From assembly GCF_003859805.1 (NCBI RefSeq), contig NZ_RQZG01000004.1:62001-126000 (forward strand): DNA of 64,000 bases, written 5' to 3'. Below, piece by piece: positions 1 through 64,000 of the stretch (positions within the stretch are counted from its first letter, which is position 1; the number at the start of each line of letters is the position of its first letter). This stretch comes from Arachnia propionica (GTDB lineage: Bacteria; Actinomycetota; Actinomycetes; Propionibacteriales; Propionibacteriaceae). The translations under genes were made by a program, and so were the position numbers. The notes beneath the pieces were generated by a model. That model did no database searches. It had not been told where the DNA came from and saw nothing but the letters and a program-made list of their open reading frames with translations.

Positions 1-1
1 G

Positions 2-700
2 TACAGCAAGGCATACAGGGCCGCCGCCGAGAAGCGCGACGGCGCCCAGCTCCACACGCCCGAGGAGGCGCTGAAGCTGGTCAAGGACATGGCCTCGGCC
101 AAGTTCGACGAGACGGTCGAGGTGGCGGTTCGCCTCGGCGTCGACCCCCGCAAGGCGGACCAGATGGTCCGCGGTACGGTCAACCTTCCGCACGGCACAG
201 GCAAGACGGCTCGGGTCCTCGTCTTCGCCTCCGGCGAGAAGGCCGAGGCCGCCCGCGAGGCCGGGGCCGACGAGGTGGGCGTGGACGAGCTGGTCGAGAA
301 GGTCGCCGGTGGCTACCTGGACTTCGACGCCGTCGTCGCCACCCCCGACATGATGGGCAAGGTGGGCAGGCTCGGCCGGGTGCTCGGCCCCCGTGGTCTG
401 ATGCCGAACCCGAAGACCGGCACCGTCACCATGGACGTCGCGAAGGCCGTCTCCGACATCAAGGGCGGCAAGATCGAGTTCCGGGTGGACCGTCACGCCA
501 ACCTCCAGTTCATCATCGGCAAGGCGTCGTTCACCGCGCAGCAGCTCATCGAGAACTACTACGCGGTGCTGGAGGAGATCCTGCGACTGAAGCCCGCGTC
601 GTCGAAGGGCCGCTACATCAAGAAGGTGGCCGCCTCCGCCACGATGTCGCCGAGCGTCATCATCGACGGCAGCATCACCAAGCCGGCTGACAACGCCTGA
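2..700 (+). CDS. rplA: 50S ribosomal protein L1, 5' end cut by window
   Basis: Large-subunit protein that forms the L1 stalk and, in many bacteria, represses its own operon. The reading frame is open from the first bases of the window ([24 protein letters not shown]...), so the start codon lies just outside. The first in-window ATG at 89 is internal, because the conserved L1 N-terminus is encoded before it. The typical L1 blocks are present: the [10 protein letters not shown] segment, the [25 protein letters not shown] core, and the C-terminal region with [10 protein letters not shown]. rplK would be expected just upstream, outside the window. The gene is followed at once by a strong hairpin, and rplJ-rplL follow only 35 kb later. 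Confidence 0.97.
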
Positions 701-710
701 GGCACGACGT

Positions 711-750
711 CCACGACGGGGCAGGTCCTGTGACCTGCCCCGTCGTCGTG
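711..750 (+). terminator. intrinsic terminator after rplA
   Basis: A GC-rich inverted repeat begins about 10 bases after the rplA stop. The arm CACGACGGGGCAGGTC pairs with GACCTGCCCCGTCGTCGTG around the loop CTGT. There is no long T run, as is common in high-GC actinobacteria. Confidence 0.8.
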
Positions 751-847
751 TCCTGACGGCGGCTCGCTCAACCGGGTCGACGGTTCGTTCCCGCTGTCGG
801 TGGGGTGCAGTAGCATGTCGTGCGCACATCCACCGTTGGGAGTAGTC

Positions 848-2311
848 ATGTCATCGCAGAGTGGCACCCAGGCCGGCGCCATCGAACTCACCGGTATCGA
901 GGTGGTCGGTGAGGCCGAACGCACCGCCAGACCACGGCAGCTGTTCCTGCCCTGGTTCGCCTCCAACATCTCGGTGTTCGGGATGAGCTACGGGGCGTGG
1001 GTGCTGGGTTTCGGGATCTCGTTCTGGCAGGCCACCCTCGTCGTGCTGATCGGCGTGGTCCTGTCGTTCGCGATCTGTGGGGTCATCGCCCTGGGTGGCA
1101 AGCGCGGCTCGGTGCCGACGATGGTGATGTCCCGCGCCGCGTTCGGCGTCCAGGGAGCCAAGGCCCCCGGGATCATCTCCTGGCTCACCTCCATCGGCTG
1201 GGAGACGATCCTGGCGATCACCGCGGTGCTGGCCACCGCCACCGTCTTCGAGCGGCTCGGCTGGGTGGGGGAGAACAAGGTCCTGCTCAACGTCATCGCC
1301 GCCGGCGTCGTCGCGGCCCTCATCGTGCTGGGTGCGATGGCCGGGTACCACATCATCATGCGGATGCAGTCGGTGCTGACCTGGATCACCGGCATCACCA
1401 CCATCATCTACGTCCTGCTGGTGGTGCCCCACATCAGGTGGGACGCCATCATGGCGATCCCTGCCGGACCTCCCGCAGCGATGATCGGTGCCATGACCAT
1501 GGTGATGACCGGCATGGGCCTCGGCTGGGTCAACATCGCGGCTGACTGGGCGCGCTACCAGTCCCGGGAGGCCAAGGGTGCGGCCATCGTCGGCTGGAAC
1601 ACCTTCGGCGGGTCGCTGGGACCGGTGGTGCTCATCACCTTCGGGCTCATGCTGGCCGGGTCGTCAGCCGAGATCTCGGAGGGGATCAGCAATGACCCGG
1701 TCGGGGCACTGGCCCAGGTGCTGCCCACCTGGTTCCTCATCCCGTTCCTGCTGACCGCGATCCTGTCGCTGCTGTCCGGGGCCATCAACGGCATCTACTC
1801 CTCGGGGCTGACCCTGCTGACCCTGGGGATCACCATCCCCCGCCACCGGGCCTCCCTCATCGACGGTCTGATCCTCAGCGCCGGCACCGTCTACGTGGTG
1901 TTCTTCGCCGAGAACTTCATCGGGCCCTTCCAGTCCTTCCTCATCACGCTGGGAGTACCGCTGGCCGCCTGGGCGGGGATCATGATGGCCGACATCGCAC
2001 TGCGACGGAAGGACTACGACGAGAAGGCACTGTTCGACGGTGCGGGACGCTACGGGGCGTTCAACTGGACCGCACTCGGGATCATGGCGGTCTGCTGCAT
2101 CGTCGGGTGGGGGTTCGTCGTCAACGGTTTCGCGGAGGATGCGGCCTGGAACAACTGGCAGGGTTACCTGCTTCCCCTGATCGGTGGTCGTGACGGAGTC
2201 TGGGCCGGGGGCAACATCGGCGTCATCTTCGCGCTGATCCTGGGGTTCGGCGGCTACTGGCTGAGCTGCCGGGGCCGGGTCGCCGCCCAGGAGGAGCAAC
2301 CGACGGCGTGA
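848..2311 (+). CDS. NCS1-family nucleobase/cytosine permease
   Basis: A 487-residue integral membrane protein with about 12 hydrophobic segments, belonging to the nucleobase:cation symporter-1 family (cytosine, purine, allantoin and similar substrates). The N-terminal region FASNISVFGMSYGAW, the RAAFGVQGAKAP segment and the GLGWVNIAADWARYQ segment match the family pattern. The ATG at 848 is chosen over the upstream in-frame ATG at 800 because it has a GGGAG ribosome binding site (838-842) and gives the usual short cytoplasmic N-terminus. Its stop overlaps the start of the AraC-type regulator (GTGA), so the two are translationally coupled. The substrate cannot be fixed from sequence; a purine nucleoside phosphorylase lies 3 kb downstream on the other strand. 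Confidence 0.85.
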   Translation: MSSQSGTQAGAIELTGIEVVGEAERTARPRQLFLPWFASNISVFGMSYGAWVLGFGISFWQATLVVLIGVVLSFAICGVIALGGKRGSVPTMVMSRAAFGVQGAKAPGIISWLTSIGWETILAITAVLATATVFERLGWVGENKVLLNVIAAGVVAALIVLGAMAGYHIIMRMQSVLTWITGITTIIYVLLVVPHIRWDAIMAIPAGPPAAMIGAMTMVMTGMGLGWVNIAADWARYQSREAKGAAIVGWNTFGGSLGPVVLITFGLMLAGSSAEISEGISNDPVGALAQVLPTWFLIPFLLTAILSLLSGAINGIYSSGLTLLTLGITIPRHRASLIDGLILSAGTVYVVFFAENFIGPFQSFLITLGVPLAAWAGIMMADIALRRKDYDEKALFDGAGRYGAFNWTALGIMAVCCIVGWGFVVNGFAEDAAWNNWQGYLLPLIGGRDGVWAGGNIGVIFALILGFGGYWLSCRGRVAAQEEQPTA

Positions 2312-3051
2312 CCCCCGATGCGCTGGCCGCCCGGGCAACACGGTTCCTGCGGGAGCACCTCACGGAGCCGATCACGGTGGCCGACCTGGCGGACGAACTG
2401 GCGTGGAGCCCGTCGCACCTGACCCGTGCCTTCACCCGAACGGTGGGGACCTCACCGATCCGCTATCTGGCCGCGCTGCGCTTCCACGAGGCGAAGCGGC
2501 TGCTCGCGGTCGAGCGGCTGGGTGTGCTGGAGACCTGCCACGAGGTGGGGTTCACCTCCGTGGGTACCTTCACCCGACGTTTCGTCGCCGATGTCGGGAT
2601 GCCACCCGGTGAGTTCCGTCGCGCCGCGGACCGGGTGAGTGAGGTGGAACTCGCCGCGGTGAGTCTGTGGGCCCCGGGCATCGAGACCAGGGTGCGGGTC
2701 CGGCTGGAGGTGCCGCCGGAGGTCGAAGCCGGGCTGGGAGCCTTCCCCTACCAGTGGATCGGCACCTTCACCACACCGGTGCCGTGCGGACCGCCCGTGA
2801 CCGGGACGCTGCGGCGAGGCATCGCCGAGGTGGAGCTCCCCGTCCATCCGGCCGGACCGTGGCTGCTCGCCTCGATCACACCGTCGTCGGCGGACATCGC
2901 GGATCATCTGTGGCCCGGGTGCCCGTTCGTCGCCCGGCATCCGGTTCCGTTGACAGGACTGGAGCGCGAGGTCGTGCTGCAGCTGAGGAGGGCTGAGTCC
3001 TGGGACCATCCGGTGCTCGTGGCCCTTCCTGCCCTGCATCCACGGATCTGA
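2308..3051 (+). CDS. AraC-family transcriptional regulator
   Basis: A 247-residue protein with the AraC double helix-turn-helix at the N-terminus (residues about 5-110: ITVADLADELAWSPSHLTRAF, then EVGFTSVGTFTRRF). The C-terminal half is of a type I cannot name and may be a ligand-sensing domain. The GTG start overlaps the stop of the upstream permease by four bases, so regulator and transporter form a coupled pair. It probably controls the permease in response to its substrate (inference from coupling). The N-terminal position of the DNA-binding domain is the reverse of AraC itself but occurs in the SoxS/Rob type with C-terminal extension. Confidence 0.85.
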   Translation: MTPDALAARATRFLREHLTEPITVADLADELAWSPSHLTRAFTRTVGTSPIRYLAALRFHEAKRLLAVERLGVLETCHEVGFTSVGTFTRRFVADVGMPPGEFRRAADRVSEVELAAVSLWAPGIETRVRVRLEVPPEVEAGLGAFPYQWIGTFTTPVPCGPPVTGTLRRGIAEVELPVHPAGPWLLASITPSSADIADHLWPGCPFVARHPVPLTGLEREVVLQLRRAESWDHPVLVALPALHPRI

Positions 3052-3122
3052 GCAGGATCGGAGTCGTCCGGCCGGTCCTTCGCGCTCTACTCTGAAGCGC
3101 AGTCGAGCAATGAGGAGCGAAG

Positions 3123-3893
3123 ATGACCGAGACCACGACCGCCCGTTCGGGTCAGCCCTGCTGGATCGAGTTGTATGCGAGCGTGCCGGAGCAGTCCGCG
3201 GAGTTCTACCGCGAGCTGTTCGGCTGGAACATCGAGGAGATGGACTCCGACTGCCCGCTGTCGCATGTCATCACCCAGGGAGAGCAGATGGTGGGGACCA
3301 TCGAGCCCCTGGCCGATGGCCCGGTCCCTGCGGATGGCTGGCTGGTGTGCCTGTGGACGCCGGACCTGACGGCACTCGTCGCCCGGGTGGTGCCCGCCGG
3401 TGGCGAGGTCGTCGTCGAACCGATCCAGGTGGACGAGTCGACCCGCTACGCCGTGGTCCGCGATCCCGACGGCGGGCTCGTCGGTGTGCTGGAGGACCCC
3501 AACTTCGTGCCCGCCGTGCCCGGCGCGGGGACGCCCGTGTGGTTCGACGCCCTCACCCGGGACCTGGAGCGGGGAGCGAGGTTCTACCGTGAGGTCTTCG
3601 AGTGGGACACCCACCCCATGTCGGACGCCCCGTACGTCACCCACGGTGTGGGGGAGGACAGCGTCTGCGGCATCGGGGACCTGGGGTACTTCGGGGCGCC
3701 GGGGGCCGAGCCCGGCTGGCAGGTGTACTTCGGCGTCGCGGACTTCGAGGAGGCCGCGCAGCACGTCGCCCGACTCGGCGGTGAGGTCGTGGTGGAGCCG
3801 CGGGACACGCCGTGGGGTCGGATGGCGACGGTGAAGGACCCGCAGGGAGCCGTCTTCCTCCTGATCCAGGTCGGTTCAGCTCCACAGGGCTGA
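3123..3893 (+). CDS. VOC-superfamily protein with two glyoxalase-like domains
   Basis: A 256-residue protein made of two tandem vicinal-oxygen-chelate domains (about residues 10-125 and 135-250). Each has the family pattern of an N-terminal WxEL or WFDAL strand, a SAxFYxxLFGW or GARFYREVFEW helix, and a C-terminal DPDGG or DPQGA strand. Members include glyoxalase I-like enzymes, bleomycin/fosfomycin resistance proteins and antibiotic-biosynthesis accessory proteins, so no substrate can be assigned. The ATG has a good GAGGAG site a few bases upstream. The last 18 bases overlap the 3' end of the convergent ATPase gene. Confidence 0.85.
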   Translation: MTETTTARSGQPCWIELYASVPEQSAEFYRELFGWNIEEMDSDCPLSHVITQGEQMVGTIEPLADGPVPADGWLVCLWTPDLTALVARVVPAGGEVVVEPIQVDESTRYAVVRDPDGGLVGVLEDPNFVPAVPGAGTPVWFDALTRDLERGARFYREVFEWDTHPMSDAPYVTHGVGEDSVCGIGDLGYFGAPGAEPGWQVYFGVADFEEAAQHVARLGGEVVVEPRDTPWGRMATVKDPQGAVFLLIQVGSAPQG

Positions 3894-5108
3894 GACCGGC
3901 AGCGCCCAGAGGCTGGGACCCATGGGAAGTGGGTCGGGGTGGAGGCTCAGCACCACCCCGCCCCGGAACCGGGGTCCCAGCCGATCCCGCAGCTTCGCGA
4001 GCGTGGCGAAATGGTCGAAGCGGACGGTCTGTGAGGCCTTGACCTCGATTCCCCAGACCCTGCCGTCGGCAAGCTCGATGATGATGTCCACCTCGTTGCC
4101 GCGTGAATCGCGGAAGTGGTGAAGGTTGTACTGCTGCTCGGACCAGGTCCGTTGTTTGAGAAGCTCTGTGGCGACAAAGCTCTCCAGCAGGCCTCCGAGC
4201 TGAGGGCTCCCGGGGGTGGCGAGCTGCTCCTGGGAGGCGCCCACCAGATGGGCTGCGAGCCCGACGTCACGGATCCCGCTCTTGGGTTTGCCTGTCACAC
4301 GTTGGAGGGGATTGTTGGTCCACGGTGGCAATGTGTAGGTGAGGAACAGGCGGCTCAACAGATCAAGGTACGGCGTGATCGACGTGGCCGGGAGATCGGC
4401 CCGGGAGGCCGCGTGGGCCTTCACCAGTTCCCCGGACTGGTTGGCGGCGAGGACGCGCAGCAACTGGTACAGACGTCCGGGCTGGTAGGGAACGCCGAGA
4501 TCCCCGGCATCCCGCTGAACCGACTGGGTGAGGTATGAGTCGAACCAGAGGCGACGGGTTCGGGGGGGCAGCTGCTGGACCTCCGGGAATCCTCCCCGGA
4601 TCATTCGATGGGAGTAGTCGGTGAGCCCGAGAGGTGAGGATGCAGCGTCGCCGGGATTGCGTTCCAGGAGGGCAACGAAGTCCTCAACATGGTCGTGGAG
4701 TTCTCCCTGGGAGAATCCCTCGACCTGGAGCAACGCCGCACGGCCGGCGAGAGAGTCGGGGGTTCGTTGTAGACGCAGTAGGTCAGCGGACCCGGTCAGG
4801 ATGAATCGTCCGGGGCGTCGGTCCCGGTCGATCGTCGCCTTGATGTCCAGCATCAGTTCGGGGCGTCGTTGAAGCTCGTCGATGACCAGTGTTCCCGTCC
4901 CTGCCATCGTCAGGTAACCGACAGGATCATGTTCGGCGAGGGACAAAGTGCTGGCGTCGTCCAGAGTGGTGTAGTGGGCTCCCTGAGCAGTGAGCAGACG
5001 CGCCAAGGTCGACTTGCCCACCTGGCGGGCACCCAGCAGCATCACGGCCGGGAAAATGGCCAACGCTTCTGCGGCGATGGACTGGAGATTACGAGGTCGA
5101 ACGGCCAC
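3876..5108 (-). CDS. AAA ATPase with DUF4143 domain (iteron-associated locus 1)
   Basis: A 410-residue cytoplasmic protein. The N-terminal AAA_14-type ATPase domain has Walker A GARQVGKST (residues 26-34), Walker B TLVIDELQ (about 73-80) and a sensor-like ILTGSADLL. The C-terminal DUF4143 region contains GNEVDIIIE...GIEVKAS (337-359), which fits the D...ExK core of PD-(D/E)XK nucleases. This family is widespread and its function is not established. The GTG start has no Shine-Dalgarno sequence; a TAGGCT hexamer lies exactly six bases before it, predicting a leaderless mRNA. Four 22-bp direct repeats sit immediately upstream. The 3' end overlaps the convergent VOC gene by 18 bases. Related intact genes lie at 6872-8131 and 30395-31702. 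Confidence 0.88.
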   Translation of the reverse strand: MAVRPRNLQSIAAEALAIFPAVMLLGARQVGKSTLARLLTAQGAHYTTLDDASTLSLAEHDPVGYLTMAGTGTLVIDELQRRPELMLDIKATIDRDRRPGRFILTGSADLLRLQRTPDSLAGRAALLQVEGFSQGELHDHVEDFVALLERNPGDAASSPLGLTDYSHRMIRGGFPEVQQLPPRTRRLWFDSYLTQSVQRDAGDLGVPYQPGRLYQLLRVLAANQSGELVKAHAASRADLPATSITPYLDLLSRLFLTYTLPPWTNNPLQRVTGKPKSGIRDVGLAAHLVGASQEQLATPGSPQLGGLLESFVATELLKQRTWSEQQYNLHHFRDSRGNEVDIIIELADGRVWGIEVKASQTVRFDHFATLAKLRDRLGPRFRGGVVLSLHPDPLPMGPSLWALPVSALWS

Positions 5109-5124
5109 GGCCCCAGCCTAGCTT

Positions 5125-5203
5125 TCGTAGTTCTGCCACCCAAATCTCGTAGTTCTGCCACTAATCTCTCGTAGTTCTGCCAGCACTTTCTCGCAGTTCT
5201 GCC
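5125..5203 (-). repeat. four direct repeats with 22-bp period upstream of ATPase locus 1
   Basis: On the gene strand the core GGCAGAACTACGA starts at 5203, 5181, 5159 and 5137, an exact 22-bp spacing. The distal copy differs at one base (GGCAGAACTGCGA). The nine intervening bases vary, apart from a frequent GA directly after the core. The proximal core ends four bases before the TAGGCT -10 box at 5115-5120, so it occupies the region where a -35 element would lie. Likely binding sites for a regulator, possibly the ATPase itself (inference). Confidence 0.92.
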
Positions 5204-5243
5204 TGGCGATCACGCGACGGGGTGGACTGGGGGTCAAGGCCGG

Positions 5244-6050
5244 TCAGGCGGAGGAGAGGAGCGCCGCCAGGCCGGACAGGATCGTCGAGCGGGCCCTGGC
5301 GGCCACATCGAGGACCGCCGACGGGTCGGTCGGGGCGGTGGCGAAGGACAGGTCGGAGACCACCGACATCCCGCACACCCGGACACCGAGCGCGTGGAGC
5401 ATGAGGGCCTCCATCACCGTCGACATGCCGACGCAGTCCACCCCGGCGGCGGCCAGCAGGCGGGTCTCGGCGCGGGTCTGGTACTCGGGGCCGCGGAGGA
5501 CGGCGTAGGTTCCGGCACGCTGGCACACGCCGACCAGGATGGCGGTCAGCTCCTCGTCCCAGCAGGTGGTGGTGTCGAGGAAGATGGTGCCGTCGAACGG
5601 GGAGGTGCCCGTGAAGTTGACGTGATCGGTGATGGCCATCACATCGCCCAGCTCCCAGTCGCGCAGGCAGCCGTTGGCGTTGGTGAGGACGGCCTTGCCC
5701 GCGCCCGCACAGTGTGCGGCCCGGGCCAGCGCGGTCACGGGGCGTGGGCCGTGTCCCTCGAAGAGATGGGTGCGGCCGAGCGCCACCGCCACCCGCTGCC
5801 CACCGAAGCGGTAGGTGCGCAGCTCGTCGACGTGGCCGTCGCCCACCGGGGCCAGGACCCCCGGCAGATCGGACTGGCGCATCCGGGTGAGCGGTTCGGG
5901 CCAGTCCGGGGCCGCATCCAGGGCGTCGGCGAGACCGGAACCCAGCACGACGAGCACGTCGAGGCTCCCGCCGGCGGCCTGGATGAGGAGATCACCTCCC
6001 GCGCGATCGGCGTCGTCGATGAGGTGGCTGGGGAATTCGGAAGGTTGCAT
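5244..6050 (-). CDS. purine nucleoside phosphorylase (trimeric type)
   Basis: A 268-residue enzyme of the PNP/MTAP family (EC 2.4.2.1 type), which splits purine nucleosides with phosphate. Family landmarks are the phosphate loop VVLGSGL, GRTHLFEGH (compare GRxHxYEGH), TNANG, GPEYQTRAE and VGMSTVMEA with the following MSVVSDLSF. The ATG at 6050 is preferred to the in-frame ATG at 6068 because AGGACG lies five bases before it. Salvage of purine nucleosides would fit with the NCS1 permease nearby, although the two are on opposite strands and separated by the ATPase locus. TNANGC and GPEYQTRAE differ a little from the usual TNAAGG and GPxYETPAE, so substrate preference may be altered. Confidence 0.88.
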   Translation of the reverse strand: MQPSEFPSHLIDDADRAGGDLLIQAAGGSLDVLVVLGSGLADALDAAPDWPEPLTRMRQSDLPGVLAPVGDGHVDELRTYRFGGQRVAVALGRTHLFEGHGPRPVTALARAAHCAGAGKAVLTNANGCLRDWELGDVMAITDHVNFTGTSPFDGTIFLDTTTCWDEELTAILVGVCQRAGTYAVLRGPEYQTRAETRLLAAAGVDCVGMSTVMEALMLHALGVRVCGMSVVSDLSFATAPTDPSAVLDVAARARSTILSGLAALLSSA

Positions 6051-6149
6051 GGCACGTCCTCGGGGCATGGGTGATCTGCATCTACGATGCCCGCACCGGG
6101 TAAAGAGGTCAATGAGGACCGGGACATCGTGGCTGTCTCGGTGGGGAAG

Positions 6150-6875
6150 TCAGCACGACGGCTCGTGGTGGGCAGTGGTTGTCTGAAGCCAGGTGGCGAT
6201 GTCGGTCAGGCTGGCGGCTCGGGAGGGGCGACCGCGTCGGTTCGTGGTCGCGGCTCGGTTCAGCCAGATGCCATGCAAACCAGCGCTTTCTGAGCCAACT
6301 GCGTCGGTCTCGAGATCGTCCCCGATGAACCAGGCCTGTTCCGGGGCGACGCCGAGATCATCGCAGACCTGCAGGAAGAGGTGAGGATCGGGTTTGCGGA
6401 CGCCCAGCGTCGAGGAGGCATACATCGGCATCGACCCCAGCCCGATGGCAGTGAGCTTCGCCTGCTGTTGCATCTGGTGTCCGTTGGTCACGACCGCGAC
6501 CAAGGGAGGGACTGGAAGAGCTGCGACGGCATCCAGGAAGGGGAGGACGTCGTCGAAGGGGCGCCACGAGGATTCGTAGCGTGCGAGGTGGCCTTCGAAC
6601 CAGGACAGCGAATCCGCGCGGGAAAGAGCGACTGCCCCGTGGGCCGCCAGGAAGGCAGTGATACGGGCCACACGTTGCTCCTCGAAGGTCAACTCGCCGT
6701 CGAGATAGCGCTGGAAGTGCTCTGCCTCCAAGGCGCGCCACAGGGCCACCGAGTCCTCGGTGGGTGACAGATCACGGTCGGCCAGCACGGCGAGGATCGC
6801 ATGGGCGCTCGCGCCCGCATGATCCATCAGCGTTCCGTCCAGATCCATCAGAAGGGCGCGTGGCCGGGTCGTCAT
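6150..6875 (-). CDS. HAD-superfamily hydrolase, coupled to ATPase locus 2
   Basis: A 241-residue haloacid dehalogenase-like phosphatase. Motif I is LLMDLDGTL near the N-terminus with both nucleophile aspartates, motif II is VVTNG, motif III is the lysine in RKPDPHLF, and motif IV is FIGDDLETDAVG. The cap between motifs I and II is helical (subclass I). The ATG at 6875 overlaps the stop of the upstream ATPase gene (ATGA) and has a GGAGGG ribosome binding site, so it is translationally coupled to it. Substrate unknown; members act on sugar phosphates, nucleotides or damaged metabolites. Confidence 0.88.
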   Translation of the reverse strand: MTTRPRALLMDLDGTLMDHAGASAHAILAVLADRDLSPTEDSVALWRALEAEHFQRYLDGELTFEEQRVARITAFLAAHGAVALSRADSLSWFEGHLARYESSWRPFDDVLPFLDAVAALPVPPLVAVVTNGHQMQQQAKLTAIGLGSMPMYASSTLGVRKPDPHLFLQVCDDLGVAPEQAWFIGDDLETDAVGSESAGLHGIWLNRAATTNRRGRPSRAASLTDIATWLQTTTAHHEPSC

Positions 6876-8131
6876 GATCCCTCCCACAGGGTCGACAGTG
6901 GCAGGGCCCAGATGTCGTCGCCGAAGCTGAGGGGCCGGTCGATGGGGGCGAGTACCACAGCTCTGGTCAGTCGAGGCCCCAGTTGCTCTCGGAGGAAGCG
7001 CAGCCCAGAGACGTGGGAGCCCGTGACGGTGCGGCTCGCCTTGACCTCGATGGCGAGGAGCTGTGAATCGTCGGCCTCCAGGATGAAATCCACTTCCTTG
7101 CCGTTCCGGTCGCGGTAGTGGAACATGCGATACCGGGTCTGACTCCACCCGGACTGGGCGTGCAACTCGCCAGCGACGAATCCCTCCGTCAGGGCGCCGA
7201 GGAGCTGCATGCCGTGAGGGATTCTGGTGAGGGACGCAGCCGATGCGCTGCACAGCCAGCTCGTCAACCCGGAGTCCACGATGGAAACCTTGGCCCTTCC
7301 GGTTTCCCGCTTGGTCAGATTGGGGGTCCAGGGTGCCACGTGAAGAGTCAGGAACAAGCGGTTCAGCATGTCCAGGTAGGAGCCTGTCGATGAGGCGGCG
7401 AGGCCTGCTTCCTGGGCCAGTTTCGCCTTCACCAGCTCGCTTGACTGCTGGGCAGCGATCAGGCGGAGCAGTGCCAGCATTCTGTCAGGGTTGAGACGGG
7501 CGCCATCCGCCAAGGCGTCGACCCGAACCAATCGTTCGATGTACCCGTGGTACCACTCGTCCCGAACTCGTGGGGCGACATTGTGCACTGCTGGGAACCC
7601 TCCCGCCGTGATCATGGCTGCCAGGTCGCCGTGGCTCATGGGGGTGCTCGTGGTGAAGTCATGGGGGTGGTTGGCCGCCCCCAGCCGGTCCACGAAGGTG
7701 CCTTGTGCCGCAGTGCCTCGGATCTCGGACTGGGTCAGCGGGCAGACGGTCACCGACAGAGCCCGCCCGGCCAGCGAATCCTTGTCGCCGCGTACTCGTG
7801 CGAAGTCCGACGATCCGGTGAGGATGAAGCGCCCCGGATGACGATCAGCGTCGATGCTCGCCTTGATGGCCAGGGACAACGCGGGAAGCCGTTGGAACTC
7901 ATCGATGATGAGGGTGCCCTCCCCGGCCTGGGACACGAACCCGACGGGGTCATTGCGGGCGTACTCCAAGGTGCGGATGTCGTCGAGGTTGACCGCAACG
8001 GCTTGCGGGCGGAGCATCCGGGCCAAGGTCGACTTGCCGGTTTGTCTGGCTCCTTCGATGACGAGGACCGGTGTGAATCCGAGCAGTTCCTCAGCCCAAG
8101 GTTGGATGGCGCGCGCAATCAGCCGTGGCAT
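6872..8131 (-). CDS. AAA ATPase with DUF4143 domain (iteron-associated locus 2)
   Basis: A 419-residue paralogue of the protein at 3876-5108. Walker A is GARQTGKST (27-35), Walker B is GTLIIDEFQ, and a sensor-like ILTGSSDFA follows. The C-terminal part contains GKEVDFILE...AIEVKAS (344-366), the same D...ExK arrangement of PD-(D/E)XK type. The ATG has no ribosome binding site. TAGACT lies exactly six bases before it, as in locus 1 (TAGGCT), which again predicts a leaderless transcript. Four 23-bp direct repeats lie just upstream. A HAD phosphatase gene is coupled downstream. Confidence 0.88.
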   Translation of the reverse strand: MPRLIARAIQPWAEELLGFTPVLVIEGARQTGKSTLARMLRPQAVAVNLDDIRTLEYARNDPVGFVSQAGEGTLIIDEFQRLPALSLAIKASIDADRHPGRFILTGSSDFARVRGDKDSLAGRALSVTVCPLTQSEIRGTAAQGTFVDRLGAANHPHDFTTSTPMSHGDLAAMITAGGFPAVHNVAPRVRDEWYHGYIERLVRVDALADGARLNPDRMLALLRLIAAQQSSELVKAKLAQEAGLAASSTGSYLDMLNRLFLTLHVAPWTPNLTKRETGRAKVSIVDSGLTSWLCSASAASLTRIPHGMQLLGALTEGFVAGELHAQSGWSQTRYRMFHYRDRNGKEVDFILEADDSQLLAIEVKASRTVTGSHVSGLRFLREQLGPRLTRAVVLAPIDRPLSFGDDIWALPLSTLWEGS

Positions 8132-8151
8132 CGCACCAGTCTACCCATCTC

Positions 8152-8232
8152 GTCGTTTCGCTGGCACTCATCTTGTCGTTTCGCTGGCACCTATCTTGTC
8201 GTTTCGCTGTCACTCATCCCGTCGTTTCGCTG
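8152..8232 (-). repeat. four direct repeats with 23-bp period upstream of ATPase locus 2
   Basis: On the plus strand GTCGTTTCGCTG starts at 8152, 8175, 8198 and 8221, an exact 23-bp period; on the gene strand the core reads CAGCGAAACGAC. The 11-base spacers also resemble each other (GCACTCATCTT, GCACCTATCTT, TCACTCATCCC). The proximal copy lies eight bases from the TAGACT box at 8138-8143. The sequence differs from the array of locus 1, but the layout is the same. Confidence 0.92.
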
Positions 8233-8248
8233 AGTGTTCTGCTGCGTT

Positions 8249-8271
8249 CCCCGGGCCGACAGGGCCCGGGG
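8249..8271 (-). terminator. hairpin downstream of the secreted 5'-nucleotidase gene
   Basis: Perfect inverted repeat: CCCCGGGCC pairs with GGCCCGGGG around a five-base loop (GACAG). It lies about nine bases after the stop codon of the minus-strand nucleotidase gene. No T run follows. Confidence 0.7.
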
Positions 8272-8279
8272 TGCTCATG

Positions 8280-10196
8280 TCATCGAGGATGACCTGCCCG
8301 CCCGTCGAGCCCCTCGACAACGCTGATCCCGGTCCTCGGCAGCCCCGGCTTCGGGTGCGGCGGCTGCGGCTTCGACGGGCTGGGCGCGGGCGTCGTCGGA
8401 GCCGGGCTCGGCGCCGGGGGAGTGGGCATGTCCCACACGTCCCCCTCGAACACGGGCTTGCCGTCGATCACCAGCCGCCAGTTGCGGACGAAGAAGTCCG
8501 ACTGATCGATGACACCGCGTGCCGTGGCCCAATCGATGAGCTCCTGCCGAATCTCCAGCAGATCGTCGTAGACCACCGGGGCCGTGGCCACGTGCGGGAA
8601 GATCCCGCCGCCGCTGGCCCGGTAGTTGTTGACCGCCACGACGAACTGCTCGTCATCGGTGACGGGGGTGCCGTCCGGGTGCTGCAACGTCACGATCCGC
8701 TGCCCCAGCGGCCTGGCCAGGTCGATCTCGTAGCGCAGGCCCGAGATGATGTCGTAGTTGTAGTCACGCACCGTCTCGCCGTTGCGCTCGACGCCTGTCA
8801 TCGTCTCGGGATCGAAGGTGCCGCCCGGTGGGACCTCGGCGAAGTACTTCGCCGAGTACTCCAGGTAGTCACGGACCTGGGCGCCGGTCAGGAGCCTCGC
8901 CTGCAGGGTGTTGTCGTAGATGTAGAGGCCCGCCATGTCGCGGATCGTCACATCGCCCTTCGGGAAGACGGCGGTGCGGCTGAACGGGGCAGCCAGGCTC
9001 AGCACCGGCAGGTTCGCGTACTGGCCACCGGCGAGCGCCTTCTTCACCGTCGCGGTCTGCACCATCTGGATGTAGTCGATGATCGGGGTGTCCCGGTAGC
9101 GCGACTCGGTGGCGGGCAGTTCCTCCTTCGACGATGCGACCTTTGTGTTCACGTAGGCGACGGTGACATCGTGCGGCCCCTGAACGGCTGCGGTCACGGC
9201 CGGATCCGGGGCGAAGTCCTTCATGTGGTGGGCGGTCGCACCGTTCGTGGTGACCTCCCAGGCGTCGCCGTTGCGGGTCAGGTCGAAGGTGAGGTCGGCG
9301 ACACTGGACGCCCAGAACCTGGGCTGCGACAGCAGCACCTTCTCACCGGTGGCAGCGTTCGTCTCCCACTGCTCGGGGACGTCCTTGTGGGTGTGACCGA
9401 CGACGATGGCGTCGATGCCCGGCACCTGGCGGGCGATCTCGTCGGCCGGGTTCTCCGGCGGCAGGTCTCCCGAGTAGCTGGAGACCCCGACGCCCGCGTG
9501 GCTCAGCACGACAACGATGTCGGCGCCGGCTTCACGCACCCGCGGCACCCAGGTCCTCGCTGAGGTGACCATGTCGTCGATCCTCAGCACACCGTCGAGA
9601 TGGGCCTTGTCCCACACCATCGAGCCCGGCGTGGTGAGCCCCAGGATGCCGATGGTGACCTCCTGCCCCTTGATGGTGCGCTTCTCGAGGTGGTACGGGG
9701 TGAAGGCGTTCGAACCGTCGGAGACCTTGACCACGTTCGCGGCCAGCAACGGTGCCTCGAGCTGTCTCTCGTAGGCGCCGAGCAGGTCGAGCCCGTAGTT
9801 GAACTCATGGTTGCCGACATTCGTGGCGTCGTAGTCGACGGCGTTGAAGGCGGCCGCCATCGGGTGGGTGGCACCGGTGGTGGTGATGGGGGCCTGCTTG
9901 GCGTAGTAGGTGGTCAACGGGGTGCCCTGGATGGCATCACCGTTGTCGACCACCACGACGCTGTCGGCGCCGCGCTCGGCCCGGATCTGGTTGATCGCGG
10001 TCGCGGCCTGGGCCATGCCGACCTGGTGGCCGCCGCGGTCCTGGAACGGGGCGTTGCGGAAATAGTCCCAGTTGAGGACGTGACCGTGGACATCGGTCGT
10101 GGCGAGCACGGTGACACGTATCGGTTCCTCCGCGTGGGCCACCGGGGTGGTGAATCCGAGGAACAGGGCAAGAATCACGACGATGCTTCGACGCAT
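8280..10196 (-). CDS. secreted 5'-nucleotidase / cyclic phosphodiesterase with C-terminal LPRTG
   Basis: A 638-residue exported protein of the UshA/YfkN family, which hydrolyses extracellular nucleotides. A signal peptide (MRRSIVVILALFLG..., cleavage near AHA-EE) precedes a metallophosphatase domain with TTDVHGH, NGDAIQG, GNHEFNYG and GHTH. The C-terminal 5'-nucleotidase domain contains NYRASGGGIFPH. A proline-rich linker (about 570-615) then leads to KPGLPRTG. Only 15 mainly polar residues follow, with no hydrophobic helix or basic tail, so this is not a standard sortase substrate. Two other secreted proteins in this window end in a similar way. The product would supply nucleosides for the phosphorylase encoded at 5244-6050 (inference). 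Confidence 0.9.
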   Translation of the reverse strand: MRRSIVVILALFLGFTTPVAHAEEPIRVTVLATTDVHGHVLNWDYFRNAPFQDRGGHQVGMAQAATAINQIRAERGADSVVVVDNGDAIQGTPLTTYYAKQAPITTTGATHPMAAAFNAVDYDATNVGNHEFNYGLDLLGAYERQLEAPLLAANVVKVSDGSNAFTPYHLEKRTIKGQEVTIGILGLTTPGSMVWDKAHLDGVLRIDDMVTSARTWVPRVREAGADIVVVLSHAGVGVSSYSGDLPPENPADEIARQVPGIDAIVVGHTHKDVPEQWETNAATGEKVLLSQPRFWASSVADLTFDLTRNGDAWEVTTNGATAHHMKDFAPDPAVTAAVQGPHDVTVAYVNTKVASSKEELPATESRYRDTPIIDYIQMVQTATVKKALAGGQYANLPVLSLAAPFSRTAVFPKGDVTIRDMAGLYIYDNTLQARLLTGAQVRDYLEYSAKYFAEVPPGGTFDPETMTGVERNGETVRDYNYDIISGLRYEIDLARPLGQRIVTLQHPDGTPVTDDEQFVVAVNNYRASGGGIFPHVATAPVVYDDLLEIRQELIDWATARGVIDQSDFFVRNWRLVIDGKPVFEGDVWDMPTPPAPSPAPTTPAPSPSKPQPPHPKPGLPRTGISVVEGLDGRAGHPR

Positions 10197-10247
10197 GGCT
10201 CTCCTGAGGTTGTGGGTGGCATCAGCATAACCACGCCGGGCCTGTTC

Positions 10248-10676
10248 TCAGGGATGCAACGGGTTGATCCACTGGATCTCGGTGAAACGGGCGAAGTCCC
10301 CATCGAAGGACACCACGGGAACGCTGTGTTCCAGCGCAAGTGCAGCCAGCTGGGCATCGGGAACCAGGTTCCCGGTGACATGGTGTCGGGATGCCAGACT
10401 CGCGTAGATGGCAACAGTCCGCTTCGAGACCGAAGGGATCCATGCAGCGGGTTGGGCCAGCCAGGCGGAGATGAAGGCGTGGGCCTCGTCATGGGTCATG
10501 GGCGAGGGCGAGAGTCGTGGGTGTGTCGTGATGCGGTGGAAGGCGCCGATGCTCTGCCAGGGAAAACCGAGACGTCTCCCGGAGGCGTATGCGGCGCGCA
10601 ACCAGGCATGCGACCTCTGGTGGAACGGTGAGAGAACATCTGCAGCGTGGATGAGTACGTTGGCGTCGAGGATCAC
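10248..10676 (-). CDS. vapC: PIN-domain ribonuclease toxin, VapC type
   Basis: A 142-residue PIN-domain protein. The N-terminal MILDANVLIHA provides the first acidic metal ligand, and VPDAQLAALALEHSVPVVSFDGDFARF gives the later acidic residues. The central SIGAFHRITTHPRLSP matches the VapC subgroup common in actinobacteria. The GTG start overlaps the stop of the upstream ribbon-helix-helix gene (GTGA), the usual antitoxin-toxin arrangement. Expected to cleave RNA when not bound by the antitoxin. Confidence 0.85.
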   Translation of the reverse strand: MILDANVLIHAADVLSPFHQRSHAWLRAAYASGRRLGFPWQSIGAFHRITTHPRLSPSPMTHDEAHAFISAWLAQPAAWIPSVSKRTVAIYASLASRHHVTGNLVPDAQLAALALEHSVPVVSFDGDFARFTEIQWINPLHP

Positions 10677-10909
10677 GTGGGATCGCCCTCAGAATCCAGC
10701 ACCTCCAGTGCCTCCGCGACGTTCACGACATCAAGTCTGATGCCGATGGGCCTTGGCTCGGGCAAGGGGACAGAGGGGACCTGCTGGTGCAGCATCATGC
10801 CGCGTCGGATGAGGATGGCGACCGCTTCACTGACCCCGATGCCATCCTCGCGTCTCAGCCTCTTGATCTCGGCGTGGATGTCCGCGGGCAACGTGATGGT
10901 CGTCCTCAT
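10673..10909 (-). CDS. vapB: ribbon-helix-helix antitoxin, VapB-like
   Basis: A 78-residue protein starting MRTTITLPADIHAEIKRL, a typical ribbon-helix-helix DNA-binding N-terminus, with VSEAVAILIRRG completing the second helix. The C-terminal half (PLPEPRPIGIRLDVVNVAEAL) would bind the toxin. ATG at 10909 is chosen because the homology begins there; longer in-frame starts add a low-complexity leader. An imperfect inverted repeat (GTGGCATC...GATGCGCCAC, about 10919-10938) lies just upstream and could be the autoregulatory operator. Confidence 0.82.
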   Translation of the reverse strand: MRTTITLPADIHAEIKRLRREDGIGVSEAVAILIRRGMMLHQQVPSVPLPEPRPIGIRLDVVNVAEALEVLDSEGDPT

Positions 10910-10970
10910 GCGCCAAGGGTGGCATCGTGATGCGCCACGAAAAGGAGGCGGATGCATCCATCCGGATGAC

Positions 10971-11012
10971 GACGGAGCTGCCGCGTTCCCGAGGGGTCGC
11001 GGCAGCTCCGTC
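10971..11012 (-). terminator. terminator of the ornithine/alanine operon
   Basis: Perfect 15-bp stem: GACGGAGCTGCCGCG (10971-10985) pairs with CGCGGCAGCTCCGTC (10998-11012) across a 12-base loop. It lies five bases past the stop of the last operon gene (cycA-like) on the minus strand. Confidence 0.85.
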
Positions 11013-11016
11013 GAGG

Positions 11017-12456
11017 TCACTGCTGGTAGTGGGTCGTGCGCTGGGTGCCGTGCCTGGCCCGGTACACCAGGTAGCAGATGCCGAGCAGGATGAACCAGAT
11101 GGGGGTGATGAAGACCGCCTGCCGCGTGTCCTCATAGAAGCAGAGGATCACCACGCTGACCGCGAAGAACACGAGCACCGCCCAGGACATGAAGACACCG
11201 AAGGGCATCTTGTAGGTGGACTTCGCGTGCAGCTCAGGATGTTTGCGGCGGTACACCAGGTAGCACACCACGATCAGGGCCCAGATGAACAGGAACAGGA
11301 TCGAGGTGATCGAGGTGACCAGTTTGAACGCCGCGATGATGCTCTCCGAGGTGTAGAGGAAGACCACACCGCACAGCAGCAGCAGGCAGGAGCAGATCAA
11401 CGCGTTCTGCGGCACACTGCGCCTGGACAGCCGGGCGAATGCCTTTGGCGCCTGCCCGTCGACCGCCAGGCCGTACATCATCCGGGAGGTGGAGTACAGC
11501 CCGGAGTTGTCCGACGACGCGGCCGCGGTCAGCAGCACGAAGTTCATCACCGAGGCCGCAGCACCGAACCCGGCCAGGCCGAACATCGCGACGAAGGGGC
11601 TCTCCCCGGGCACCACCTGCCGCCACGGGATGACCGCGGCGATGGCGGCCAGGGCCAGCACGTAGAACAGCGCCAACCGAACCGGAATGGCGTTGATGGC
11701 CTTCGGCAGGGTCTTCGTCGGATCCTTGGTCTCCGCCGCAGCGGTGCCGACCACCTCGAGGCCGACGAAGGCGAAGAACGCGATCTGGAACCCGCCCAGG
11801 AAGCCCATCACTCCGTTGGGGAAGAAGCCGCCGTCGTTCCACAGGTTGTCGATCCGTGCCGCATGCCCATCCGGGGAGACGAAGGCGGTTGCCAGCAGCC
11901 AGATCGCGACGATCAGCAGGGCCCCGACCGCGACCAGCTTGATCAGTGCGAACCAGAACTCCGCCTCGCCGAAGAACCGCACCGCGACGACGTTGAGCAC
12001 GAAGAGCACCACCGCCAGGGCAACCGCGGGTAGCCACAACGGCACCTTCTTCCACCAGAACTGCGCGTATCCGGTGATGGCGGCCAGGTCGGCCATCGCG
12101 GCCACGATCCAGGCGAACCAGTAGGTCCAGCCCGCCATGAAGCCGCCCGCAGGACCGAGGATGTCCTCGGCGATGTCACGGAACGACTTGTACTTCAGGT
12201 TGGACAGGAGCATCTCTCCCATCGCCCGCATCATGAAGTAGAGGAAGAAGCCGATCACCGCGTACACCAGCATGGCCGACGGGCCCGCCTGATTGATCGT
12301 GTCGCTTGACCCCATGAACATGCCGGTGCCGATGGCCCCGCCCAGCGCCATGAGCTGGAGGTGTCGGTTGCTCAGCCCACGCTGCAGCTGCTGCTCCTCC
12401 GGCACCGGCGCGGCACCGACGACGTCGTCGGGGTGGTTGTCCTGCGAAATACTCAT
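11017..12456 (-). CDS. cycA: D-serine/D-alanine/glycine-type amino acid permease
   Basis: A 479-residue APC-family transporter with 12 hydrophobic segments. The N-terminal RGLSNRHLQLMALGGAIGTGMFMGS, then FFAFVGLEVVGTAAAETKDP, is the AAT-subfamily pattern, and the overall sequence is closest to CycA. ATG at 12456 has AGGAG upstream; a longer in-frame start at 12540 would overlap ald. It is the last gene of the operon that begins with ord and is followed by a strong terminator. Because 2-amino-4-oxopentanoate thiolase releases D-alanine, a D-alanine/glycine carrier here makes sense as exporter or importer of the end product (inference). Confidence 0.85.
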   Translation of the reverse strand: MSISQDNHPDDVVGAAPVPEEQQLQRGLSNRHLQLMALGGAIGTGMFMGSSDTINQAGPSAMLVYAVIGFFLYFMMRAMGEMLLSNLKYKSFRDIAEDILGPAGGFMAGWTYWFAWIVAAMADLAAITGYAQFWWKKVPLWLPAVALAVVLFVLNVVAVRFFGEAEFWFALIKLVAVGALLIVAIWLLATAFVSPDGHAARIDNLWNDGGFFPNGVMGFLGGFQIAFFAFVGLEVVGTAAAETKDPTKTLPKAINAIPVRLALFYVLALAAIAAVIPWRQVVPGESPFVAMFGLAGFGAAASVMNFVLLTAAASSDNSGLYSTSRMMYGLAVDGQAPKAFARLSRRSVPQNALICSCLLLLCGVVFLYTSESIIAAFKLVTSITSILFLFIWALIVVCYLVYRRKHPELHAKSTYKMPFGVFMSWAVLVFFAVSVVILCFYEDTRQAVFITPIWFILLGICYLVYRARHGTQRTTHYQQ

Positions 12457-12497
12457 CTGAACTCCTTTGTTCCTTGTCCGGACCCTGCCGGTCGTGG

Positions 12498-13613
12498 TCA
12501 CTCCAGGACCTGGTCGATGGGGGTGTGGTCGAGCTGCCATGTCGATGCCACGGGCTCGTTGGTGAGCCGACCGTGAGCGGTCGACAGTCCCCGGGCCAGC
12601 GTCGGGTCGTCCCGCAACGCGGCCTGCCAGCCGGCATCGGCGATCTGGGTGACATAGGGCAGCGTCACGTTCGTCAGCGCGTAGGTCGAGGTCACCGGGA
12701 CCGCCCCCGGCATGTTCGCCACCGCGTAGAACACGGAGTCGTGCACCGCGTAGGTCGGGTCCTGATGGGTGGTGGGACGGGTGTCGGCGAAGCAGCCGCC
12801 CTGATCGACGGCGATGTCGACGAATGCGGACCCGGGCTTGGCCCGGGAGACCAACTCGTTCGAGACCAGCTCGGGGGCACGCGCTCCCGGCACCAGCACC
12901 GCACCGATGACGAGGTCCGCCTCCCGGACCGCCTGTTCGATGGCGTAGGGCGTGGACATCACGGTCTTGATCTGGCCCTTGAACTCGGCATCGATGGCAT
13001 CCAGGGTCAGGGCGTTGATGTCGAGGATGGTGACATCAGCGCGCAGCCCGTGCGCGACCAGTGCCGCATTGCGGCCTGCGGTGCCACCACCCAGGACCAC
13101 GACCTTGGCCGGGTTCACCCCGGGCACCCCCGGGACCAGCAGCCCCATCCCACCGTTGTGCTTGTGCAGCGCCTGGGTGCCGGCCAGGGCCGACAGACGA
13201 CCCGCAACCTGGCTCATCGGTCGCAGCAGCGGCAGGGCACCGCTGTCGGTCTGCACCGTCTCGTAGGCGATGGACACGGTGCCCGAGTCCAGCAGGGCCT
13301 TCGTCTGCGGTTCATCGGCGGCCAGGTGCAGGTAGGTGAACAGCACCAGGTCGTCACGGAGATGGGGGTACTCCGCGGCGATCGGTTCCTTCACCTTGAC
13401 CAGCAGTTCGGCCTGCCCCCAGACCTCCGCGGCATCGGGGACGATGGTGGCGCCGGCGTCACGGTACTGCTCGTCGGTGATTCCCGAACCGAGCCCGGCA
13501 CCCTGTTCGATGAGCACCTGGTGGCCTCGACCGGTCAGCTGGTGCACCCCGGCCGGGGTCATCGCCACGCGGTGCTCCTGGGGCTTGATCTCCTTGGGAA
13601 CCGAAATTCTCAC
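12498..13613 (-). CDS. ald: alanine dehydrogenase
   Basis: A 371-residue NAD-dependent L-alanine dehydrogenase (EC 1.4.1.1), interconverting L-alanine with pyruvate and ammonia. The N-terminal MRISVPKEIKPQEHRVAMTP, the LLVKVKEP segment, the nucleotide-binding VVLGGGTAGRNAA and the C-terminal GAVPVTSTYALTN block match the family. The GTG start has GAAGGAG six bases before it. It sits between the ornithine racemase gene and the permease gene in one operon. It would re-oxidise or consume alanine formed by OrtAB, provided D-alanine is first racemised. Confidence 0.95.
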   Translation of the reverse strand: MRISVPKEIKPQEHRVAMTPAGVHQLTGRGHQVLIEQGAGLGSGITDEQYRDAGATIVPDAAEVWGQAELLVKVKEPIAAEYPHLRDDLVLFTYLHLAADEPQTKALLDSGTVSIAYETVQTDSGALPLLRPMSQVAGRLSALAGTQALHKHNGGMGLLVPGVPGVNPAKVVVLGGGTAGRNAALVAHGLRADVTILDINALTLDAIDAEFKGQIKTVMSTPYAIEQAVREADLVIGAVLVPGARAPELVSNELVSRAKPGSAFVDIAVDQGGCFADTRPTTHQDPTYAVHDSVFYAVANMPGAVPVTSTYALTNVTLPYVTQIADAGWQAALRDDPTLARGLSTAHGRLTNEPVASTWQLDHTPIDQVLE

Positions 13614-13642
13614 TGTCTTCTCCTTCGTTGGATGTTGAGTGG

Positions 13643-14728
13643 TCAGGTGTTGTCATGAACGATCAGTGATCTGACATGGGGCGAGGTGCTGAGCGCCAGC
13701 AGCCCGCCGTAGTCGGGTCGGAAGCGGACCTCGTCGCCCACCTGGACCCGGGACCCGGCGTCCGTGACGTCGAGGATCAGGTGGTCGCTGCTGGCCCCGA
13801 GCACCCGGATGCCCTGGTCCACCGGGGTCAGGGCAGCGGGATCGGCGTCCTGGCGGCCGATGTCGCAGATCGCGCGCAGCCGCCAGCCGTGGTCGACGAA
13901 CTCAGGTGTGTTGCCGAAGGCGTCCTGGCCGATCCGCCCGACGGGGACCGACGGTTTGCGTTCCACCTCGATCACACCCGCCACGAGTTCGACGGTGTCG
14001 TGCCGGGTTCCCGGCCAGAGGGAACGGTCCAGCACGTTGCGCCCCAGGATGATGGCCTCCCCGATGCGCAACTGGGTGATCTGTGCGGGCAGCTCACCGC
14101 TGGCCACGAGCGGCAGGTTCGCGCTGTTGCCGCCCGAGACCACGTCGAGCGGCAACCCGGTCGCCTCACGGCACTGGTCGCGGATCCCGATCAGCTGCTC
14201 CATCTTCTCCCTGGTGGGGATGACGCCGCCGTAGCAGGCCAGGTTCGCGCCCAATCCTGCGACCTCCAGGTGGGGCAGGCGACTGATCTCGGTGACGACC
14301 GCCACCGCGCGCTCGGGCCAGACCCCCTCCCGCAGATCACCCAGGTCGACCATCACCACCACCTGGTGCCGCAGCCCCGAGGCCTCGGCGGCCCGGGACA
14401 GCGCCGCCGCCGCCGGAAGCGAGGAGACCAGGGAGCAGTCCGCCCAGCGCACCGCCTCCGGGGCCAGGTGGGGTGTCGGGGTGCGCAGCAGCATGGTCGG
14501 CAGCCCGAGACCTGCCGCGGTGACCCGCTTCAGGTTCTCGATCCGTGAATCGGCGATCATGGCCGCGCCGGAGTCGGCGAACGCGGTCAGCAACGCCGGG
14601 TGGGCCTGCATCACCTTCGTCACCGCTGCGACCTGGACCCCCTGCGCCGCGCACTGACCCACCACGTGGCGGGCGTTGTGGGCCAGGCGGTCGATGAAGA
14701 CCTCCAGCCTCGGGGTCCCGGGGATCAC
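13643..14728 (-). CDS. orr: PLP-dependent racemase, probable ornithine racemase
   Basis: A 361-residue protein of the alanine-racemase N-terminal-domain family (fold type III). The PLP lysine lies in VAAVTKVMQAHPALL near residue 35, and GGNSANLP and RIGEAIILG are typical of ornithine-racemase-like members (EC 5.1.1.12). It would convert L- to D-ornithine, the substrate of OraSE. The GTG start at 14728 overlaps the stop of the upstream reactivase gene (GTGA) and follows GGAGG; the open frame extends further upstream but without homology. Because the pathway also makes D-alanine and no other racemase is encoded here, side activity on alanine is possible (inference). Confidence 0.85.
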   Translation of the reverse strand: MIPGTPRLEVFIDRLAHNARHVVGQCAAQGVQVAAVTKVMQAHPALLTAFADSGAAMIADSRIENLKRVTAAGLGLPTMLLRTPTPHLAPEAVRWADCSLVSSLPAAAALSRAAEASGLRHQVVVMVDLGDLREGVWPERAVAVVTEISRLPHLEVAGLGANLACYGGVIPTREKMEQLIGIRDQCREATGLPLDVVSGGNSANLPLVASGELPAQITQLRIGEAIILGRNVLDRSLWPGTRHDTVELVAGVIEVERKPSVPVGRIGQDAFGNTPEFVDHGWRLRAICDIGRQDADPAALTPVDQGIRVLGASSDHLILDVTDAGSRVQVGDEVRFRPDYGGLLALSTSPHVRSLIVHDNT

Positions 14729-16083
14729 GGTGCCTCCTCCCCGGGAACCCCGCCGGTCTCGGCGGCGACCCAGGCCTCGAACGTGGCCCCGACCTCGTCG
14801 CGGTAGGCCTGGGCCAGGGTGCCCAGGGCCGAGAACCGGTAGTCGCGGTCGATCAGCACCTCGGCCTCGGGGGGAGGCATGAGCCGGGCACCGGCCCCCA
14901 GCCGGATCCCGCCCAGGATCTCCGCCCCACCGGGGATCCTGGTCAGGGCACCGCCGGTTCCCACGATCCAGCGCACCGCGGTCAGGTCCTTGCCGCGCAC
15001 GATCTGCTTCTTCCCGGTGGGTGTGAACAGGTCGCTGACGGTGCCGACGTGCCGACGGATGCCGATGTCGACGGCGTGCTCGGCGAGCCATCGGGTCACG
15101 GCCTCCTCCTGCTCACCGGTGGGGATCGCTCGCAGGAACCTCAGGCTCTCCTCGTCATCGGAGTGTCCGATCATCGCCGCAACCTGCCGGGCGTTCACGT
15201 AGACCCCCAGGTCACCCTCGACGGTGCGCTTGGCGCGCGGTTCCGGGTCGATGCTGCGGCTGGTCCACTCCAGTGAGCCGTCGGTGACGCTGTGGATGTC
15301 GGTGGTGGCACCCCCGACGTCGATGACCAGGGCGTCACCCAGCCGCTCGGCGAAGATCTCGGTGGCGAGCAGCACGGCCCCGGGGGTGGGCAGGACGTCG
15401 AACGACGACATCTCGGTCAGCCCGGACATGCCGGGCGCGGCGATGATGTGCTTGTTGAAGACCTCGTGGATCAGACGGCGCACCGGCTCGATCTGCAGCA
15501 CGTCGACATCGGGGAAGACGTTGTCGGCACACATCAGCTCGACACCCTGCTCGGCGAAGATGTCCGCCACCCGGCGTCTGACGGCGATGTTCCCGGCGTA
15601 GATGACCGGGACCTGCAGCCGTGCGGCGGCCAGCCGACGTGCGTTGCCGATCACGATCTCCTTCTCGCCGTAGTCCACCCCACCGGCCAGCAGCACGATG
15701 TTCGGTCGCGCCTCCAGCAGGTCCTCCACGTCGTAGTCGTCGATCATCCCGACGGTCGTGTGGCAGACGATCGCGCCTGCACCGAGCGCGGCCTCCCTGG
15801 CGGCGCGGGCCGTCATCCCCTGGGTCAGGCCATGGACGCTCATCCGCAGCCCACCCGCGGCGGAACTGTTGACGAAGACCTGCGTCCGGTCCACCGCGAT
15901 GCCGGAGGTCTCCCGCATCGCGGCGATCGCGGCGTCCATCCCGATCCGCACGTCGCCCTCGGCCACCGAGGTGGGGGCGAAGGCCTGACCGATGTGACGG
16001 AACAGACCACCCTCCAGCTCGAAGGCGTTGGCCTTGGTGATCGTGGAACCGACCTCGAGGGTGGTGACGACCTGCATCCTCAT
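14725..16083 (-). CDS. GlmL/MutL-like cobalamin-mutase reactivating protein
   Basis: A 452-residue protein with an ASKHA-type ATPase fold. It begins with EVGSTITKANAF (phosphate-1-like loop), has LVIDVGGATTDIHSV in the middle and GTGGALTRIPGG near the C-terminus. It belongs to the MutL/GlmL family, found beside adenosylcobalamin-dependent aminomutases and mutases and thought to reactivate them. An equivalent gene accompanies oraSE in clostridial ornithine clusters. The exact start is uncertain: ATGs at 16098, 16083 and 16077 are in frame, and 16083 follows GGGTGAG and avoids a long overlap with oraE. Confidence 0.85.
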   Translation of the reverse strand: MRMQVVTTLEVGSTITKANAFELEGGLFRHIGQAFAPTSVAEGDVRIGMDAAIAAMRETSGIAVDRTQVFVNSSAAGGLRMSVHGLTQGMTARAAREAALGAGAIVCHTTVGMIDDYDVEDLLEARPNIVLLAGGVDYGEKEIVIGNARRLAAARLQVPVIYAGNIAVRRRVADIFAEQGVELMCADNVFPDVDVLQIEPVRRLIHEVFNKHIIAAPGMSGLTEMSSFDVLPTPGAVLLATEIFAERLGDALVIDVGGATTDIHSVTDGSLEWTSRSIDPEPRAKRTVEGDLGVYVNARQVAAMIGHSDDEESLRFLRAIPTGEQEEAVTRWLAEHAVDIGIRRHVGTVSDLFTPTGKKQIVRGKDLTAVRWIVGTGGALTRIPGGAEILGGIRLGAGARLMPPPEAEVLIDRDYRFSALGTLAQAYRDEVGATFEAWVAAETGGVPGEEAP

Positions 16084-16084
16084 C

Positions 16085-18289
16085 TCACCCGGCCTCATGT
16101 CGTCGCATGGTGCGCACGATGGCGTCCAGCACGTCGATGCCCTTGGTGCCACGCCCGAAGGTGGCGTCCAGGCCGGTCTCGGCCGCCATGTCACGGCTGA
16201 CCTGCGTGCCCCCGGCGATCAGCACCATCCGGTCCCGGATGCCCCGTTCCCGGGCCAGCTCGGCCAGTTTCCGCATCATGGTGCGGTGGACCTCGTTGTG
16301 GCTGATCACCGTCGAGATCAAGATGGCATCCGAGCCGGTCTCGATCGCGGCGTCGACCATCTTCTCGATCGGGACCGAGGTGCCCAGGTAGTGGTACTTG
16401 ACCCCGTACTTCTCCAGCCCACCGTGCTTGATGTCGAGGATCTCGCGCATCCCGACGCTGTGCTCGTCCTCGCCGACGGTGCCGGCCACCACGGTCAGGT
16501 CGTTCTCCGTCACGAAGGTGCGCAGCTCCTCCTCGGGAAGCAGCTCGATCTTCTCCGGGATCGTCAGCTCGGTCCGGTCGATGTCGAACCCGACGTGTCC
16601 CTTCACCTCGACGAAGCACCCCTCGGCCGGTTGCAGCACCTGGAGGTTGATCACCTCGGGTTCGGTCAGTCCCATCCGCCTGGCCATCTCCAGGGCCGCC
16701 TCCACGGCGATCTCGGCCCGGTCAGGGATCATGAACTCGACCAGGGCCACGCCGTCGCCGGCCCACTCGGCCTCCGGGCGCAACAGGTTGCCGCTGCGGT
16801 ACGGGCGGGTCCGCTCCAGGCGCTGGTGCACGGTGTCCTCGGGGTCCAGTTCGTCGATGTAGACGATCTTCTCCGGGACGCACAGGGTGCAGCCGTCGAT
16901 CAGGTCACACGGCTTGGTGATGCCCTCGGGCAGGGTGTTGTTGCCGAAGTGATCGCAGACCGGGGCCAGGTAGTCGGGGTCACGGGCGACGACGGTGTCG
17001 GCGGCGATTCCGCCCTCGCCGTCGCGGGCGATGCCGTCGTGGTTGCGTTCCGGGAACTCGGCCGAGTCGACGAAGAATCCCTGTTCGACGGCGACGAAGT
17101 ACCCGCCGACGTGGAGCATCTCGGTCAGGAAACCGATCGCACGTTCCTTCAGGTCCCTCACCATCGTGCCCAGCGGGCCGTCCCGGTTGATGCTGAGCAG
17201 CTCCTTGATCCCGTCCAGCGCCGCCCAGGTCTGCTTGACGGTCTGCACACCACGCACCGAGTTGTGGTGCCACGGGAGGTTGCGGCCCTCGTCGGGGGTG
17301 ATGGTGCTCTGGATGTCAGCGCTGGTCAGCATCGAGATGATCGTGTCCACCACGTGGGTGCGGATGGCCTCGTTCAGGTCGGACTCGATGTAGCGGGTGT
17401 TCTGCTGAGCCCGCATCTTGTACTCGGAGAAGAAGTCACGCAGCGCCACCGCATAGGGCAGGTCGAACCAGAGCTTCGGACCGGGAGGCGCGCTCGGCGG
17501 GACCGTCGACAACCCGATCAGGTCCTTCGGCATCCCCACCATCACGGAGAAGATGGAGTTCAGCCCGTGCTGGACCATCAGTTCCGGCATCACCTTCCAG
17601 CCGTGCCGTGCGGTCGCGTTGGCGTTGTGGGCACCGTCGATCTGGAAGATCCGGGCTCCCGCCATGACCTTCTTCGCCTCGCCGGCGTCGACATAGCTGC
17701 GGTAGGCGTTGATGTTGCGGTACAGCACGTTGTACTGGGGATCCTGGTGTGCGCCGTTGACCCCCTCCTCGGCGAACAGCACCGCGACCTCCGGGCCAGC
17801 CACGCCGGAGACGTAGCTGTGGAAGTTGATCGGACGCCCGACCTCCTCCTCGATCAGGTCGCAGGCCTTCCGGCTGGCGCGGATCTGCTTGCGGGTGATC
17901 GGCACCCCACCGATCCCTTCCGGAGTACCCTCCATCAACCCGTCGATGTGGCTCTGCCCGGTGGTGCGGATCACCATGATGTGATCGGCCCCGTTCCAGG
18001 CGGCCATCCGCATACGACGGATGTCGTCCTCGAAGTGCCCCGAGGCGATCTCCGAGGTGATCACCGGCTGCGGCTGGGGGTCGATGTTGTCGAAGTACTT
18101 GGCGGTCAGCATCGGGGTGCTGTTCCTCAGCGGCTCCGACATGTTCCGGTAGTGGAAGGCGCCCATGTCGACGCCCTCCTCGGGCACGGTGCGCCAGGTC
18201 CAGCCCTTGCGCGGCGGATGGTAGTTCTCCAGATCCTCGAGGATCTTCTCGACGTCGATCTTGGTGTTCGGGTCCAGCTTGTCGGTCAC
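16085..18289 (-). CDS. oraE: D-ornithine 4,5-aminomutase, large (B12- and PLP-binding) subunit
   Basis: A 734-residue subunit that, with OraS, converts D-ornithine to (2R,4S)-2,4-diaminopentanoate using adenosylcobalamin and PLP (EC 5.4.3.5). The N-terminal two thirds is the TIM-barrel/PLP part. The C-terminal part is a Rossmann cobalamin-binding domain with the base-off motif DEHSVG (residues 608-613, DxHxxG). Length and gene order agree with clostridial OraE. The GTG start overlaps the oraS stop by four bases. Activity requires cobalamin; no cobalamin riboswitch was recognised upstream of the operon. Confidence 0.95.
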   Translation of the reverse strand: MTDKLDPNTKIDVEKILEDLENYHPPRKGWTWRTVPEEGVDMGAFHYRNMSEPLRNSTPMLTAKYFDNIDPQPQPVITSEIASGHFEDDIRRMRMAAWNGADHIMVIRTTGQSHIDGLMEGTPEGIGGVPITRKQIRASRKACDLIEEEVGRPINFHSYVSGVAGPEVAVLFAEEGVNGAHQDPQYNVLYRNINAYRSYVDAGEAKKVMAGARIFQIDGAHNANATARHGWKVMPELMVQHGLNSIFSVMVGMPKDLIGLSTVPPSAPPGPKLWFDLPYAVALRDFFSEYKMRAQQNTRYIESDLNEAIRTHVVDTIISMLTSADIQSTITPDEGRNLPWHHNSVRGVQTVKQTWAALDGIKELLSINRDGPLGTMVRDLKERAIGFLTEMLHVGGYFVAVEQGFFVDSAEFPERNHDGIARDGEGGIAADTVVARDPDYLAPVCDHFGNNTLPEGITKPCDLIDGCTLCVPEKIVYIDELDPEDTVHQRLERTRPYRSGNLLRPEAEWAGDGVALVEFMIPDRAEIAVEAALEMARRMGLTEPEVINLQVLQPAEGCFVEVKGHVGFDIDRTELTIPEKIELLPEEELRTFVTENDLTVVAGTVGEDEHSVGMREILDIKHGGLEKYGVKYHYLGTSVPIEKMVDAAIETGSDAILISTVISHNEVHRTMMRKLAELARERGIRDRMVLIAGGTQVSRDMAAETGLDATFGRGTKGIDVLDAIVRTMRRHEAG

Positions 18290-18660
18290 TGCTTCTTCTC
18301 CTCGAACAGTCCGGCCAGCACGGCCGGATCCTCAGCGATGGCGTCCCCGGCGTCGCGGATCGAGATCCCGTCGCGCTGCGCCAGCCGGAGCACCACGTGT
18401 CCGGCGCCCTTGCCCAGCAGCCCGGCGTTCAGCACGTTCTCCACCACCGCATGCGTGGTGACCGAGTTGATCCCCATCCGCAGCAGCACGGAACGCTCGA
18501 TGGAGGGGGAGGTGTGGGTGCGGGAGAGCTCCACCACGGGCTCCATCACCTGGTGGCACAGCTCCCAGAACCGGGCCTTGAGGGCCTCGTCGTCCATCGT
18601 GGACAGCTCGGCACGCAGGGTCTCGAACCGCTGCAGCCGCTCGTGCTCGTCGGTGTTCAT
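18286..18660 (-). CDS. oraS: D-ornithine 4,5-aminomutase, small subunit
   Basis: A 124-residue partner of OraE. The conserved features of the S component are visible, including RFWELCHQVMEPVVELSRTHTSPSIERSVLLRMG and a C-terminal HVVLRLAQRDGISIRDAG. ATG at 18660 follows AAGGAAGAAC and gives the expected length; the open frame upstream has no homology. Coupled to oraE through a GTGA overlap. It is required for activity of the large subunit. Confidence 0.92.
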   Translation of the reverse strand: MNTDEHERLQRFETLRAELSTMDDEALKARFWELCHQVMEPVVELSRTHTSPSIERSVLLRMGINSVTTHAVVENVLNAGLLGKGAGHVVLRLAQRDGISIRDAGDAIAEDPAVLAGLFEEKKQ

Positions 18661-18676
18661 GTTCTTCCTTCCTTGC

Positions 18677-20083
18677 TCACCGGATCGCCTGCGCCAGGGA
18701 GCGCACCTGATCGGGGGTGCCGTTGATGTCGGCCGCGAGGAACTCGACGTCCCCGTCGCTCCACTCACCCACCGGGTGGACCTCGGCCGCCTTCTTCACG
18801 TAGCTGGCCCGGAGCCGGTCCAGGTCCAGGGGGCGGGTCGAGACCTGGTCGAGCCGCTCCGGGATCACGATGGTCTTCCCGGGCACGTTGTCGGCCGGAT
18901 CGCCGCGCCGCACCTCGATGTCGCGGTTCCTCGCGAAGGACAGCTGACTGTTGTGGTGCTTCCCGGCGCCGGTGTACTCGGTCTCCTGCACGACGACGAT
19001 CTGGTCGCGGTCCATCCGCATCGCCAGGGCGACGGCGGCGGTCAGGCTCGTGTTGCCGGCCGGACCACGTTCCAGACCCTCGAGCTTGGTCAGCAGCTCG
19101 GTCATGTAGAACACCTCGCCCTGGGTGACCAGGTGGTACCCATCCATGTAGCGCAGGGCCCGGGCCGCGTTGCGTGGGACGTCCACCCGATCCGGCCAGG
19201 TGGCGAAGGGGACCCCGAACCCGGTGTGCCCCGTGGTGAACGACTTGTTGTTGAAATCGGTGTCCGAGGCCATGTGGAGGCCGGTGAGGTCGACGGAGAC
19301 CGCGACGACCTGGGTGCTGTCACAGCCCACCTTGCGCAGTCCACGGGCGGTGCCGGTGAGATTCCCGCCACCGGCGTGGGTGACCGCGACCACGTCGGGT
19401 TGGCGACCGAAGCGCTCCTGGACCTCGCGCCCGATCTCGGCACCCAGGGTCTCCACCCCCGCGATCCCGTACGGGGTGTACAGGCTCGCGTTGAAGTACC
19501 CGGTCTCCTCCAGGGTGCGCAGCAGCACGTAGAACAGCTCGGGTCCGACGCTGAGCTTGATCACCTCGGCGCCGTAGGCCTCGCAGGCCCGGGACTTCTC
19601 GACGATCTCCGGCTGCCCGACGTGGTGGGAGTCGTAGACCTCCTGTACGACGATGCACGCCAGCCCACGCTGTGCGGCCTGGGAGGCCACGGCCGCCCCG
19701 TAGTTGCCGCTGGTGGCGGTGACCATGCCACGGAACCCCTTCTGCTGGGCCTCGTAGGCGCTGAGGGAGGCACGGCGGGCCTTGAAGCTGCCCGAGGCGT
19801 TGGCCGCCTCGTCCTTGACGAGGATCCTGGCCCCCTTGCCCGGAGGGGCGATGGCGCGGACCGCCTCGGTGAGGCGGTGCAGCTCGTGCAGGGGCGTCTG
19901 CCCGACCTTGGTGTCGCGCTGGATCCGGGCGATGTCGTCGAGTGAGTACCCGGTGGAGCTCATCATCGCCTCGTAGTCGAAGGAGATGGGACTGTGGGTG
20001 AACTCGTCGTAGTCGAGGCCCAGGGAGGAACGCATGATCTGGTTCCGGCGGGCCATCACGCCCTGGTAGGAGTTGTCGGTCAT
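18677..20083 (-). CDS. ortB: 2-amino-4-oxopentanoate thiolase, beta (PLP) subunit
   Basis: A 468-residue fold-type II PLP protein. The PLP lysine is in ASGSFKARRAS, the phosphate-binding loop is AGGGN, and the region TATSGNYGAAVASQAA is threonine-synthase-like. With OrtA it cleaves (2R)-2-amino-4-oxopentanoate with CoA to acetyl-CoA and D-alanine (EC 2.3.1.263). Two adjacent ATGs exist (20086, 20083). The second is preferred because AAGGAGG then stands at a workable distance. It overlaps the ortA stop by one base (TGATG). Confidence 0.92.
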   Translation of the reverse strand: MTDNSYQGVMARRNQIMRSSLGLDYDEFTHSPISFDYEAMMSSTGYSLDDIARIQRDTKVGQTPLHELHRLTEAVRAIAPPGKGARILVKDEAANASGSFKARRASLSAYEAQQKGFRGMVTATSGNYGAAVASQAAQRGLACIVVQEVYDSHHVGQPEIVEKSRACEAYGAEVIKLSVGPELFYVLLRTLEETGYFNASLYTPYGIAGVETLGAEIGREVQERFGRQPDVVAVTHAGGGNLTGTARGLRKVGCDSTQVVAVSVDLTGLHMASDTDFNNKSFTTGHTGFGVPFATWPDRVDVPRNAARALRYMDGYHLVTQGEVFYMTELLTKLEGLERGPAGNTSLTAAVALAMRMDRDQIVVVQETEYTGAGKHHNSQLSFARNRDIEVRRGDPADNVPGKTIVIPERLDQVSTRPLDLDRLRASYVKKAAEVHPVGEWSDGDVEFLAADINGTPDQVRSLAQAIR

Positions 20084-20373
20084 CATTCCTCCTTCGTCCC
20101 GATCGTCAGGATCTCGGGCACGGTCTCCCCGAAGCTGTGGTCGTAGCCCGGGTTGATGCGGCTGAGGGTGCCGGTGTGGGTGCGTCCGATGACGGTGCGG
20201 ATCGTCGCCTCCTCGCCGAGCGCGGCGGGATGGGTGAGGAAACCGTCGACCCACTGCACCAGTGCAGTGGTGGCGGTGTCCGCGGGCACCCCGGTGGCTC
20301 TCTGCTCGGGGGTGAGGACGGTGAGCTGGATCTCGGCCCAGGCACCCTCGGGTGCGGATGGTGTCGGGTTCAT
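20083..20373 (-). CDS. ortA: 2-amino-4-oxopentanoate thiolase, alpha subunit
   Basis: A 96-residue small subunit of the AKP thiolase. AWAEIQLTVLTPEQRATGVPADT and a C-terminal INPGYDHSFGETVPEIL match OrtA in length and pattern. The in-frame starts at 20400 (TTG), 20382 (ATG) and 20373 (ATG) compete. I chose 20373 because the GGGAGG is too close to 20382 but about ten bases from 20373. It lies between ord and ortB in the operon. Confidence 0.88.
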   Translation of the reverse strand: MNPTPSAPEGAWAEIQLTVLTPEQRATGVPADTATTALVQWVDGFLTHPAALGEEATIRTVIGRTHTGTLSRINPGYDHSFGETVPEILTIGTKEE

Positions 20374-20396
20374 GGTTGTCATGCCTCCCTGGGAGT

Positions 20397-21443
20397 TCAA
20401 CGACGTTCGTAGGCCTCTGGTCCCATCAGGGCGCAGGGTGTGGGCAGGTCGATGATCCGTTTCAGACCGGGGGTCGCGGCGAGGATCCGGGGGATGGTGT
20501 TGACCGCGATGCCTGCCGTGGCCTTTCCTCCTGCGATCTCCGGCGAGATGGTCATCCTCACCTCAGGTACGCCGGAGATGGTGATGTAGTCGCCCGTGGC
20601 GATGCCCTCGGCCCCCGGGTCCACCTGCTGGGGGTGGATCAGGCGGATGACCTCGTCGTCGCCGCGGTGGCCGACGGCGATGTGGTTGCACCCGGCGACC
20701 AGCCCCGGCTCGATCACCCGGTCACGGGCCTGCCGTGGTTGCGTGGCGATGATGGGTTCGAGGTTCTGCTCCACCCGGTCGACACCGAGACCGAGCGCAT
20801 CGCTGATCAGCCGCACCGATTCCGGGAAACCGACGTGGCCGACGATGGAGCCGTCGGCCACTCCGGCCTCGAACTCCTCCAAGGTGGTGCCCACGCCCTG
20901 GGTGGTCAGCACGGTCTCGCCGTAGGGGCTCAGGTCGTTGATCCGGCTGGCCTCGATGTGGGTGACGTCCTGGCTGCCGGTGGTCAGCACGACGACGAGG
21001 TGGTCGAGCACGAAGCCCGGGTTGACACCGACCCCGACGATCGAGACCCCGTTGTCCCTGGCGAGGGCGTCCAGCTCGGCGGCTGCCTCCGGGCTCTGGG
21101 CCTCGGGGGCCGCCATCTCCTCGGCGATGCTCACGACGTTGATCCCGGCGGCGAGGATCTGCTTCAGGTTCGGCAGCTGGCGCTCCACCCAGGAGGTGGT
21201 GGCGATGGTGACGACATCGACCTTGTCGGGGTCCAGGACGCTGGCCGGATCGTCGCTGATCAGGATTCCCGTCGGCTCGCCACCGAGCACCTCGCTGACG
21301 TCCTTCCCGGCGAGCTCAGGGTTGATGTCGAGTGCTCCGACCAGTTCCAGACCCTCCTTGGTCCGGATGAGGCGTGCCACACCCTGCCCCATTGCGCCGA
21401 GGCCCCACTGGACCACTCGGATCGGTCGATGATTCTCGTTCAT
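20397..21443 (-). CDS. ord: 2,4-diaminopentanoate dehydrogenase
   Basis: A 348-residue NAD(P)-dependent oxidoreductase of the dihydrodipicolinate-reductase-like family. The N-terminal dinucleotide-binding motif is VVQWGLGAMGQGVARL, followed by ALDINPELAGKDV. It deaminates 2,4-diaminopentanoate at C4 to 2-amino-4-oxopentanoate (EC 1.4.1.12/1.4.1.26). ATG at 21443 follows TGAGGAG. It is the first gene of the minus-strand operon that runs to the terminator at 10971-11012. Confidence 0.92.
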   Translation of the reverse strand: MNENHRPIRVVQWGLGAMGQGVARLIRTKEGLELVGALDINPELAGKDVSEVLGGEPTGILISDDPASVLDPDKVDVVTIATTSWVERQLPNLKQILAAGINVVSIAEEMAAPEAQSPEAAAELDALARDNGVSIVGVGVNPGFVLDHLVVVLTTGSQDVTHIEASRINDLSPYGETVLTTQGVGTTLEEFEAGVADGSIVGHVGFPESVRLISDALGLGVDRVEQNLEPIIATQPRQARDRVIEPGLVAGCNHIAVGHRGDDEVIRLIHPQQVDPGAEGIATGDYITISGVPEVRMTISPEIAGGKATAGIAVNTIPRILAATPGLKRIIDLPTPCALMGPEAYERR

Positions 21444-21839
21444 TTCACTCCTCAAAATGGGTCACGAAGACAAGAGGACAATGTCATCCAAACGGTCGAG
21501 AAAGGACCTGCTCCACGTTGACTCCAGCCCTTTGTGCAGGCGTCCTGTGACGCCTGATGTCCGCAGGGAGAAGCGTTTTTGATGGCCGTCGAGGCGGCTA
21601 TCATGTTCCGCATGTCTGCTGATCCTCAACCGGTTGGTATCCGGCGGTCATCGCGCCGGATGCTTGCCTCGAAGTCGTCATCGCCGACGGCTTCGCCCTC
21701 AATGTATCCCCGCCTTTCGAGGCTTCCCGGGACATCGACGGAAACCCGCATCACAAGGGGGGATCGTTGGAGAATCACCCACTCACCGCCCCCGGAACCG
21801 GTGATGTTCCCAGCCGAGAAGCCGCAGGGGTGGTGAGGG
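21444..21839. promoter_or_regulatory. divergent control region between the ornithine operon and its Lrp-type regulator
   Basis: This 396-bp gap separates ord (minus) from the Lrp-type gene (plus) and I see no convincing gene in it. It contains two perfect inverted repeats: CAGGCGTC-CTGT-GACGCCTG at 21537-21556 and ATCCGGCG-(7)-CGCCGGAT at 21639-21661. Either could be an operator for the Lrp-like protein or a structure in a leader. No cobalamin-riboswitch B12 box was recognised. Confidence 0.6.
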
Positions 21840-22841
21840 ATGCAGGAGGAGACCGACCTCAGGCTGGTGAACCTGCTCCAGATCGATCCCCGGATGTCGT
21901 GGGCCCGGGCGGCGGAGATCCTCCAGGTGTCCCCGACCACCGTGGCCAGCCACTGGCAACGACTGCACTCCCACGGCCTGGCCTGGATCAGCACCCACCC
22001 GAACCCCGAGAACCGGTTCACCGCGATCGTCGACGTGGACTGTCGCACCGAGCACCTGCCGTCGGTCATCGAGCAGCTGTGCGCACATCCCCTCATCACC
22101 TCGGTGGACGAGACCACCGGCCGCAGGGACATCCTGCTGACGGTGATGGCCCCGAGCATGCACTCCCTGACCACCCTCATCATCGACTGGATCGGAGGTC
22201 TCGAGGGGGTCTACGGCACGCGCAGCTCGCTGGTCACCAACGTCATCGCCGGGGCCGAGTCGTGGCGGCTCAACGTGCTGGCCAAGCGCCAGAGCCTGCA
22301 GGCCAGGCCGCAGCTGTTGCCCGACCAGGGGCCACGGGAGCTCACCGAGGTGGACCTGGCCCTGGCGGATGCCCTGGTCCAGGACGGCCGCGCCAGCGTC
22401 GCCTCACTGGCCGAGCAGCTCGACATGCCGACGAGCACCGTCCAGCGCAGGTTGAAGCGGATGCTCTCCGACGGCAGCGTCGTCATGCGTTGTGACGTCG
22501 CCCCCGAGCTGGCCGGGTGGCTGTTGGAGTGCACCTGGTTGGCCACGGTGCCGATCCGCAAGACCCGGGTCATCGAGTTGTTGAAGGAACAACCGGGGCT
22601 GCGGTCGTGCATGTGGGTCACGGGGAGGAACAACCTGAGGATCAATTTCCGGGTGAACTACCAGGGCGCTCTCGGTGCCCTGGAGTCCCGCATGGCTGCC
22701 GCAATTCCCGAGCTGAACCCGGACGAGACGATCGTGCACCTGCGCAGCCACAAGTCCGCGGGGAGAATTCTCGACCCTGAGGGTCGTGCCACGAAAAGGT
22801 TGGTTGCGCCGCTCTTCGGGGATGCCGTCCCGGTTCCATGA
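21840..22841 (+). CDS. double-domain Lrp/AsnC-family regulator
   Basis: A 333-residue protein made of two Lrp/AsnC-like halves. Each has a helix-turn-helix (DLRLVNLLQIDPRMSWARAAEILQVSPTTVASHWQRL; then DLALADALVQDGRASVASLAEQLDMPTSTVQRRLKRM) and an RAM-like effector region. The ATG follows GGTGAGGG. Its divergent position next to ord makes it the obvious candidate regulator of the ornithine operon, perhaps sensing ornithine or alanine (inference). A small hairpin follows the stop. Confidence 0.85.
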   Translation: MQEETDLRLVNLLQIDPRMSWARAAEILQVSPTTVASHWQRLHSHGLAWISTHPNPENRFTAIVDVDCRTEHLPSVIEQLCAHPLITSVDETTGRRDILLTVMAPSMHSLTTLIIDWIGGLEGVYGTRSSLVTNVIAGAESWRLNVLAKRQSLQARPQLLPDQGPRELTEVDLALADALVQDGRASVASLAEQLDMPTSTVQRRLKRMLSDGSVVMRCDVAPELAGWLLECTWLATVPIRKTRVIELLKEQPGLRSCMWVTGRNNLRINFRVNYQGALGALESRMAAAIPELNPDETIVHLRSHKSAGRILDPEGRATKRLVAPLFGDAVPVP

Positions 22842-22844
22842 CCC

Positions 22845-22864
22845 CGACCTGTCCGGTCAGGTCG
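22845..22864 (+). terminator. small hairpin after the Lrp-type gene
   Basis: Perfect 7-bp inverted repeat CGACCTG-TCCGGT-CAGGTCG directly after the stop, followed by TTCTG. Short, so a weak terminator at best. Confidence 0.45.
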
Positions 22865-22908
22865 TTCTGCGGCCCGTGGGCTGAACCGCCCCGTGCCACA
22901 ATGGCCAC

Positions 22909-23742
22909 GTGATCCTGTCCCGCATCGATGCCGCCACCCGCCAGTTCTGGCGGGTCGTGGGGCGGCCCGCCGATCTCGACGGTGAGCACGCCTGGTTGGA
23001 TGCGACGATCAGCCCGCGAGGTGGCCGTGGCAATGCGTGGCTCGACGGGCTCGCAGCAGTCGGCCGGGTCCGAGCCCCGGAGGTGGGGGACGGTCTGCTG
23101 GACCTGCGGGAGCTGGACGGGCCCGGCTTCGACGCAGGGGAGCTGCATCCGGAGATCATTGACTTCTACGCCCACACCTCGGCCTGGCGGATGGATGTGT
23201 GGTCCGGGTGGCGTCCTTGGTTCGCGCCGTTCGGGGCAGCGGTGACGAACTGGTTCGGGCATCGGGTGGAGCAGTTGGCTCTGCCCGTCAGGCCGCTGGT
23301 CACCTCGCGAGGGCTGACCAGCAGCATCCGGATCGTCACCCGCCCCGACGGACGTCGGCTGGGAGCGGCATGGATCCGCACCCTGGTGATGGACGGCAGC
23401 CAGGTCTTCAGTGGGTTGTACCGGTCCGGGTGGTTGCCCACCACCGCCGCCCCTGTCGTGCACGTGACCTTTCCGCTGGAGCTGGGCAACGTCCAGGTCT
23501 TCCTGCGGCCCGAGGTCCGCGACGGCAGCCTGTGGCTGCGCTCGACCGGGCACGGTTTCGGCCACCCCGGCGCCTACGTGCTGGCTCAGGTGGGGGAGCG
23601 GTCCCACGTGGCGAAGATCCCGATCGACGAGCAGTTCCACGTCTTCCTCGACGACCACGGCACCCTGCGCTGCGATCACTGGCTGGGACTCGGTCGGGCC
23701 CCAGCGCTGCAACTTCATTACCGGCTGAGCCCAGGGCGTTGA
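22909..23742 (+). CDS. conserved hypothetical protein, about 277 residues
   Basis: I do not recognise the family. The protein is soluble, tryptophan-rich (DFYAHTSAWRMDVWSGWRPWFAPFG) and has no signal peptide or membrane segment. The middle (GLTSSIRIVTRPDGRRLGAAW) and the C-terminal part (GHGFGHPGAYVLAQ...FHVFLDDHGTLRCDHWLG) look like beta-rich domains. The GTG start has no ribosome binding site; CACAAT stands six bases upstream, so a leaderless message is possible. Codon use matches the neighbours and the frame is clean over its whole length, so it is very likely a real gene. Confidence 0.65.
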   Translation: MILSRIDAATRQFWRVVGRPADLDGEHAWLDATISPRGGRGNAWLDGLAAVGRVRAPEVGDGLLDLRELDGPGFDAGELHPEIIDFYAHTSAWRMDVWSGWRPWFAPFGAAVTNWFGHRVEQLALPVRPLVTSRGLTSSIRIVTRPDGRRLGAAWIRTLVMDGSQVFSGLYRSGWLPTTAAPVVHVTFPLELGNVQVFLRPEVRDGSLWLRSTGHGFGHPGAYVLAQVGERSHVAKIPIDEQFHVFLDDHGTLRCDHWLGLGRAPALQLHYRLSPGR

Positions 23743-23743
23743 C

Positions 23744-23863
23744 TCACGGTCCGAGCAGGGCCAGCGGGACGACGGCGACCCCTTTCGCGCCGTCCAGGGC
23801 GATGGCTGGAGCCTGGGTGAGGAAGGTGTCCAGCAGGGTGTCCACGGTGCGGTGAAGGTACAC
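23744..23863 (-). pseudogene. truncated relic of an AAA ATPase/DUF4143 gene (iteron-associated locus 4)
   Basis: A short frame from GTG at 23863 (good GGAGGAGAC site) reads VYLHRTVDTLLDTFLTQAPA then IALDGAKGV and ends soon after. This matches the N-terminus of the intact ATPase at 30395-31702 (YRWRIIDDELDVLLSGVAAV, then ALDGPKGIGKTT) up to the Walker A loop, where the relic loses the GKT residues and stops 10 residues later. The rest of the gene is absent. Two 23-bp direct repeats upstream, as at the intact loci, support the assignment. Confidence 0.7.
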
Positions 23864-23892
23864 GTCTCCTCCAGGGTGGTCGGCAGGAAGTC

Positions 23893-23932
23893 TGGTCGAC
23901 ATCCAGCAGGTGGTTTGGTCGACATCCAGCAG
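23893..23932 (-). repeat. two direct repeats with 23-bp period upstream of the ATPase relic
   Basis: TGGTCGACATCCAGCAG occurs at 23893-23909 and 23916-23932 on the plus strand (gene strand CTGCTGGATGTCGACCA), a 23-bp period. The proximal copy lies 29 bases from the GTG of the relic. No third copy is recognisable at the expected distance on either side. Confidence 0.85.
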
Positions 23933-24018
23933 AAACATCCGAGTGCTGCCCGAGCTGCTTCACCCTCGTGCCCCGACGTAGGATGTCGTCGTCCTCGAGG
24001 TCACAGGAAAGGGAACCC

Positions 24019-24840
24019 ATGCTGCTCGACCACGTCATCGTGTCCCGCACGTCGTATCGGAGTGGTCGCACCTACGACATCATCATGTCGAACGTCTCCG
24101 TGGTGAACCACCTGCTCGATGAGGGAGCTGAGGGTGACGAACTGTCCCCGGAGGCGCTCGGCTCCTACCACGTCGACTTCTACGAGGCGCAGGTCGAGAA
24201 CGGTGGCATCGACCAGTTTGTCCACAACAGTGGCTGGGACCCGTTCATCATCGGACACGTGAGCAAGGGGCTGGAGTTGATGGGCGCCACCCGGCACGCG
24301 GAGCTGTTCGCCCGGGTCCAGCAGGTCATGGACTCGCTGTCCGACGAGGAGCGGGCCGCGATCTGGGACGACGGCGTGTTCGGCGACGACCGGGTGACGG
24401 CCTTCGACGTGCTCACCGACGAGTTCGTCGAGCTGAACGAGGAGGAGAGGTTGGAGACCCTCAACGCGGCCTTCCTCAGGGGACTGCCGAACCTCGAGGT
24501 GGTGCGGCGACGCGACCTGGAGGAGCGACTGGCGGGCGTCATCGCCACCATCCCGGACCTGGAGCAGCGGCTGGCCGAGCGTGCCGCGCAGGCCGAGGCC
24601 ACCAAGCCGCGCTTCGCCCGCGTCATCGAGGCGATCTGTGCGGACCGGGGCTGGGAGCTGGAGACCATCACGGCAGGGGATCCGACGGCCACCCATGACG
24701 GCCAGCAGGTCATCGGTTGGCACTTCCTCACCGATCACGGACATCACTGGATGATCGACCTCGGCGACCGGGCCGTCGTGTATGACACCGACGACAACGA
24801 GATCGGCGTCGTCGACGTCTCAGCGGTCCCCGGGGAGTGA
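24019..24840 (+). CDS. DUF4375 (DMP19-like) family protein, copy A
   Basis: A 273-residue protein with the DUF4375/DMP19 signature VENGGIDQFVHNSGWDP followed by GLELMGATRHAELF (residues about 60-95). In Neisseria the family member DMP19 is a DNA-mimic protein; for other members the role is unknown. The remainder is acidic and helical, with a C-terminal part (VIGWHFLTDHGHHWMIDLGDRAVVYD) that looks like a small beta domain. ATG at 24019 follows AGGAAAGGGA. The 3' end overlaps the convergent pseudogene by about 20 bases. A paralogue lies at 25641-26423. Confidence 0.75.
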   Translation: MLLDHVIVSRTSYRSGRTYDIIMSNVSVVNHLLDEGAEGDELSPEALGSYHVDFYEAQVENGGIDQFVHNSGWDPFIIGHVSKGLELMGATRHAELFARVQQVMDSLSDEERAAIWDDGVFGDDRVTAFDVLTDEFVELNEEERLETLNAAFLRGLPNLEVVRRRDLEERLAGVIATIPDLEQRLAERAAQAEATKPRFARVIEAICADRGWELETITAGDPTATHDGQQVIGWHFLTDHGHHWMIDLGDRAVVYDTDDNEIGVVDVSAVPGE

Positions 24841-25609
24841 GCGACGGAACTCGTCGTACGCCGCGATGAGCTGCTTCGCGTCGGCGCGGCGCACGTGCAT
24901 CGCGACGGTGAGGCCGGGGAGGACGAGGCGGTGGTCGTCCTCACGCTCCTCGATCCGCAGATCTGCCAGGTCGGCGGTGGTGACCGCGGTGCTGCTGACC
25001 CCGCGCAGGCCTACTCGGAACACCGTGATGCGGCCTCGTCCCGGGGTGATCTCCCATCTGAGGTCCTCCTGTCGTCGGAGGGCCAGCCACGCACCCCCAG
25101 CCGTGGTCGCGGGACAACACGCCGCGAAGGACCAACTGCTGCGGATGTGTTCCTTGTGGGTGACCTCCCCGAGCCGGGCGGGGTCGGCGATCATCCGGTT
25201 GGGTCGGGTGACGTCCATGGTGCAGTCGTCCCAGCGATACGCCTCCGCCAGCTCTGGTCCCGTCGAGATGTGGCACCTCGCACCGGGGTCGTCAGGGTGC
25301 CTCGAGCGGGTTCTGCTCGCGCTCCTGACATCATCGACGAGCCTGTGTCGTGTCCGCTGAGGCCCGTCGTGGTGAGTGTGCAGGCGACGGGTCCGTGCAC
25401 GGCAGGGCGTGCACACGCCAGGCTCAGTGCTGGCTCCACCCAGAGGACCCACAGCGCCAGGATGAGGGTGAACAGCCCTCCGATGAGGAAGAGCGTGATG
25501 TTCCCGGAGGCCGAGTGCAGGATCGAGGTCCGGGTCAGCTCGCCGTCGGGGAGGCGGCGATGATGAACCTGTCGCCCTCGACCCGGTGCTGGGTGACAGG
25601 TGGTTTCAC
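24820..25609 (-). pseudogene. frameshifted membrane-protein gene between the two DUF4375 genes
   Basis: Coding potential on the minus strand runs through three frames. A GTG at 25609 starts VKPPVTQHRVEGDRFIIAAS and hits a stop. A second frame, one base away at a GGGG run near 25550, continues GELTRTSILHSASGNITLFL then IGGLFTLILALWVLWVEPAL, a clear membrane helix. Near 25290 the coding signal moves again to a frame ending CHISTGPELAEAYRW...KQLIAAYDEFRRSLPGDR. Two frameshifts thus break one gene of about 260 codons with one membrane segment. Sequencing error at the G run cannot be excluded. Family not recognised. Confidence 0.6.
25554..25609. repeat. direct repeat, copy 1 (56 bp)
   Basis: 56 bases starting GCGGCGATGATGAACCTG and ending GGTTTCAC recur at 26425-26480 with three mismatches. 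Copy 1 is the 5' end of the frameshifted membrane gene, read on the minus strand. The two copies bracket DUF4375 copy B. Confidence 0.9.
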
Positions 25610-25640
25610 GGCATCATTGTGACGGCAAGGAGGTGGCGAC

Positions 25641-26423
25641 ATGCGTATCGGGGAGCACATCTGGCTCGGGTCGGAGACGGTGACGAGGGAGCGTGAGTCG
25701 GGCGATGACTGGGCACTGACCCACGCGAACACCCTTGCGGTGCGTGAGTTCCTGAGCTGTCGCGATGGTGGTGTCATCGATGCGGCCTTGCTCCACCCGG
25801 ACGCGGTGGGGGCCTGCGAGCTGGACGCCTTCATCGGTTTGTCCATGAGGGGAGGGCTTCTTGGACACATCTGGAACTCCGGCTGGGACCCCGACACGGT
25901 GGCGGAGGTGGAGCGGACCCTGGGCCGGGTCGGAGCGACGAGGCACCAGGAGGCCTTCCGAGCAGTCGTGGCCCGGATCGACGCGGTTCCGGAGGAGAAG
26001 GAGCTGCTGCTGGAGTGGGAGGTGCTCCCCGATGCCCTGGGGCGGGACCTGGCGGTGCTGTGGTCGTCCGAGATCGAGGGTGACCTGTTCGACGTCCTCG
26101 ACCTGAACGAGGCCTTCCTGGCGGGGCATCCGGACCTCGCCGTCGTGCCCGAGGCGGAGCTGAAGGTACTGCTGGCCGAGGCTGAAACGCTCCCGATGCG
26201 TCCCCGGCGCCCGGTGAGACGGTACGTTGCCGTGGTGCGGGCGGCCTGCGCAGCCGCAGGGTTGAAACTCGCGAGTATCCAGGAACGCGACCCTTACTTC
26301 TGCTTCGAGGGGGAGCCGCGACGCTCCGTGGCATTTCTGGCCAGCGATGGTCGACGGTACAGGGCGGTCATACTGGGGGATCAGGTAACGCTCGTGGACG
26401 ACGCGGGCGAGGAGCTTCGGTGA
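25641..26423 (+). CDS. DUF4375 (DMP19-like) family protein, copy B
   Basis: A 260-residue paralogue of the protein at 24019-24840. It keeps RGGLLGHIWNSGWDP and RVGATRHQEAF, corresponding to NGGIDQFVHNSGWDP and LMGATRHAELF in copy A, and has a similar C-terminal beta-rich end (VAFLASDGRRYRAVILGDQVTLVDD). The rest has diverged strongly. ATG at 25641 follows AAGGAGG. It is flanked by a 56-bp direct repeat, suggesting that the DUF4375/membrane-protein unit was duplicated and then reduced. Function unknown. Confidence 0.72.
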   Translation: MRIGEHIWLGSETVTRERESGDDWALTHANTLAVREFLSCRDGGVIDAALLHPDAVGACELDAFIGLSMRGGLLGHIWNSGWDPDTVAEVERTLGRVGATRHQEAFRAVVARIDAVPEEKELLLEWEVLPDALGRDLAVLWSSEIEGDLFDVLDLNEAFLAGHPDLAVVPEAELKVLLAEAETLPMRPRRPVRRYVAVVRAACAAAGLKLASIQERDPYFCFEGEPRRSVAFLASDGRRYRAVILGDQVTLVDDAGEELR

Positions 26424-26424
26424 A

Positions 26425-26480
26425 GCGGCGATGATGAACCTGTCGCCCTCGACCCGGTGCTGGGTGACGTGTGGCTTCAC
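26425..26480. repeat. direct repeat, copy 2 (56 bp), relic of the membrane gene start
   Basis: Copy 2 of the 56-bp repeat, beginning two bases after the stop of DUF4375 copy B. On the minus strand it encodes VKPHVTQHRVEGDRFIIAAS, against VKPPVTQHRVEGDRFIIAAS in copy 1. One of the three differences is synonymous (AAA/AAG). It is an orphan fragment of the same gene's N-terminus. Confidence 0.85.
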
Positions 26481-26536
26481 AGCTGACGGCTGGGAGGTCG
26501 TGCAGAGACGTGGAGAGGGGCAGTCACAGTTCATGC

Positions 26537-26572
26537 GTGCAAGTTGCACAACGAATTCAGACATGCTATACT
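26537..26572 (+). promoter_or_regulatory. promoter with palindromic operator for the secreted-peptide operon
   Basis: TTGCAC (26544-26549) and TATACT (26567-26572) are separated by exactly 17 bp, one of the best promoters in the window. The -35 box is the right arm of a perfect 13-bp palindrome, GTGCAA-G-TTGCAC (26537-26549), a likely repressor site. The transcript would start about 25 bases before the ATG at 26603. Confidence 0.75.
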
Positions 26573-26602
26573 GACGAAAAGCTCATGGGAGGAGGCGCTT
26601 CG

Positions 26603-26938
26603 ATGAAGAAGTCTGTCAAGTTCTGGGTTGGGAGCCTCGTCGTGGCTCTGGCGTTGTCGCTCGGGGGTGTGACCAACGCATCGGCGGCAGACCCGACCTG
26701 TCAAGTGCGTGCCTGGAAGTCCGCCAACAGTAAAGTCAGCACCACGAGGGTCTGGGCAGGTACCTGCCCGGGCAACGTGCAGGCGCGAGCAGTGCGCTAC
26801 TACGGAGGCCAGCCGCACAAGGCTGATGGGCAGCGAGCCCGTTACTCGGTGGCTGTCAAAGGGAACGGTACGGCCGCAGGCCACTACTTCCGAATCCAGA
26901 CCAGCAGCGGCAGCTGGGGCTCTTGGCAACATTTCTGA
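26603..26938 (+). CDS. small secreted protein, bacteriocin-like candidate
   Basis: A 111-residue precursor. MKKSVKFWVGSLVVALALSLG followed by ASA-AD is a clear signal peptide, leaving about 83 residues. The mature part is basic and aromatic, with two cysteines (TCQ and GTCPG), RYYGG and a C-terminal SGSWGSWQHF. ATG at 26603 has GGAGG upstream. The gene heads an operon with a lipoprotein, a peptidoglycan-binding membrane protein and an ABC transporter. That setting is like lactococcin-972-type bacteriocin loci, but similarity to lactococcin 972 is only slight (basic, W/Y-rich C-terminus). It may instead be a secreted signal or toxin. Confidence 0.65.
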   Translation: MKKSVKFWVGSLVVALALSLGGVTNASAADPTCQVRAWKSANSKVSTTRVWAGTCPGNVQARAVRYYGGQPHKADGQRARYSVAVKGNGTAAGHYFRIQTSSGSWGSWQHF

Positions 26939-26950
26939 AAGGTGGGCACA

Positions 26951-27610
26951 GTGGCACCGTACGTGCTGCGCAGTCTGCTGTGTGGCGCTCTGAGCCTCAC
27001 GGTCGGGCTCAGCGCGGGCTGCTCAGGGGTCTCCTCCACGAGCACCCCCTACGCTGATGATTTTCGGCAGGCCCGGGAGCTCGCTTCCTCCGACTTCGAG
27101 CGCGCCGTCCTGGAGGATGACAGGATCACCCGCGAGGAGTACGAGGAAGCAGTGCAGCGCTTCGTCGAGTGCGTCAGGGGCAAGGGAGTGAGCATCACCC
27201 CGGTCGAGAGGCACGGCTCCTACATCTACGAGAGCTCGGGCAGCATGGAGCACTACGACGCAGCCGCCGAGGAATGCGAAATCGGCACCACACGCCTGAT
27301 CGAGCCCCTGTTCAGTGAGGTACTCACAAACCCTGAGAAGCTCACCTGGGAAGAGGCGGTGGCTCGATGCTACGTGACTGCAGGCCTGGTGGAGGCCCCG
27401 TTCAGTGGGCAGGATCTCGTGCGCCTGCTGGAGGCTGCCGGCGGGATGCAGAAGATACCGGTGCACATGGATGACAACGGAGACGTGACCCACGTGGATG
27501 ATCCGGTTGACCAATCTGATGTCCCCATCGACCCGGCCGCCAAGGCGATCGAGGACTCGGAGGCGGCATCGAACTGCAAGGAAAACCCTGCCGCCGGCGG
27601 CCAGAGCTGA
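26951..27610 (+). CDS. lipoprotein of the ABC-transporter operon
   Basis: A 219-residue protein with a lipoprotein signal ending in the lipobox LSAGC (cysteine near residue 21). Much of the mature part is acidic and helical, including DDRITREEYEEAVQRFVECVRGKGV, a pattern I have seen in actinobacterial lipoproteins of unknown function. GTG at 26951 is chosen because AGGTGG precedes it; an in-frame GTG at 26942 lies within that site. It overlaps the next gene by one base (TGATG). It may bind the secreted peptide or protect the producer (inference). Confidence 0.75.
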   Translation: MAPYVLRSLLCGALSLTVGLSAGCSGVSSTSTPYADDFRQARELASSDFERAVLEDDRITREEYEEAVQRFVECVRGKGVSITPVERHGSYIYESSGSMEHYDAAAEECEIGTTRLIEPLFSEVLTNPEKLTWEEAVARCYVTAGLVEAPFSGQDLVRLLEAAGGMQKIPVHMDDNGDVTHVDDPVDQSDVPIDPAAKAIEDSEAASNCKENPAAGGQS

Positions 27611-28644
27611 TGGCCTCCGAAGCGCGCCTGACCACCCTCGTGCTCTCCTGGCTGGCTGTGGCCGGGGTGAGTGCGGGGGTGGTGTGGGTGAGCGCATTCC
27701 GGCCGATCACGGAGCCCACCGAGGCCGATGCGGTGGAGTCGTCGTATGAGCTGTCGCTCAGCGAATTCGCCGACGAGCGTACGGTGGAGGTCACCATCAC
27801 ACCTGAGGCCGGGCAGCCCCTCGTCTCACGCGCCGGTGGCACCATCACCGGCCTCGACTGCGCCCCCGGCGGTCAGTGGGTGCAAGGCTCCTCCCCCGCA
27901 GCCGTGAATGGGCAGAGGATACTGCTCCTGAACTCCGCAGCCCCGTGGTACCGCGATCTCACCCAGGACGACAAGGGCGAGGACGTGGCGAACCTCCAAC
28001 GGGCCATCAATGCGCTCGGTGCCGAGGTGGGTGTCACAGGCACGTTCGACAGCGCCACCCGCGCCGCCTGGAAGAAGGTGCTCACCGCTGCCGACCTCCC
28101 CGCGGGAGAAGGTGACTTCCTGCTCAGTCAGGTGGTGTGGCTGCCGGAGGCGGAGGTGACCATCACCGAGTGTCCGCTCGTCGTCGGGCAGGACGTGGCC
28201 GCCGGTGAGGCACTGGCGAAGGCCGGATCGGGCCGCTCGACGATGACCTTCACCCCGCCAGCAGACCTCTTCGACGGCCCCCGCACCCTCACCATCGGGG
28301 AAACCAGCATCGCACTCACCGACGACCTCCTGGTGGCCGACCCGACCGCCGTCGACGCCCTCCTGGCCACCCCAGAAGTGGCCTCCGCCATCCAACGGGC
28401 GAAAGGGGAGGCCGTGCAGCTCAGCGGCAGGCTGCGCCTGGCTGAACCCATCCCCGTCCACGCGGTGCCGCCGTCGTCGGTGGTCAAGGACGCCTCCGGG
28501 AGGGTGTGCGTGCTGAGCGGTGGGACACCGCACGCCGCAGAGGTGGTCAGTTCCGCATTGGGACTGAGCTACGTGCGCATCGACGGCGACCCGCCGTCGG
28601 CCGTCGACGCCCATCCCGCGAAGGAAGCCACGTGCGGCTCGTAG
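27610..28644 (+). CDS. membrane protein with peptidoglycan-binding domain, transporter adaptor-like
   Basis: A 344-residue protein with one N-terminal membrane helix (LVLSWLAVAGVSAGVVWVSAF). A HlyD-like beta segment comes first, then a peptidoglycan-binding-1 domain (GEDVANLQRAINALGAEVGVTGTFDSATRAAWKKV, about 115-155) and a second adaptor-like half. Such proteins act in the envelope with an adjacent ABC transporter. The start overlaps the lipoprotein stop by one base, and the 3' end overlaps the ATPase gene by 13 bases. Confidence 0.82.
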   Translation: MASEARLTTLVLSWLAVAGVSAGVVWVSAFRPITEPTEADAVESSYELSLSEFADERTVEVTITPEAGQPLVSRAGGTITGLDCAPGGQWVQGSSPAAVNGQRILLLNSAAPWYRDLTQDDKGEDVANLQRAINALGAEVGVTGTFDSATRAAWKKVLTAADLPAGEGDFLLSQVVWLPEAEVTITECPLVVGQDVAAGEALAKAGSGRSTMTFTPPADLFDGPRTLTIGETSIALTDDLLVADPTAVDALLATPEVASAIQRAKGEAVQLSGRLRLAEPIPVHAVPPSSVVKDASGRVCVLSGGTPHAAEVVSSALGLSYVRIDGDPPSAVDAHPAKEATCGS

Positions 28645-29237
28645 CCGACAGGGTCGGCCACCGGTTCCCTGGCCAGCATCCGCTGTTCACCGACGTCTCC
28701 TTCGAGCTCACACCAACCTCCCTCTACGGGATCGTGGGTCCATCCGGCTCCGGCAAGAGCACCCTGCTGTCCATCCTCTCCGGCGGACTCACCCCCACGG
28801 CAGGCAGCATCACGGCCGACGGCGTGGAGCGCATCGGGTGGATCATGCAGAACCCCGTCGGCCCCCCGCGCCGCACCGCCCTCGATCAGATCGTCCTCCC
28901 GCTGCTCGCCCGCGGATACACCCGTGCCGAGGCCGAACCTGAGGCCGAAGAACTGCTTCAGCGCTTCGGCCTGGGCGAGGTGGCGGGCCGAGAGTTCCGG
29001 AGGCTCTCCGGCGGCGAGGCGCAGCGGCTCTGCCTCGCCCGGGCCGTCGCCAGCAACCACGACGCGATCCTCATCGACGAGCCCACGGCGCAGCTGGACC
29101 GCGACACCGCCCACTCCATCAGCGACGTCATCCGCGAAATGGTCTCAAAGGAGCGCATCGTCGTGCTCGCCACCCACGATGAGCTGCTCAAGAAGCGCTG
29201 CGACGAGCTGCTGAACATCGCCGAGGAGAAACCATGA
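28632..29237 (+). CDS. ABC transporter ATP-binding protein
   Basis: A 201-residue MacB/LolD-type ATPase. Walker A is GPSGSGKST, the signature is RLSGGEAQRLCLARA and Walker B is AILIDEPTAQLD. GTG at 28632 follows AAGGA and starts the usual N-terminus VRLVADRVGHRF; the open frame extends further upstream without homology. It overlaps the adaptor gene by 13 bases and the permease gene by four (ATGA). Confidence 0.92.
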   Translation: MRLVADRVGHRFPGQHPLFTDVSFELTPTSLYGIVGPSGSGKSTLLSILSGGLTPTAGSITADGVERIGWIMQNPVGPPRRTALDQIVLPLLARGYTRAEAEPEAEELLQRFGLGEVAGREFRRLSGGEAQRLCLARAVASNHDAILIDEPTAQLDRDTAHSISDVIREMVSKERIVVLATHDELLKKRCDELLNIAEEKP

Positions 29238-30292
29238 GGTGGGGCTCGATCTGGTCAGAGGCGATGCGCAACGTCGCCTCGGGCACCACTCGTGCGATCC
29301 TCGGCGCGCTGGCGCTGATCATGATCCTCGCGGGCACCGTGGTGCAGGATGCGCTGGCCGTCCAGCACATCTTCGCCTCCCAGCGAGCCGTGCGCTCCGG
29401 CGGCGGCGCCACCCACGTCATCTCCGCCCCGGACGGCATCGACGGCGAGCGCTGCGTCGGACTCACCGGCCTGAACGGCGTGGCAGGCTCCATGGCGCTG
29501 CGCGAGGTGCCGGACAGGTTCGCCGTCCTCGCCTACCCGCACTCCAAGCCGTCCCTGTACGAGGTGGCCGGTGACGTCGTCGGCACCCTCGACGCGCACC
29601 CCTCGCAGCCCACAGGTGTGTGGCTCTCGGAGGCGATGGTCGGCCGATTCGGCATCCGCCCGCTCCCCATGGCCGATGGTGGCACGGCACACGTGGCCGG
29701 CACCTTCCCCTACCCCGACGACGGTCGCAACAGCCAGCTCGCCTCCGCCGCCCTCGCCCCCGTGCCGCCCATGGGTGTCTTCGACTCCTGCTGGGTCACC
29801 ATCTGGCCCCATGATCCCGAGAGTCTCGCCCTCCTCGAGACCGTGCTGCTCCCCGGGGTCAACGACGCCACCCGCCAACAGCTCAATCCCTCCTTCGGCT
29901 CCGCCACCAGTACCCTCGCGCTTCTGGAGCAGCGCCCCACCCGCTGGCTCCTCTCGATCGGTGCTGCCGCCGCCGCAGCCCTCGGCCTCGTGCTCATCCG
30001 CACCCGACGCGTCGAGCTGAGCCTCGCCCAACACCTGGGGGTGCACGCCACCCAGCAGCGCCTCCAGCTCGTGCTGGAAACCGCCTGCTGGGCGCTCCCG
30101 GCCGGCATCCTGGCCGCCGCAGTCAGCGTCGTCGTCACCACGGCAGGCACCACCGCGCCGGAGGCGAGCTGGCTCGTCGGGCACATCGGCACAGGCATCG
30201 GCGCCTGCCTCGCCGCCGCCATCGTCGGCAGCCACGCCGCGGCCCTGCTCATCGTCGAGAAGAAGCTCTACGCCTGGACGAAGGACCGGTAG
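29234..30292 (+). CDS. FtsX/MacB-like ABC transporter permease
   Basis: A 352-residue protein with one membrane helix at the N-terminus (RAILGALALIMILAGTVVQ), a large extracytoplasmic domain (about 45-220), and three helices at the C-terminus (WLLSIGAAAAAALGLVLI; LETACWALPAGILAAAVSVVV; IGTGIGACLAAAIVGSHAAAL). This is the MacB/FtsX topology. Last gene of the operon starting at 26603; coupled to its ATPase by ATGA. Likely moves or responds to the secreted peptide or an envelope stress. Confidence 0.82.
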   Translation: MRWGSIWSEAMRNVASGTTRAILGALALIMILAGTVVQDALAVQHIFASQRAVRSGGGATHVISAPDGIDGERCVGLTGLNGVAGSMALREVPDRFAVLAYPHSKPSLYEVAGDVVGTLDAHPSQPTGVWLSEAMVGRFGIRPLPMADGGTAHVAGTFPYPDDGRNSQLASAALAPVPPMGVFDSCWVTIWPHDPESLALLETVLLPGVNDATRQQLNPSFGSATSTLALLEQRPTRWLLSIGAAAAAALGLVLIRTRRVELSLAQHLGVHATQQRLQLVLETACWALPAGILAAAVSVVVTTAGTTAPEASWLVGHIGTGIGACLAAAIVGSHAAALLIVEKKLYAWTKDR

Positions 30293-30314
30293 CCCACAAC
30301 ACCCCCATGGCCCC

Positions 30315-30397
30315 AGTGCAGATGTATAGTCTGTAACAGTGCAGATGTATAGTCTGTGGTAGTGCAGATGTATAGTCTGTGGTAGTGCAGATGTATG
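30315..30397 (+). repeat. four direct repeats with 23-bp period upstream of ATPase locus 3
   Basis: AGTGCAGATGTATAGTCTGT starts at 30315, 30338 and 30361, and a partial copy (AGTGCAGATGTAT) starts at 30384: an exact 23-bp period. The full copies are nearly identical, with only the three bases after the core changing (AAC, GGT, GGT). Each contains TATAGT, a good -10 box. The fourth copy runs into the start codon of the ATPase gene. Confidence 0.93.
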
Positions 30398-31702
30398 GTT
30401 AAGGCGGTTTCAGTGCCTGTTCAAGCGGTTTTGGAGCAAGGGTATCGATGGCGGATCATCGACGATGAACTGGACGTCCTGCTCTCCGGTGTTGCTGCCG
30501 TCGCGCTGGATGGGCCCAAGGGAATCGGCAAGACGACGACCGCGCTGCAGCGTGCCGCGTCCATTCTCCGGTTGGATCGGGTGGAGGACCGAACAGAGCT
30601 GAAGGCCGACCCGGATGCGCTGCTGACCCGGCCGTGCCCGCTCCTCATTGATGAATGGCAACGGCTTGCCTGGGTCTGGGACTCAGTGCGTCGAGCTGTT
30701 GACGATGGGGCTGAGCCAGGGGCGTTCCTCCTCACCGGAAGCGCCACCCCAACAGGGGAGGTCACGCATTCGGGGGCTGGGCGGATCGTGTCGCTCAGGA
30801 TGCGACCGTTGGCGTTGCCCGAGCGGGGCATCGCCCACCCCACGGTGTCGCTGAGCGCACTGCTCGATGGCGAGGGGGCTGCCCTGGCGGGGGAGTGCCA
30901 GTTGAGGCTGCCGGACTACGTGGAGGAGATCGCCGCATCCGGGTTCCCGGGTATCCGGGGGCTGCCGCCTCGAGTGCGTCGAATCCAACTGGACTCATAC
31001 CTGACCCGTGCATTCACCCGTGACCTCCGCGATGAACAGGGGGTCAGGGTGAGGCATCCAGCGACACTTCGTGCCTGGGCACGAGCCTATGCCGCGGCCT
31101 CCTCCACCACGACCTCCTGGGAACACATCCGACATGAGGCCACGCCGGGTGACGGGGACCCACCCAGTCGAGCCACCGCAGTCACCTATCGTGACTGGCT
31201 CACCGCCTTGTGGTTGTTGGACCCGGTGGCCGCATGGCTGCCCGTGGGTGCAGGGCTGGGCAAACTCCAACAGGCGCAGAAGCACCAGCTTGCGGACCCG
31301 GCCCTGGTGATGCGACTGATGTCGCTCGACCCGGCGATGCTCATGCGGGAGGGGAGGGCGGCCCGCCACAGTGGGGGCCTGCTCGGCGCCCTGTTCGAGA
31401 GCCTGGCCACCCAGACGGTCCGTGTGCTCGCGCAGGCAGCGGAAGCGCAGACCTACCACATGCGCACCGCCAACGGGGCGCGTGAGGTGGACCTCGTGGT
31501 GGAGCGCTTCGACGGTCGTTGTCTCGGTATTGAGGTCAAACTCACGGCAGCGCCGGATGACGACGATGTACGTCATCTTCGCTGGCTCCGTGACAAGGCG
31601 CCTGACCGGGTTGCGGACGTGGTCATCCTCACCACGGGGTCTCGCGCCTATCGGCGTCGCGACGGTGTGGGCGTCATCCCGCTCGGTCTGCTGGGGCCGT
31701 GA
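30395..31702 (+). CDS. AAA ATPase with DUF4143 domain (iteron-associated locus 3)
   Basis: A 435-residue protein of a second subgroup of the family. Walker A is GPKGIGKTT (40-48), Walker B is PLLIDEWQRL, and the sensor is LLTGSATPTG. The C-terminal domain has AREVDLVVE...GIEVKLT (362-384), again the D...ExK core. The ATG at 30395 lies inside the fourth repeat; an alternative in-frame GTG at 30413 is possible. No Shine-Dalgarno sequence is seen for either. The TATAGT of the third repeat is 18 bases before the ATG. Its end overlaps the convergent exporter gene by 29 bases. Confidence 0.85.
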   Translation: MVKAVSVPVQAVLEQGYRWRIIDDELDVLLSGVAAVALDGPKGIGKTTTALQRAASILRLDRVEDRTELKADPDALLTRPCPLLIDEWQRLAWVWDSVRRAVDDGAEPGAFLLTGSATPTGEVTHSGAGRIVSLRMRPLALPERGIAHPTVSLSALLDGEGAALAGECQLRLPDYVEEIAASGFPGIRGLPPRVRRIQLDSYLTRAFTRDLRDEQGVRVRHPATLRAWARAYAAASSTTTSWEHIRHEATPGDGDPPSRATAVTYRDWLTALWLLDPVAAWLPVGAGLGKLQQAQKHQLADPALVMRLMSLDPAMLMREGRAARHSGGLLGALFESLATQTVRVLAQAAEAQTYHMRTANGAREVDLVVERFDGRCLGIEVKLTAAPDDDDVRHLRWLRDKAPDRVADVVILTTGSRAYRRRDGVGVIPLGLLGP

Positions 31703-33353
31703 CGAGACGGCCCCGGTCGAAGGTCAGGACCTGATCGGCGGTACCCAGGTGGTCCAGCCGGTGCGTCACCTCGATGATCGTGAGCCCCGGATGGTGTCGC
31801 TCCAGGTTCTCCCGGATGCGGGTCTCCAGCGCGGCGTCGAGATTGGCGGTGAACTCGTCCAGGACCAGCACCCTCGGGTTCACCAGGAGCGCCCGGGCCA
31901 GGCCCAGCCGCTGAAGCTGACCCCCTGACAGCTCGGTGCCGTCACGCCCGGTGCGGGTGGCGAGCCCCTGGGGCATCGCCATCACCTCGGTTGACAGCTC
32001 CGCTGTCTCCAGCGCGGCCCACAGCTGTTCATCCGTGGCCTCGGGGGCGCCGAGACGCAGGTTGTCCGCGATGGTGGAGTCGATCACCTGCGCACGCTGG
32101 GTCACCAGCACCACCGTGCGGCGCAGGGAGTCCAGGGTGTACTCACCGACAGGAACCCCGTCGATGAGGATCTCGCCCGTGGTCGGGTCGTCGTAGCGCA
32201 GCAGCAGCTGCACCGCCGTCGACTTGCCCGAGCCGGAACGCCCCACCAGCACCGTGCGCCTCCCCGGCGCGGCGTGGAAGGACACCCCGGACAGGGCCGG
32301 GTTCTCAGGGTTGCTCCCCGGGTAGGAGTAGCTGACGTCACGCCACTCGATGCCGGGGGAGTGGGTGACCTCGAGGAGACGTTCACCGTCGTGCACCGTC
32401 TCCGGGGCATGGCAGAGCAGCCACAGCCTCCGGGCGGCACTCAGTGAGTGGTCGAGGTAGCCGACGGCGTCCTCCACGCCACGCGGTCCCTCGAAGAGCC
32501 GCAACGACGCCGTCGCCAACCCCGCGACCAGCAACGGGTCGTGCCCGGTGTTCAGCCCGACCACGATCACGGCGGTCACCGTCGCCAGGGTCAGCACCAC
32601 GTTCGCGGCCCGACGCAGCCCCCGGAAGGCCAACGGCGGCATCGATGCCCTGCCGATCGCTGCACCGAGGTCGTCCATCTCGCGCAGTCGCTGCGGCGCC
32701 AGGCGGTAGGAGACCACCTCGTCGCTGCCGAACACCGAATCGGTGACGTGCGCGGCCAGGTCACCCCGCAGCCTCAGGTTCTCAGCGGTGGAGCCCAGGG
32801 AGCGGCCCAGACCGAGGAAGGGCACCACGAGCAGGGCCAGGGCGAGGCACAGCGCCGGGATGGCCACGATGTCCCAGCCGACGGTGGCGCCGGTGACCAG
32901 CAGGGCGGTGGTCGGTACGACGACCGCCGAGACGACGGGGGCGAAGGTGTGGGCGTAGACCACCTCGATGCGGTCCACGTCACGGGTCAGGGTGGGCAGC
33001 AGGTCGCCGGACCGGTTGCGCAGCACGACGGCGGGGGCCTTCGGCCACAGCGTGGCGAAGGCGTGGCCGCGCAGCAGCTCCAGGGCCTTGAAGGCGACGT
33101 AGTGGCCGGTGAACTGTTCGGCGTAGTAGGCGGCCGCCTTGGCCAGGGCCACCACCACGATCCAGCCGACGACACCGGTGACCGAGGTGCCGGAGGCGAA
33201 GGCCGCGACCCCCCACCCGGCCAGCCCGAAGAGCACCAGTTCGAGCCCGAGGTTGAGGAAACGGAAGAGGGTGGAGACCGCCAGCGGGGCGTGCACGGGC
33301 CGGGTGATGCCGGTCAACCAACGCAGCAGCTCGGGGAAGCGGGGCGGGTTCAT
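31674..33353 (-). CDS. heterodimeric ABC exporter, second subunit (CydC-like)
   Basis: A 559-residue fused permease-ATPase. About six membrane segments come first (residues 15-290), then the nucleotide-binding domain with GRSGSGKST, the signature ELSGGQLQRLGLARA and Walker B VLVLDEFTANLD. The start overlaps the stop of the partner gene (ATGA). The layout resembles CydDC and siderophore exporters of the IrtAB type; the substrate is not determined. Its 3' end overlaps the ATPase gene at 30395-31702 on the other strand. Confidence 0.85.
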   Translation of the reverse strand: MNPPRFPELLRWLTGITRPVHAPLAVSTLFRFLNLGLELVLFGLAGWGVAAFASGTSVTGVVGWIVVVALAKAAAYYAEQFTGHYVAFKALELLRGHAFATLWPKAPAVVLRNRSGDLLPTLTRDVDRIEVVYAHTFAPVVSAVVVPTTALLVTGATVGWDIVAIPALCLALALLVVPFLGLGRSLGSTAENLRLRGDLAAHVTDSVFGSDEVVSYRLAPQRLREMDDLGAAIGRASMPPLAFRGLRRAANVVLTLATVTAVIVVGLNTGHDPLLVAGLATASLRLFEGPRGVEDAVGYLDHSLSAARRLWLLCHAPETVHDGERLLEVTHSPGIEWRDVSYSYPGSNPENPALSGVSFHAAPGRRTVLVGRSGSGKSTAVQLLLRYDDPTTGEILIDGVPVGEYTLDSLRRTVVLVTQRAQVIDSTIADNLRLGAPEATDEQLWAALETAELSTEVMAMPQGLATRTGRDGTELSGGQLQRLGLARALLVNPRVLVLDEFTANLDAALETRIRENLERHHPGLTIIEVTHRLDHLGTADQVLTFDRGRLVTAPADRAG

Positions 33354-35071
33354 CGGGCGACCTCCAGGGGGCGAAGCGTGCCGTCGACCAACTCGTGGGC
33401 CTCGTCGACGATCCTGAGCAGTGAGCGACGATGGGTGACCACCAGCACGGTCCACTCGGGCCCGAGGTCGGCCAGCGCGTCGATGATCGCGGCCTCGGAG
33501 GCGATGTCCACCTGGCTGGTCGGTTCGTCCAGCAGCAGGATCTTCCTGCCGGACAGGAAGGCCCGGGCCAGGGAGATGCGTTGCGCCTGGCCGCCGGAGA
33601 TGAGCTGGCCGCGCTCACCGACGGGGGAGTCGAGCCCGCTCGGCATCCGGGCGACCTCGTCGGCGACATGGGCCATCCGAAGCGCCTGCCACAGCTCCTC
33701 GTCGCTGGCCTCGGGTCGTGCCAGCCGCAGGTTGTCGGCGACGGTGCCGGTGAACAGCCACGTGCTCTGGGCGACGGTGGCGCTGAGCGCGGCGGTCTCC
33801 TCCGGGGACAGGGTGCCGAGGTCATGGCCGTCGAGCACGATGGCGCCGCTCTGCAGTGGCAGGGTGCCACGAAGCAGCGACAGCAGTGTCGACTTGCCGA
33901 CACCGGAGGGGCCCATGATCGCCACCTTGGATCCCCGGGCCACCTCCAGGCCGAGTGCGTCCAGCACCGTTCCCCGTCCGTGGTCGTGGCTGACCGACTG
34001 CACACTGATCGCGGCTGCGGTCGGGCGTGCCGGGACGCCCGTGGGCCGATGGTCGACGGTGGTGAGGGACAGCTGTCGGGAGATGGCCCGCTCGGAGGCC
34101 ATGCCCCCCATCCCGATGTAGAAGAAGCCGGCCACCTGGGTCAGTGGCTCCAGCAGCAACGTGAGCAGGAGGGCGATGGCCAGGGCCGCTCCGGGGCTCA
34201 GCTCGCCACTGTGGAGTCGGCCACCGATGAGGAACACCGACCAGCAGATCAGGGCGAGGGAGAACACACCGTCGAGCACGATGATGACGATCTGGTTCCC
34301 GGCGAGCAGCCGCATGATGGCGCGACGGTTGGCCTCGCCCTGGGTGCGCAGCCGGTCCTCGATGCGCGGCCCTGCACCGAACAGACGGATCGGGACGAGG
34401 TTGCGCAGGGCGTCGAGGTAGTGCACCGACAGGCGCCCCCGCTCCTTGCGGGAGGTGGCGGAGACCTTGCGGAACAGTCGGAGGAAACCGAGGATCGCGC
34501 ACGGCACCACGGGGACGGCCATGAGGATGCCGAGCCCGACGACGACGTCGAGTGCGACGGTGACGAAGACCAGGGTCAGGAAGGGGATCGCGAGCGCCGC
34601 CAGGGTCGAGCCGAGATAGACCTGTCGGTACTCGGTCATGCGTTCGGTGTTGTCGGTCATGAGACCCACCAGCTGGGACGGGGTGGCCGGGGTGGCGATG
34701 ACGGGCCCCCTGTGTCCGCGGCCACGCCAGGGGCGAAGCAGGGGATTGGTGGCCGGGGGCCTCGGGCTCGCGGGTGCTGCGGCCAGTGGTCGGACCCGGT
34801 TGTGCAGGTGGGCGCTGAGCAGTTCGGCGCGGAGTCGTCGTTCCTCCCGACGGGCAGCGCGGCCCCCGAGCAGGATCTCGCCGAAGGCCGCGAGACCGGC
34901 TCCGAGGATGCCGAGGATGAGCCACGGCCAGGGCAGGGAGGTATCGCCGCTGCCCCAGTGGGTGCCGAGCAGCACCAGCACCATGCCGGTCAGCGCTGCG
35001 CTGAGGATGCGCAGGGTGCCGACCAGGTGGGTGGAGCGTCGTGAGGAATTCGAAACAGCGATCTTGCTCAT
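33350..35071 (-). CDS. heterodimeric ABC exporter, first subunit (CydD-like)
   Basis: A 573-residue permease-ATPase with hydrophobic segments over residues about 20-330. The ATP-binding domain has GPSGVGKST, LISGGQAQRISLARA and ILLLDEPTSQVD. ATG at 35071 is preceded by AAGGAT. A weak promoter-like pair (TTGAGA, 17 bp, TAACTG; 35119-35091 on the minus strand) lies upstream. The second subunit follows with an ATGA overlap. A proline-rich stretch of about 35 residues interrupts the first membrane domain, which is unusual for the family. Confidence 0.85.
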   Translation of the reverse strand: MSKIAVSNSSRRSTHLVGTLRILSAALTGMVLVLLGTHWGSGDTSLPWPWLILGILGAGLAAFGEILLGGRAARREERRLRAELLSAHLHNRVRPLAAAPASPRPPATNPLLRPWRGRGHRGPVIATPATPSQLVGLMTDNTERMTEYRQVYLGSTLAALAIPFLTLVFVTVALDVVVGLGILMAVPVVPCAILGFLRLFRKVSATSRKERGRLSVHYLDALRNLVPIRLFGAGPRIEDRLRTQGEANRRAIMRLLAGNQIVIIVLDGVFSLALICWSVFLIGGRLHSGELSPGAALAIALLLTLLLEPLTQVAGFFYIGMGGMASERAISRQLSLTTVDHRPTGVPARPTAAAISVQSVSHDHGRGTVLDALGLEVARGSKVAIMGPSGVGKSTLLSLLRGTLPLQSGAIVLDGHDLGTLSPEETAALSATVAQSTWLFTGTVADNLRLARPEASDEELWQALRMAHVADEVARMPSGLDSPVGERGQLISGGQAQRISLARAFLSGRKILLLDEPTSQVDIASEAAIIDALADLGPEWTVLVVTHRRSLLRIVDEAHELVDGTLRPLEVAR

Positions 35072-35235
35072 ATCCTTGTTTCTTAGGTATCAGTTAGCAG
35101 CTGAAACAGGGTGTCTCAAACTTAGCGCATGGGATCCGGAAGGTGAAGCGGGGGTCCCGGCGACTGATCTGTCAGGATGTCGGGGTGAATGCCGCCAGAG
35201 CCCCGCTTCCCCAGTTGTAGCACCGGCTGCGGCCG

Positions 35236-35508
35236 ATGGTGGAGCGCGACGACGAGGAGCCGAACCGGGTGGCCACCACCCTGGAACTGCTCTACGACCT
35301 CACCCTGGTCGTCGCCTTCGGGGTGGCAGGGGCTGAGTTCGCCCACGCCATCGCGGCAGGCCACGTCCTGCCCGGTCTCGTCGCCTTCTGCATCGTCCAG
35401 TTCGCGACGGTGTGGGCCTGGATGAACTACAGCTGGTTCGCCTCCGCCTTCGACACCGACGACTGGGGGGTCAGGCTCTGCGTCGGATTCCAGATGGTGG
35501 GGGCGACC
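35236..35508 (+). pseudogene. truncated LtrA-family membrane protein gene
   Basis: The frame from ATG 35236 reads ...DEEPNRVATTLELLYDLTLV, then VWAWMNYSWFASAFDTDDWG, then RLCVGFQMVGA. This is the N-terminal quarter of the low-temperature-requirement A family, which is normally about 380 residues. Homology stops near 35508 and the frame then runs into the intergenic region before rplJ. The rest of the gene is missing, so this is a relic. Confidence 0.75.
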
Positions 35509-35540
35509 TCCCGCGACATCTGTGCTCCCGCACTGCGCTC

Positions 35541-35588
35541 CCCAGTGGTCGCGAACTGTCGGAAAACCGACCTCTCGCGACCACTGGG
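35541..35588. terminator. nested inverted repeat between the LtrA relic and the rplJ promoter
   Basis: CCCAGTGGTCGCGA (35541-35554) pairs perfectly with TCGCGACCACTGGG (35575-35588), and the interior holds a second hairpin, GTCGG-AAAA-CCGAC. It may insulate the ribosomal promoter from upstream transcription, or be the surviving terminator of a lost gene. Confidence 0.55.
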
Positions 35589-35620
35589 CCGGAGCGGGGG
35601 TGCGGATCGTCCTGCAGGAT

Positions 35621-35650
35621 TTGGAGGCGACGCCGGTTCTCGCCTAGGCT
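35621..35650 (+). promoter_or_regulatory. promoter of rplJ-rplL
   Basis: TTGGAG (35621-35626) and TAGGCT (35645-35650) are separated by 18 bp, just before the L10 leader. Confidence 0.55.
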
Positions 35651-35654
35651 TGCT

Positions 35655-35800
35655 CCGCCGAAGACCGCAGGTGACGATCGTCTCAATTCCCGTGATGGAG
35701 CCCGCGCAGGTGACCGCAAAGCCAGCAGGAGAACACCTGCCCGCCCCGCGCCACCGGCACGGGGCGTTGTTCGTTTCTGGGGTCGACGGTGGACACAGAA
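35655..35800 (+). ncRNA. ribosomal protein L10 leader
   Basis: The stretch before rplJ has the conserved actinobacterial L10-leader features: CCGAAGACCGCAGGTGA near 35658, the AAAGCCAGCAGGAG internal-loop region near 35719, and a closing GC-rich hairpin around 35745-35770. In this RNA family L10(L12)4 binds its own leader and lowers rplJL expression. Boundaries are approximate. Confidence 0.75.
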
Positions 35801-35815
35801 ATGGAAGGAGACCCA

Positions 35816-36430
35816 ATGGCGAGGCCGGAGAAGGCTGCCAAGGTCGCAGAGCTGAGTGAGGCATTCACCAACTCCGCTGCCGTGGTGCTGACCGAGTACC
35901 GCGGTCTCTCCGTCAAGGACCTGCAGGAACTGCGCCGGTCCTTCGGTGGGGAGGCCACCTACGCCGTTGCGAAGAACACCTTGGCCGCACTCGCGGCCAA
36001 GGACGCCGGCATCGAGGGCGTCGAGGAGACGCTCACGGGGCCGACCGCCTTCACCTTCATCTCCGGCGACATCGCCAAGGTGACGAAGGGGCTGCGCGAC
36101 TTCGCGAAGGCACATCCGTTCCTGGTCATCAAGGGTGGTGTTCTCGAGGGCAAGTTCCTCGACGCCAAGGCGGTCCTCAAGCTTGCCGACCTCGAGTCCC
36201 GCGAGGTCCTGCTGTCCAAGATGGCTGGTGCCATGAAGGGCAGCCTCGCCAAGGCCGCCGGCACCCTGGCAGCCCCGCTGTCGAAGGGTGCCCGTCTCTT
36301 CGGCGCCCTGCAGAGCAAGGCGGCCGAGGATCCGAACATCATCGGCGGCGCAGGGTCCGCCCCTGCTGCCGAGACCACGAACGAGGACGCCGCCACTGGC
36401 GACGTCACCCCGGCCGATGAGGCCAACTGA
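35816..36430 (+). CDS. rplJ: 50S ribosomal protein L10
   Basis: A 204-residue stalk-base protein that carries the L7/L12 dimers. The N-terminus MARPEKAAKVAELSEAF, TEYRGLSVKDLQELR and YAVAKNTLA are typical. The ATG at 35816 follows AAGGAG and is preferred to the in-frame ATG at 35789. The C-terminal tail (about 175-204) is alanine-rich and acidic. rplL follows after 75 bases. Confidence 0.97.
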   Translation: MARPEKAAKVAELSEAFTNSAAVVLTEYRGLSVKDLQELRRSFGGEATYAVAKNTLAALAAKDAGIEGVEETLTGPTAFTFISGDIAKVTKGLRDFAKAHPFLVIKGGVLEGKFLDAKAVLKLADLESREVLLSKMAGAMKGSLAKAAGTLAAPLSKGARLFGALQSKAAEDPNIIGGAGSAPAAETTNEDAATGDVTPADEAN

Positions 36431-36505
36431 GCAGCACCTGCTGCGGAACACCCAATCCGTCGCAGCGTGACCGCTTGCGATGCTTAACCGAAAGGAACGC
36501 CCATC

Positions 36506-36904
36506 ATGGCGAAGCTCACCAAGGAAGAGCTCCTTGACGCCTTCAAGGAGATGTCCCTCATCGAACTGTCCGAGTTCGTGAAGCTGTTCGAGGAGACCTT
36601 CGACGTCACCGCCGCCGCTCCGGTTGCCGTCGCCCAGGCCGTTGCCCCCGCCGCCGGTGGTGGCGACGACGCCGGTGCCGACGACGCCGACTCCGGCAAG
36701 GTCGATGTCATCCTGACCTCCGGTGGCGACAAGAAGATCGCCGTCATCAAGGAGGTCCGCGCCCTGACCAACCTCGGCCTGAAGGAGGCCAAGGATCTCG
36801 TCGAGAGCGCCCCGAAGCCGGTGCTCGAGCAGGTCGAGAAGGACGTCGCCGAGAAGGCCAAGGCCGCCCTCGAGGCCGCCGGCGGTTCCGTCGAGGTCAA
36901 GTGA
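36506..36904 (+). CDS. rplL: 50S ribosomal protein L7/L12
   Basis: A 132-residue stalk protein that recruits translational GTPases. It has the N-terminal dimerisation domain ([27 protein letters not shown]), the alanine-rich hinge (about 35-60) and the C-terminal domain with [27 protein letters not shown] at 36506 follows AAAGGAA. A strong hairpin follows 30 bases after the stop. Confidence 0.98.
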
Positions 36905-36933
36905 CCCCGGCCGGGCAACCGGCACAGATCCCC

Positions 36934-36968
36934 AGAAGGTCCGCCCCTGTCGCAGGGGCGGACCTTCT
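36934..36968 (+). terminator. hairpin between rplL and rpoB
   Basis: Perfect 16-bp stem AGAAGGTCCGCCCCTG / CAGGGGCGGACCTTCT with a three-base loop. It probably terminates or attenuates the rplJL transcript, lowering rpoBC relative to L12. The remaining gap to rpoB (36969-37265) holds the promoter described next and no gene. Confidence 0.85.
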
Positions 36969-37141
36969 GCCGTTCATCGAGGTGGTCCCCACCGTGTCAC
37001 CGCACTCACCCTTCACCTGCGATTCGTGCTCGAGGGGAGACGACGGGCTGGGGCGTGCAGGCGGGTGGCGGGAGCCGAGGGGTGACCCCGTCTGCCCCGG
37101 TGGGCAGTTACCATGGTGACTGCCGCGATCTCGGTCCCCGC

Positions 37142-37170
37142 TTGCGTGTCGGCTTGATTCCGTCTATAGT
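37142..37170 (+). promoter_or_regulatory. promoter of rpoB-rpoC
   Basis: TTGCGT (37142-37147) and TATAGT (37165-37170) are spaced by exactly 17 bp, about 95 bases before the rpoB start. The leader that follows contains a small inverted repeat (CCCGTGATTTGACGCGGG). Confidence 0.65.
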
Positions 37171-37265
37171 GCATGTTTGCTCTGCTCTGCAATCGCCCGT
37201 GATTTGACGCGGGTCCTTTGTTGTGCGACGAACCAGCTCATCGGCGTTCCCGGAAGGACCGAATC

Positions 37266-40739
<3,474 letters not shown>

Positions 40740-40837
40740 GTCTGACTCAGTCACGAAGCGCCGGGAGACCCGGCACCCAGTTCACATCTCAGATTTCGTT
40801 CAACCAGGCACCCGCACCAGCGGGGGATAGGGAACCA

Positions 40838-44791
<3,954 letters not shown>

Positions 44792-44804
44792 GTGTGAACC
44801 AGAA

Positions 44805-44834
44805 CGGGGTGGGTGCCGGATGGCACCCACCCCG
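44805..44834. terminator. bidirectional terminator between rpoC and the ROK gene
   Basis: Perfect 13-bp stem CGGGGTGGGTGCC / GGCACCCACCCCG with a four-base loop (GGAT), 14 bases after rpoC and 11 bases after the stop of the convergent ROK gene. Confidence 0.85.
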
Positions 44835-44845
44835 TCGCTGTTGGT

Positions 44846-45955
44846 TCAGTTGGCGGGGATGATCGTCGGTGGGGGGAGGTCCCCGACGCTGTAGATGTGG
44901 GCCGCGCAGTCCCGGAAGGCGGCGACCAGGGCCCCGTGGACCGCGGCCTGTTCCCCCAGCCGGGAGGCGATCACCGGCAGGGTGACGGTGGGGCCGATGT
45001 GCTCGGCCAGGCGCCGCCGCAGGGGATCGAGGAGTTCCTCCTTCGCCAGGGACATGCCGCCGCCGACCACGACGATCGCGGGGTCGATGGCCATGGCGAC
45101 TCCGGCCAGACCATGGGCCAGCTCCTCGATGAACCGCTCCAGCTCGGCCAGGGCACTGCGGTCGCCCTGCCGGGCCAGTGCGAAGACCTCCTTCGCGCTG
45201 GCGGCACTGTGCCACCGGATCTGTCCGGTCCGTTGGTCGAGGCCGCGGAAGGCGGTGCGTCCGATGTCCCCGGCGACGTCGTGCGCGCCGCGTCGGGGTT
45301 CCCCGCCGATGATGAGCCCGGCGGCCACCCGGGTGCCGACCGAGAGGTAGAGCATGTCGTCGAATCCGCGTCCGGCCCCCAGGTGGTGCTCGGCCACGGT
45401 GGCGAGCCTGACCCCGTTGTCGATGACGACGGGGCAACCGAAGTCGTGGCCCAGTTTCTCGGCCAGGTCGAAACCGACCCAGGCCGGGAAGATCACCGAG
45501 GCCAGCAGTCGTCCCGTCGGATCGACGATGCCGGGCAGGGAGACCCCGAGGGCACGCAGCTGGGTGGGGGCGAGACGGTCCAGTGTCTCGTGGAGACACG
45601 CGGTGACCGCATCCAGCTGACTGGAGGGATCCTCGGCGGTGTCGACCCCGGTGGCGCCGTGGATGGCGACGGTTCGGCCCGCCAGGTCGGCCACGACCAC
45701 GCGGATGCTGTGGACCCCGATGTCCACTCCGGCGACCAGTCCGATGTCGGAGCGGAAGCGGTACTGCCGGGCGGGGCGGCCACTGCCACGGGGCGCCCCG
45801 AGCTCACCGACCACGAGGTCGTGGGTGCTGAGCTGGGCGAGGGCGTTCTCGATGGAGGTGCGGGAGAGTCCGAGGTCGTGGGCCAGGGTGGTGATTCCCG
45901 CGGGCTCGGCGTCGCGCAGCCTGAGGGCGACGCGGACTGGGATGGCTCGTTGCAT
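44846..45955 (-). CDS. ROK-family transcriptional regulator
   Basis: A 369-residue protein with an N-terminal winged helix (GITTLAHDLGLSRTSIENALAQLSTHDLV) and a ROK sugar-kinase-like domain from about residue 70 (GLVAGVDIGVHSIRVVVADLAG). The usual zinc-binding CxCGxxGC motif after the GEIGH-like segment is absent here (GAHDVAGDIGRTAFRGLDQR), so it is a degenerate regulator and not an active kinase. It is divergent from the sugar-type ABC operon and probably controls it (inference). Confidence 0.85.
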   Translation of the reverse strand: MQRAIPVRVALRLRDAEPAGITTLAHDLGLSRTSIENALAQLSTHDLVVGELGAPRGSGRPARQYRFRSDIGLVAGVDIGVHSIRVVVADLAGRTVAIHGATGVDTAEDPSSQLDAVTACLHETLDRLAPTQLRALGVSLPGIVDPTGRLLASVIFPAWVGFDLAEKLGHDFGCPVVIDNGVRLATVAEHHLGAGRGFDDMLYLSVGTRVAAGLIIGGEPRRGAHDVAGDIGRTAFRGLDQRTGQIRWHSAASAKEVFALARQGDRSALAELERFIEELAHGLAGVAMAIDPAIVVVGGGMSLAKEELLDPLRRRLAEHIGPTVTLPVIASRLGEQAAVHGALVAAFRDCAAHIYSVGDLPPPTIIPAN

Positions 45956-46097
45956 GACAGGTCCATCCTACAGCCCAGCTATTTATCACATCTGAGTAAC
46001 AAAACTGTGCGTTTCGGCCAGCGTGGCTTGCGCTGATCTTCTTGGAGTCGGGTAACATAATGCTGTAGCCCCAGGTCAAGCAAAGGAGCAAGGACCC
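45956..46097. promoter_or_regulatory. divergent control region, ROK gene and ABC operon
   Basis: This 142-bp region is AT-richer than its surroundings. It includes an inverted repeat, CAGCG-TGGCTTG-CGCTG (about 46019-46035), and a TAACATAAT stretch that could serve as a -10 region for the binding-protein gene. The repeat is a possible ROK operator. Confidence 0.4.
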
Positions 46098-47345
46098 ATG
46101 ACGAAGTTGGTGAGAGCCGCGGCCGCTCTGGCCCTGAGTGCCGCACTGGCCGCCACCGGCTGCGCCCCGAGGAGCGACGGGGACGGCGGATCCGGTGGGG
46201 ACCAGAAGGTCACGATGTGGATGTACCCCGTCGTACCCGATGAGGCCAGGCACAAGGAGCTGTGGGACCAGATGGTCTCCAGGTTCGAGCAGGCCAACCC
46301 CGGGATCGAGGTCGAGATCGAGTTCTTCCCGTGGAAGCAGCGTGACGAGGCGATCCAGACCGCGCTGACATCCAGGACGGCACCGGATCTGATCTACCTC
46401 ATCCCCGACCAGCTGGCGGCCTACCAGAAGTCCATCGAACCGATCGACGAGCACCTCGGGCAGCAGCGGGTCGCCGAGCTGCTGCCCAACGCGAAGGAGG
46501 CCGTCACCCTCGACGGCGCCATGATGGGTGCCCCCATGTTGACCAGTGCGAACCCCCTGTTGTGCAACAAGGCCGCCTTCGAGAAGGCCGGGGTCACCGA
46601 CTACCCGAGCACCTGGCAGGACGTCATCGACATCGCCCCCAGGTTCTCGGAGAACGGTATGCACGCCATCAGCTACTCCGCGGTGCCGACCCAGACCCTC
46701 AACCTCACCTTCTACCCGGTGCTGTGGCAGGCCGGAGGCACGGTGTTCGACGACAAGAGGGCGGCCTTCGACTCGCCGGAGGGCCGCGAGGCGCTGGAGT
46801 ACCTGACGACGTTGCAGCAGGCCGGTGCCCTCGACCCCGACGCGCTGACCACGGCCCTGGAACTGGAACAGACGGCTTTCGCTGGCGGCAGGTCCGGATG
46901 TGCCTGGGACTTCGCACCGAAGGACCTCGCCAGCCAGATCGGTGAGGAGAACGTCGTGGTGCTCCCACCGCTGAAGGGCAAGGAATCCGTCGGGTACGGC
47001 ACGGTCGGCACCATCGCCATGTTCAAGGACGCGAAGAACAAGGAGGCTGCCGGGAAGTTCGCCGCCTTCGCCACGGATCCGGCGAACAGCGTCGACTTCC
47101 TGACGGCTGCCGGGTACTTCTCGCCCGTCGCCGGGAAGGGACCCGACTACTCCCAGGATCCCATCCTGAGTGAGATCGAGAAGACCCTGCCCGACATGAG
47201 GTTCGGTGAGCTGCACCCCCAGGCGCGTGCCGTGATGGGGGCCCTCGCCCCGGAGATCCAGGCCGCACTGCTGGGCCAGAAGAGCCCGGAGCAGGCACTG
47301 GGCGACGCCGCCGCTGCGGCTGAGTCCATCATCGGACAGCCATGA
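46098..47345 (+). CDS. sugar-type ABC transporter solute-binding lipoprotein
   Basis: A 415-residue extracellular binding protein (family 1, sugar type). A lipoprotein signal ends in AATGC. KVTMWMYPVV, the FEQANPGIEVEIEFFPWKQ segment and the GAMMGAPMLTSANPLLCNKAAFEKAG segment are typical. ATG at 46098 follows AAAGGAGCAAGG. An intercistronic hairpin separates it from the two permease genes. No ATPase gene is present, so it must share a MsiK/UgpC-like ATPase encoded elsewhere. Confidence 0.92.
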   Translation: MTKLVRAAAALALSAALAATGCAPRSDGDGGSGGDQKVTMWMYPVVPDEARHKELWDQMVSRFEQANPGIEVEIEFFPWKQRDEAIQTALTSRTAPDLIYLIPDQLAAYQKSIEPIDEHLGQQRVAELLPNAKEAVTLDGAMMGAPMLTSANPLLCNKAAFEKAGVTDYPSTWQDVIDIAPRFSENGMHAISYSAVPTQTLNLTFYPVLWQAGGTVFDDKRAAFDSPEGREALEYLTTLQQAGALDPDALTTALELEQTAFAGGRSGCAWDFAPKDLASQIGEENVVVLPPLKGKESVGYGTVGTIAMFKDAKNKEAAGKFAAFATDPANSVDFLTAAGYFSPVAGKGPDYSQDPILSEIEKTLPDMRFGELHPQARAVMGALAPEIQAALLGQKSPEQALGDAAAAAESIIGQP

Positions 47346-47357
47346 CCCACACGGGGT

Positions 47358-47380
47358 GGGGTGAGGAATCACCTCACCCC
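47358..47380 (+). promoter_or_regulatory. intercistronic hairpin between binding protein and permease genes
   Basis: GGGGTGAGG-(5)-CCTCACCCC lies between the binding-protein stop and the permease start. In such operons a structure here often stabilises the upstream message or attenuates read-through, giving more binding protein than permease. Confidence 0.7.
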
Positions 47381-47397
47381 GTCGCCTCGGAGGAGAC

Positions 47398-48291
47398 ATG
47401 ACCACTGCTGCCCCAGCACCCACGAGACCGCCACGTTGGCGCAGGGCCGAACACCGGATCGCCTGGCTGTTCGTGCTGCCCGCCCTCGTGTTGTTCCTGT
47501 TGTTCCGGTTCGGGCCGAGCCTCGCCGGGATCTCCCTCAGCTTCCTGGACCACGAGATCGGGGGTGAGATCAGCTGGGAGGGGTTGAACAACTTCCAACG
47601 GCTGTTCTCCAGCCCGGTCTTCTGGCGGGCCCTGTCGGTCACCTTCGTCTACGTGGTCTTCTCCGTGCCCCTGGGACTGGTGCTGTCCACCCTGATGGCC
47701 CTCGGCGTGCGACGCGCCTTCACGGGGTCCCGTTTCTTCCGATCCATCTTCTTCCTGCCGGTCATCACCTCGCTGGTGCTGGCGGGGGCGGTGTTCAAGT
47801 GGATCTTCGCCACCGACGGTCCCTGGGCGAAGCTCATGGCCCCACTGGGACTGGGGGAGTCGTGGCTCGGCAATCCGGCACTGGTGATGCCGGCGATCAT
47901 CGTGGTGGGCATCTGGTCCCGCTTCGGCTACGGCATGATGATCCTCATCGCCGCGCTTCAGGATGTGCCGCGGGAACTGGAGGAGGCCGCACTCATGGAC
48001 GGGGCCGGGGCCTGGAACCGGTTCCGCCACGTGGTGCTCCCCACCATCAGACCCGCGCTGTTCTTCCTGGCCGTCATCGAGACCACCGCCGCGTTCCAGG
48101 TCTTCGACGCGATCTACGTGATGACCGGGGGCGGCCCCGCGTCGGCCAGCTACTCACTGGTGTTCATGCTCTACGACCAGACCATCAGGTACTCGAACTT
48201 CGGCATGGGGGCCGCCGTCGGGGTGGTGCTGCTGGTGCTGTCGCTGGTGGTGGCGGTGGTTCAGCATCTGGTCATCGGGAGGAAGTCATGA
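47398..48291 (+). CDS. sugar ABC transporter permease, MalF/UgpA type
   Basis: A 297-residue inner-membrane protein with six helices. The cytoplasmic EAA loop is EEAALMDGAGAWNRFRHVVLPTIRP, the contact site for the ATPase. ATG follows GGAGGA. It overlaps the second permease gene by four bases (ATGA). Confidence 0.92.
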   Translation: MTTAAPAPTRPPRWRRAEHRIAWLFVLPALVLFLLFRFGPSLAGISLSFLDHEIGGEISWEGLNNFQRLFSSPVFWRALSVTFVYVVFSVPLGLVLSTLMALGVRRAFTGSRFFRSIFFLPVITSLVLAGAVFKWIFATDGPWAKLMAPLGLGESWLGNPALVMPAIIVVGIWSRFGYGMMILIAALQDVPRELEEAALMDGAGAWNRFRHVVLPTIRPALFFLAVIETTAAFQVFDAIYVMTGGGPASASYSLVFMLYDQTIRYSNFGMGAAVGVVLLVLSLVVAVVQHLVIGRKS

Positions 48292-49130
48292 GTCGGTCCT
48301 ATCGCGCCCTGGAGCCCAACCGGTTCGGGCTCGTCCTGAGATGGGTGGGGCTCAGCATCGCCGCTGTGATCTGTTTCTTCCCCTTCTACGCCATGGTGGT
48401 GCTGAGCCTCAGGCCGGGCACGGCCATCACGCTGCCGGAGTCACTGCTGCCCTTCGGGAACCTCTCAGGACAGTCCTACACCCAGGTGCTGGCCGGGGAG
48501 AACCTGTTGCGCTGGTTGGTCAACACCCTGGTCTACGCACTGGTCTCCGTCGTGGCGGTGCTGCTGTTCTCCGCGATGGCCGGGTACGCGTTCGCCAAGA
48601 AACGTTTCCCCGGTCGGGATGCGATCTTCTGGTCCTTCATCGCGATGGTGATGGTGCCGTTCCACGTGATCCTCACCCCCACGTTCATCCTCATCGCGTC
48701 GCTGGGTGGGGTGGGCACCTACTGGGGCCTGATCGTGCCCTCACTGGCCAACGCGCAGGCGGTGTTCCTGATGCGGCAGTTCATCCTGGGCCTGCCGGAC
48801 GAGTTGTTCGAGGCCGCCCGGATCGACGGTTCGGGTGAGTTCCGGATCTTCTGGAGCATCGTCCTGCCGTTGTGCAAGCCGGTCCTGGCCACGCTCGGGA
48901 TCTTCGTCTTCCTCTGGCACTGGAACGACTTCCTGTGGCCCCTGATCGTGGGTGGACGCAACGACATGTGGACCCTCACCGTCGGCATCGCGTCGCTGCA
49001 GGCGGAGAACGTGCCGCTCAGCACGAAGCTGGCGGGGTCAACGGTGGCCCTGGTGCCGATCATCCTGGCCTATCTCGTGGCACAACGTCACGTCTACGAA
49101 GGGGTCGCGATGAGCGGGATCAAGGGATGA
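48288..49130 (+). CDS. sugar ABC transporter permease, MalG/UgpE type
   Basis: A 280-residue partner permease with six helices and the EAA loop FEAARIDGSGEFRIFWSIVLPLCKP. ATG at 48288 follows GGGAGGAAG and begins the normal N-terminus (MSRSYRALEPNRFG). It overlaps the downstream dehydrogenase gene by four bases. Confidence 0.92.
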   Translation: MSRSYRALEPNRFGLVLRWVGLSIAAVICFFPFYAMVVLSLRPGTAITLPESLLPFGNLSGQSYTQVLAGENLLRWLVNTLVYALVSVVAVLLFSAMAGYAFAKKRFPGRDAIFWSFIAMVMVPFHVILTPTFILIASLGGVGTYWGLIVPSLANAQAVFLMRQFILGLPDELFEAARIDGSGEFRIFWSIVLPLCKPVLATLGIFVFLWHWNDFLWPLIVGGRNDMWTLTVGIASLQAENVPLSTKLAGSTVALVPIILAYLVAQRHVYEGVAMSGIKG

Positions 49131-50128
49131 CGGCCCCGGTCGTCGTGGTCTCGGTCCCTCGGCAACTGTGCCTGGAGTTCTTCGACGAGGCGGCCCGGGG
49201 GAGGCTCGACGACGCAGCGGCACGGCTGGGCGGGAGGCTGGAGCGTGTCGATTCGCTCCGGGGGCTCCCGAAGGATGAGCTCCGGGTCCTCGTCACCGGC
49301 TGGGGGAGCGCCACCCTCGACGGGAGGCTGCTCGATGCGATGCCCCGGTTGGGACTGGTGGCCCACACCGGGGCCAGCGTTCGAGGGTACGTGACGCAGG
49401 AGGTCTTCGCCCGCGGCATCCGGGTCACCCAGGCGGGGCAGGCGATGGCACGCCCCGTCGCCGAGGTCTGCCTCACCTTCACCCTGATGCTGTTGCACCG
49501 CACCCACCGGATGGATCGTGCCCTCCACGCCGGGGGACCCTGGTACGACCCCGTACGGTTCGGTGAGCAGCACGAGCTGGCCGCTTCCAGGATCACCGTC
49601 GTCGGGGCCTCCCGTACCGGAAGGTCCTACCTGGCGATGCTCAGGGGGCTCGGAGCCGAACCCCTGCTGGTGGACCCGACCATCACCCCGGAGCAGGCGC
49701 AGGAGCTGGGGGCGGAGCTGGTGGGGCTGGAGGAGGGACTGCGTCGCGCCCGGGTCCTGGCCCTGCACGCACCCTCGCTGCCCGAGACCCGGCATCTCAT
49801 CGGGGCCCGGGAGTTGGCCCTGCTGCCCGACGGGGCCGGGGTGGTCAACACGGCCCGCTCGTGGCTCGTCGATGAGGCGGCCCTGCTGGCCGAGGTCTCC
49901 TCCGGCAGGATCGATGCCGCCATCGACGTCTTCGACGAGGAACCGCTGCCGCTGGACAGCCCGTGGCGGGGCCTGCCGGGTGCCATTCTCACCCCGCACC
50001 GGGCCGCCGCGACGGTGGAGGGCAGGCTGAACCAGGGGCGGATCGTCGCCTCGGAGGTGAGTGCCTGGGCTGCGGCTGAGCCCCTGCAGCACGAGATCAC
50101 GCTGGCCGCCTGGCGCGTCATGGCCTGA
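49127..50128 (+). CDS. D-isomer-specific 2-hydroxyacid dehydrogenase family protein
   Basis: A 333-residue NAD(P)-dependent oxidoreductase. The substrate arginine region is VNTARSWLVDEAALL, the acidic residue is in DVFDEEPLP and the catalytic histidine is in LTPHRAAAT. The nucleotide loop reads VVGASRTGRSY instead of GxGxxG, an unusual change that could alter cofactor binding. The start overlaps the permease stop by four bases, so the enzyme belongs to the ABC operon and likely acts on a product of the imported compound (inference). Confidence 0.85.
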   Translation: MTAPVVVVSVPRQLCLEFFDEAARGRLDDAAARLGGRLERVDSLRGLPKDELRVLVTGWGSATLDGRLLDAMPRLGLVAHTGASVRGYVTQEVFARGIRVTQAGQAMARPVAEVCLTFTLMLLHRTHRMDRALHAGGPWYDPVRFGEQHELAASRITVVGASRTGRSYLAMLRGLGAEPLLVDPTITPEQAQELGAELVGLEEGLRRARVLALHAPSLPETRHLIGARELALLPDGAGVVNTARSWLVDEAALLAEVSSGRIDAAIDVFDEEPLPLDSPWRGLPGAILTPHRAAATVEGRLNQGRIVASEVSAWAAAEPLQHEITLAAWRVMA

Positions 50129-50282
50129 GTGCCGCGCCCCATCAACCACCCCACCGAACCAGGCCCCCTTTCTCGCACGAATCGCCGTTTCACTTTTTTG
50201 GCAGCGTTGACATCTCGAGAAAGCAACCCGCCAGTTCGTGCTTGCCCCGGTGGGCCGGGAAGAGGCCCGGTCCGGAAATGTC

Positions 50283-50320
50283 GTGGTCGCTGACCGTCGG
50301 AATCGACGGCCAGCGACCAC
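50283..50320 (-). terminator. terminator of the secreted propeller-like protein gene
   Basis: A 17-bp stem with one mismatch: GTGGTCGCTG and CCGTCG on the left pair with CGACGG and CAGCGACCAC on the right, around a GAAT loop. It starts 12 bases past the stop on the minus strand. Confidence 0.8.
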
Positions 50321-50332
50321 GTCACCTGTCGG

Positions 50333-52675
50333 TCAGCGCGGCGCACCGGTCTTCGGCAGACCCGGACGGGGCACCGGGGCAACCGGAGTGCTCGGCCTGG
50401 CCGGAGCGCTCACCGAGGATGACGGCGAGGACGACGGCGAGGGAGCGGCCGAGGCCTGGCCCTGCGGCGCGGGACCGGACTTCGCCAGCAGGTAGCTGTG
50501 CCGGTAGATCTCGGGGCCCCGCGTGTAGTAGAGGAATTTGTCCTTGCCGATGACGGGGGAGCCGACCGGAAGTCGGACCGCCTCGTCGCTGCGGGTGGGG
50601 TCCTTGAGCTCGATCGGGACCGCGATCGGGAGGGGCTCGCCCTTCAGGTCCGACGAGAACGCGTACAGTGAGCCGCCGAAGACGCCGAACAGTTCGCCCT
50701 CGTGGTGCAGCAGCCAGGTGCGGTTGACCAGCTCGCCGCTGCCCTTCATCACGCGGGAGTTCGTCACGGTGAAGGAGGTGGGGTCGACGGTGAAGGCATG
50801 GCTCCCGGTCGCGCCGTGGAGCATACCGTTCTCGCCCCAGGTCAGGGCCGCGACCGCGCGCTGCCCCTTGCCGGGGAACGGGTTCATGATCCGGGTCACC
50901 ACCCGCTTGGCCAGGTCGAACTCCACCAGGTGGGCCTCCTGCAGGCTCCCGTCGGGGTTCTTGGCGCGGTCGCTGTGGCCGCCTCGGATCGTCGTGCCGA
51001 TGTAGAGCTTGCCGTCACGATGCGCCAGCGAGACCGGGGCCTGGTCCGCCAGCTCCGCAACCACCTGGCCCTCGGCGTTCTTGAGCTCCTTGAAGGGGTA
51101 GATGGCCGGTTTCCTGGTGACGGGGTCGGTCTCGATGGCCTTGGCCTTGGCATCGACGAGGGCCAGGGCACCGCCGAGGTGCCCGCTCTCGGGGACACTG
51201 CCCAGGGCGAACTGGTCCCCCGTGGTGTGGATCACGGCGTAGGGACGGTCCTGCTTGCTCGGCGTGCTCCACATCGACGGGGGCTTCTTCTCGTAGGTCG
51301 CCATGTCGCTCAGCGAGCGGAAGCTGATCCTGGCACCACCGTAGAGCCCGCTGACCAGGTGGTCACCGTGCGTGGCGATGCCCTCGATCTGCCCCACGGG
51401 GGCGTCGTGCAGGGTGTAGGTGGTGTCCTCGGCCCTGGTGGCCGGGGTCACCTGGAGCAGCTTGCTCGCGGCCATGTACCAGCCGCCGTGGATGTCGCCG
51501 CTCTCGGTGACCGTCAGTGTCCCGATCTCGCGACGCATGGGGATGACGAGGCCGCTGTGCATGGTGGACCTCGCCTCCCCGGCGCGGTGGATGCTGATCC
51601 GGCCGCCGTTCATCTCGGTGGAGACGAACAGGTCGTGGGTGACCCAGCTGGTGGCGGCGATGCGGCGCAACAGGGAGTTGTCGACGAGCAGGTCGGTGTG
51701 CTGCCCGGTGTCGGGGTCGTACTCCACCAGACGTGCCGACTGGCCCTCGAGCTTCTTCCAGTACGTCACCCTCCTCGGCTCATCGGGGCGGGGGATGACG
51801 TTGCTGGCCACCTTGTCCCAGAACTCGTGCTCTCCCGTGGCCAGGTTGAGGGCCGTGGTCCCGGAACCGTCGCTGTGTCCGACGTAGGCGATCCCGGAGT
51901 GGACCTCCAGGTAGGGGAGGTGCTCACCCTTCTTCGCGACGGCCTCCGGAAGTGCGATGACCTCCTTGGAGCCCGGCCTCGACAGGTCGAAGACGAACAG
52001 CCTGGGATTGACCGGGCCGACGGTGACGTACAGCTTGCCGTCGTCGTGATCGATGCTCCGGGCGTAGGTCTCCTCGGGGTCCACCGGATCGGCTCCCTCG
52101 AGGAGACCCCAGCCGACCCCGTCCTTGTAGGTCAGCACCGTGCCCGGGGTCTCCTTGTTGGAGGTGGCGATGTAGGCCGTACCGCTGTCGTCCAGGGCGA
52201 TGTCCCAGACGAAGCTCATCTTCTTCTGCAGCTCCTCGGTGAAGCCGTCCTTGCCCACCTCTGACAGCATGGTGATCCGGTTGGCGCGTGGCTTGCCAGG
52301 ATCGTAACGGTAGAGGTTGTTCGAGGCTCCGATGAGGACGCTGTTGTCGCTCATCCGGGCGAAGCCCCAGGGCTGGGCGTCCACGCCCTCGGAGGCCAGG
52401 ATCTGCGGGGTGTCCACGGGTTTGGCGGTGTTCAGGTCGATGAGGTTCACCAGCCCGCCGGAGCCGCCGCTGACCATGACGGCGACGGGGGTACCGTCCG
52501 GCAGGAAGGTGGTGCCGTAGTTCGGCACGCTGGGTGGGGGCGGTGGGGTCATCGGCAGTTTCTCCTCCACCCCGGGCGCGGGTGGGTCCGCGTGGGCGGG
52601 GGAGACGACCCCGGACAGTGCCATGAGCACCGCCAGGATCGATCCGGTGAGGATCTTGGGACGTGGCATCTGCAT
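50333..52675 (-). CDS. secreted beta-propeller-like protein with C-terminal LPKTG
   Basis: A 780-residue exported protein of unknown function. The signal peptide (MQMPRPKILTGSILAVLMALS..., cleavage near AHA-DP) precedes about 680 residues of repeating short beta-strand segments (DNSVLIGASNNLYRYDPG; GTAYIATSN; DGKLYVTVG; DGKLYIGTT), as in WD40/YncE-like propellers. A serine/proline/alanine-rich linker then leads to RPGLPKTGAPR at the very end. There is no membrane helix after LPKTG. ATG at 52675 follows GAAGGAG. Probably surface- or matrix-associated. Confidence 0.78.
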   Translation of the reverse strand: MQMPRPKILTGSILAVLMALSGVVSPAHADPPAPGVEEKLPMTPPPPPSVPNYGTTFLPDGTPVAVMVSGGSGGLVNLIDLNTAKPVDTPQILASEGVDAQPWGFARMSDNSVLIGASNNLYRYDPGKPRANRITMLSEVGKDGFTEELQKKMSFVWDIALDDSGTAYIATSNKETPGTVLTYKDGVGWGLLEGADPVDPEETYARSIDHDDGKLYVTVGPVNPRLFVFDLSRPGSKEVIALPEAVAKKGEHLPYLEVHSGIAYVGHSDGSGTTALNLATGEHEFWDKVASNVIPRPDEPRRVTYWKKLEGQSARLVEYDPDTGQHTDLLVDNSLLRRIAATSWVTHDLFVSTEMNGGRISIHRAGEARSTMHSGLVIPMRREIGTLTVTESGDIHGGWYMAASKLLQVTPATRAEDTTYTLHDAPVGQIEGIATHGDHLVSGLYGGARISFRSLSDMATYEKKPPSMWSTPSKQDRPYAVIHTTGDQFALGSVPESGHLGGALALVDAKAKAIETDPVTRKPAIYPFKELKNAEGQVVAELADQAPVSLAHRDGKLYIGTTIRGGHSDRAKNPDGSLQEAHLVEFDLAKRVVTRIMNPFPGKGQRAVAALTWGENGMLHGATGSHAFTVDPTSFTVTNSRVMKGSGELVNRTWLLHHEGELFGVFGGSLYAFSSDLKGEPLPIAVPIELKDPTRSDEAVRLPVGSPVIGKDKFLYYTRGPEIYRHSYLLAKSGPAPQGQASAAPSPSSSPSSSVSAPARPSTPVAPVPRPGLPKTGAPR

Positions 52676-52703
52676 GTCTGCACTCCTTCGTGTAGCCACC
52701 TTT

Positions 52704-52732
52704 AGCATAATTGAATGTGAATATCTTGTGAA
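52704..52732 (-). promoter_or_regulatory. promoter of the propeller-like protein gene
   Basis: On the minus strand TTCACA (52732-52727) and TATGCT (52709-52704) are separated by exactly 17 bp. The surrounding 60 bases are unusually AT-rich. Confidence 0.65.
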
Positions 52733-52848
52733 GATCCTTGTTTCAAGGATTGATGATTTTGCTATCAAGATTGCGTAAAGAGGCTGGCCCGGGTCGCCCT
52801 GGCTCGTCCGTGTCGGGTGTGACCAAGGGGCTTCGGTAGGATTCCGGG

Positions 52849-53751
52849 ATGCGAAGGCGTGGTTGGGTCAAGATCCTGATCGGTGGGTTGGCGGTGGTGC
52901 TGGCTCTCGTCGTCGGGGTGGCCCTGGGGGGTCTGGTGTGGGTGAACTCCTCCCTGCAGCGACTCCCGGTCTCGCTTCCCGGGAGCAAGGCGGTGTGGTT
53001 GGTCGTCGGGGTGGATGACCGGGCGGCCGCGGATGAGGAGATCCTCGAGGACACCGGCACCGGGGAGCCGGGGGCCAGGGCCGATGTGCTGCTGCTGGCC
53101 AGGGCTGAAGGCGGGACCCTGCGATTGCTGTCGGTGGATCGACGGGTCGTCGCGCTCGACGCGTCAGGCACGCCAGCCCGCCTGGGGGCCTCGTGGCTCG
53201 AGGGTCCGCAGCGAACGGTGGATCTGTTCTGTCAGGGCCTCGGGGTGGGGGTGGGGCACGTGGTCCAGGTGGACTTCGCCGGTCTCGTCGAGGTCGTCGA
53301 CGCCCTGGGCGGGATCGAGATCCGGCTCGACCACGCGTTGCGGGACGGGCCCGCCCACCTGGAACTCGGTGCCGGGGTGCAGCGGGTCGACGGGCGGACC
53401 GCGCTGGCGCTGGTGCGGAGTCGGCAGGGTGAACTCCTGGTCGACGGGCAGTGGCAGCCGGAGACCCGGGGGGCCGAGGGACGGCAGCATCGGGCGGGAA
53501 CGGTCCTGACCCAGGTGGTGCATGCGATGCGGCAGGCGGGACCGGGCCGCGCGTGGGAGGCGGCGGACGTCGCGAGAAGACGACTCGCGGTGGACCCCGG
53601 GACCGGGGTGCTGGACGTCCTGTCGCTGCGGGACCTCGAGCTGGTCCCGGAGGTGCTGGTGACCGAACCGGTCGCCGAGGAGGACCTCATGACCGGGATC
53701 GAGCCGGAGGGGCAGCAGCAGTTGGACGTCTTCCGGGACGGAAGCTGCTGA
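52849..53751 (+). CDS. LytR-CpsA-Psr (LCP) family protein
   Basis: A 300-residue membrane-anchored protein with one N-terminal helix (ILIGGLAVVLALVVGVALGGLVW) and an extracellular LCP domain. LCP enzymes transfer undecaprenyl-linked glycopolymers to peptidoglycan. Recognisable elements are VWLVVGVDDR, ARADVLLLARAEG, VVDALGGIEI and RTALALVRSRQ with a later GRQHRAGT. The usual SxPRD is SVDRRV here, so one conserved aspartate is missing and activity is less certain. It stands alone between two secreted-protein genes. Confidence 0.78.
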   Translation: MRRRGWVKILIGGLAVVLALVVGVALGGLVWVNSSLQRLPVSLPGSKAVWLVVGVDDRAAADEEILEDTGTGEPGARADVLLLARAEGGTLRLLSVDRRVVALDASGTPARLGASWLEGPQRTVDLFCQGLGVGVGHVVQVDFAGLVEVVDALGGIEIRLDHALRDGPAHLELGAGVQRVDGRTALALVRSRQGELLVDGQWQPETRGAEGRQHRAGTVLTQVVHAMRQAGPGRAWEAADVARRRLAVDPGTGVLDVLSLRDLELVPEVLVTEPVAEEDLMTGIEPEGQQQLDVFRDGSC

Positions 53752-53838
53752 TCGTCACGGGCGATGAGGGAAACGAGCCCCCGGGCTGTTAGGATCGACA
53801 GCGGCTTGGAAGTTCCTGTCCCCGATACGAGGAAACCC

Positions 53839-54597
53839 ATGAAAACGAAGAAGATTCTTGCCACGTTGGCAGCAGCTGCACTGGTGATGGTGGGCGCACA
53901 GACCGCAGGTGCCGACGAGGGCACCAAGGCGACGACCCCCACCGTCACCATCGACGTGAAGGGTGGCAACCACCAGGGCGCAGAGCTCACCCAGGGCAAG
54001 CCGTTCATCGCCAAGACGGTGTGCTCGAGCGAACACAAGGGCTACCAGCTGCGGCTGGGCGACAAGGTGGTCGGAAGTGGCACCGTCGCCGAGGGTGCTG
54101 CCGGGGTGAAGGTCCTGGCAGCGGCCGAGCAGGTCGGCAAGCAGACCCTGACCGCGCTCTGCGTGAGCTACAACGGCTCGGATGCCACCGCGGCGCTGGA
54201 CGTCACCATCAAGCCGACCCTCCTGTTCTTCGAGCCCACCTCGTGGCGCGCCGGTGACCAGATCACGATCACCGGGTACGGTTTCGAGCCGGGCGAGTCC
54301 GTGTCGTTGAACATGGTGCGTGACGCGGACGGCAAGTCCTACTGGAGTGCGGCGAACGTCGGCACCGCGGACGCCAACGGTGTCTTCACCCACAAGCTGG
54401 TGCTGAAGAGCGATGTCCCGCTGGGCAACTACACGCTGAGCGCCAAGGGTGAGAAGTCCAACCTCTCCCTGTCCCGGATGTTCTACTGGGGACGTCCTGA
54501 CTCCGACTCCAAGGCACCGGGCAAGACCGCTCCCGCGCCGGGCGTCGGTGCCAGCAAGGGTGCCAAGAAGGTCGGCCTCCCCAGCACCGGGGCCTGA
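53839..54597 (+). CDS. small secreted protein ending in LPSTGA
   Basis: A 252-residue exported protein. The signal peptide MKTKKILATLAAAALVMVG is cleaved near AGA-DE. Two beta-sandwich-like segments follow (about 35-125 and 128-220; SWRAGDQITITGYGFEPGESVSL is typical of an Ig-like fold). An alanine/lysine/proline linker ends in KKVGLPSTGA, which is the C terminus itself. No membrane helix or basic tail follows. ATG at 53839 follows CGAGGA. Function unknown. Confidence 0.75.
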   Translation: MKTKKILATLAAAALVMVGAQTAGADEGTKATTPTVTIDVKGGNHQGAELTQGKPFIAKTVCSSEHKGYQLRLGDKVVGSGTVAEGAAGVKVLAAAEQVGKQTLTALCVSYNGSDATAALDVTIKPTLLFFEPTSWRAGDQITITGYGFEPGESVSLNMVRDADGKSYWSAANVGTADANGVFTHKLVLKSDVPLGNYTLSAKGEKSNLSLSRMFYWGRPDSDSKAPGKTAPAPGVGASKGAKKVGLPSTGA

Positions 54598-54610
54598 CCC
54601 ACATCACTGC

Positions 54611-54654
54611 ATGACGGTGGGGTCGAGAGCGTGGTCTCTCGACCCCACCGTCAT
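54611..54654 (+). terminator. terminator after the LPSTGA protein gene
   Basis: Perfect 19-bp stem from ATGACGGTGGGGTCGAGAG to its complement, with a six-base loop (CGTGGT). The remaining gap to rpsL contains the promoter at 54685-54713 and an untranslated leader; I see no gene in it. Confidence 0.88.
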
Positions 54655-54684
54655 GTCCGGGACCGGTGTGTGCGGCGTCGTGTT

Positions 54685-54713
54685 TTGACCCTCCCGGTCT
54701 GCTGGAGTACCCT
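54685..54713 (+). promoter_or_regulatory. promoter of the rpsL-rpsG-fusA operon
   Basis: TTGACC (54685-54690) and TACCCT (54708-54713) lie 17 bp apart. The leader would be about 205 bases long, room for translational control by S7. Confidence 0.75.
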
Positions 54714-54924
54714 TGCCGGGTGCGTCCGCCTCACGCGGGCGCAGTGTGCGTGCCCTGGCATGACCGGTGGATCCTTGAGTTGCGAAGACGTCCATGGGTC
54801 GGTGCGGAGTTCGCACAGCAGCCGCTGACGACGCAGCCGGTACGGAAACGGTGACCCGGAAAGCACGACGACGGCGGCCGCGAGCCAGGGATACCCGTCC
54901 AAACTACGAAAGTGATGCCAACAG

Positions 54925-55296
54925 GTGCCAACAATTCAGCAGCTGGTCCGCAAGGGCCGCACCGACAAGGTCAGCAAGAACAAGACGCCCGCTCTCAAGG
55001 GCTCCCCGCAACGTCGTGGGGTGTGCACCCGTGTGTACACCACCACCCCGAAGAAGCCGAACTCCGCCCTGCGCAAGGTGGCGCGTGTGCGTCTGTCCTC
55101 CGGCATCGAGGTCACCGCCTACATCCCAGGTGTGGGCCACAACCTGCAGGAGCACTCGATGGTGCTCGTCCGTGGCGGTCGTGTGAAGGACCTGCCCGGT
55201 GTCCGTTACAAGATCGTCCGTGGCGCCCTTGACACCCAGGGTGTCAAGAACCGCAAGCAGGCCCGCAGCCGCTACGGCGCGAAGAAGGAGAAGTAA
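54925..55296 (+). CDS. rpsL: 30S ribosomal protein S12
   Basis: A 123-residue decoding-centre protein: [37 protein letters not shown] and [25 protein letters not shown] are intact, with the lysines tied to streptomycin sensitivity unchanged. The GTG at 54925 follows GAAAGTGA at a distance. The stop overlaps the rpsG start (TAATG). Confidence 0.98.
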
Positions 55297-55766
55297 TGCC
55301 TCGCAAGGGTCCCGCGCCGAAGCGCCCCATTCTCGTCGACCCGGTCTACGGCTCCCCACTGGTGAGCCAGCTGGTCAGCAAGATCCTGCTCGACGGCAAG
55401 AAGACCGTCGCCCAGTCGATCGTCTACAACGCCCTCGAGGGCACCCGCGCCAAGACCGGTCAGGACCCCGTCCAGACCCTCAAGCGCGCCCTCGACAACG
55501 TCAAGCCCTCCATCGAGGTCAAGTCCCGCCGCGTCGGTGGCGCCACCTACCAGGTGCCGATCGAGGTCAAGCCCGCTCGCCAGACCACGCTGGCCATGCG
55601 CTGGCTCGTCTCCTTCTCCCGCGCCCGTCGCGAGAAGACCATGACCGAGCGCCTCATGAACGAGATCCTGGACGCCTCCAACGGTCTCGGCGCCTCCGTC
55701 AAGCGTCGCGAGGACACCCACAAGATGGCCGAGGCCAACCGCGCCTTCGCCCACTACCGCTGGTGA
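55296..55766 (+). CDS. rpsG: 30S ribosomal protein S7
   Basis: A 156-residue head-assembly protein ([52 protein letters not shown]). Start overlaps the rpsL stop. A GC-rich hairpin lies between it and fusA. Confidence 0.98.
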
Positions 55767-55772
55767 TCTCCC

Positions 55773-55797
55773 AGCCCCCGGGGCCTCCCCGGGGGCT
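55773..55797 (+). terminator. hairpin between rpsG and fusA
   Basis: Perfect 11-bp stem AGCCCCCGGGG-CCT-CCCCGGGGGCT, flanked by TGATC/GATCA and followed by CACCGTTTTC. It looks like an intrinsic terminator or attenuator inside the str operon. Confidence 0.7.
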
Positions 55798-55838
55798 GAT
55801 CACCGTTTTCTCCCACAGACTTCAGCAAAGGACTGACA

Positions 55839-57938
55839 GTGGCCAAGATTGACCTGTCCAAGGTGCGCAACATCGGCATCATGGCGCACATCGACGCCGG
55901 AAAGACCACCACCACCGAGCGCATCCTCTTCTACACCGGCAAGTCCTACAAGATCGGCGAGGTCCACGAGGGTGGCGCGACGATGGACTGGATGGAGCAG
56001 GAGCAGGAACGCGGCATCACCATCACGTCGGCCGCCACCACCTGCTTCTGGCACGACACCCAGATCAACATCATCGACACCCCCGGGCACGTCGACTTCA
56101 CCGTCGAGGTGGAGCGCTCCCTGCGTGTGCTCGACGGTGCCGTGGCCGTGTTCGACGGCGTGGCCGGTGTCGAGCCGCAGTCGCAGACCGTGTGGCGTCA
56201 GGCCTCCAAGTACGGCGTGCCGCGCATCTGCTACATCAACAAGCTCGACCGCACCGGTGCCTCCTTCGAGCACTGCGTCAAGACCATCCGGGAGCGGCTC
56301 AACGCCACCCCGGTGCTGCTGCAGCTGCCGATCGGGGCCGAGGCCAACTTCCGTGGTCAGGTCGACCTGGTCACCATGAAGGCCAACATCTGGCCCACCG
56401 AGGTGACCAAGCCGGACGTCAACGACTACGAGATCGCCGAGATCCCCGAGGACATGGTCGAGGCCGCTGAGCTGGCCCGTGCCGAGATGCTCGAGACCAT
56501 CGCGGAGCACGACGACGAGTTCATGGAGCTGTGGCTCGAGGATCCCGAGTCGATCACCGTCGAGCAGATCAAGGCTGCGATCCGTCGTGGCGTGCTGGCC
56601 AACGCCTTCACCGCTGTGGTCTGCGGCACGTCGTTCAAGAACAAGGGTGTCCAGCCGGTGCTCAACGCCGTGGTGGACTACCTGCCCTCCCCGCTCGACG
56701 TGCCGGCCATCGACGGCTTCAAGCCGGGGGACGAGTCCGTCCACCTCGAGCGCAAACCGTCGGAGGACGAGCCGCTGTCGATCCTGGCCTTCAAGATCGC
56801 CGCAGACCCGCACCTGGGCAAGCTGACCTTCATCCGTGTCTACTCCGGCGTGCTGCAGGCGGGCTCCCAGGTCCTCAACGCCACCAAGGGCAAGAAGGAG
56901 CGCATCGGCAAGATCTACCAGATGCACGCCAACAAGCGTGAGGAGATCGAGTCGATCGGTGCGGGCATGATCTGCGCCGTCATGGGGCTCAAGGACACCA
57001 CCACCGGTGAGACCCTGTGTGATCCTGCCCACCCGATCATCCTCGAGTCGATGGAGTTCCCGAACCCCGTCATCGAGCAGGCCATCGAGCCGAAGTCGAA
57101 GTCGGACCAGGAGAAGCTCTCGGTCGCCATCCAGCGACTCGCCGAGGAGGACCCGACCTTCCGCGTCCACACCGACGAGGAGACCGGCCAGACCATCATC
57201 GCCGGGATGGGCGAGCTCCACCTCGAGGTCCTCATCGACCGCATGAAGCGTGAGTTCAAGGTCGAGGCCAACATCGGCAAGCCGCAGGTGGCCTACCGCG
57301 AGACCCTGCGCCGCAAGGTGGAGAAGGTCGAGTACACCCACAAGAAGCAGTCCGGTGGTTCCGGCCAGTTCGGCCGCGTCATCATCGATCTCGAGCCCAC
57401 CGAGCCCGGTTCCGGTTACGAGTTCGTCAACGCCGTCACCGGTGGCCGCATCCCGAAGGAGTACATCCCGGCCGTCGATGCGGGCATCAAGGACGCCATG
57501 CAGTTCGGTGTGCTCGCCGGTTACCCGGTCGAGGACATCAAGGTCACCCTCACCGACGGTGCCTACCACGATGTCGACTCCTCCGAGCTCGCCTTCAAGC
57601 TGGCTGGTTCCATGGCCTTCAAGGAGGCCGCGAAGAAGGCCGACCCGGCCATCCTGGAGCCGATGATGGCGGTCGAGGTGACCACGCCCGAGGACTACCT
57701 CGGCACCGTGATCGGTGACCTCAACGCACGTCGTGGGCACGTGCAGTCGATGGACGAGCAGCACGGCAACCGCATCGTGCGGGCGCTGGTGCCGCTGTCG
57801 GAGATGTTCGGCTACGTCGGTGACCTGCGCTCGAAGACCTCAGGCCAGGCCTCCTACTCGATGGAGTTCCACTCCTACGCCGAGACCCCGAAGAACGTCT
57901 CGGACGAGATCGTGGCCAAGGCCCGCGGCGGCGAGTGA
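55839..57938 (+). CDS. fusA: translation elongation factor G
   Basis: A 699-residue GTPase that drives translocation. G1 is AHIDAGKTT near residue 18, the switch region holds [11 protein letters not shown]3 is DTPGHVDF and G4 is NKLDR. All five domains are present. GTG at 55839 follows AAAGGA. tuf is not adjacent as in many bacteria; a Sel1 gene and rpiB lie between. Confidence 0.98.
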
Positions 57939-57952
57939 TCCGCTGAGCACCA

Positions 57953-57986
57953 GAAGGCCCGGCCCCCGGTGGGGGGTCGGGCCTTC
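57953..57986. terminator. bidirectional terminator after fusA
   Basis: GAAGGCCCG(G)CCCCC pairs with GGGGGTCGGGCCTTC. It lies 14 bases past the fusA stop and 5 bases before the stop of the convergent Sel1-repeat gene. Confidence 0.82.
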
Positions 57987-57991
57987 GCCGT

Positions 57992-58609
57992 TCAGCGGAG
58001 CGTGGTGTCGGGGACGGCCCACTGCTCCAGGTTGCGACGGATCGGTGGTGGGGCCTTGAGCCCGACCTCGGCCAGCGTGGCCAGGACGAGGTCCGCCAAG
58101 GGCGCGGTGCGGGGATCCTCGGCCCGGTGCAGGTCCTCACACTGTGCGGCGAGGTTCTCCAGCGCCTCCTCGACGCCGTGACGCATCGCCTGAAGCCACC
58201 AGCGTTCCGCCTCCTCGGCCCGGCCCTCCCGGTCGGCGAGTTGGCCGAGGTTGTACATCGCGTCCGCGTCGCCGTCCCGGGCTGCGGAGTCCCACCACGT
58301 CGTGGCCCGCTCGAACGCCCCCTGCTCGGCCAGCAGCGCGCCGGCGTTGACCTTCGCCTCCAGGTGGCCCGCGGTGGCCGCCTGCTCGTACCAGGCCAGG
58401 GCGGCCTCGGGGTCGTCGTCCTCCAGCATCGAGCCCAGGTTGAAGGCAGCCTCAGACTCACCCGCCTCTGCTGCGCGTCGCCACCACGACATCGCCTCGT
58501 CCTCGAGGTCGGTCTCGTCGTGGAGCCGGTTCGCCAGCTCGAGCATGGCGGCGGAGTCCCCGGACTCGGCCCGGGAGCGCAGCTGCGTGACCAAGGTGTG
58601 GGGGTTCAT
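57992..58609 (-). CDS. Sel1/TPR-like repeat protein
   Basis: A 205-residue protein of alpha-alpha repeats. Repeats of the Sel1 pattern are seen at about 18-50, 50-85, 85-120 and 120-155 (DSAAMLELANRLHDETDLED; SEAAFNLGSMLEDDDPEAAL; DADAMYNLGQLADREGRAEE). No signal peptide, so probably a cytoplasmic scaffold. ATG at 58609 is chosen because homology starts at MNPHTLVTQLRSRAE. Role unknown. Confidence 0.8.
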   Translation of the reverse strand: MNPHTLVTQLRSRAESGDSAAMLELANRLHDETDLEDEAMSWWRRAAEAGESEAAFNLGSMLEDDDPEAALAWYEQAATAGHLEAKVNAGALLAEQGAFERATTWWDSAARDGDADAMYNLGQLADREGRAEEAERWWLQAMRHGVEEALENLAAQCEDLHRAEDPRTAPLADLVLATLAEVGLKAPPPIRRNLEQWAVPDTTLR

Positions 58610-58652
58610 GGTCCAAGGGTAGTCCGACAAGGGCCGGGAGTAGGGTGGTGGC

Positions 58653-59120
58653 ATGAAGATCGGCATCACCAGTGACCATGCTGCCCATGACCTCCGGGTC
58701 GACCTCATCCCTCGCCTGCGTGACCTCGGGTACGACATCGTCGATCGCGGCCCGGCGACGGCGGAACGCACCGACTACGCGGCGTGGGGTGCCGGCCTCG
58801 CGCAGCAGGTGGCGGCGGGGGAGTTCGATCTCGGGATCGCGATCTGCGGCTCCGGGATCGGGATCTCGATCGCCTGCAACAAGGTGAGGGGCATCCGGGC
58901 CGCCTGCGTGTCCGAGAGCTACTCGGCACGCATGTCCCGTGCCCACAACAACGCGAACATCCTCTGCTTCGGGGCACGTGTCGTCGGCCCCGACGTCGCA
59001 CTGGACCTGTGTCGGGAGTTCCTCACCACCCAGTTCCAGGGCGGCCGTCACACCGGACGCGTGGCCCAGCTGGGGCAGCTCGACGAGGGGGACACCTCGT
59101 TCATCCAGGACGTCTGCTGA
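58653..59120 (+). CDS. rpiB: ribose-5-phosphate isomerase B family
   Basis: A 155-residue RpiB/LacAB sugar-phosphate isomerase (EC 5.3.1.6 type) of the pentose phosphate pathway. MKIGITSDHAAHDLR, the catalytic-loop GSGIGISIACNKVRGIRAACVSE (catalytic cysteine region of ICGSG) and SRAHNNANILCFGAR are conserved. Divergent from the Sel1 gene, upstream of tuf. Confidence 0.9.
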   Translation: MKIGITSDHAAHDLRVDLIPRLRDLGYDIVDRGPATAERTDYAAWGAGLAQQVAAGEFDLGIAICGSGIGISIACNKVRGIRAACVSESYSARMSRAHNNANILCFGARVVGPDVALDLCREFLTTQFQGGRHTGRVAQLGQLDEGDTSFIQDVC

Positions 59121-59161
59121 CCCCGTCACGGCCGAGTGCGTGAAGGACACGCACCCGGAGT

Positions 59162-59189
59162 TTGACTTAGCGGGAGGTCCCGATAGCAT
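59162..59189 (+). promoter_or_regulatory. promoter of tuf
   Basis: TTGACT (59162-59167) and TAGCAT (59184-59189) spaced by 16 bp, about 120 bases before the tuf start. Confidence 0.65.
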
Positions 59190-59309
59190 TACTTCGGTAT
59201 GCGCCCGGGAAACACTCCTGAGCGTCGGACCCCTGGTGTACCACTGCGCAGGGGTGCACCAGAAACAGGCCACGCACGGTGCGTGGTGAGACCCAGAAGG
59301 AGCCCTTAA

Positions 59310-60509
<1,200 letters not shown>

Positions 60510-60525
60510 TCTGAGCAGTCATGTG

Positions 60526-60557
60526 GAGGGGCCCGCACCAGGAGGTGCGGGCCCCTC
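60526..60557 (+). terminator. terminator after tuf
   Basis: Perfect 14-bp stem GAGGGGCCCGCACC-AGGA-GGTGCGGGCCCCTC, 17 bases past the stop. The next 220 bases up to the channel gene show nothing I can support. Confidence 0.88.
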
Positions 60558-60777
60558 TGCTGTGCTCCGTGCCACGACCTGCGATCGGTTCGACCATCGA
60601 AACCGGACCGGGCCACGAATCGTCGGGAAGAGACGCTGGGACGGTCGCGACACGACCGAGGGTCTGTCGTCCTTCACCTGCGTTTCGTCCCCGGGAAGGT
60701 GCCCTTCAGGACGGTCCACGCTGGTGGATGCCTGCGCCGCACCGAGGCGGTGACCGGGAGAGCCGGGCTCACAGCTC

Positions 60778-62034
60778 TCAGCTGAGACTGCGACGGAGGG
60801 CCTTCAACCAGCTGTGACGCCCCGTCTCCTCCTCCTGCGGGACCGGAGGGCCGTCCTTGGTGGGAGGCAGCACCTGGGTCTCGGTGAGGTCCGCCTGCTC
60901 GGCCTCCCACTCGGCTCGGGTCTGCTCCAGGAAGTCCCGGCGCACGTCCTGCGACGGGGCCGTCGTGGTCTCCGGCTCCAACCGGGTGCGGGGCAGGGCG
61001 TAGACCGCCTCGGACTGCAGCCAGTGGATCAGCCGCTCCCGGACGTGGCAGCGGAGGTCCCACAGCTTGTCCGCCGCGCTGGCGGAGACCACGGCGCGCA
61101 GCCGAACCGTCCCGCCGACGGCATTGGTCACCTGCAGCTGGCACTCCCGCCCGTCCCACAGCGGGCTGGCCTGGAGGATGCGCTGCAGCTCGATCCGCAT
61201 CGCCTCGACGGGGGCGAGCCAGTCCAGGTCGAACTCCACGACCCCGAGCAGCTTCGGCTCCAGTCTGGTCCAGTTCTCGAAGGTCTGACTGGTGAACAGT
61301 GTCGACGGCATGATCCAGCGACGCTCATCCCAGCTCTTGATGACCACGTAGGTCAACGTGATCTCCTCGACCTTTCCCTGGTTGCCGTCGGCCACGACGA
61401 TGTCACCGACCCGCAGCGCATCGGTCATTGCGATCTGGATGCCGGCGAAGACATTGGTCAGCGACGACTGGGCGGCCAGACCCACGACCAGGGAGAGCAC
61501 ACCGGCCGAGGCCAGCACGGAGGCCCCGATGGCCCGGAACTGGTCGAAGGTCAGCAGGGAGGCAGCACACGCTCCGAGCCACACCACACCGACCCCGACA
61601 CGGGAGATCACCTGCATCTGGGTGCGTACCCGTCGGAAGTGGGTGGTCTCCACGGCATCGCTGTTGCGGGCGATGATCCCGTCCTGGATGGTGCCGATCA
61701 CCCCGGAGAGCACGGAGGCGGTGGCGAGGATCATGACGATGAGGAAACCGTGCATGAAGTACGGCCGCCAGCCAGGGGACGGCTGGAACGGCAGCGGACC
61801 CGTCGCCACGGCGATGCCGAGACCGGTGCCGAGCAGCAGCAGGAAGACCCGTTGCGGGGTCTTGAGGTTCCTGCTCAGGTAGCTCAGACGGTCGTTGCGT
61901 CGCACGAGACGGCCCATCACCACCGAGATGACGATGGAGGCCACGGCCCCGATCAGGAACCCGGCGATGGCGTGGCCGACGACCGAGAGCAGATCCAGCG
62001 CCACCTCGGCGGGGGAGTCGTCCTGTGGCCACAT
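60778..62034 (-). CDS. MscS-family mechanosensitive ion channel protein
   Basis: A membrane protein of about 418 residues. Helices occupy about 15-200, with the pore-lining segment GLAAQSSLTNVFAGIQIAMTDALRVGD, followed by the MscS beta domain (VVADGNQGKVEEITLTYVVIKSWDERRWIMPSTLF) and a C-terminal cytoplasmic tail. It would release solutes on osmotic downshock. ATG at 62034 lies two bases after glnS; a GTG at 62064 with AAGGAC upstream is an equally possible start. Confidence 0.85.
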   Translation of the reverse strand: MWPQDDSPAEVALDLLSVVGHAIAGFLIGAVASIVISVVMGRLVRRNDRLSYLSRNLKTPQRVFLLLLGTGLGIAVATGPLPFQPSPGWRPYFMHGFLIVMILATASVLSGVIGTIQDGIIARNSDAVETTHFRRVRTQMQVISRVGVGVVWLGACAASLLTFDQFRAIGASVLASAGVLSLVVGLAAQSSLTNVFAGIQIAMTDALRVGDIVVADGNQGKVEEITLTYVVIKSWDERRWIMPSTLFTSQTFENWTRLEPKLLGVVEFDLDWLAPVEAMRIELQRILQASPLWDGRECQLQVTNAVGGTVRLRAVVSASAADKLWDLRCHVRERLIHWLQSEAVYALPRTRLEPETTTAPSQDVRRDFLEQTRAEWEAEQADLTETQVLPPTKDGPPVPQEEETGRHSWLKALRRSLS

Positions 62035-62036
62035 GG

Positions 62037-63719
62037 TCAGCTGCGTTTCTGGATGCTGGCCCACTCGTCCTTCAGCCCGACGGTGCGGTGGAAGGTCATG
62101 GGGACCTCGTCGTCGACGGCGAAGTAGCCGAGACGCTCGAACTGAACCACCTGACCGGGCCGGGCGTGCTCGAGCGAGGGCTCCACCTTGGCGTTCGTCA
62201 GCAGTTCACGCGAGTTCGGGTTGAGGTCATCGAGGGCCTCACCGGTGCGCTCCCCGGGGGCCTCGGCCGTGAACAACCGGTCGTAGAGGGCCACCGTCGC
62301 ATCCAGGGCGTGCGGGGCGGAGACCCAGTGCATGGTCGACTTCACCTTGCGGCCATCGGTCGGTGTGCCACCGCGTGACTCCGGGTCGTAGCTGCACCGG
62401 ACCTCGACGATGTCGCCCGCCGCGTCCTTGACCACCTCCTGGGCGGTCACCAGGTAGGCGCCACGCAGCCTCACCTCACGTCCGGGTGAGAGCCGGAAGT
62501 ACTTCGGGGGAGGGACCTCGCGGAAGTCGTCCTGCTCGATCCACAGTTCGCCGGTGAAGGGGACCCTGCGGGTACCGTCGGCCTCGTCCTCCGGGTTGTT
62601 GACCACGTCGAACCACTCGACCACCGGGGTGCCGTCGGCGTTCGTGGGCCAGCCGTCGAGGACCACCCTGAGGGGGCGCAGCACCGCCATCCGGCGCTGC
62701 GCGGTGGCGTTGAGCTCCCGGCGGACGTAGCTCTCCAGTTCCTCGATGGCCTTGCGGGAGTTGGTGCGGGTGGTGCCGACCTCCCGGCAGAACGCCCGCA
62801 GCGCGGCAGCCGGGTAGCCGCGACGGCGCAGCCCCCGGATGGTGGGCATCCGGGGATCGTCCCAGCCGTCGACCACGCCGTCGGCGACGAGCTTCTTCAG
62901 CCGTCGTTTGGAGGTGACGGTGTGGGTCAGCTCCAGCCGGGCGAACTCGTACTGGCGGGGCGGGGCGGTCTCCAGGTCCAGCTGGGCGAGGAACCAGTCG
63001 TAGAGCGGACGGTGGGACTCGAACTCGAGGGTGCAGATGGAGTGGGTCACCCCCTCGAAGGCGTCGGACTGGCCGTGCGCCCAGTCGTAGGTGGGGTAGA
63101 TGCACCACCGGTCCCCCGTGCGATGGTGGTGGGCGTTGCGGATCCGGTACATCACCGGATCACGAAGCTGCATGTTCTCGTGGGCCATGTCGATCTTCGC
63201 CCGGAGCACCCTGGCCCCGTCGGGGAACTCCCCGGAGCGCATCCGCGCGAACAGGTCGAGGTTCTCGGCCACGCTGCGGTCCCGGAACGGCGAGTTGGTG
63301 CCGGGCACCCCGAAGGAACCACGGGTGGCGGAGATGGTCTCCCCGTCCTGGTCGTCGACGTAGGCCAGTCCCTTCTCGATGAGCAGCACCGCCCAGTCGT
63401 GCAGCTGGTCGAAGTAGTCGGAGGCGTGGCGTACATCCGCGGGCTCGTAGCCCAGCCAGCGGATGTCCTCGATGATGGAGTCGACGTACTCCTCCTCCTC
63501 GGTCTCCGGGTTGGTGTCGTCGAGCCGCAGCATGCAGGAGCCGCCGAAGTCCTGGGCGGTGCCGAAGTCCACGACGACGGCCTTGGCATGGCCGATGTGG
63601 AGGTAGCCGTTCGGTTCGGGGGGGAACCGGGTCTGCACCCTGCCGCCGTATGTGCCCGCCTCGTTGTCGCGACGGATCGCATCGGTGATGAAGTTGCTGG
63701 GGACGACCGGTTCGCTCAT
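62037..63719 (-). CDS. glnS: glutaminyl-tRNA synthetase
   Basis: A 560-residue class I synthetase that charges tRNA-Gln directly. HIGH stands at residues 41-44 in PPEPNGYLHIGHAK and the KMSKS equivalent is VTSKRRL (268-274). The long beta-barrel anticodon-binding region (about 335-555) distinguishes GlnRS from bacterial GluRS. ATG at 63719 begins the homology. The mechanosensitive-channel gene follows at once. Confidence 0.94.
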   Translation of the reverse strand: MSEPVVPSNFITDAIRRDNEAGTYGGRVQTRFPPEPNGYLHIGHAKAVVVDFGTAQDFGGSCMLRLDDTNPETEEEEYVDSIIEDIRWLGYEPADVRHASDYFDQLHDWAVLLIEKGLAYVDDQDGETISATRGSFGVPGTNSPFRDRSVAENLDLFARMRSGEFPDGARVLRAKIDMAHENMQLRDPVMYRIRNAHHHRTGDRWCIYPTYDWAHGQSDAFEGVTHSICTLEFESHRPLYDWFLAQLDLETAPPRQYEFARLELTHTVTSKRRLKKLVADGVVDGWDDPRMPTIRGLRRRGYPAAALRAFCREVGTTRTNSRKAIEELESYVRRELNATAQRRMAVLRPLRVVLDGWPTNADGTPVVEWFDVVNNPEDEADGTRRVPFTGELWIEQDDFREVPPPKYFRLSPGREVRLRGAYLVTAQEVVKDAAGDIVEVRCSYDPESRGGTPTDGRKVKSTMHWVSAPHALDATVALYDRLFTAEAPGERTGEALDDLNPNSRELLTNAKVEPSLEHARPGQVVQFERLGYFAVDDEVPMTFHRTVGLKDEWASIQKRS

Positions 63720-64000
63720 GGATGCGAAGGTATCACTTTCTCGAGGACGACTGACCGCCCACCATCCGTTGCGACGCACCGGGGGAGGACCCGTCCTCCC
63801 GGCCCCGGTGCACTGCACCGTCGATGGCGCGCGTCACGGGAGTCGTCTCGGTGTCGCCCCGCACGGGATGCCGGCGGAGACGATCACGGCCACCTGTCCT
63901 CGCGGCGGCAAAGGGGTGCGGCCCGGCTCCGTTCCACGGGGGAAGCTCCCGGGCCGGGACCGGACACGCCCCGCGAACGGCGACGTGGATGATCATCCCG
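63720..64000. other. region upstream of glnS, no supported gene
   Basis: The last 281 bases should contain the glnS promoter. A minus-strand frame exists here, but its composition (arginine-, proline- and glycine-rich, no recognisable domain) gives no support for a gene. Confidence 0.5.

Follow-up and report, generated by a model that had tools for sequence, protein, structure and literature searches.

The window, a 64-kb stretch of Arachnia propionica DNA, carries three intact genes and one relic of an AAA/DUF4143 family, each bearing an array of direct repeats. Gene 1 (3876..5108, minus strand) encodes a 410-aa AAA_14/DUF4143 ATPase with a PD-(D/E)XK-like C-terminus and begins with GTG; ahead of it lie about four copies (TRF 3.6) of a 22-bp direct repeat with the gene-strand core GGCAGAACTACGA (array 1, 5125..5203, minus strand), and a -10-like TAGGCT (5115..5120, minus strand) is located 6 nt from the start codon. 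The AAA_14/DUF4143 ATPase encoded by gene 2 (6872..8131, minus strand; 419 aa, ATG start) is associated with array 2 (8146..8232, minus strand), about four copies (TRF 3.8) of a 23-bp direct repeat with the core CAGCGAAACGA, and with a -10-like TAGACT (8138..8143, minus strand) 6 nt ahead of the ATG. Gene 3 (30395..31702, plus strand; 435 aa), also an AAA_14/DUF4143 ATPase gene, follows array 3 (30314..30399, plus strand), in which a 23-bp direct repeat with the core GTGCAGATGTATAGT occurs in nearly four copies (TRF 3.6, at 30314-30396), the last extending into the annotated ATG. Since the relic (23744..23863, minus strand) joins in a single frame the family's N-terminal ~29 residues, which reach the P-loop, to the last ~10, it is, judged from its sequence, the product of an internal deletion that spared the array; this array (23883..23932, minus strand; 23-bp repeats, 2.2 copies by TRF) has the core CTGCTGGATGTCGACC, nearly identical to the cores of the intact relatives L097, L053 and L102. 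In a scan of 1823 overlapping tiles, a 22/23-bp self-match score of at least 12 was reached at four places in the window only, the three genes and the relic, and TRF and the tile scan thus bear out the preliminary description of three intact genes and a relic with 22/23-bp arrays at their starts.

All three proteins exceed the Pfam cut-offs for AAA_14 and DUF4143 and match the PADLOC PDC-S01 profile (E = 1.7e-147, 2e-136 and 1.5e-66 for genes 1, 2 and 3), with PDLC04790 spanning residues 3-410, 1-417 and 18-433, nearly the whole protein in each case. By profile assignment they are PDC-S01, a common defence candidate whose AAA_14-DUF4143 ATPases we take to be COG1373. A 2026 survey ranks PDC-S01 fourth in frequency among defences across all prokaryotes, counts about 39,000 of them (9,986 archaeal and 29,494 bacterial), describes the protein as an ATPase fused to PD-(D/E)XK, and notes that most such candidates await experimental validation (PMC12988326). 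AF2 models were obtained for gene 1 (pLDDT 93.3) and gene 3 (pLDDT 94.4), and the best PDB fold matches are PAB2304 and SSO1545, followed by NLRs, CED-4, Avs5 and Orc2, the whole-protein matches covering mainly residues 9-349. Walker A and B motifs are present, and the nucleotide-binding domain and winged helix are arranged as in SSO1545 and NLRs, as is the case for STAND ATPases of the SSO1545 type; in the gene 3 model, the third helix of the winged helix comprises residues 259-271 (31169..31207, plus strand). Among 88 sequences, D366 and K382 are invariant and E335 and E380 are each kept in 90% or more; with strands at 351-358, 364-371 and 376-381 of the gene 3 model, E335 / D366 / E380-x-K382 match the PD-(D/E)XK pattern, and this invariant or near-invariant set fits the nuclease-like C-terminus predicted at the outset. 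A hairpin loop (residues 359-363; 31469..31483, plus strand) precedes the strand that bears the catalytic Asp.

The arrays are a regular property of the family. A period of 22 or 23 bp (or 44 or 46) is found at the start in 103 of 109 distinct full-length genes of the genus, compared with 8/109 for periods of 22, 23, 44 and 46 inside the same genes; outside the genus, array periodicity at the start is found in 87/91 genes and 22/23 inside the same genes in 3/91, so that the pooled count for 22/23 or its double is 190/200. The genus set derives from 123 loci with 137 profile-hit ORFs (L041 gave no match); 110 of these ORFs are full length, of which 109 are distinct, and orthologues that are close without being identical letter for letter (for example in G000 and G018) enter as separate genes. 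The 28 ORFs left out comprise fragments, a single exact duplicate and members of a divergent subfamily. Repeats in the divergent subfamily (L009, L112, L113, L120, L121 and L106) are spaced 40 bp apart instead, and for L045, L085, L034, L117 and L002, which are broken or cut short, the best period is 22 or 23, with L117 and L002 scoring below 12. Arrays of 22/23 bp occur in other phyla too. Among 29 full-length genes from the 30 best-scoring loci at the phylum level, the best period was 22-24 or 46 in 13 and the repeat score at least 12 in 8; some of the remaining genes have a palindrome at the start in place of direct repeats, which are absent from many distant relatives. The preliminary description had named absence of repeats upstream of most homologues as the outcome that would speak against it: this is not what we find in the genus and family, but it holds in part farther out (13/29).

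The choice between 22 and 23 bp mostly tracks protein clade. Across 44 aligned 23-bp arrays of the gene 3 clade, the most fixed letters are G at column 11 (94%) and T at column 17 (86%), the latter being the base with which the -10-like hexamer of the start-proximal copy ends; the common pattern CWGNNNNWYRR proposed earlier for the window loci was not confirmed. Between genes whose proteins are less than 60% identical, repeat likeness is about that of shuffled sequence. The family itself is patchily distributed (0 to 24 genes per genome, present in 27/39 genomes) and occupies 15 places in the source genome. Because one genome retains the array where gene 2 is missing, arrays can outlive function.

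Most arrays lie, as predicted from sequence, on a leaderless core promoter, because they mostly end at a -10-like TAnnnT 6-7 nt from the start codon. This motif stands 6-7 nt ahead of an in-frame start in 141/200 genes compared with 77/1000 shuffles (74/109 in the genus against 44/545 shuffled controls, and 67/91 outside it against 33/455), and is missing at that distance from 59/200. Measured from its annotated ATG, gene 3 does not show the 6-7 nt geometry. The repeats overlap or adjoin the predicted -10 of the adjacent ATPase gene, which is the geometry of a direct-repeat autorepressor. Together with the absence from the genome of further exact sites for gene 1 and further near sites for gene 3 (see below), this position argues for the autoregulatory role that the preliminary description had raised.

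Repeat letters change with particular protein residues, and this co-variation suggests recognition and control of each gene by the protein that it encodes. The leading cell couples residue 359 (358 in script numbering), in the hairpin beside the catalytic Asp, to column 5: R/K at 359 goes with C in 55/56 genes of the confident-register set, as against 7/57 for other residues. It ranked first in discovery (26/26 vs 0/18) and first of 5543 cells in validation (31/33 vs 7/41). Validation drew on the 74 of 91 genes that were sufficiently close and repetitive for residues to be tested (69 of the 74 with confident register), and the best identity of the validation genes to the training set had a median of 57%. 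Independent tree pairs on supported branches gave on average 8 for, 0 against and 2 undecided (median p 0.008); seven genes have C at column 5 despite lacking R/K at 359. Residue 362 (361 in script numbering) tracks column 2, with Arg accompanying G in 8/8 genes and five independent tree pairs for and none against, and winged-helix residue 260 (259 in script numbering) tracks columns 13-15, its pairing with G14 being borderline (median p 0.06) and that of Q260 with A14 not significant by tree pairs. Cognate recognition, as first proposed, thus gains support from a replicated one-residue/one-column coupling that points to residue 359, with weaker support at the other positions. Related sequences can inflate co-variation scores. 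Script-numbered residues 369, 370 and 359 were strong against columns 6, 7 and 10 in discovery but fell to ranks of about 1600-2300 among the 5543 validation cells, and these pairs are discarded. A sliding-window Mantel analysis over the protein reached a partial correlation of at most 0.14 (windows within residues 96-132) and did not locate the recognition element.

The reading that we favour, with a probability of roughly three in four, is that the ATPase-nuclease binds private iterons on its own promoter and represses itself. The gene product would be a STAND-like ATPase, with a nucleotide-binding domain and a winged helix, to which a PD-(D/E)XK domain is fused, and would bind the iteron array on the mostly leaderless core promoter of its own gene. 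Within a repeat, two sites separated by roughly one turn of the helix may be read, columns 2-5 by the hairpin beside the nuclease active site and columns 13-15, beside or within the -10-like hexamer, by the recognition helix of the winged helix. The two-turn spacing would align neighbouring protomers on a single DNA face, allowing assembly along the array, and bound protein would cover the -10 region and limit its own transcription. A potentially dangerous nuclease, presumably controlled by the ATPase switch, would in this manner be kept scarce and tied to a single private site, and new copies could persist beside resident paralogues because their addresses have diverged, such divergence perhaps being the condition for coexistence. 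The final role of the protein may be directed against incoming DNA.

The strongest competitor is that the array is not an operator but a nuclease target or homing address, present on incoming DNA or empty alleles, with the copies at the family's own genes a by-product or sink. The location of the best repeat-tracking residue in the hairpin adjoining the catalytic Asp, the retention of the catalytic set and the patchiness of the genes would all suit such a role, which we nevertheless judge unlikely in light of where the sites occur. The core GGCAGAACTACGA of gene 1 has no second exact site in its own genome, its one-mismatch sites elsewhere are at control level (6 vs 7), and an 18-mer of the gene 3 array has no other genomic occurrence with up to 3 mismatches, so exact sites of gene 1 and near sites of gene 3 are private to their own genes. 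In IMG/VR, the two-copy array patterns of genes 1 and 2 each matched 0 contigs, and the single-copy core 17-mer of gene 3 matched 7 viral contigs with one copy each, at a rough guess by chance; no gene 3 relative was found there. The core-promoter position is retained across genes. Finally, the close relative G018 carries an additional family gene beside the same nucleotidase gene, yet when window positions 1-16000 were compared with 16 kb of G018 the similarity stopped at 10217, with no clean insertion and no target duplication.

Small repressors such as RptR are known to use direct repeats over a -10 (PMC12255303), and the array could by that precedent serve another, unlinked host regulator; this is very improbable, as the repeats vary together with residues of the protein encoded next to them and, between genes with proteins less than 60% identical, are about as unlike as shuffled sequence. 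Slightly less probable still is a neutral origin, with tandem duplications tolerated ahead of the genes of an expendable family and the co-variation stemming from shared ancestry: relic and orphan arrays do persist and kinship can raise the scores, but the same periods recur in 190/200 genes and in other phyla, the co-variation was replicated in genes whose best identity to the training set is 57% in the median, and its main cell has no counter-example in the tree-pair test.

Autorepression through private iterons could be one aspect of a broader self-address system, a more doubtful proposal to which we give less than even odds. Here the hairpin and winged helix would read a private array that is both operator and parking place, and the paralogues of a genome would diversify into mutually exclusive addresses. 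The array would hold the nuclease inactive until loss or dilution of the array, or the same address on incoming DNA, released it; by clade, the address might take the form of a direct repeat, a single palindrome or a 40-bp-spaced palindrome. Within genomes, 0/76 pairs share at least 11/14 core positions, which is consistent with paralogue orthogonality, although between-genome pairs of comparable identity lead one to expect only ~1.5. If true, the principle would run through a defence candidate that is among the most abundant of those still uncharacterised. The array would already be a handle, suggesting the DNA bound, the specificity residue and a marker of intact members. Were the residue-359 rule to hold, the nuclease-associated hairpin would be a readable, changeable specificity element and the paralogues of a genome could form a naturally occurring collection of distinct repressor-operator pairs.

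Several known systems share parts of this arrangement. Iteron-regulated plasmid Rep initiators have ~22-bp iterons beside the gene of the binder, autoregulation and mutual exclusion; unlike them, the window proteins have no Rep initiator domain (Pfam gives AAA_14, DUF4143 and weak AAA/Sigma54 models only for genes 1-3), and the window genes have no known plasmid location or origin function. STAND ATPases of the MalT/IniR/SSO1545 type resemble the window proteins in fold, as in the PDB matches PAB2304 and SSO1545. MalT has a separate C-terminal DNA-binding domain, and we know of no PD-(D/E)XK domain in MalT or IniR. IniR, in which an SSO1545-like domain is described in a protein that binds a promoter, likewise differs by its separate C-terminal DNA-binding domain (PMC5760070). 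RptR, a defence-island autorepressor, has three direct repeats at its own promoter, two overlapping the -10, and so resembles the arrays here, but it is described as a small separate repressor with a conserved 6-bp palindromic site (PMC12255303), whereas in the window family the ATPase-nuclease itself is the presumed regulator, sites differ between paralogues and the spacing is 22/23 bp. The accessible text of the PDC-S01 survey mentions neither arrays, autoregulation nor residue-level recognition (PMC12988326), and the open-licence literature searched yielded no report of the array, its regulation or a tested PDC-S01 mechanism. As to a toxin-antitoxin pair, in which a small adjacent partner would be conserved, neither the surroundings of the window genes nor 12 plasmid loci, whose neighbours differ, showed a partner gene common to the loci; in one of these 12, L165, the ATPase gene shares its end with an overlapping gene of Xre/MbcA/ParS type.

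All four loci of the family in the window, three intact AAA ATPase/DUF4143 genes and one internally deleted relic, carry tandem direct repeats at their start, as the preliminary description had stated. Genes 1 (3876-5108) and 2 (6872-8131) lie on the minus strand and gene 3 (30395-31702) on the plus strand; each encodes AAA_14 and DUF4143 domains and matches PDC-S01, a PADLOC phage-defence candidate family. The repeat period is 22 bp in the array of gene 1 (5125-5203) and 23 bp in those of gene 2 (8146-8232), the relic (23883-23932) and gene 3 (30314-30396), and 1823 overlapping tiles covering the whole 64-kb window of this 3.4-Mb genome contained no fifth 22/23-bp repeat place with a score of at least 12. 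At the relic the gene is deleted and two repeats are retained beside the remnant. Similarly, a related genome (G031) has an orphan array of four to five gene 2-like repeats (L168:150-345), flanked by the same neighbour genes but with gene 2 itself missing there, and a 97,072-base contig of another relative (G018) has a region 93% alike to the window over 9.4 kb. Two genes for DMP19-like proteins (23968-24840 and 25641-26423) lie close to the relic. One MAG contig contains the gene 1 region twice, at L168 and L169, in two identical 5.23-kb copies that face opposite ways and are separated by ~4 kb, either a genuine duplication or an assembly artefact.

PF13635 matches occur at 15 places in the source genome, 12 of which carry repeats of 22/23 bp at the gene start (L001, L003-L008 and L010-L014); L002 and L015 are broken or partial and L009 has two palindromes 40 bp apart in place of such repeats. 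The family is patchily distributed in the genus, with a match in 27 of 39 genomes and 0 to 24 per genome. Our genus sample comprised 123 loci among the matches listed, mostly open frames of at least 300 residues, and periods were tested on the 109 distinct full-length genes among those matches. A period of 22 or 23 was best near the start in 97 of these and one of 44 or 46 in a further 6; 92 reached a score of at least 12 at one of these four periods; for a 210-base stretch inside the same genes one of the four was best in 8/109, and in 0/109 at that score. The period largely tracks protein clade: in the gene 3 clade it is 23 in 44 of 45 members, and in the clade containing genes 1 and 2 it is 22 in 13/20, 23 in 5/20 and 44 or 46 in 2/20. 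The sole gene 3-clade member with another best period (L044:4304-5558) is without any array.

Beyond the genus, we assembled a validation set of 91 distinct full-length relatives of gene 3 from other genera of the taxonomic family and from other classes; 87 had a period of 22, 23 or 46, 75 of them with a score of at least 12 (inside-gene control, period 22/23 in 3/91). An extra sample of 27 loci was drawn from named genome contigs, plasmids and one phage record. Of its 22 full-length genes, two of which belong to the genus itself, 13 had a best period of 22 or 23 and 3 had a weak 46. Eleven passed the score cut, nine of these from outside the genus, including genes of Rhizobium, Thiotrichales, Kiritimatiellales, Lentilactobacillus and Sulfitobacter. 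The 30 best-scoring loci of the phylum included 29 full-length genes, of which only 13 had periods of 22-24 or 46 and 8 passed the score cut. The expectation of repeats upstream of most homologues thus held for the genus (103/109) and the outside set (87/91) but was partly contradicted by the phylum set; arrays are thus not universal among DUF4143 genes and mark large clades instead. The main evidence base is Actinomycetota. One member with a 23-bp array (L170) is on a contig labelled as a Klebsiella pneumoniae MAG, which may be a binning error, and on an Acidithiobacillus plasmid (L165:1465-3109) the ATPase gene overlaps at its end with a gene for an antitoxin-like protein of the Xre/MbcA/ParS type.

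Palindromes accompany the absence of direct repeats: an inverted repeat with a score of at least 10 lies near the start in 12 of the 49 genes that lack a passing direct repeat (1/49 inside the gene, 0/147 in shuffles) versus 5 of the 202 genes that have passing direct repeats or belong to the validation set (inside control, 4/202). Examples are found in Moraxella (L157) and, inside the genus, at L017 and L018. The Moraxella bovis gene is on a plasmid and has a palindrome with arms of ~21 bp at its start and no direct repeats. A divergent DUF4143 subfamily (L009, L112, L113, L120, L121 and L106) carries at its start two 20-bp palindromes with a spacing of 40 bp, of the type TTGTCGnyyATGATCGACAA; unlike the direct repeats, these are nearly constant across several genomes, L106 being the most diverged.

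The direct repeats, judged from matches out of 14 positions among 71 genes, evolve fast. Pairs below 60% protein identity share 8.0-8.8 positions, about the shuffled level (8.3), pairs of 60-80% share 9.8, and the 18 pairs of at least 80% share 13.4. That repeat sequence co-varies with the protein, as had been proposed, was borne out at one residue in discovery, validation and tree-pair analyses, all within one clade with 23-bp arrays. For discovery, the 23-bp units of 44 gene 3-clade genes were aligned by repeat letters alone and each variable protein column was scored against each repeat column. The highest-scoring cell paired gene 3 residue 359 (358 in script numbering) with repeat column 5, which is C in 26/26 genes with R/K at this residue and in 0/18 with other residues. 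In 74 validation genes from outside the genus the counts were 31/33 and 7/41, and when the scoring was repeated blind on the 69 whose register was confident, the same pair came first of 5543 cells. Over the combined 113 genes, column 5 is C in 55/56 with R/K and 7/57 others, and 56 greedy nearest pairs differing in R/K were concordant in 48, discordant in 0 and tied in 8.

On a tree that excluded the columns of the hairpin and the recognition helix, R/K at residue 359 changed at least 17 times, and 10 independent pairs across supported branches gave, on average, 8 the same way, 0 opposite and 2 undecided (median p 0.008); for no other repeat column among the control rows listed did the median p fall to 0.05. 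C pairs with G on the opposite strand, and G is often contacted by Arg and Lys. From this co-variation the protein is predicted to read its own repeat. Arg at residue 362 occurs with G at column 2 in 8/8 genes (5 independent pairs for and 0 against, too few for significance alone), residue 260 tracks columns 13-15 and is borderline in tree pairs, and residue 83, close to the Walker B strand, also scores highly with column 3.

AlphaFold2 models were confident for gene 1 (pLDDT 93.3) and gene 3 (pLDDT 94.4), with fold matches to PAB2304 and SSO1545, then plant NLRs, CED-4, Avs5 and Orc2. In the gene 3 model, residue 359 starts the turn between hairpin strands 351-358 and 364-371, the second of which carries the catalytic D366. 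Residue 260 lies at the beginning of helix 259-271, presumably the recognition helix of the winged helix given its rank in the helix order. Since ~10 bp, or one helical turn, separate columns 2-5 from columns 13-15, hairpin and winged helix could both contact the same DNA face.

An in-frame start codon is preceded by a TAnnnT hexamer at a distance of 6 or 7 nt in 74/109 genus genes and 67/91 others, with 44/545 and 33/455, respectively, in shuffles that kept the start codons. Transcription is thus predicted to begin at the start codon, which would leave the array upstream of the transcript, acting at the level of DNA. Gene 1 (TAGGCT) and gene 2 (TAGACT) have this geometry; it is absent from the annotated ATG of gene 3, which has a good hexamer, TATAGT (30371-30376), 18 nt upstream. 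In the source genome the exact gene 1 core occurs only in its own array (3 copies), one mismatch adds a further array copy and 6 places elsewhere (reversed-pattern control, 7), and an 18-mer from the gene 3 array, even with as many as 3 mismatches allowed, matches only that array. With sites so private, the proteins of genes 1 and 3 would have no evident regulon beyond their own genes. Autorepression through cognate binding of each protein to its own array would be the most economical reading. Orthogonality of paralogues is suggested, though not statistically shown, since 0/76 within-genome pairs share more than 10 of 14 core positions. A link to defence is hinted at by PADLOC membership and by the plasmid response of Thermus, for which PMC4406477 describes no gene altered >4-fold by plasmid in cells without Argonaute and, in plasmid-carrying wild-type cells, a 6.6-fold rise of an AAA_14/DUF4143 gene.
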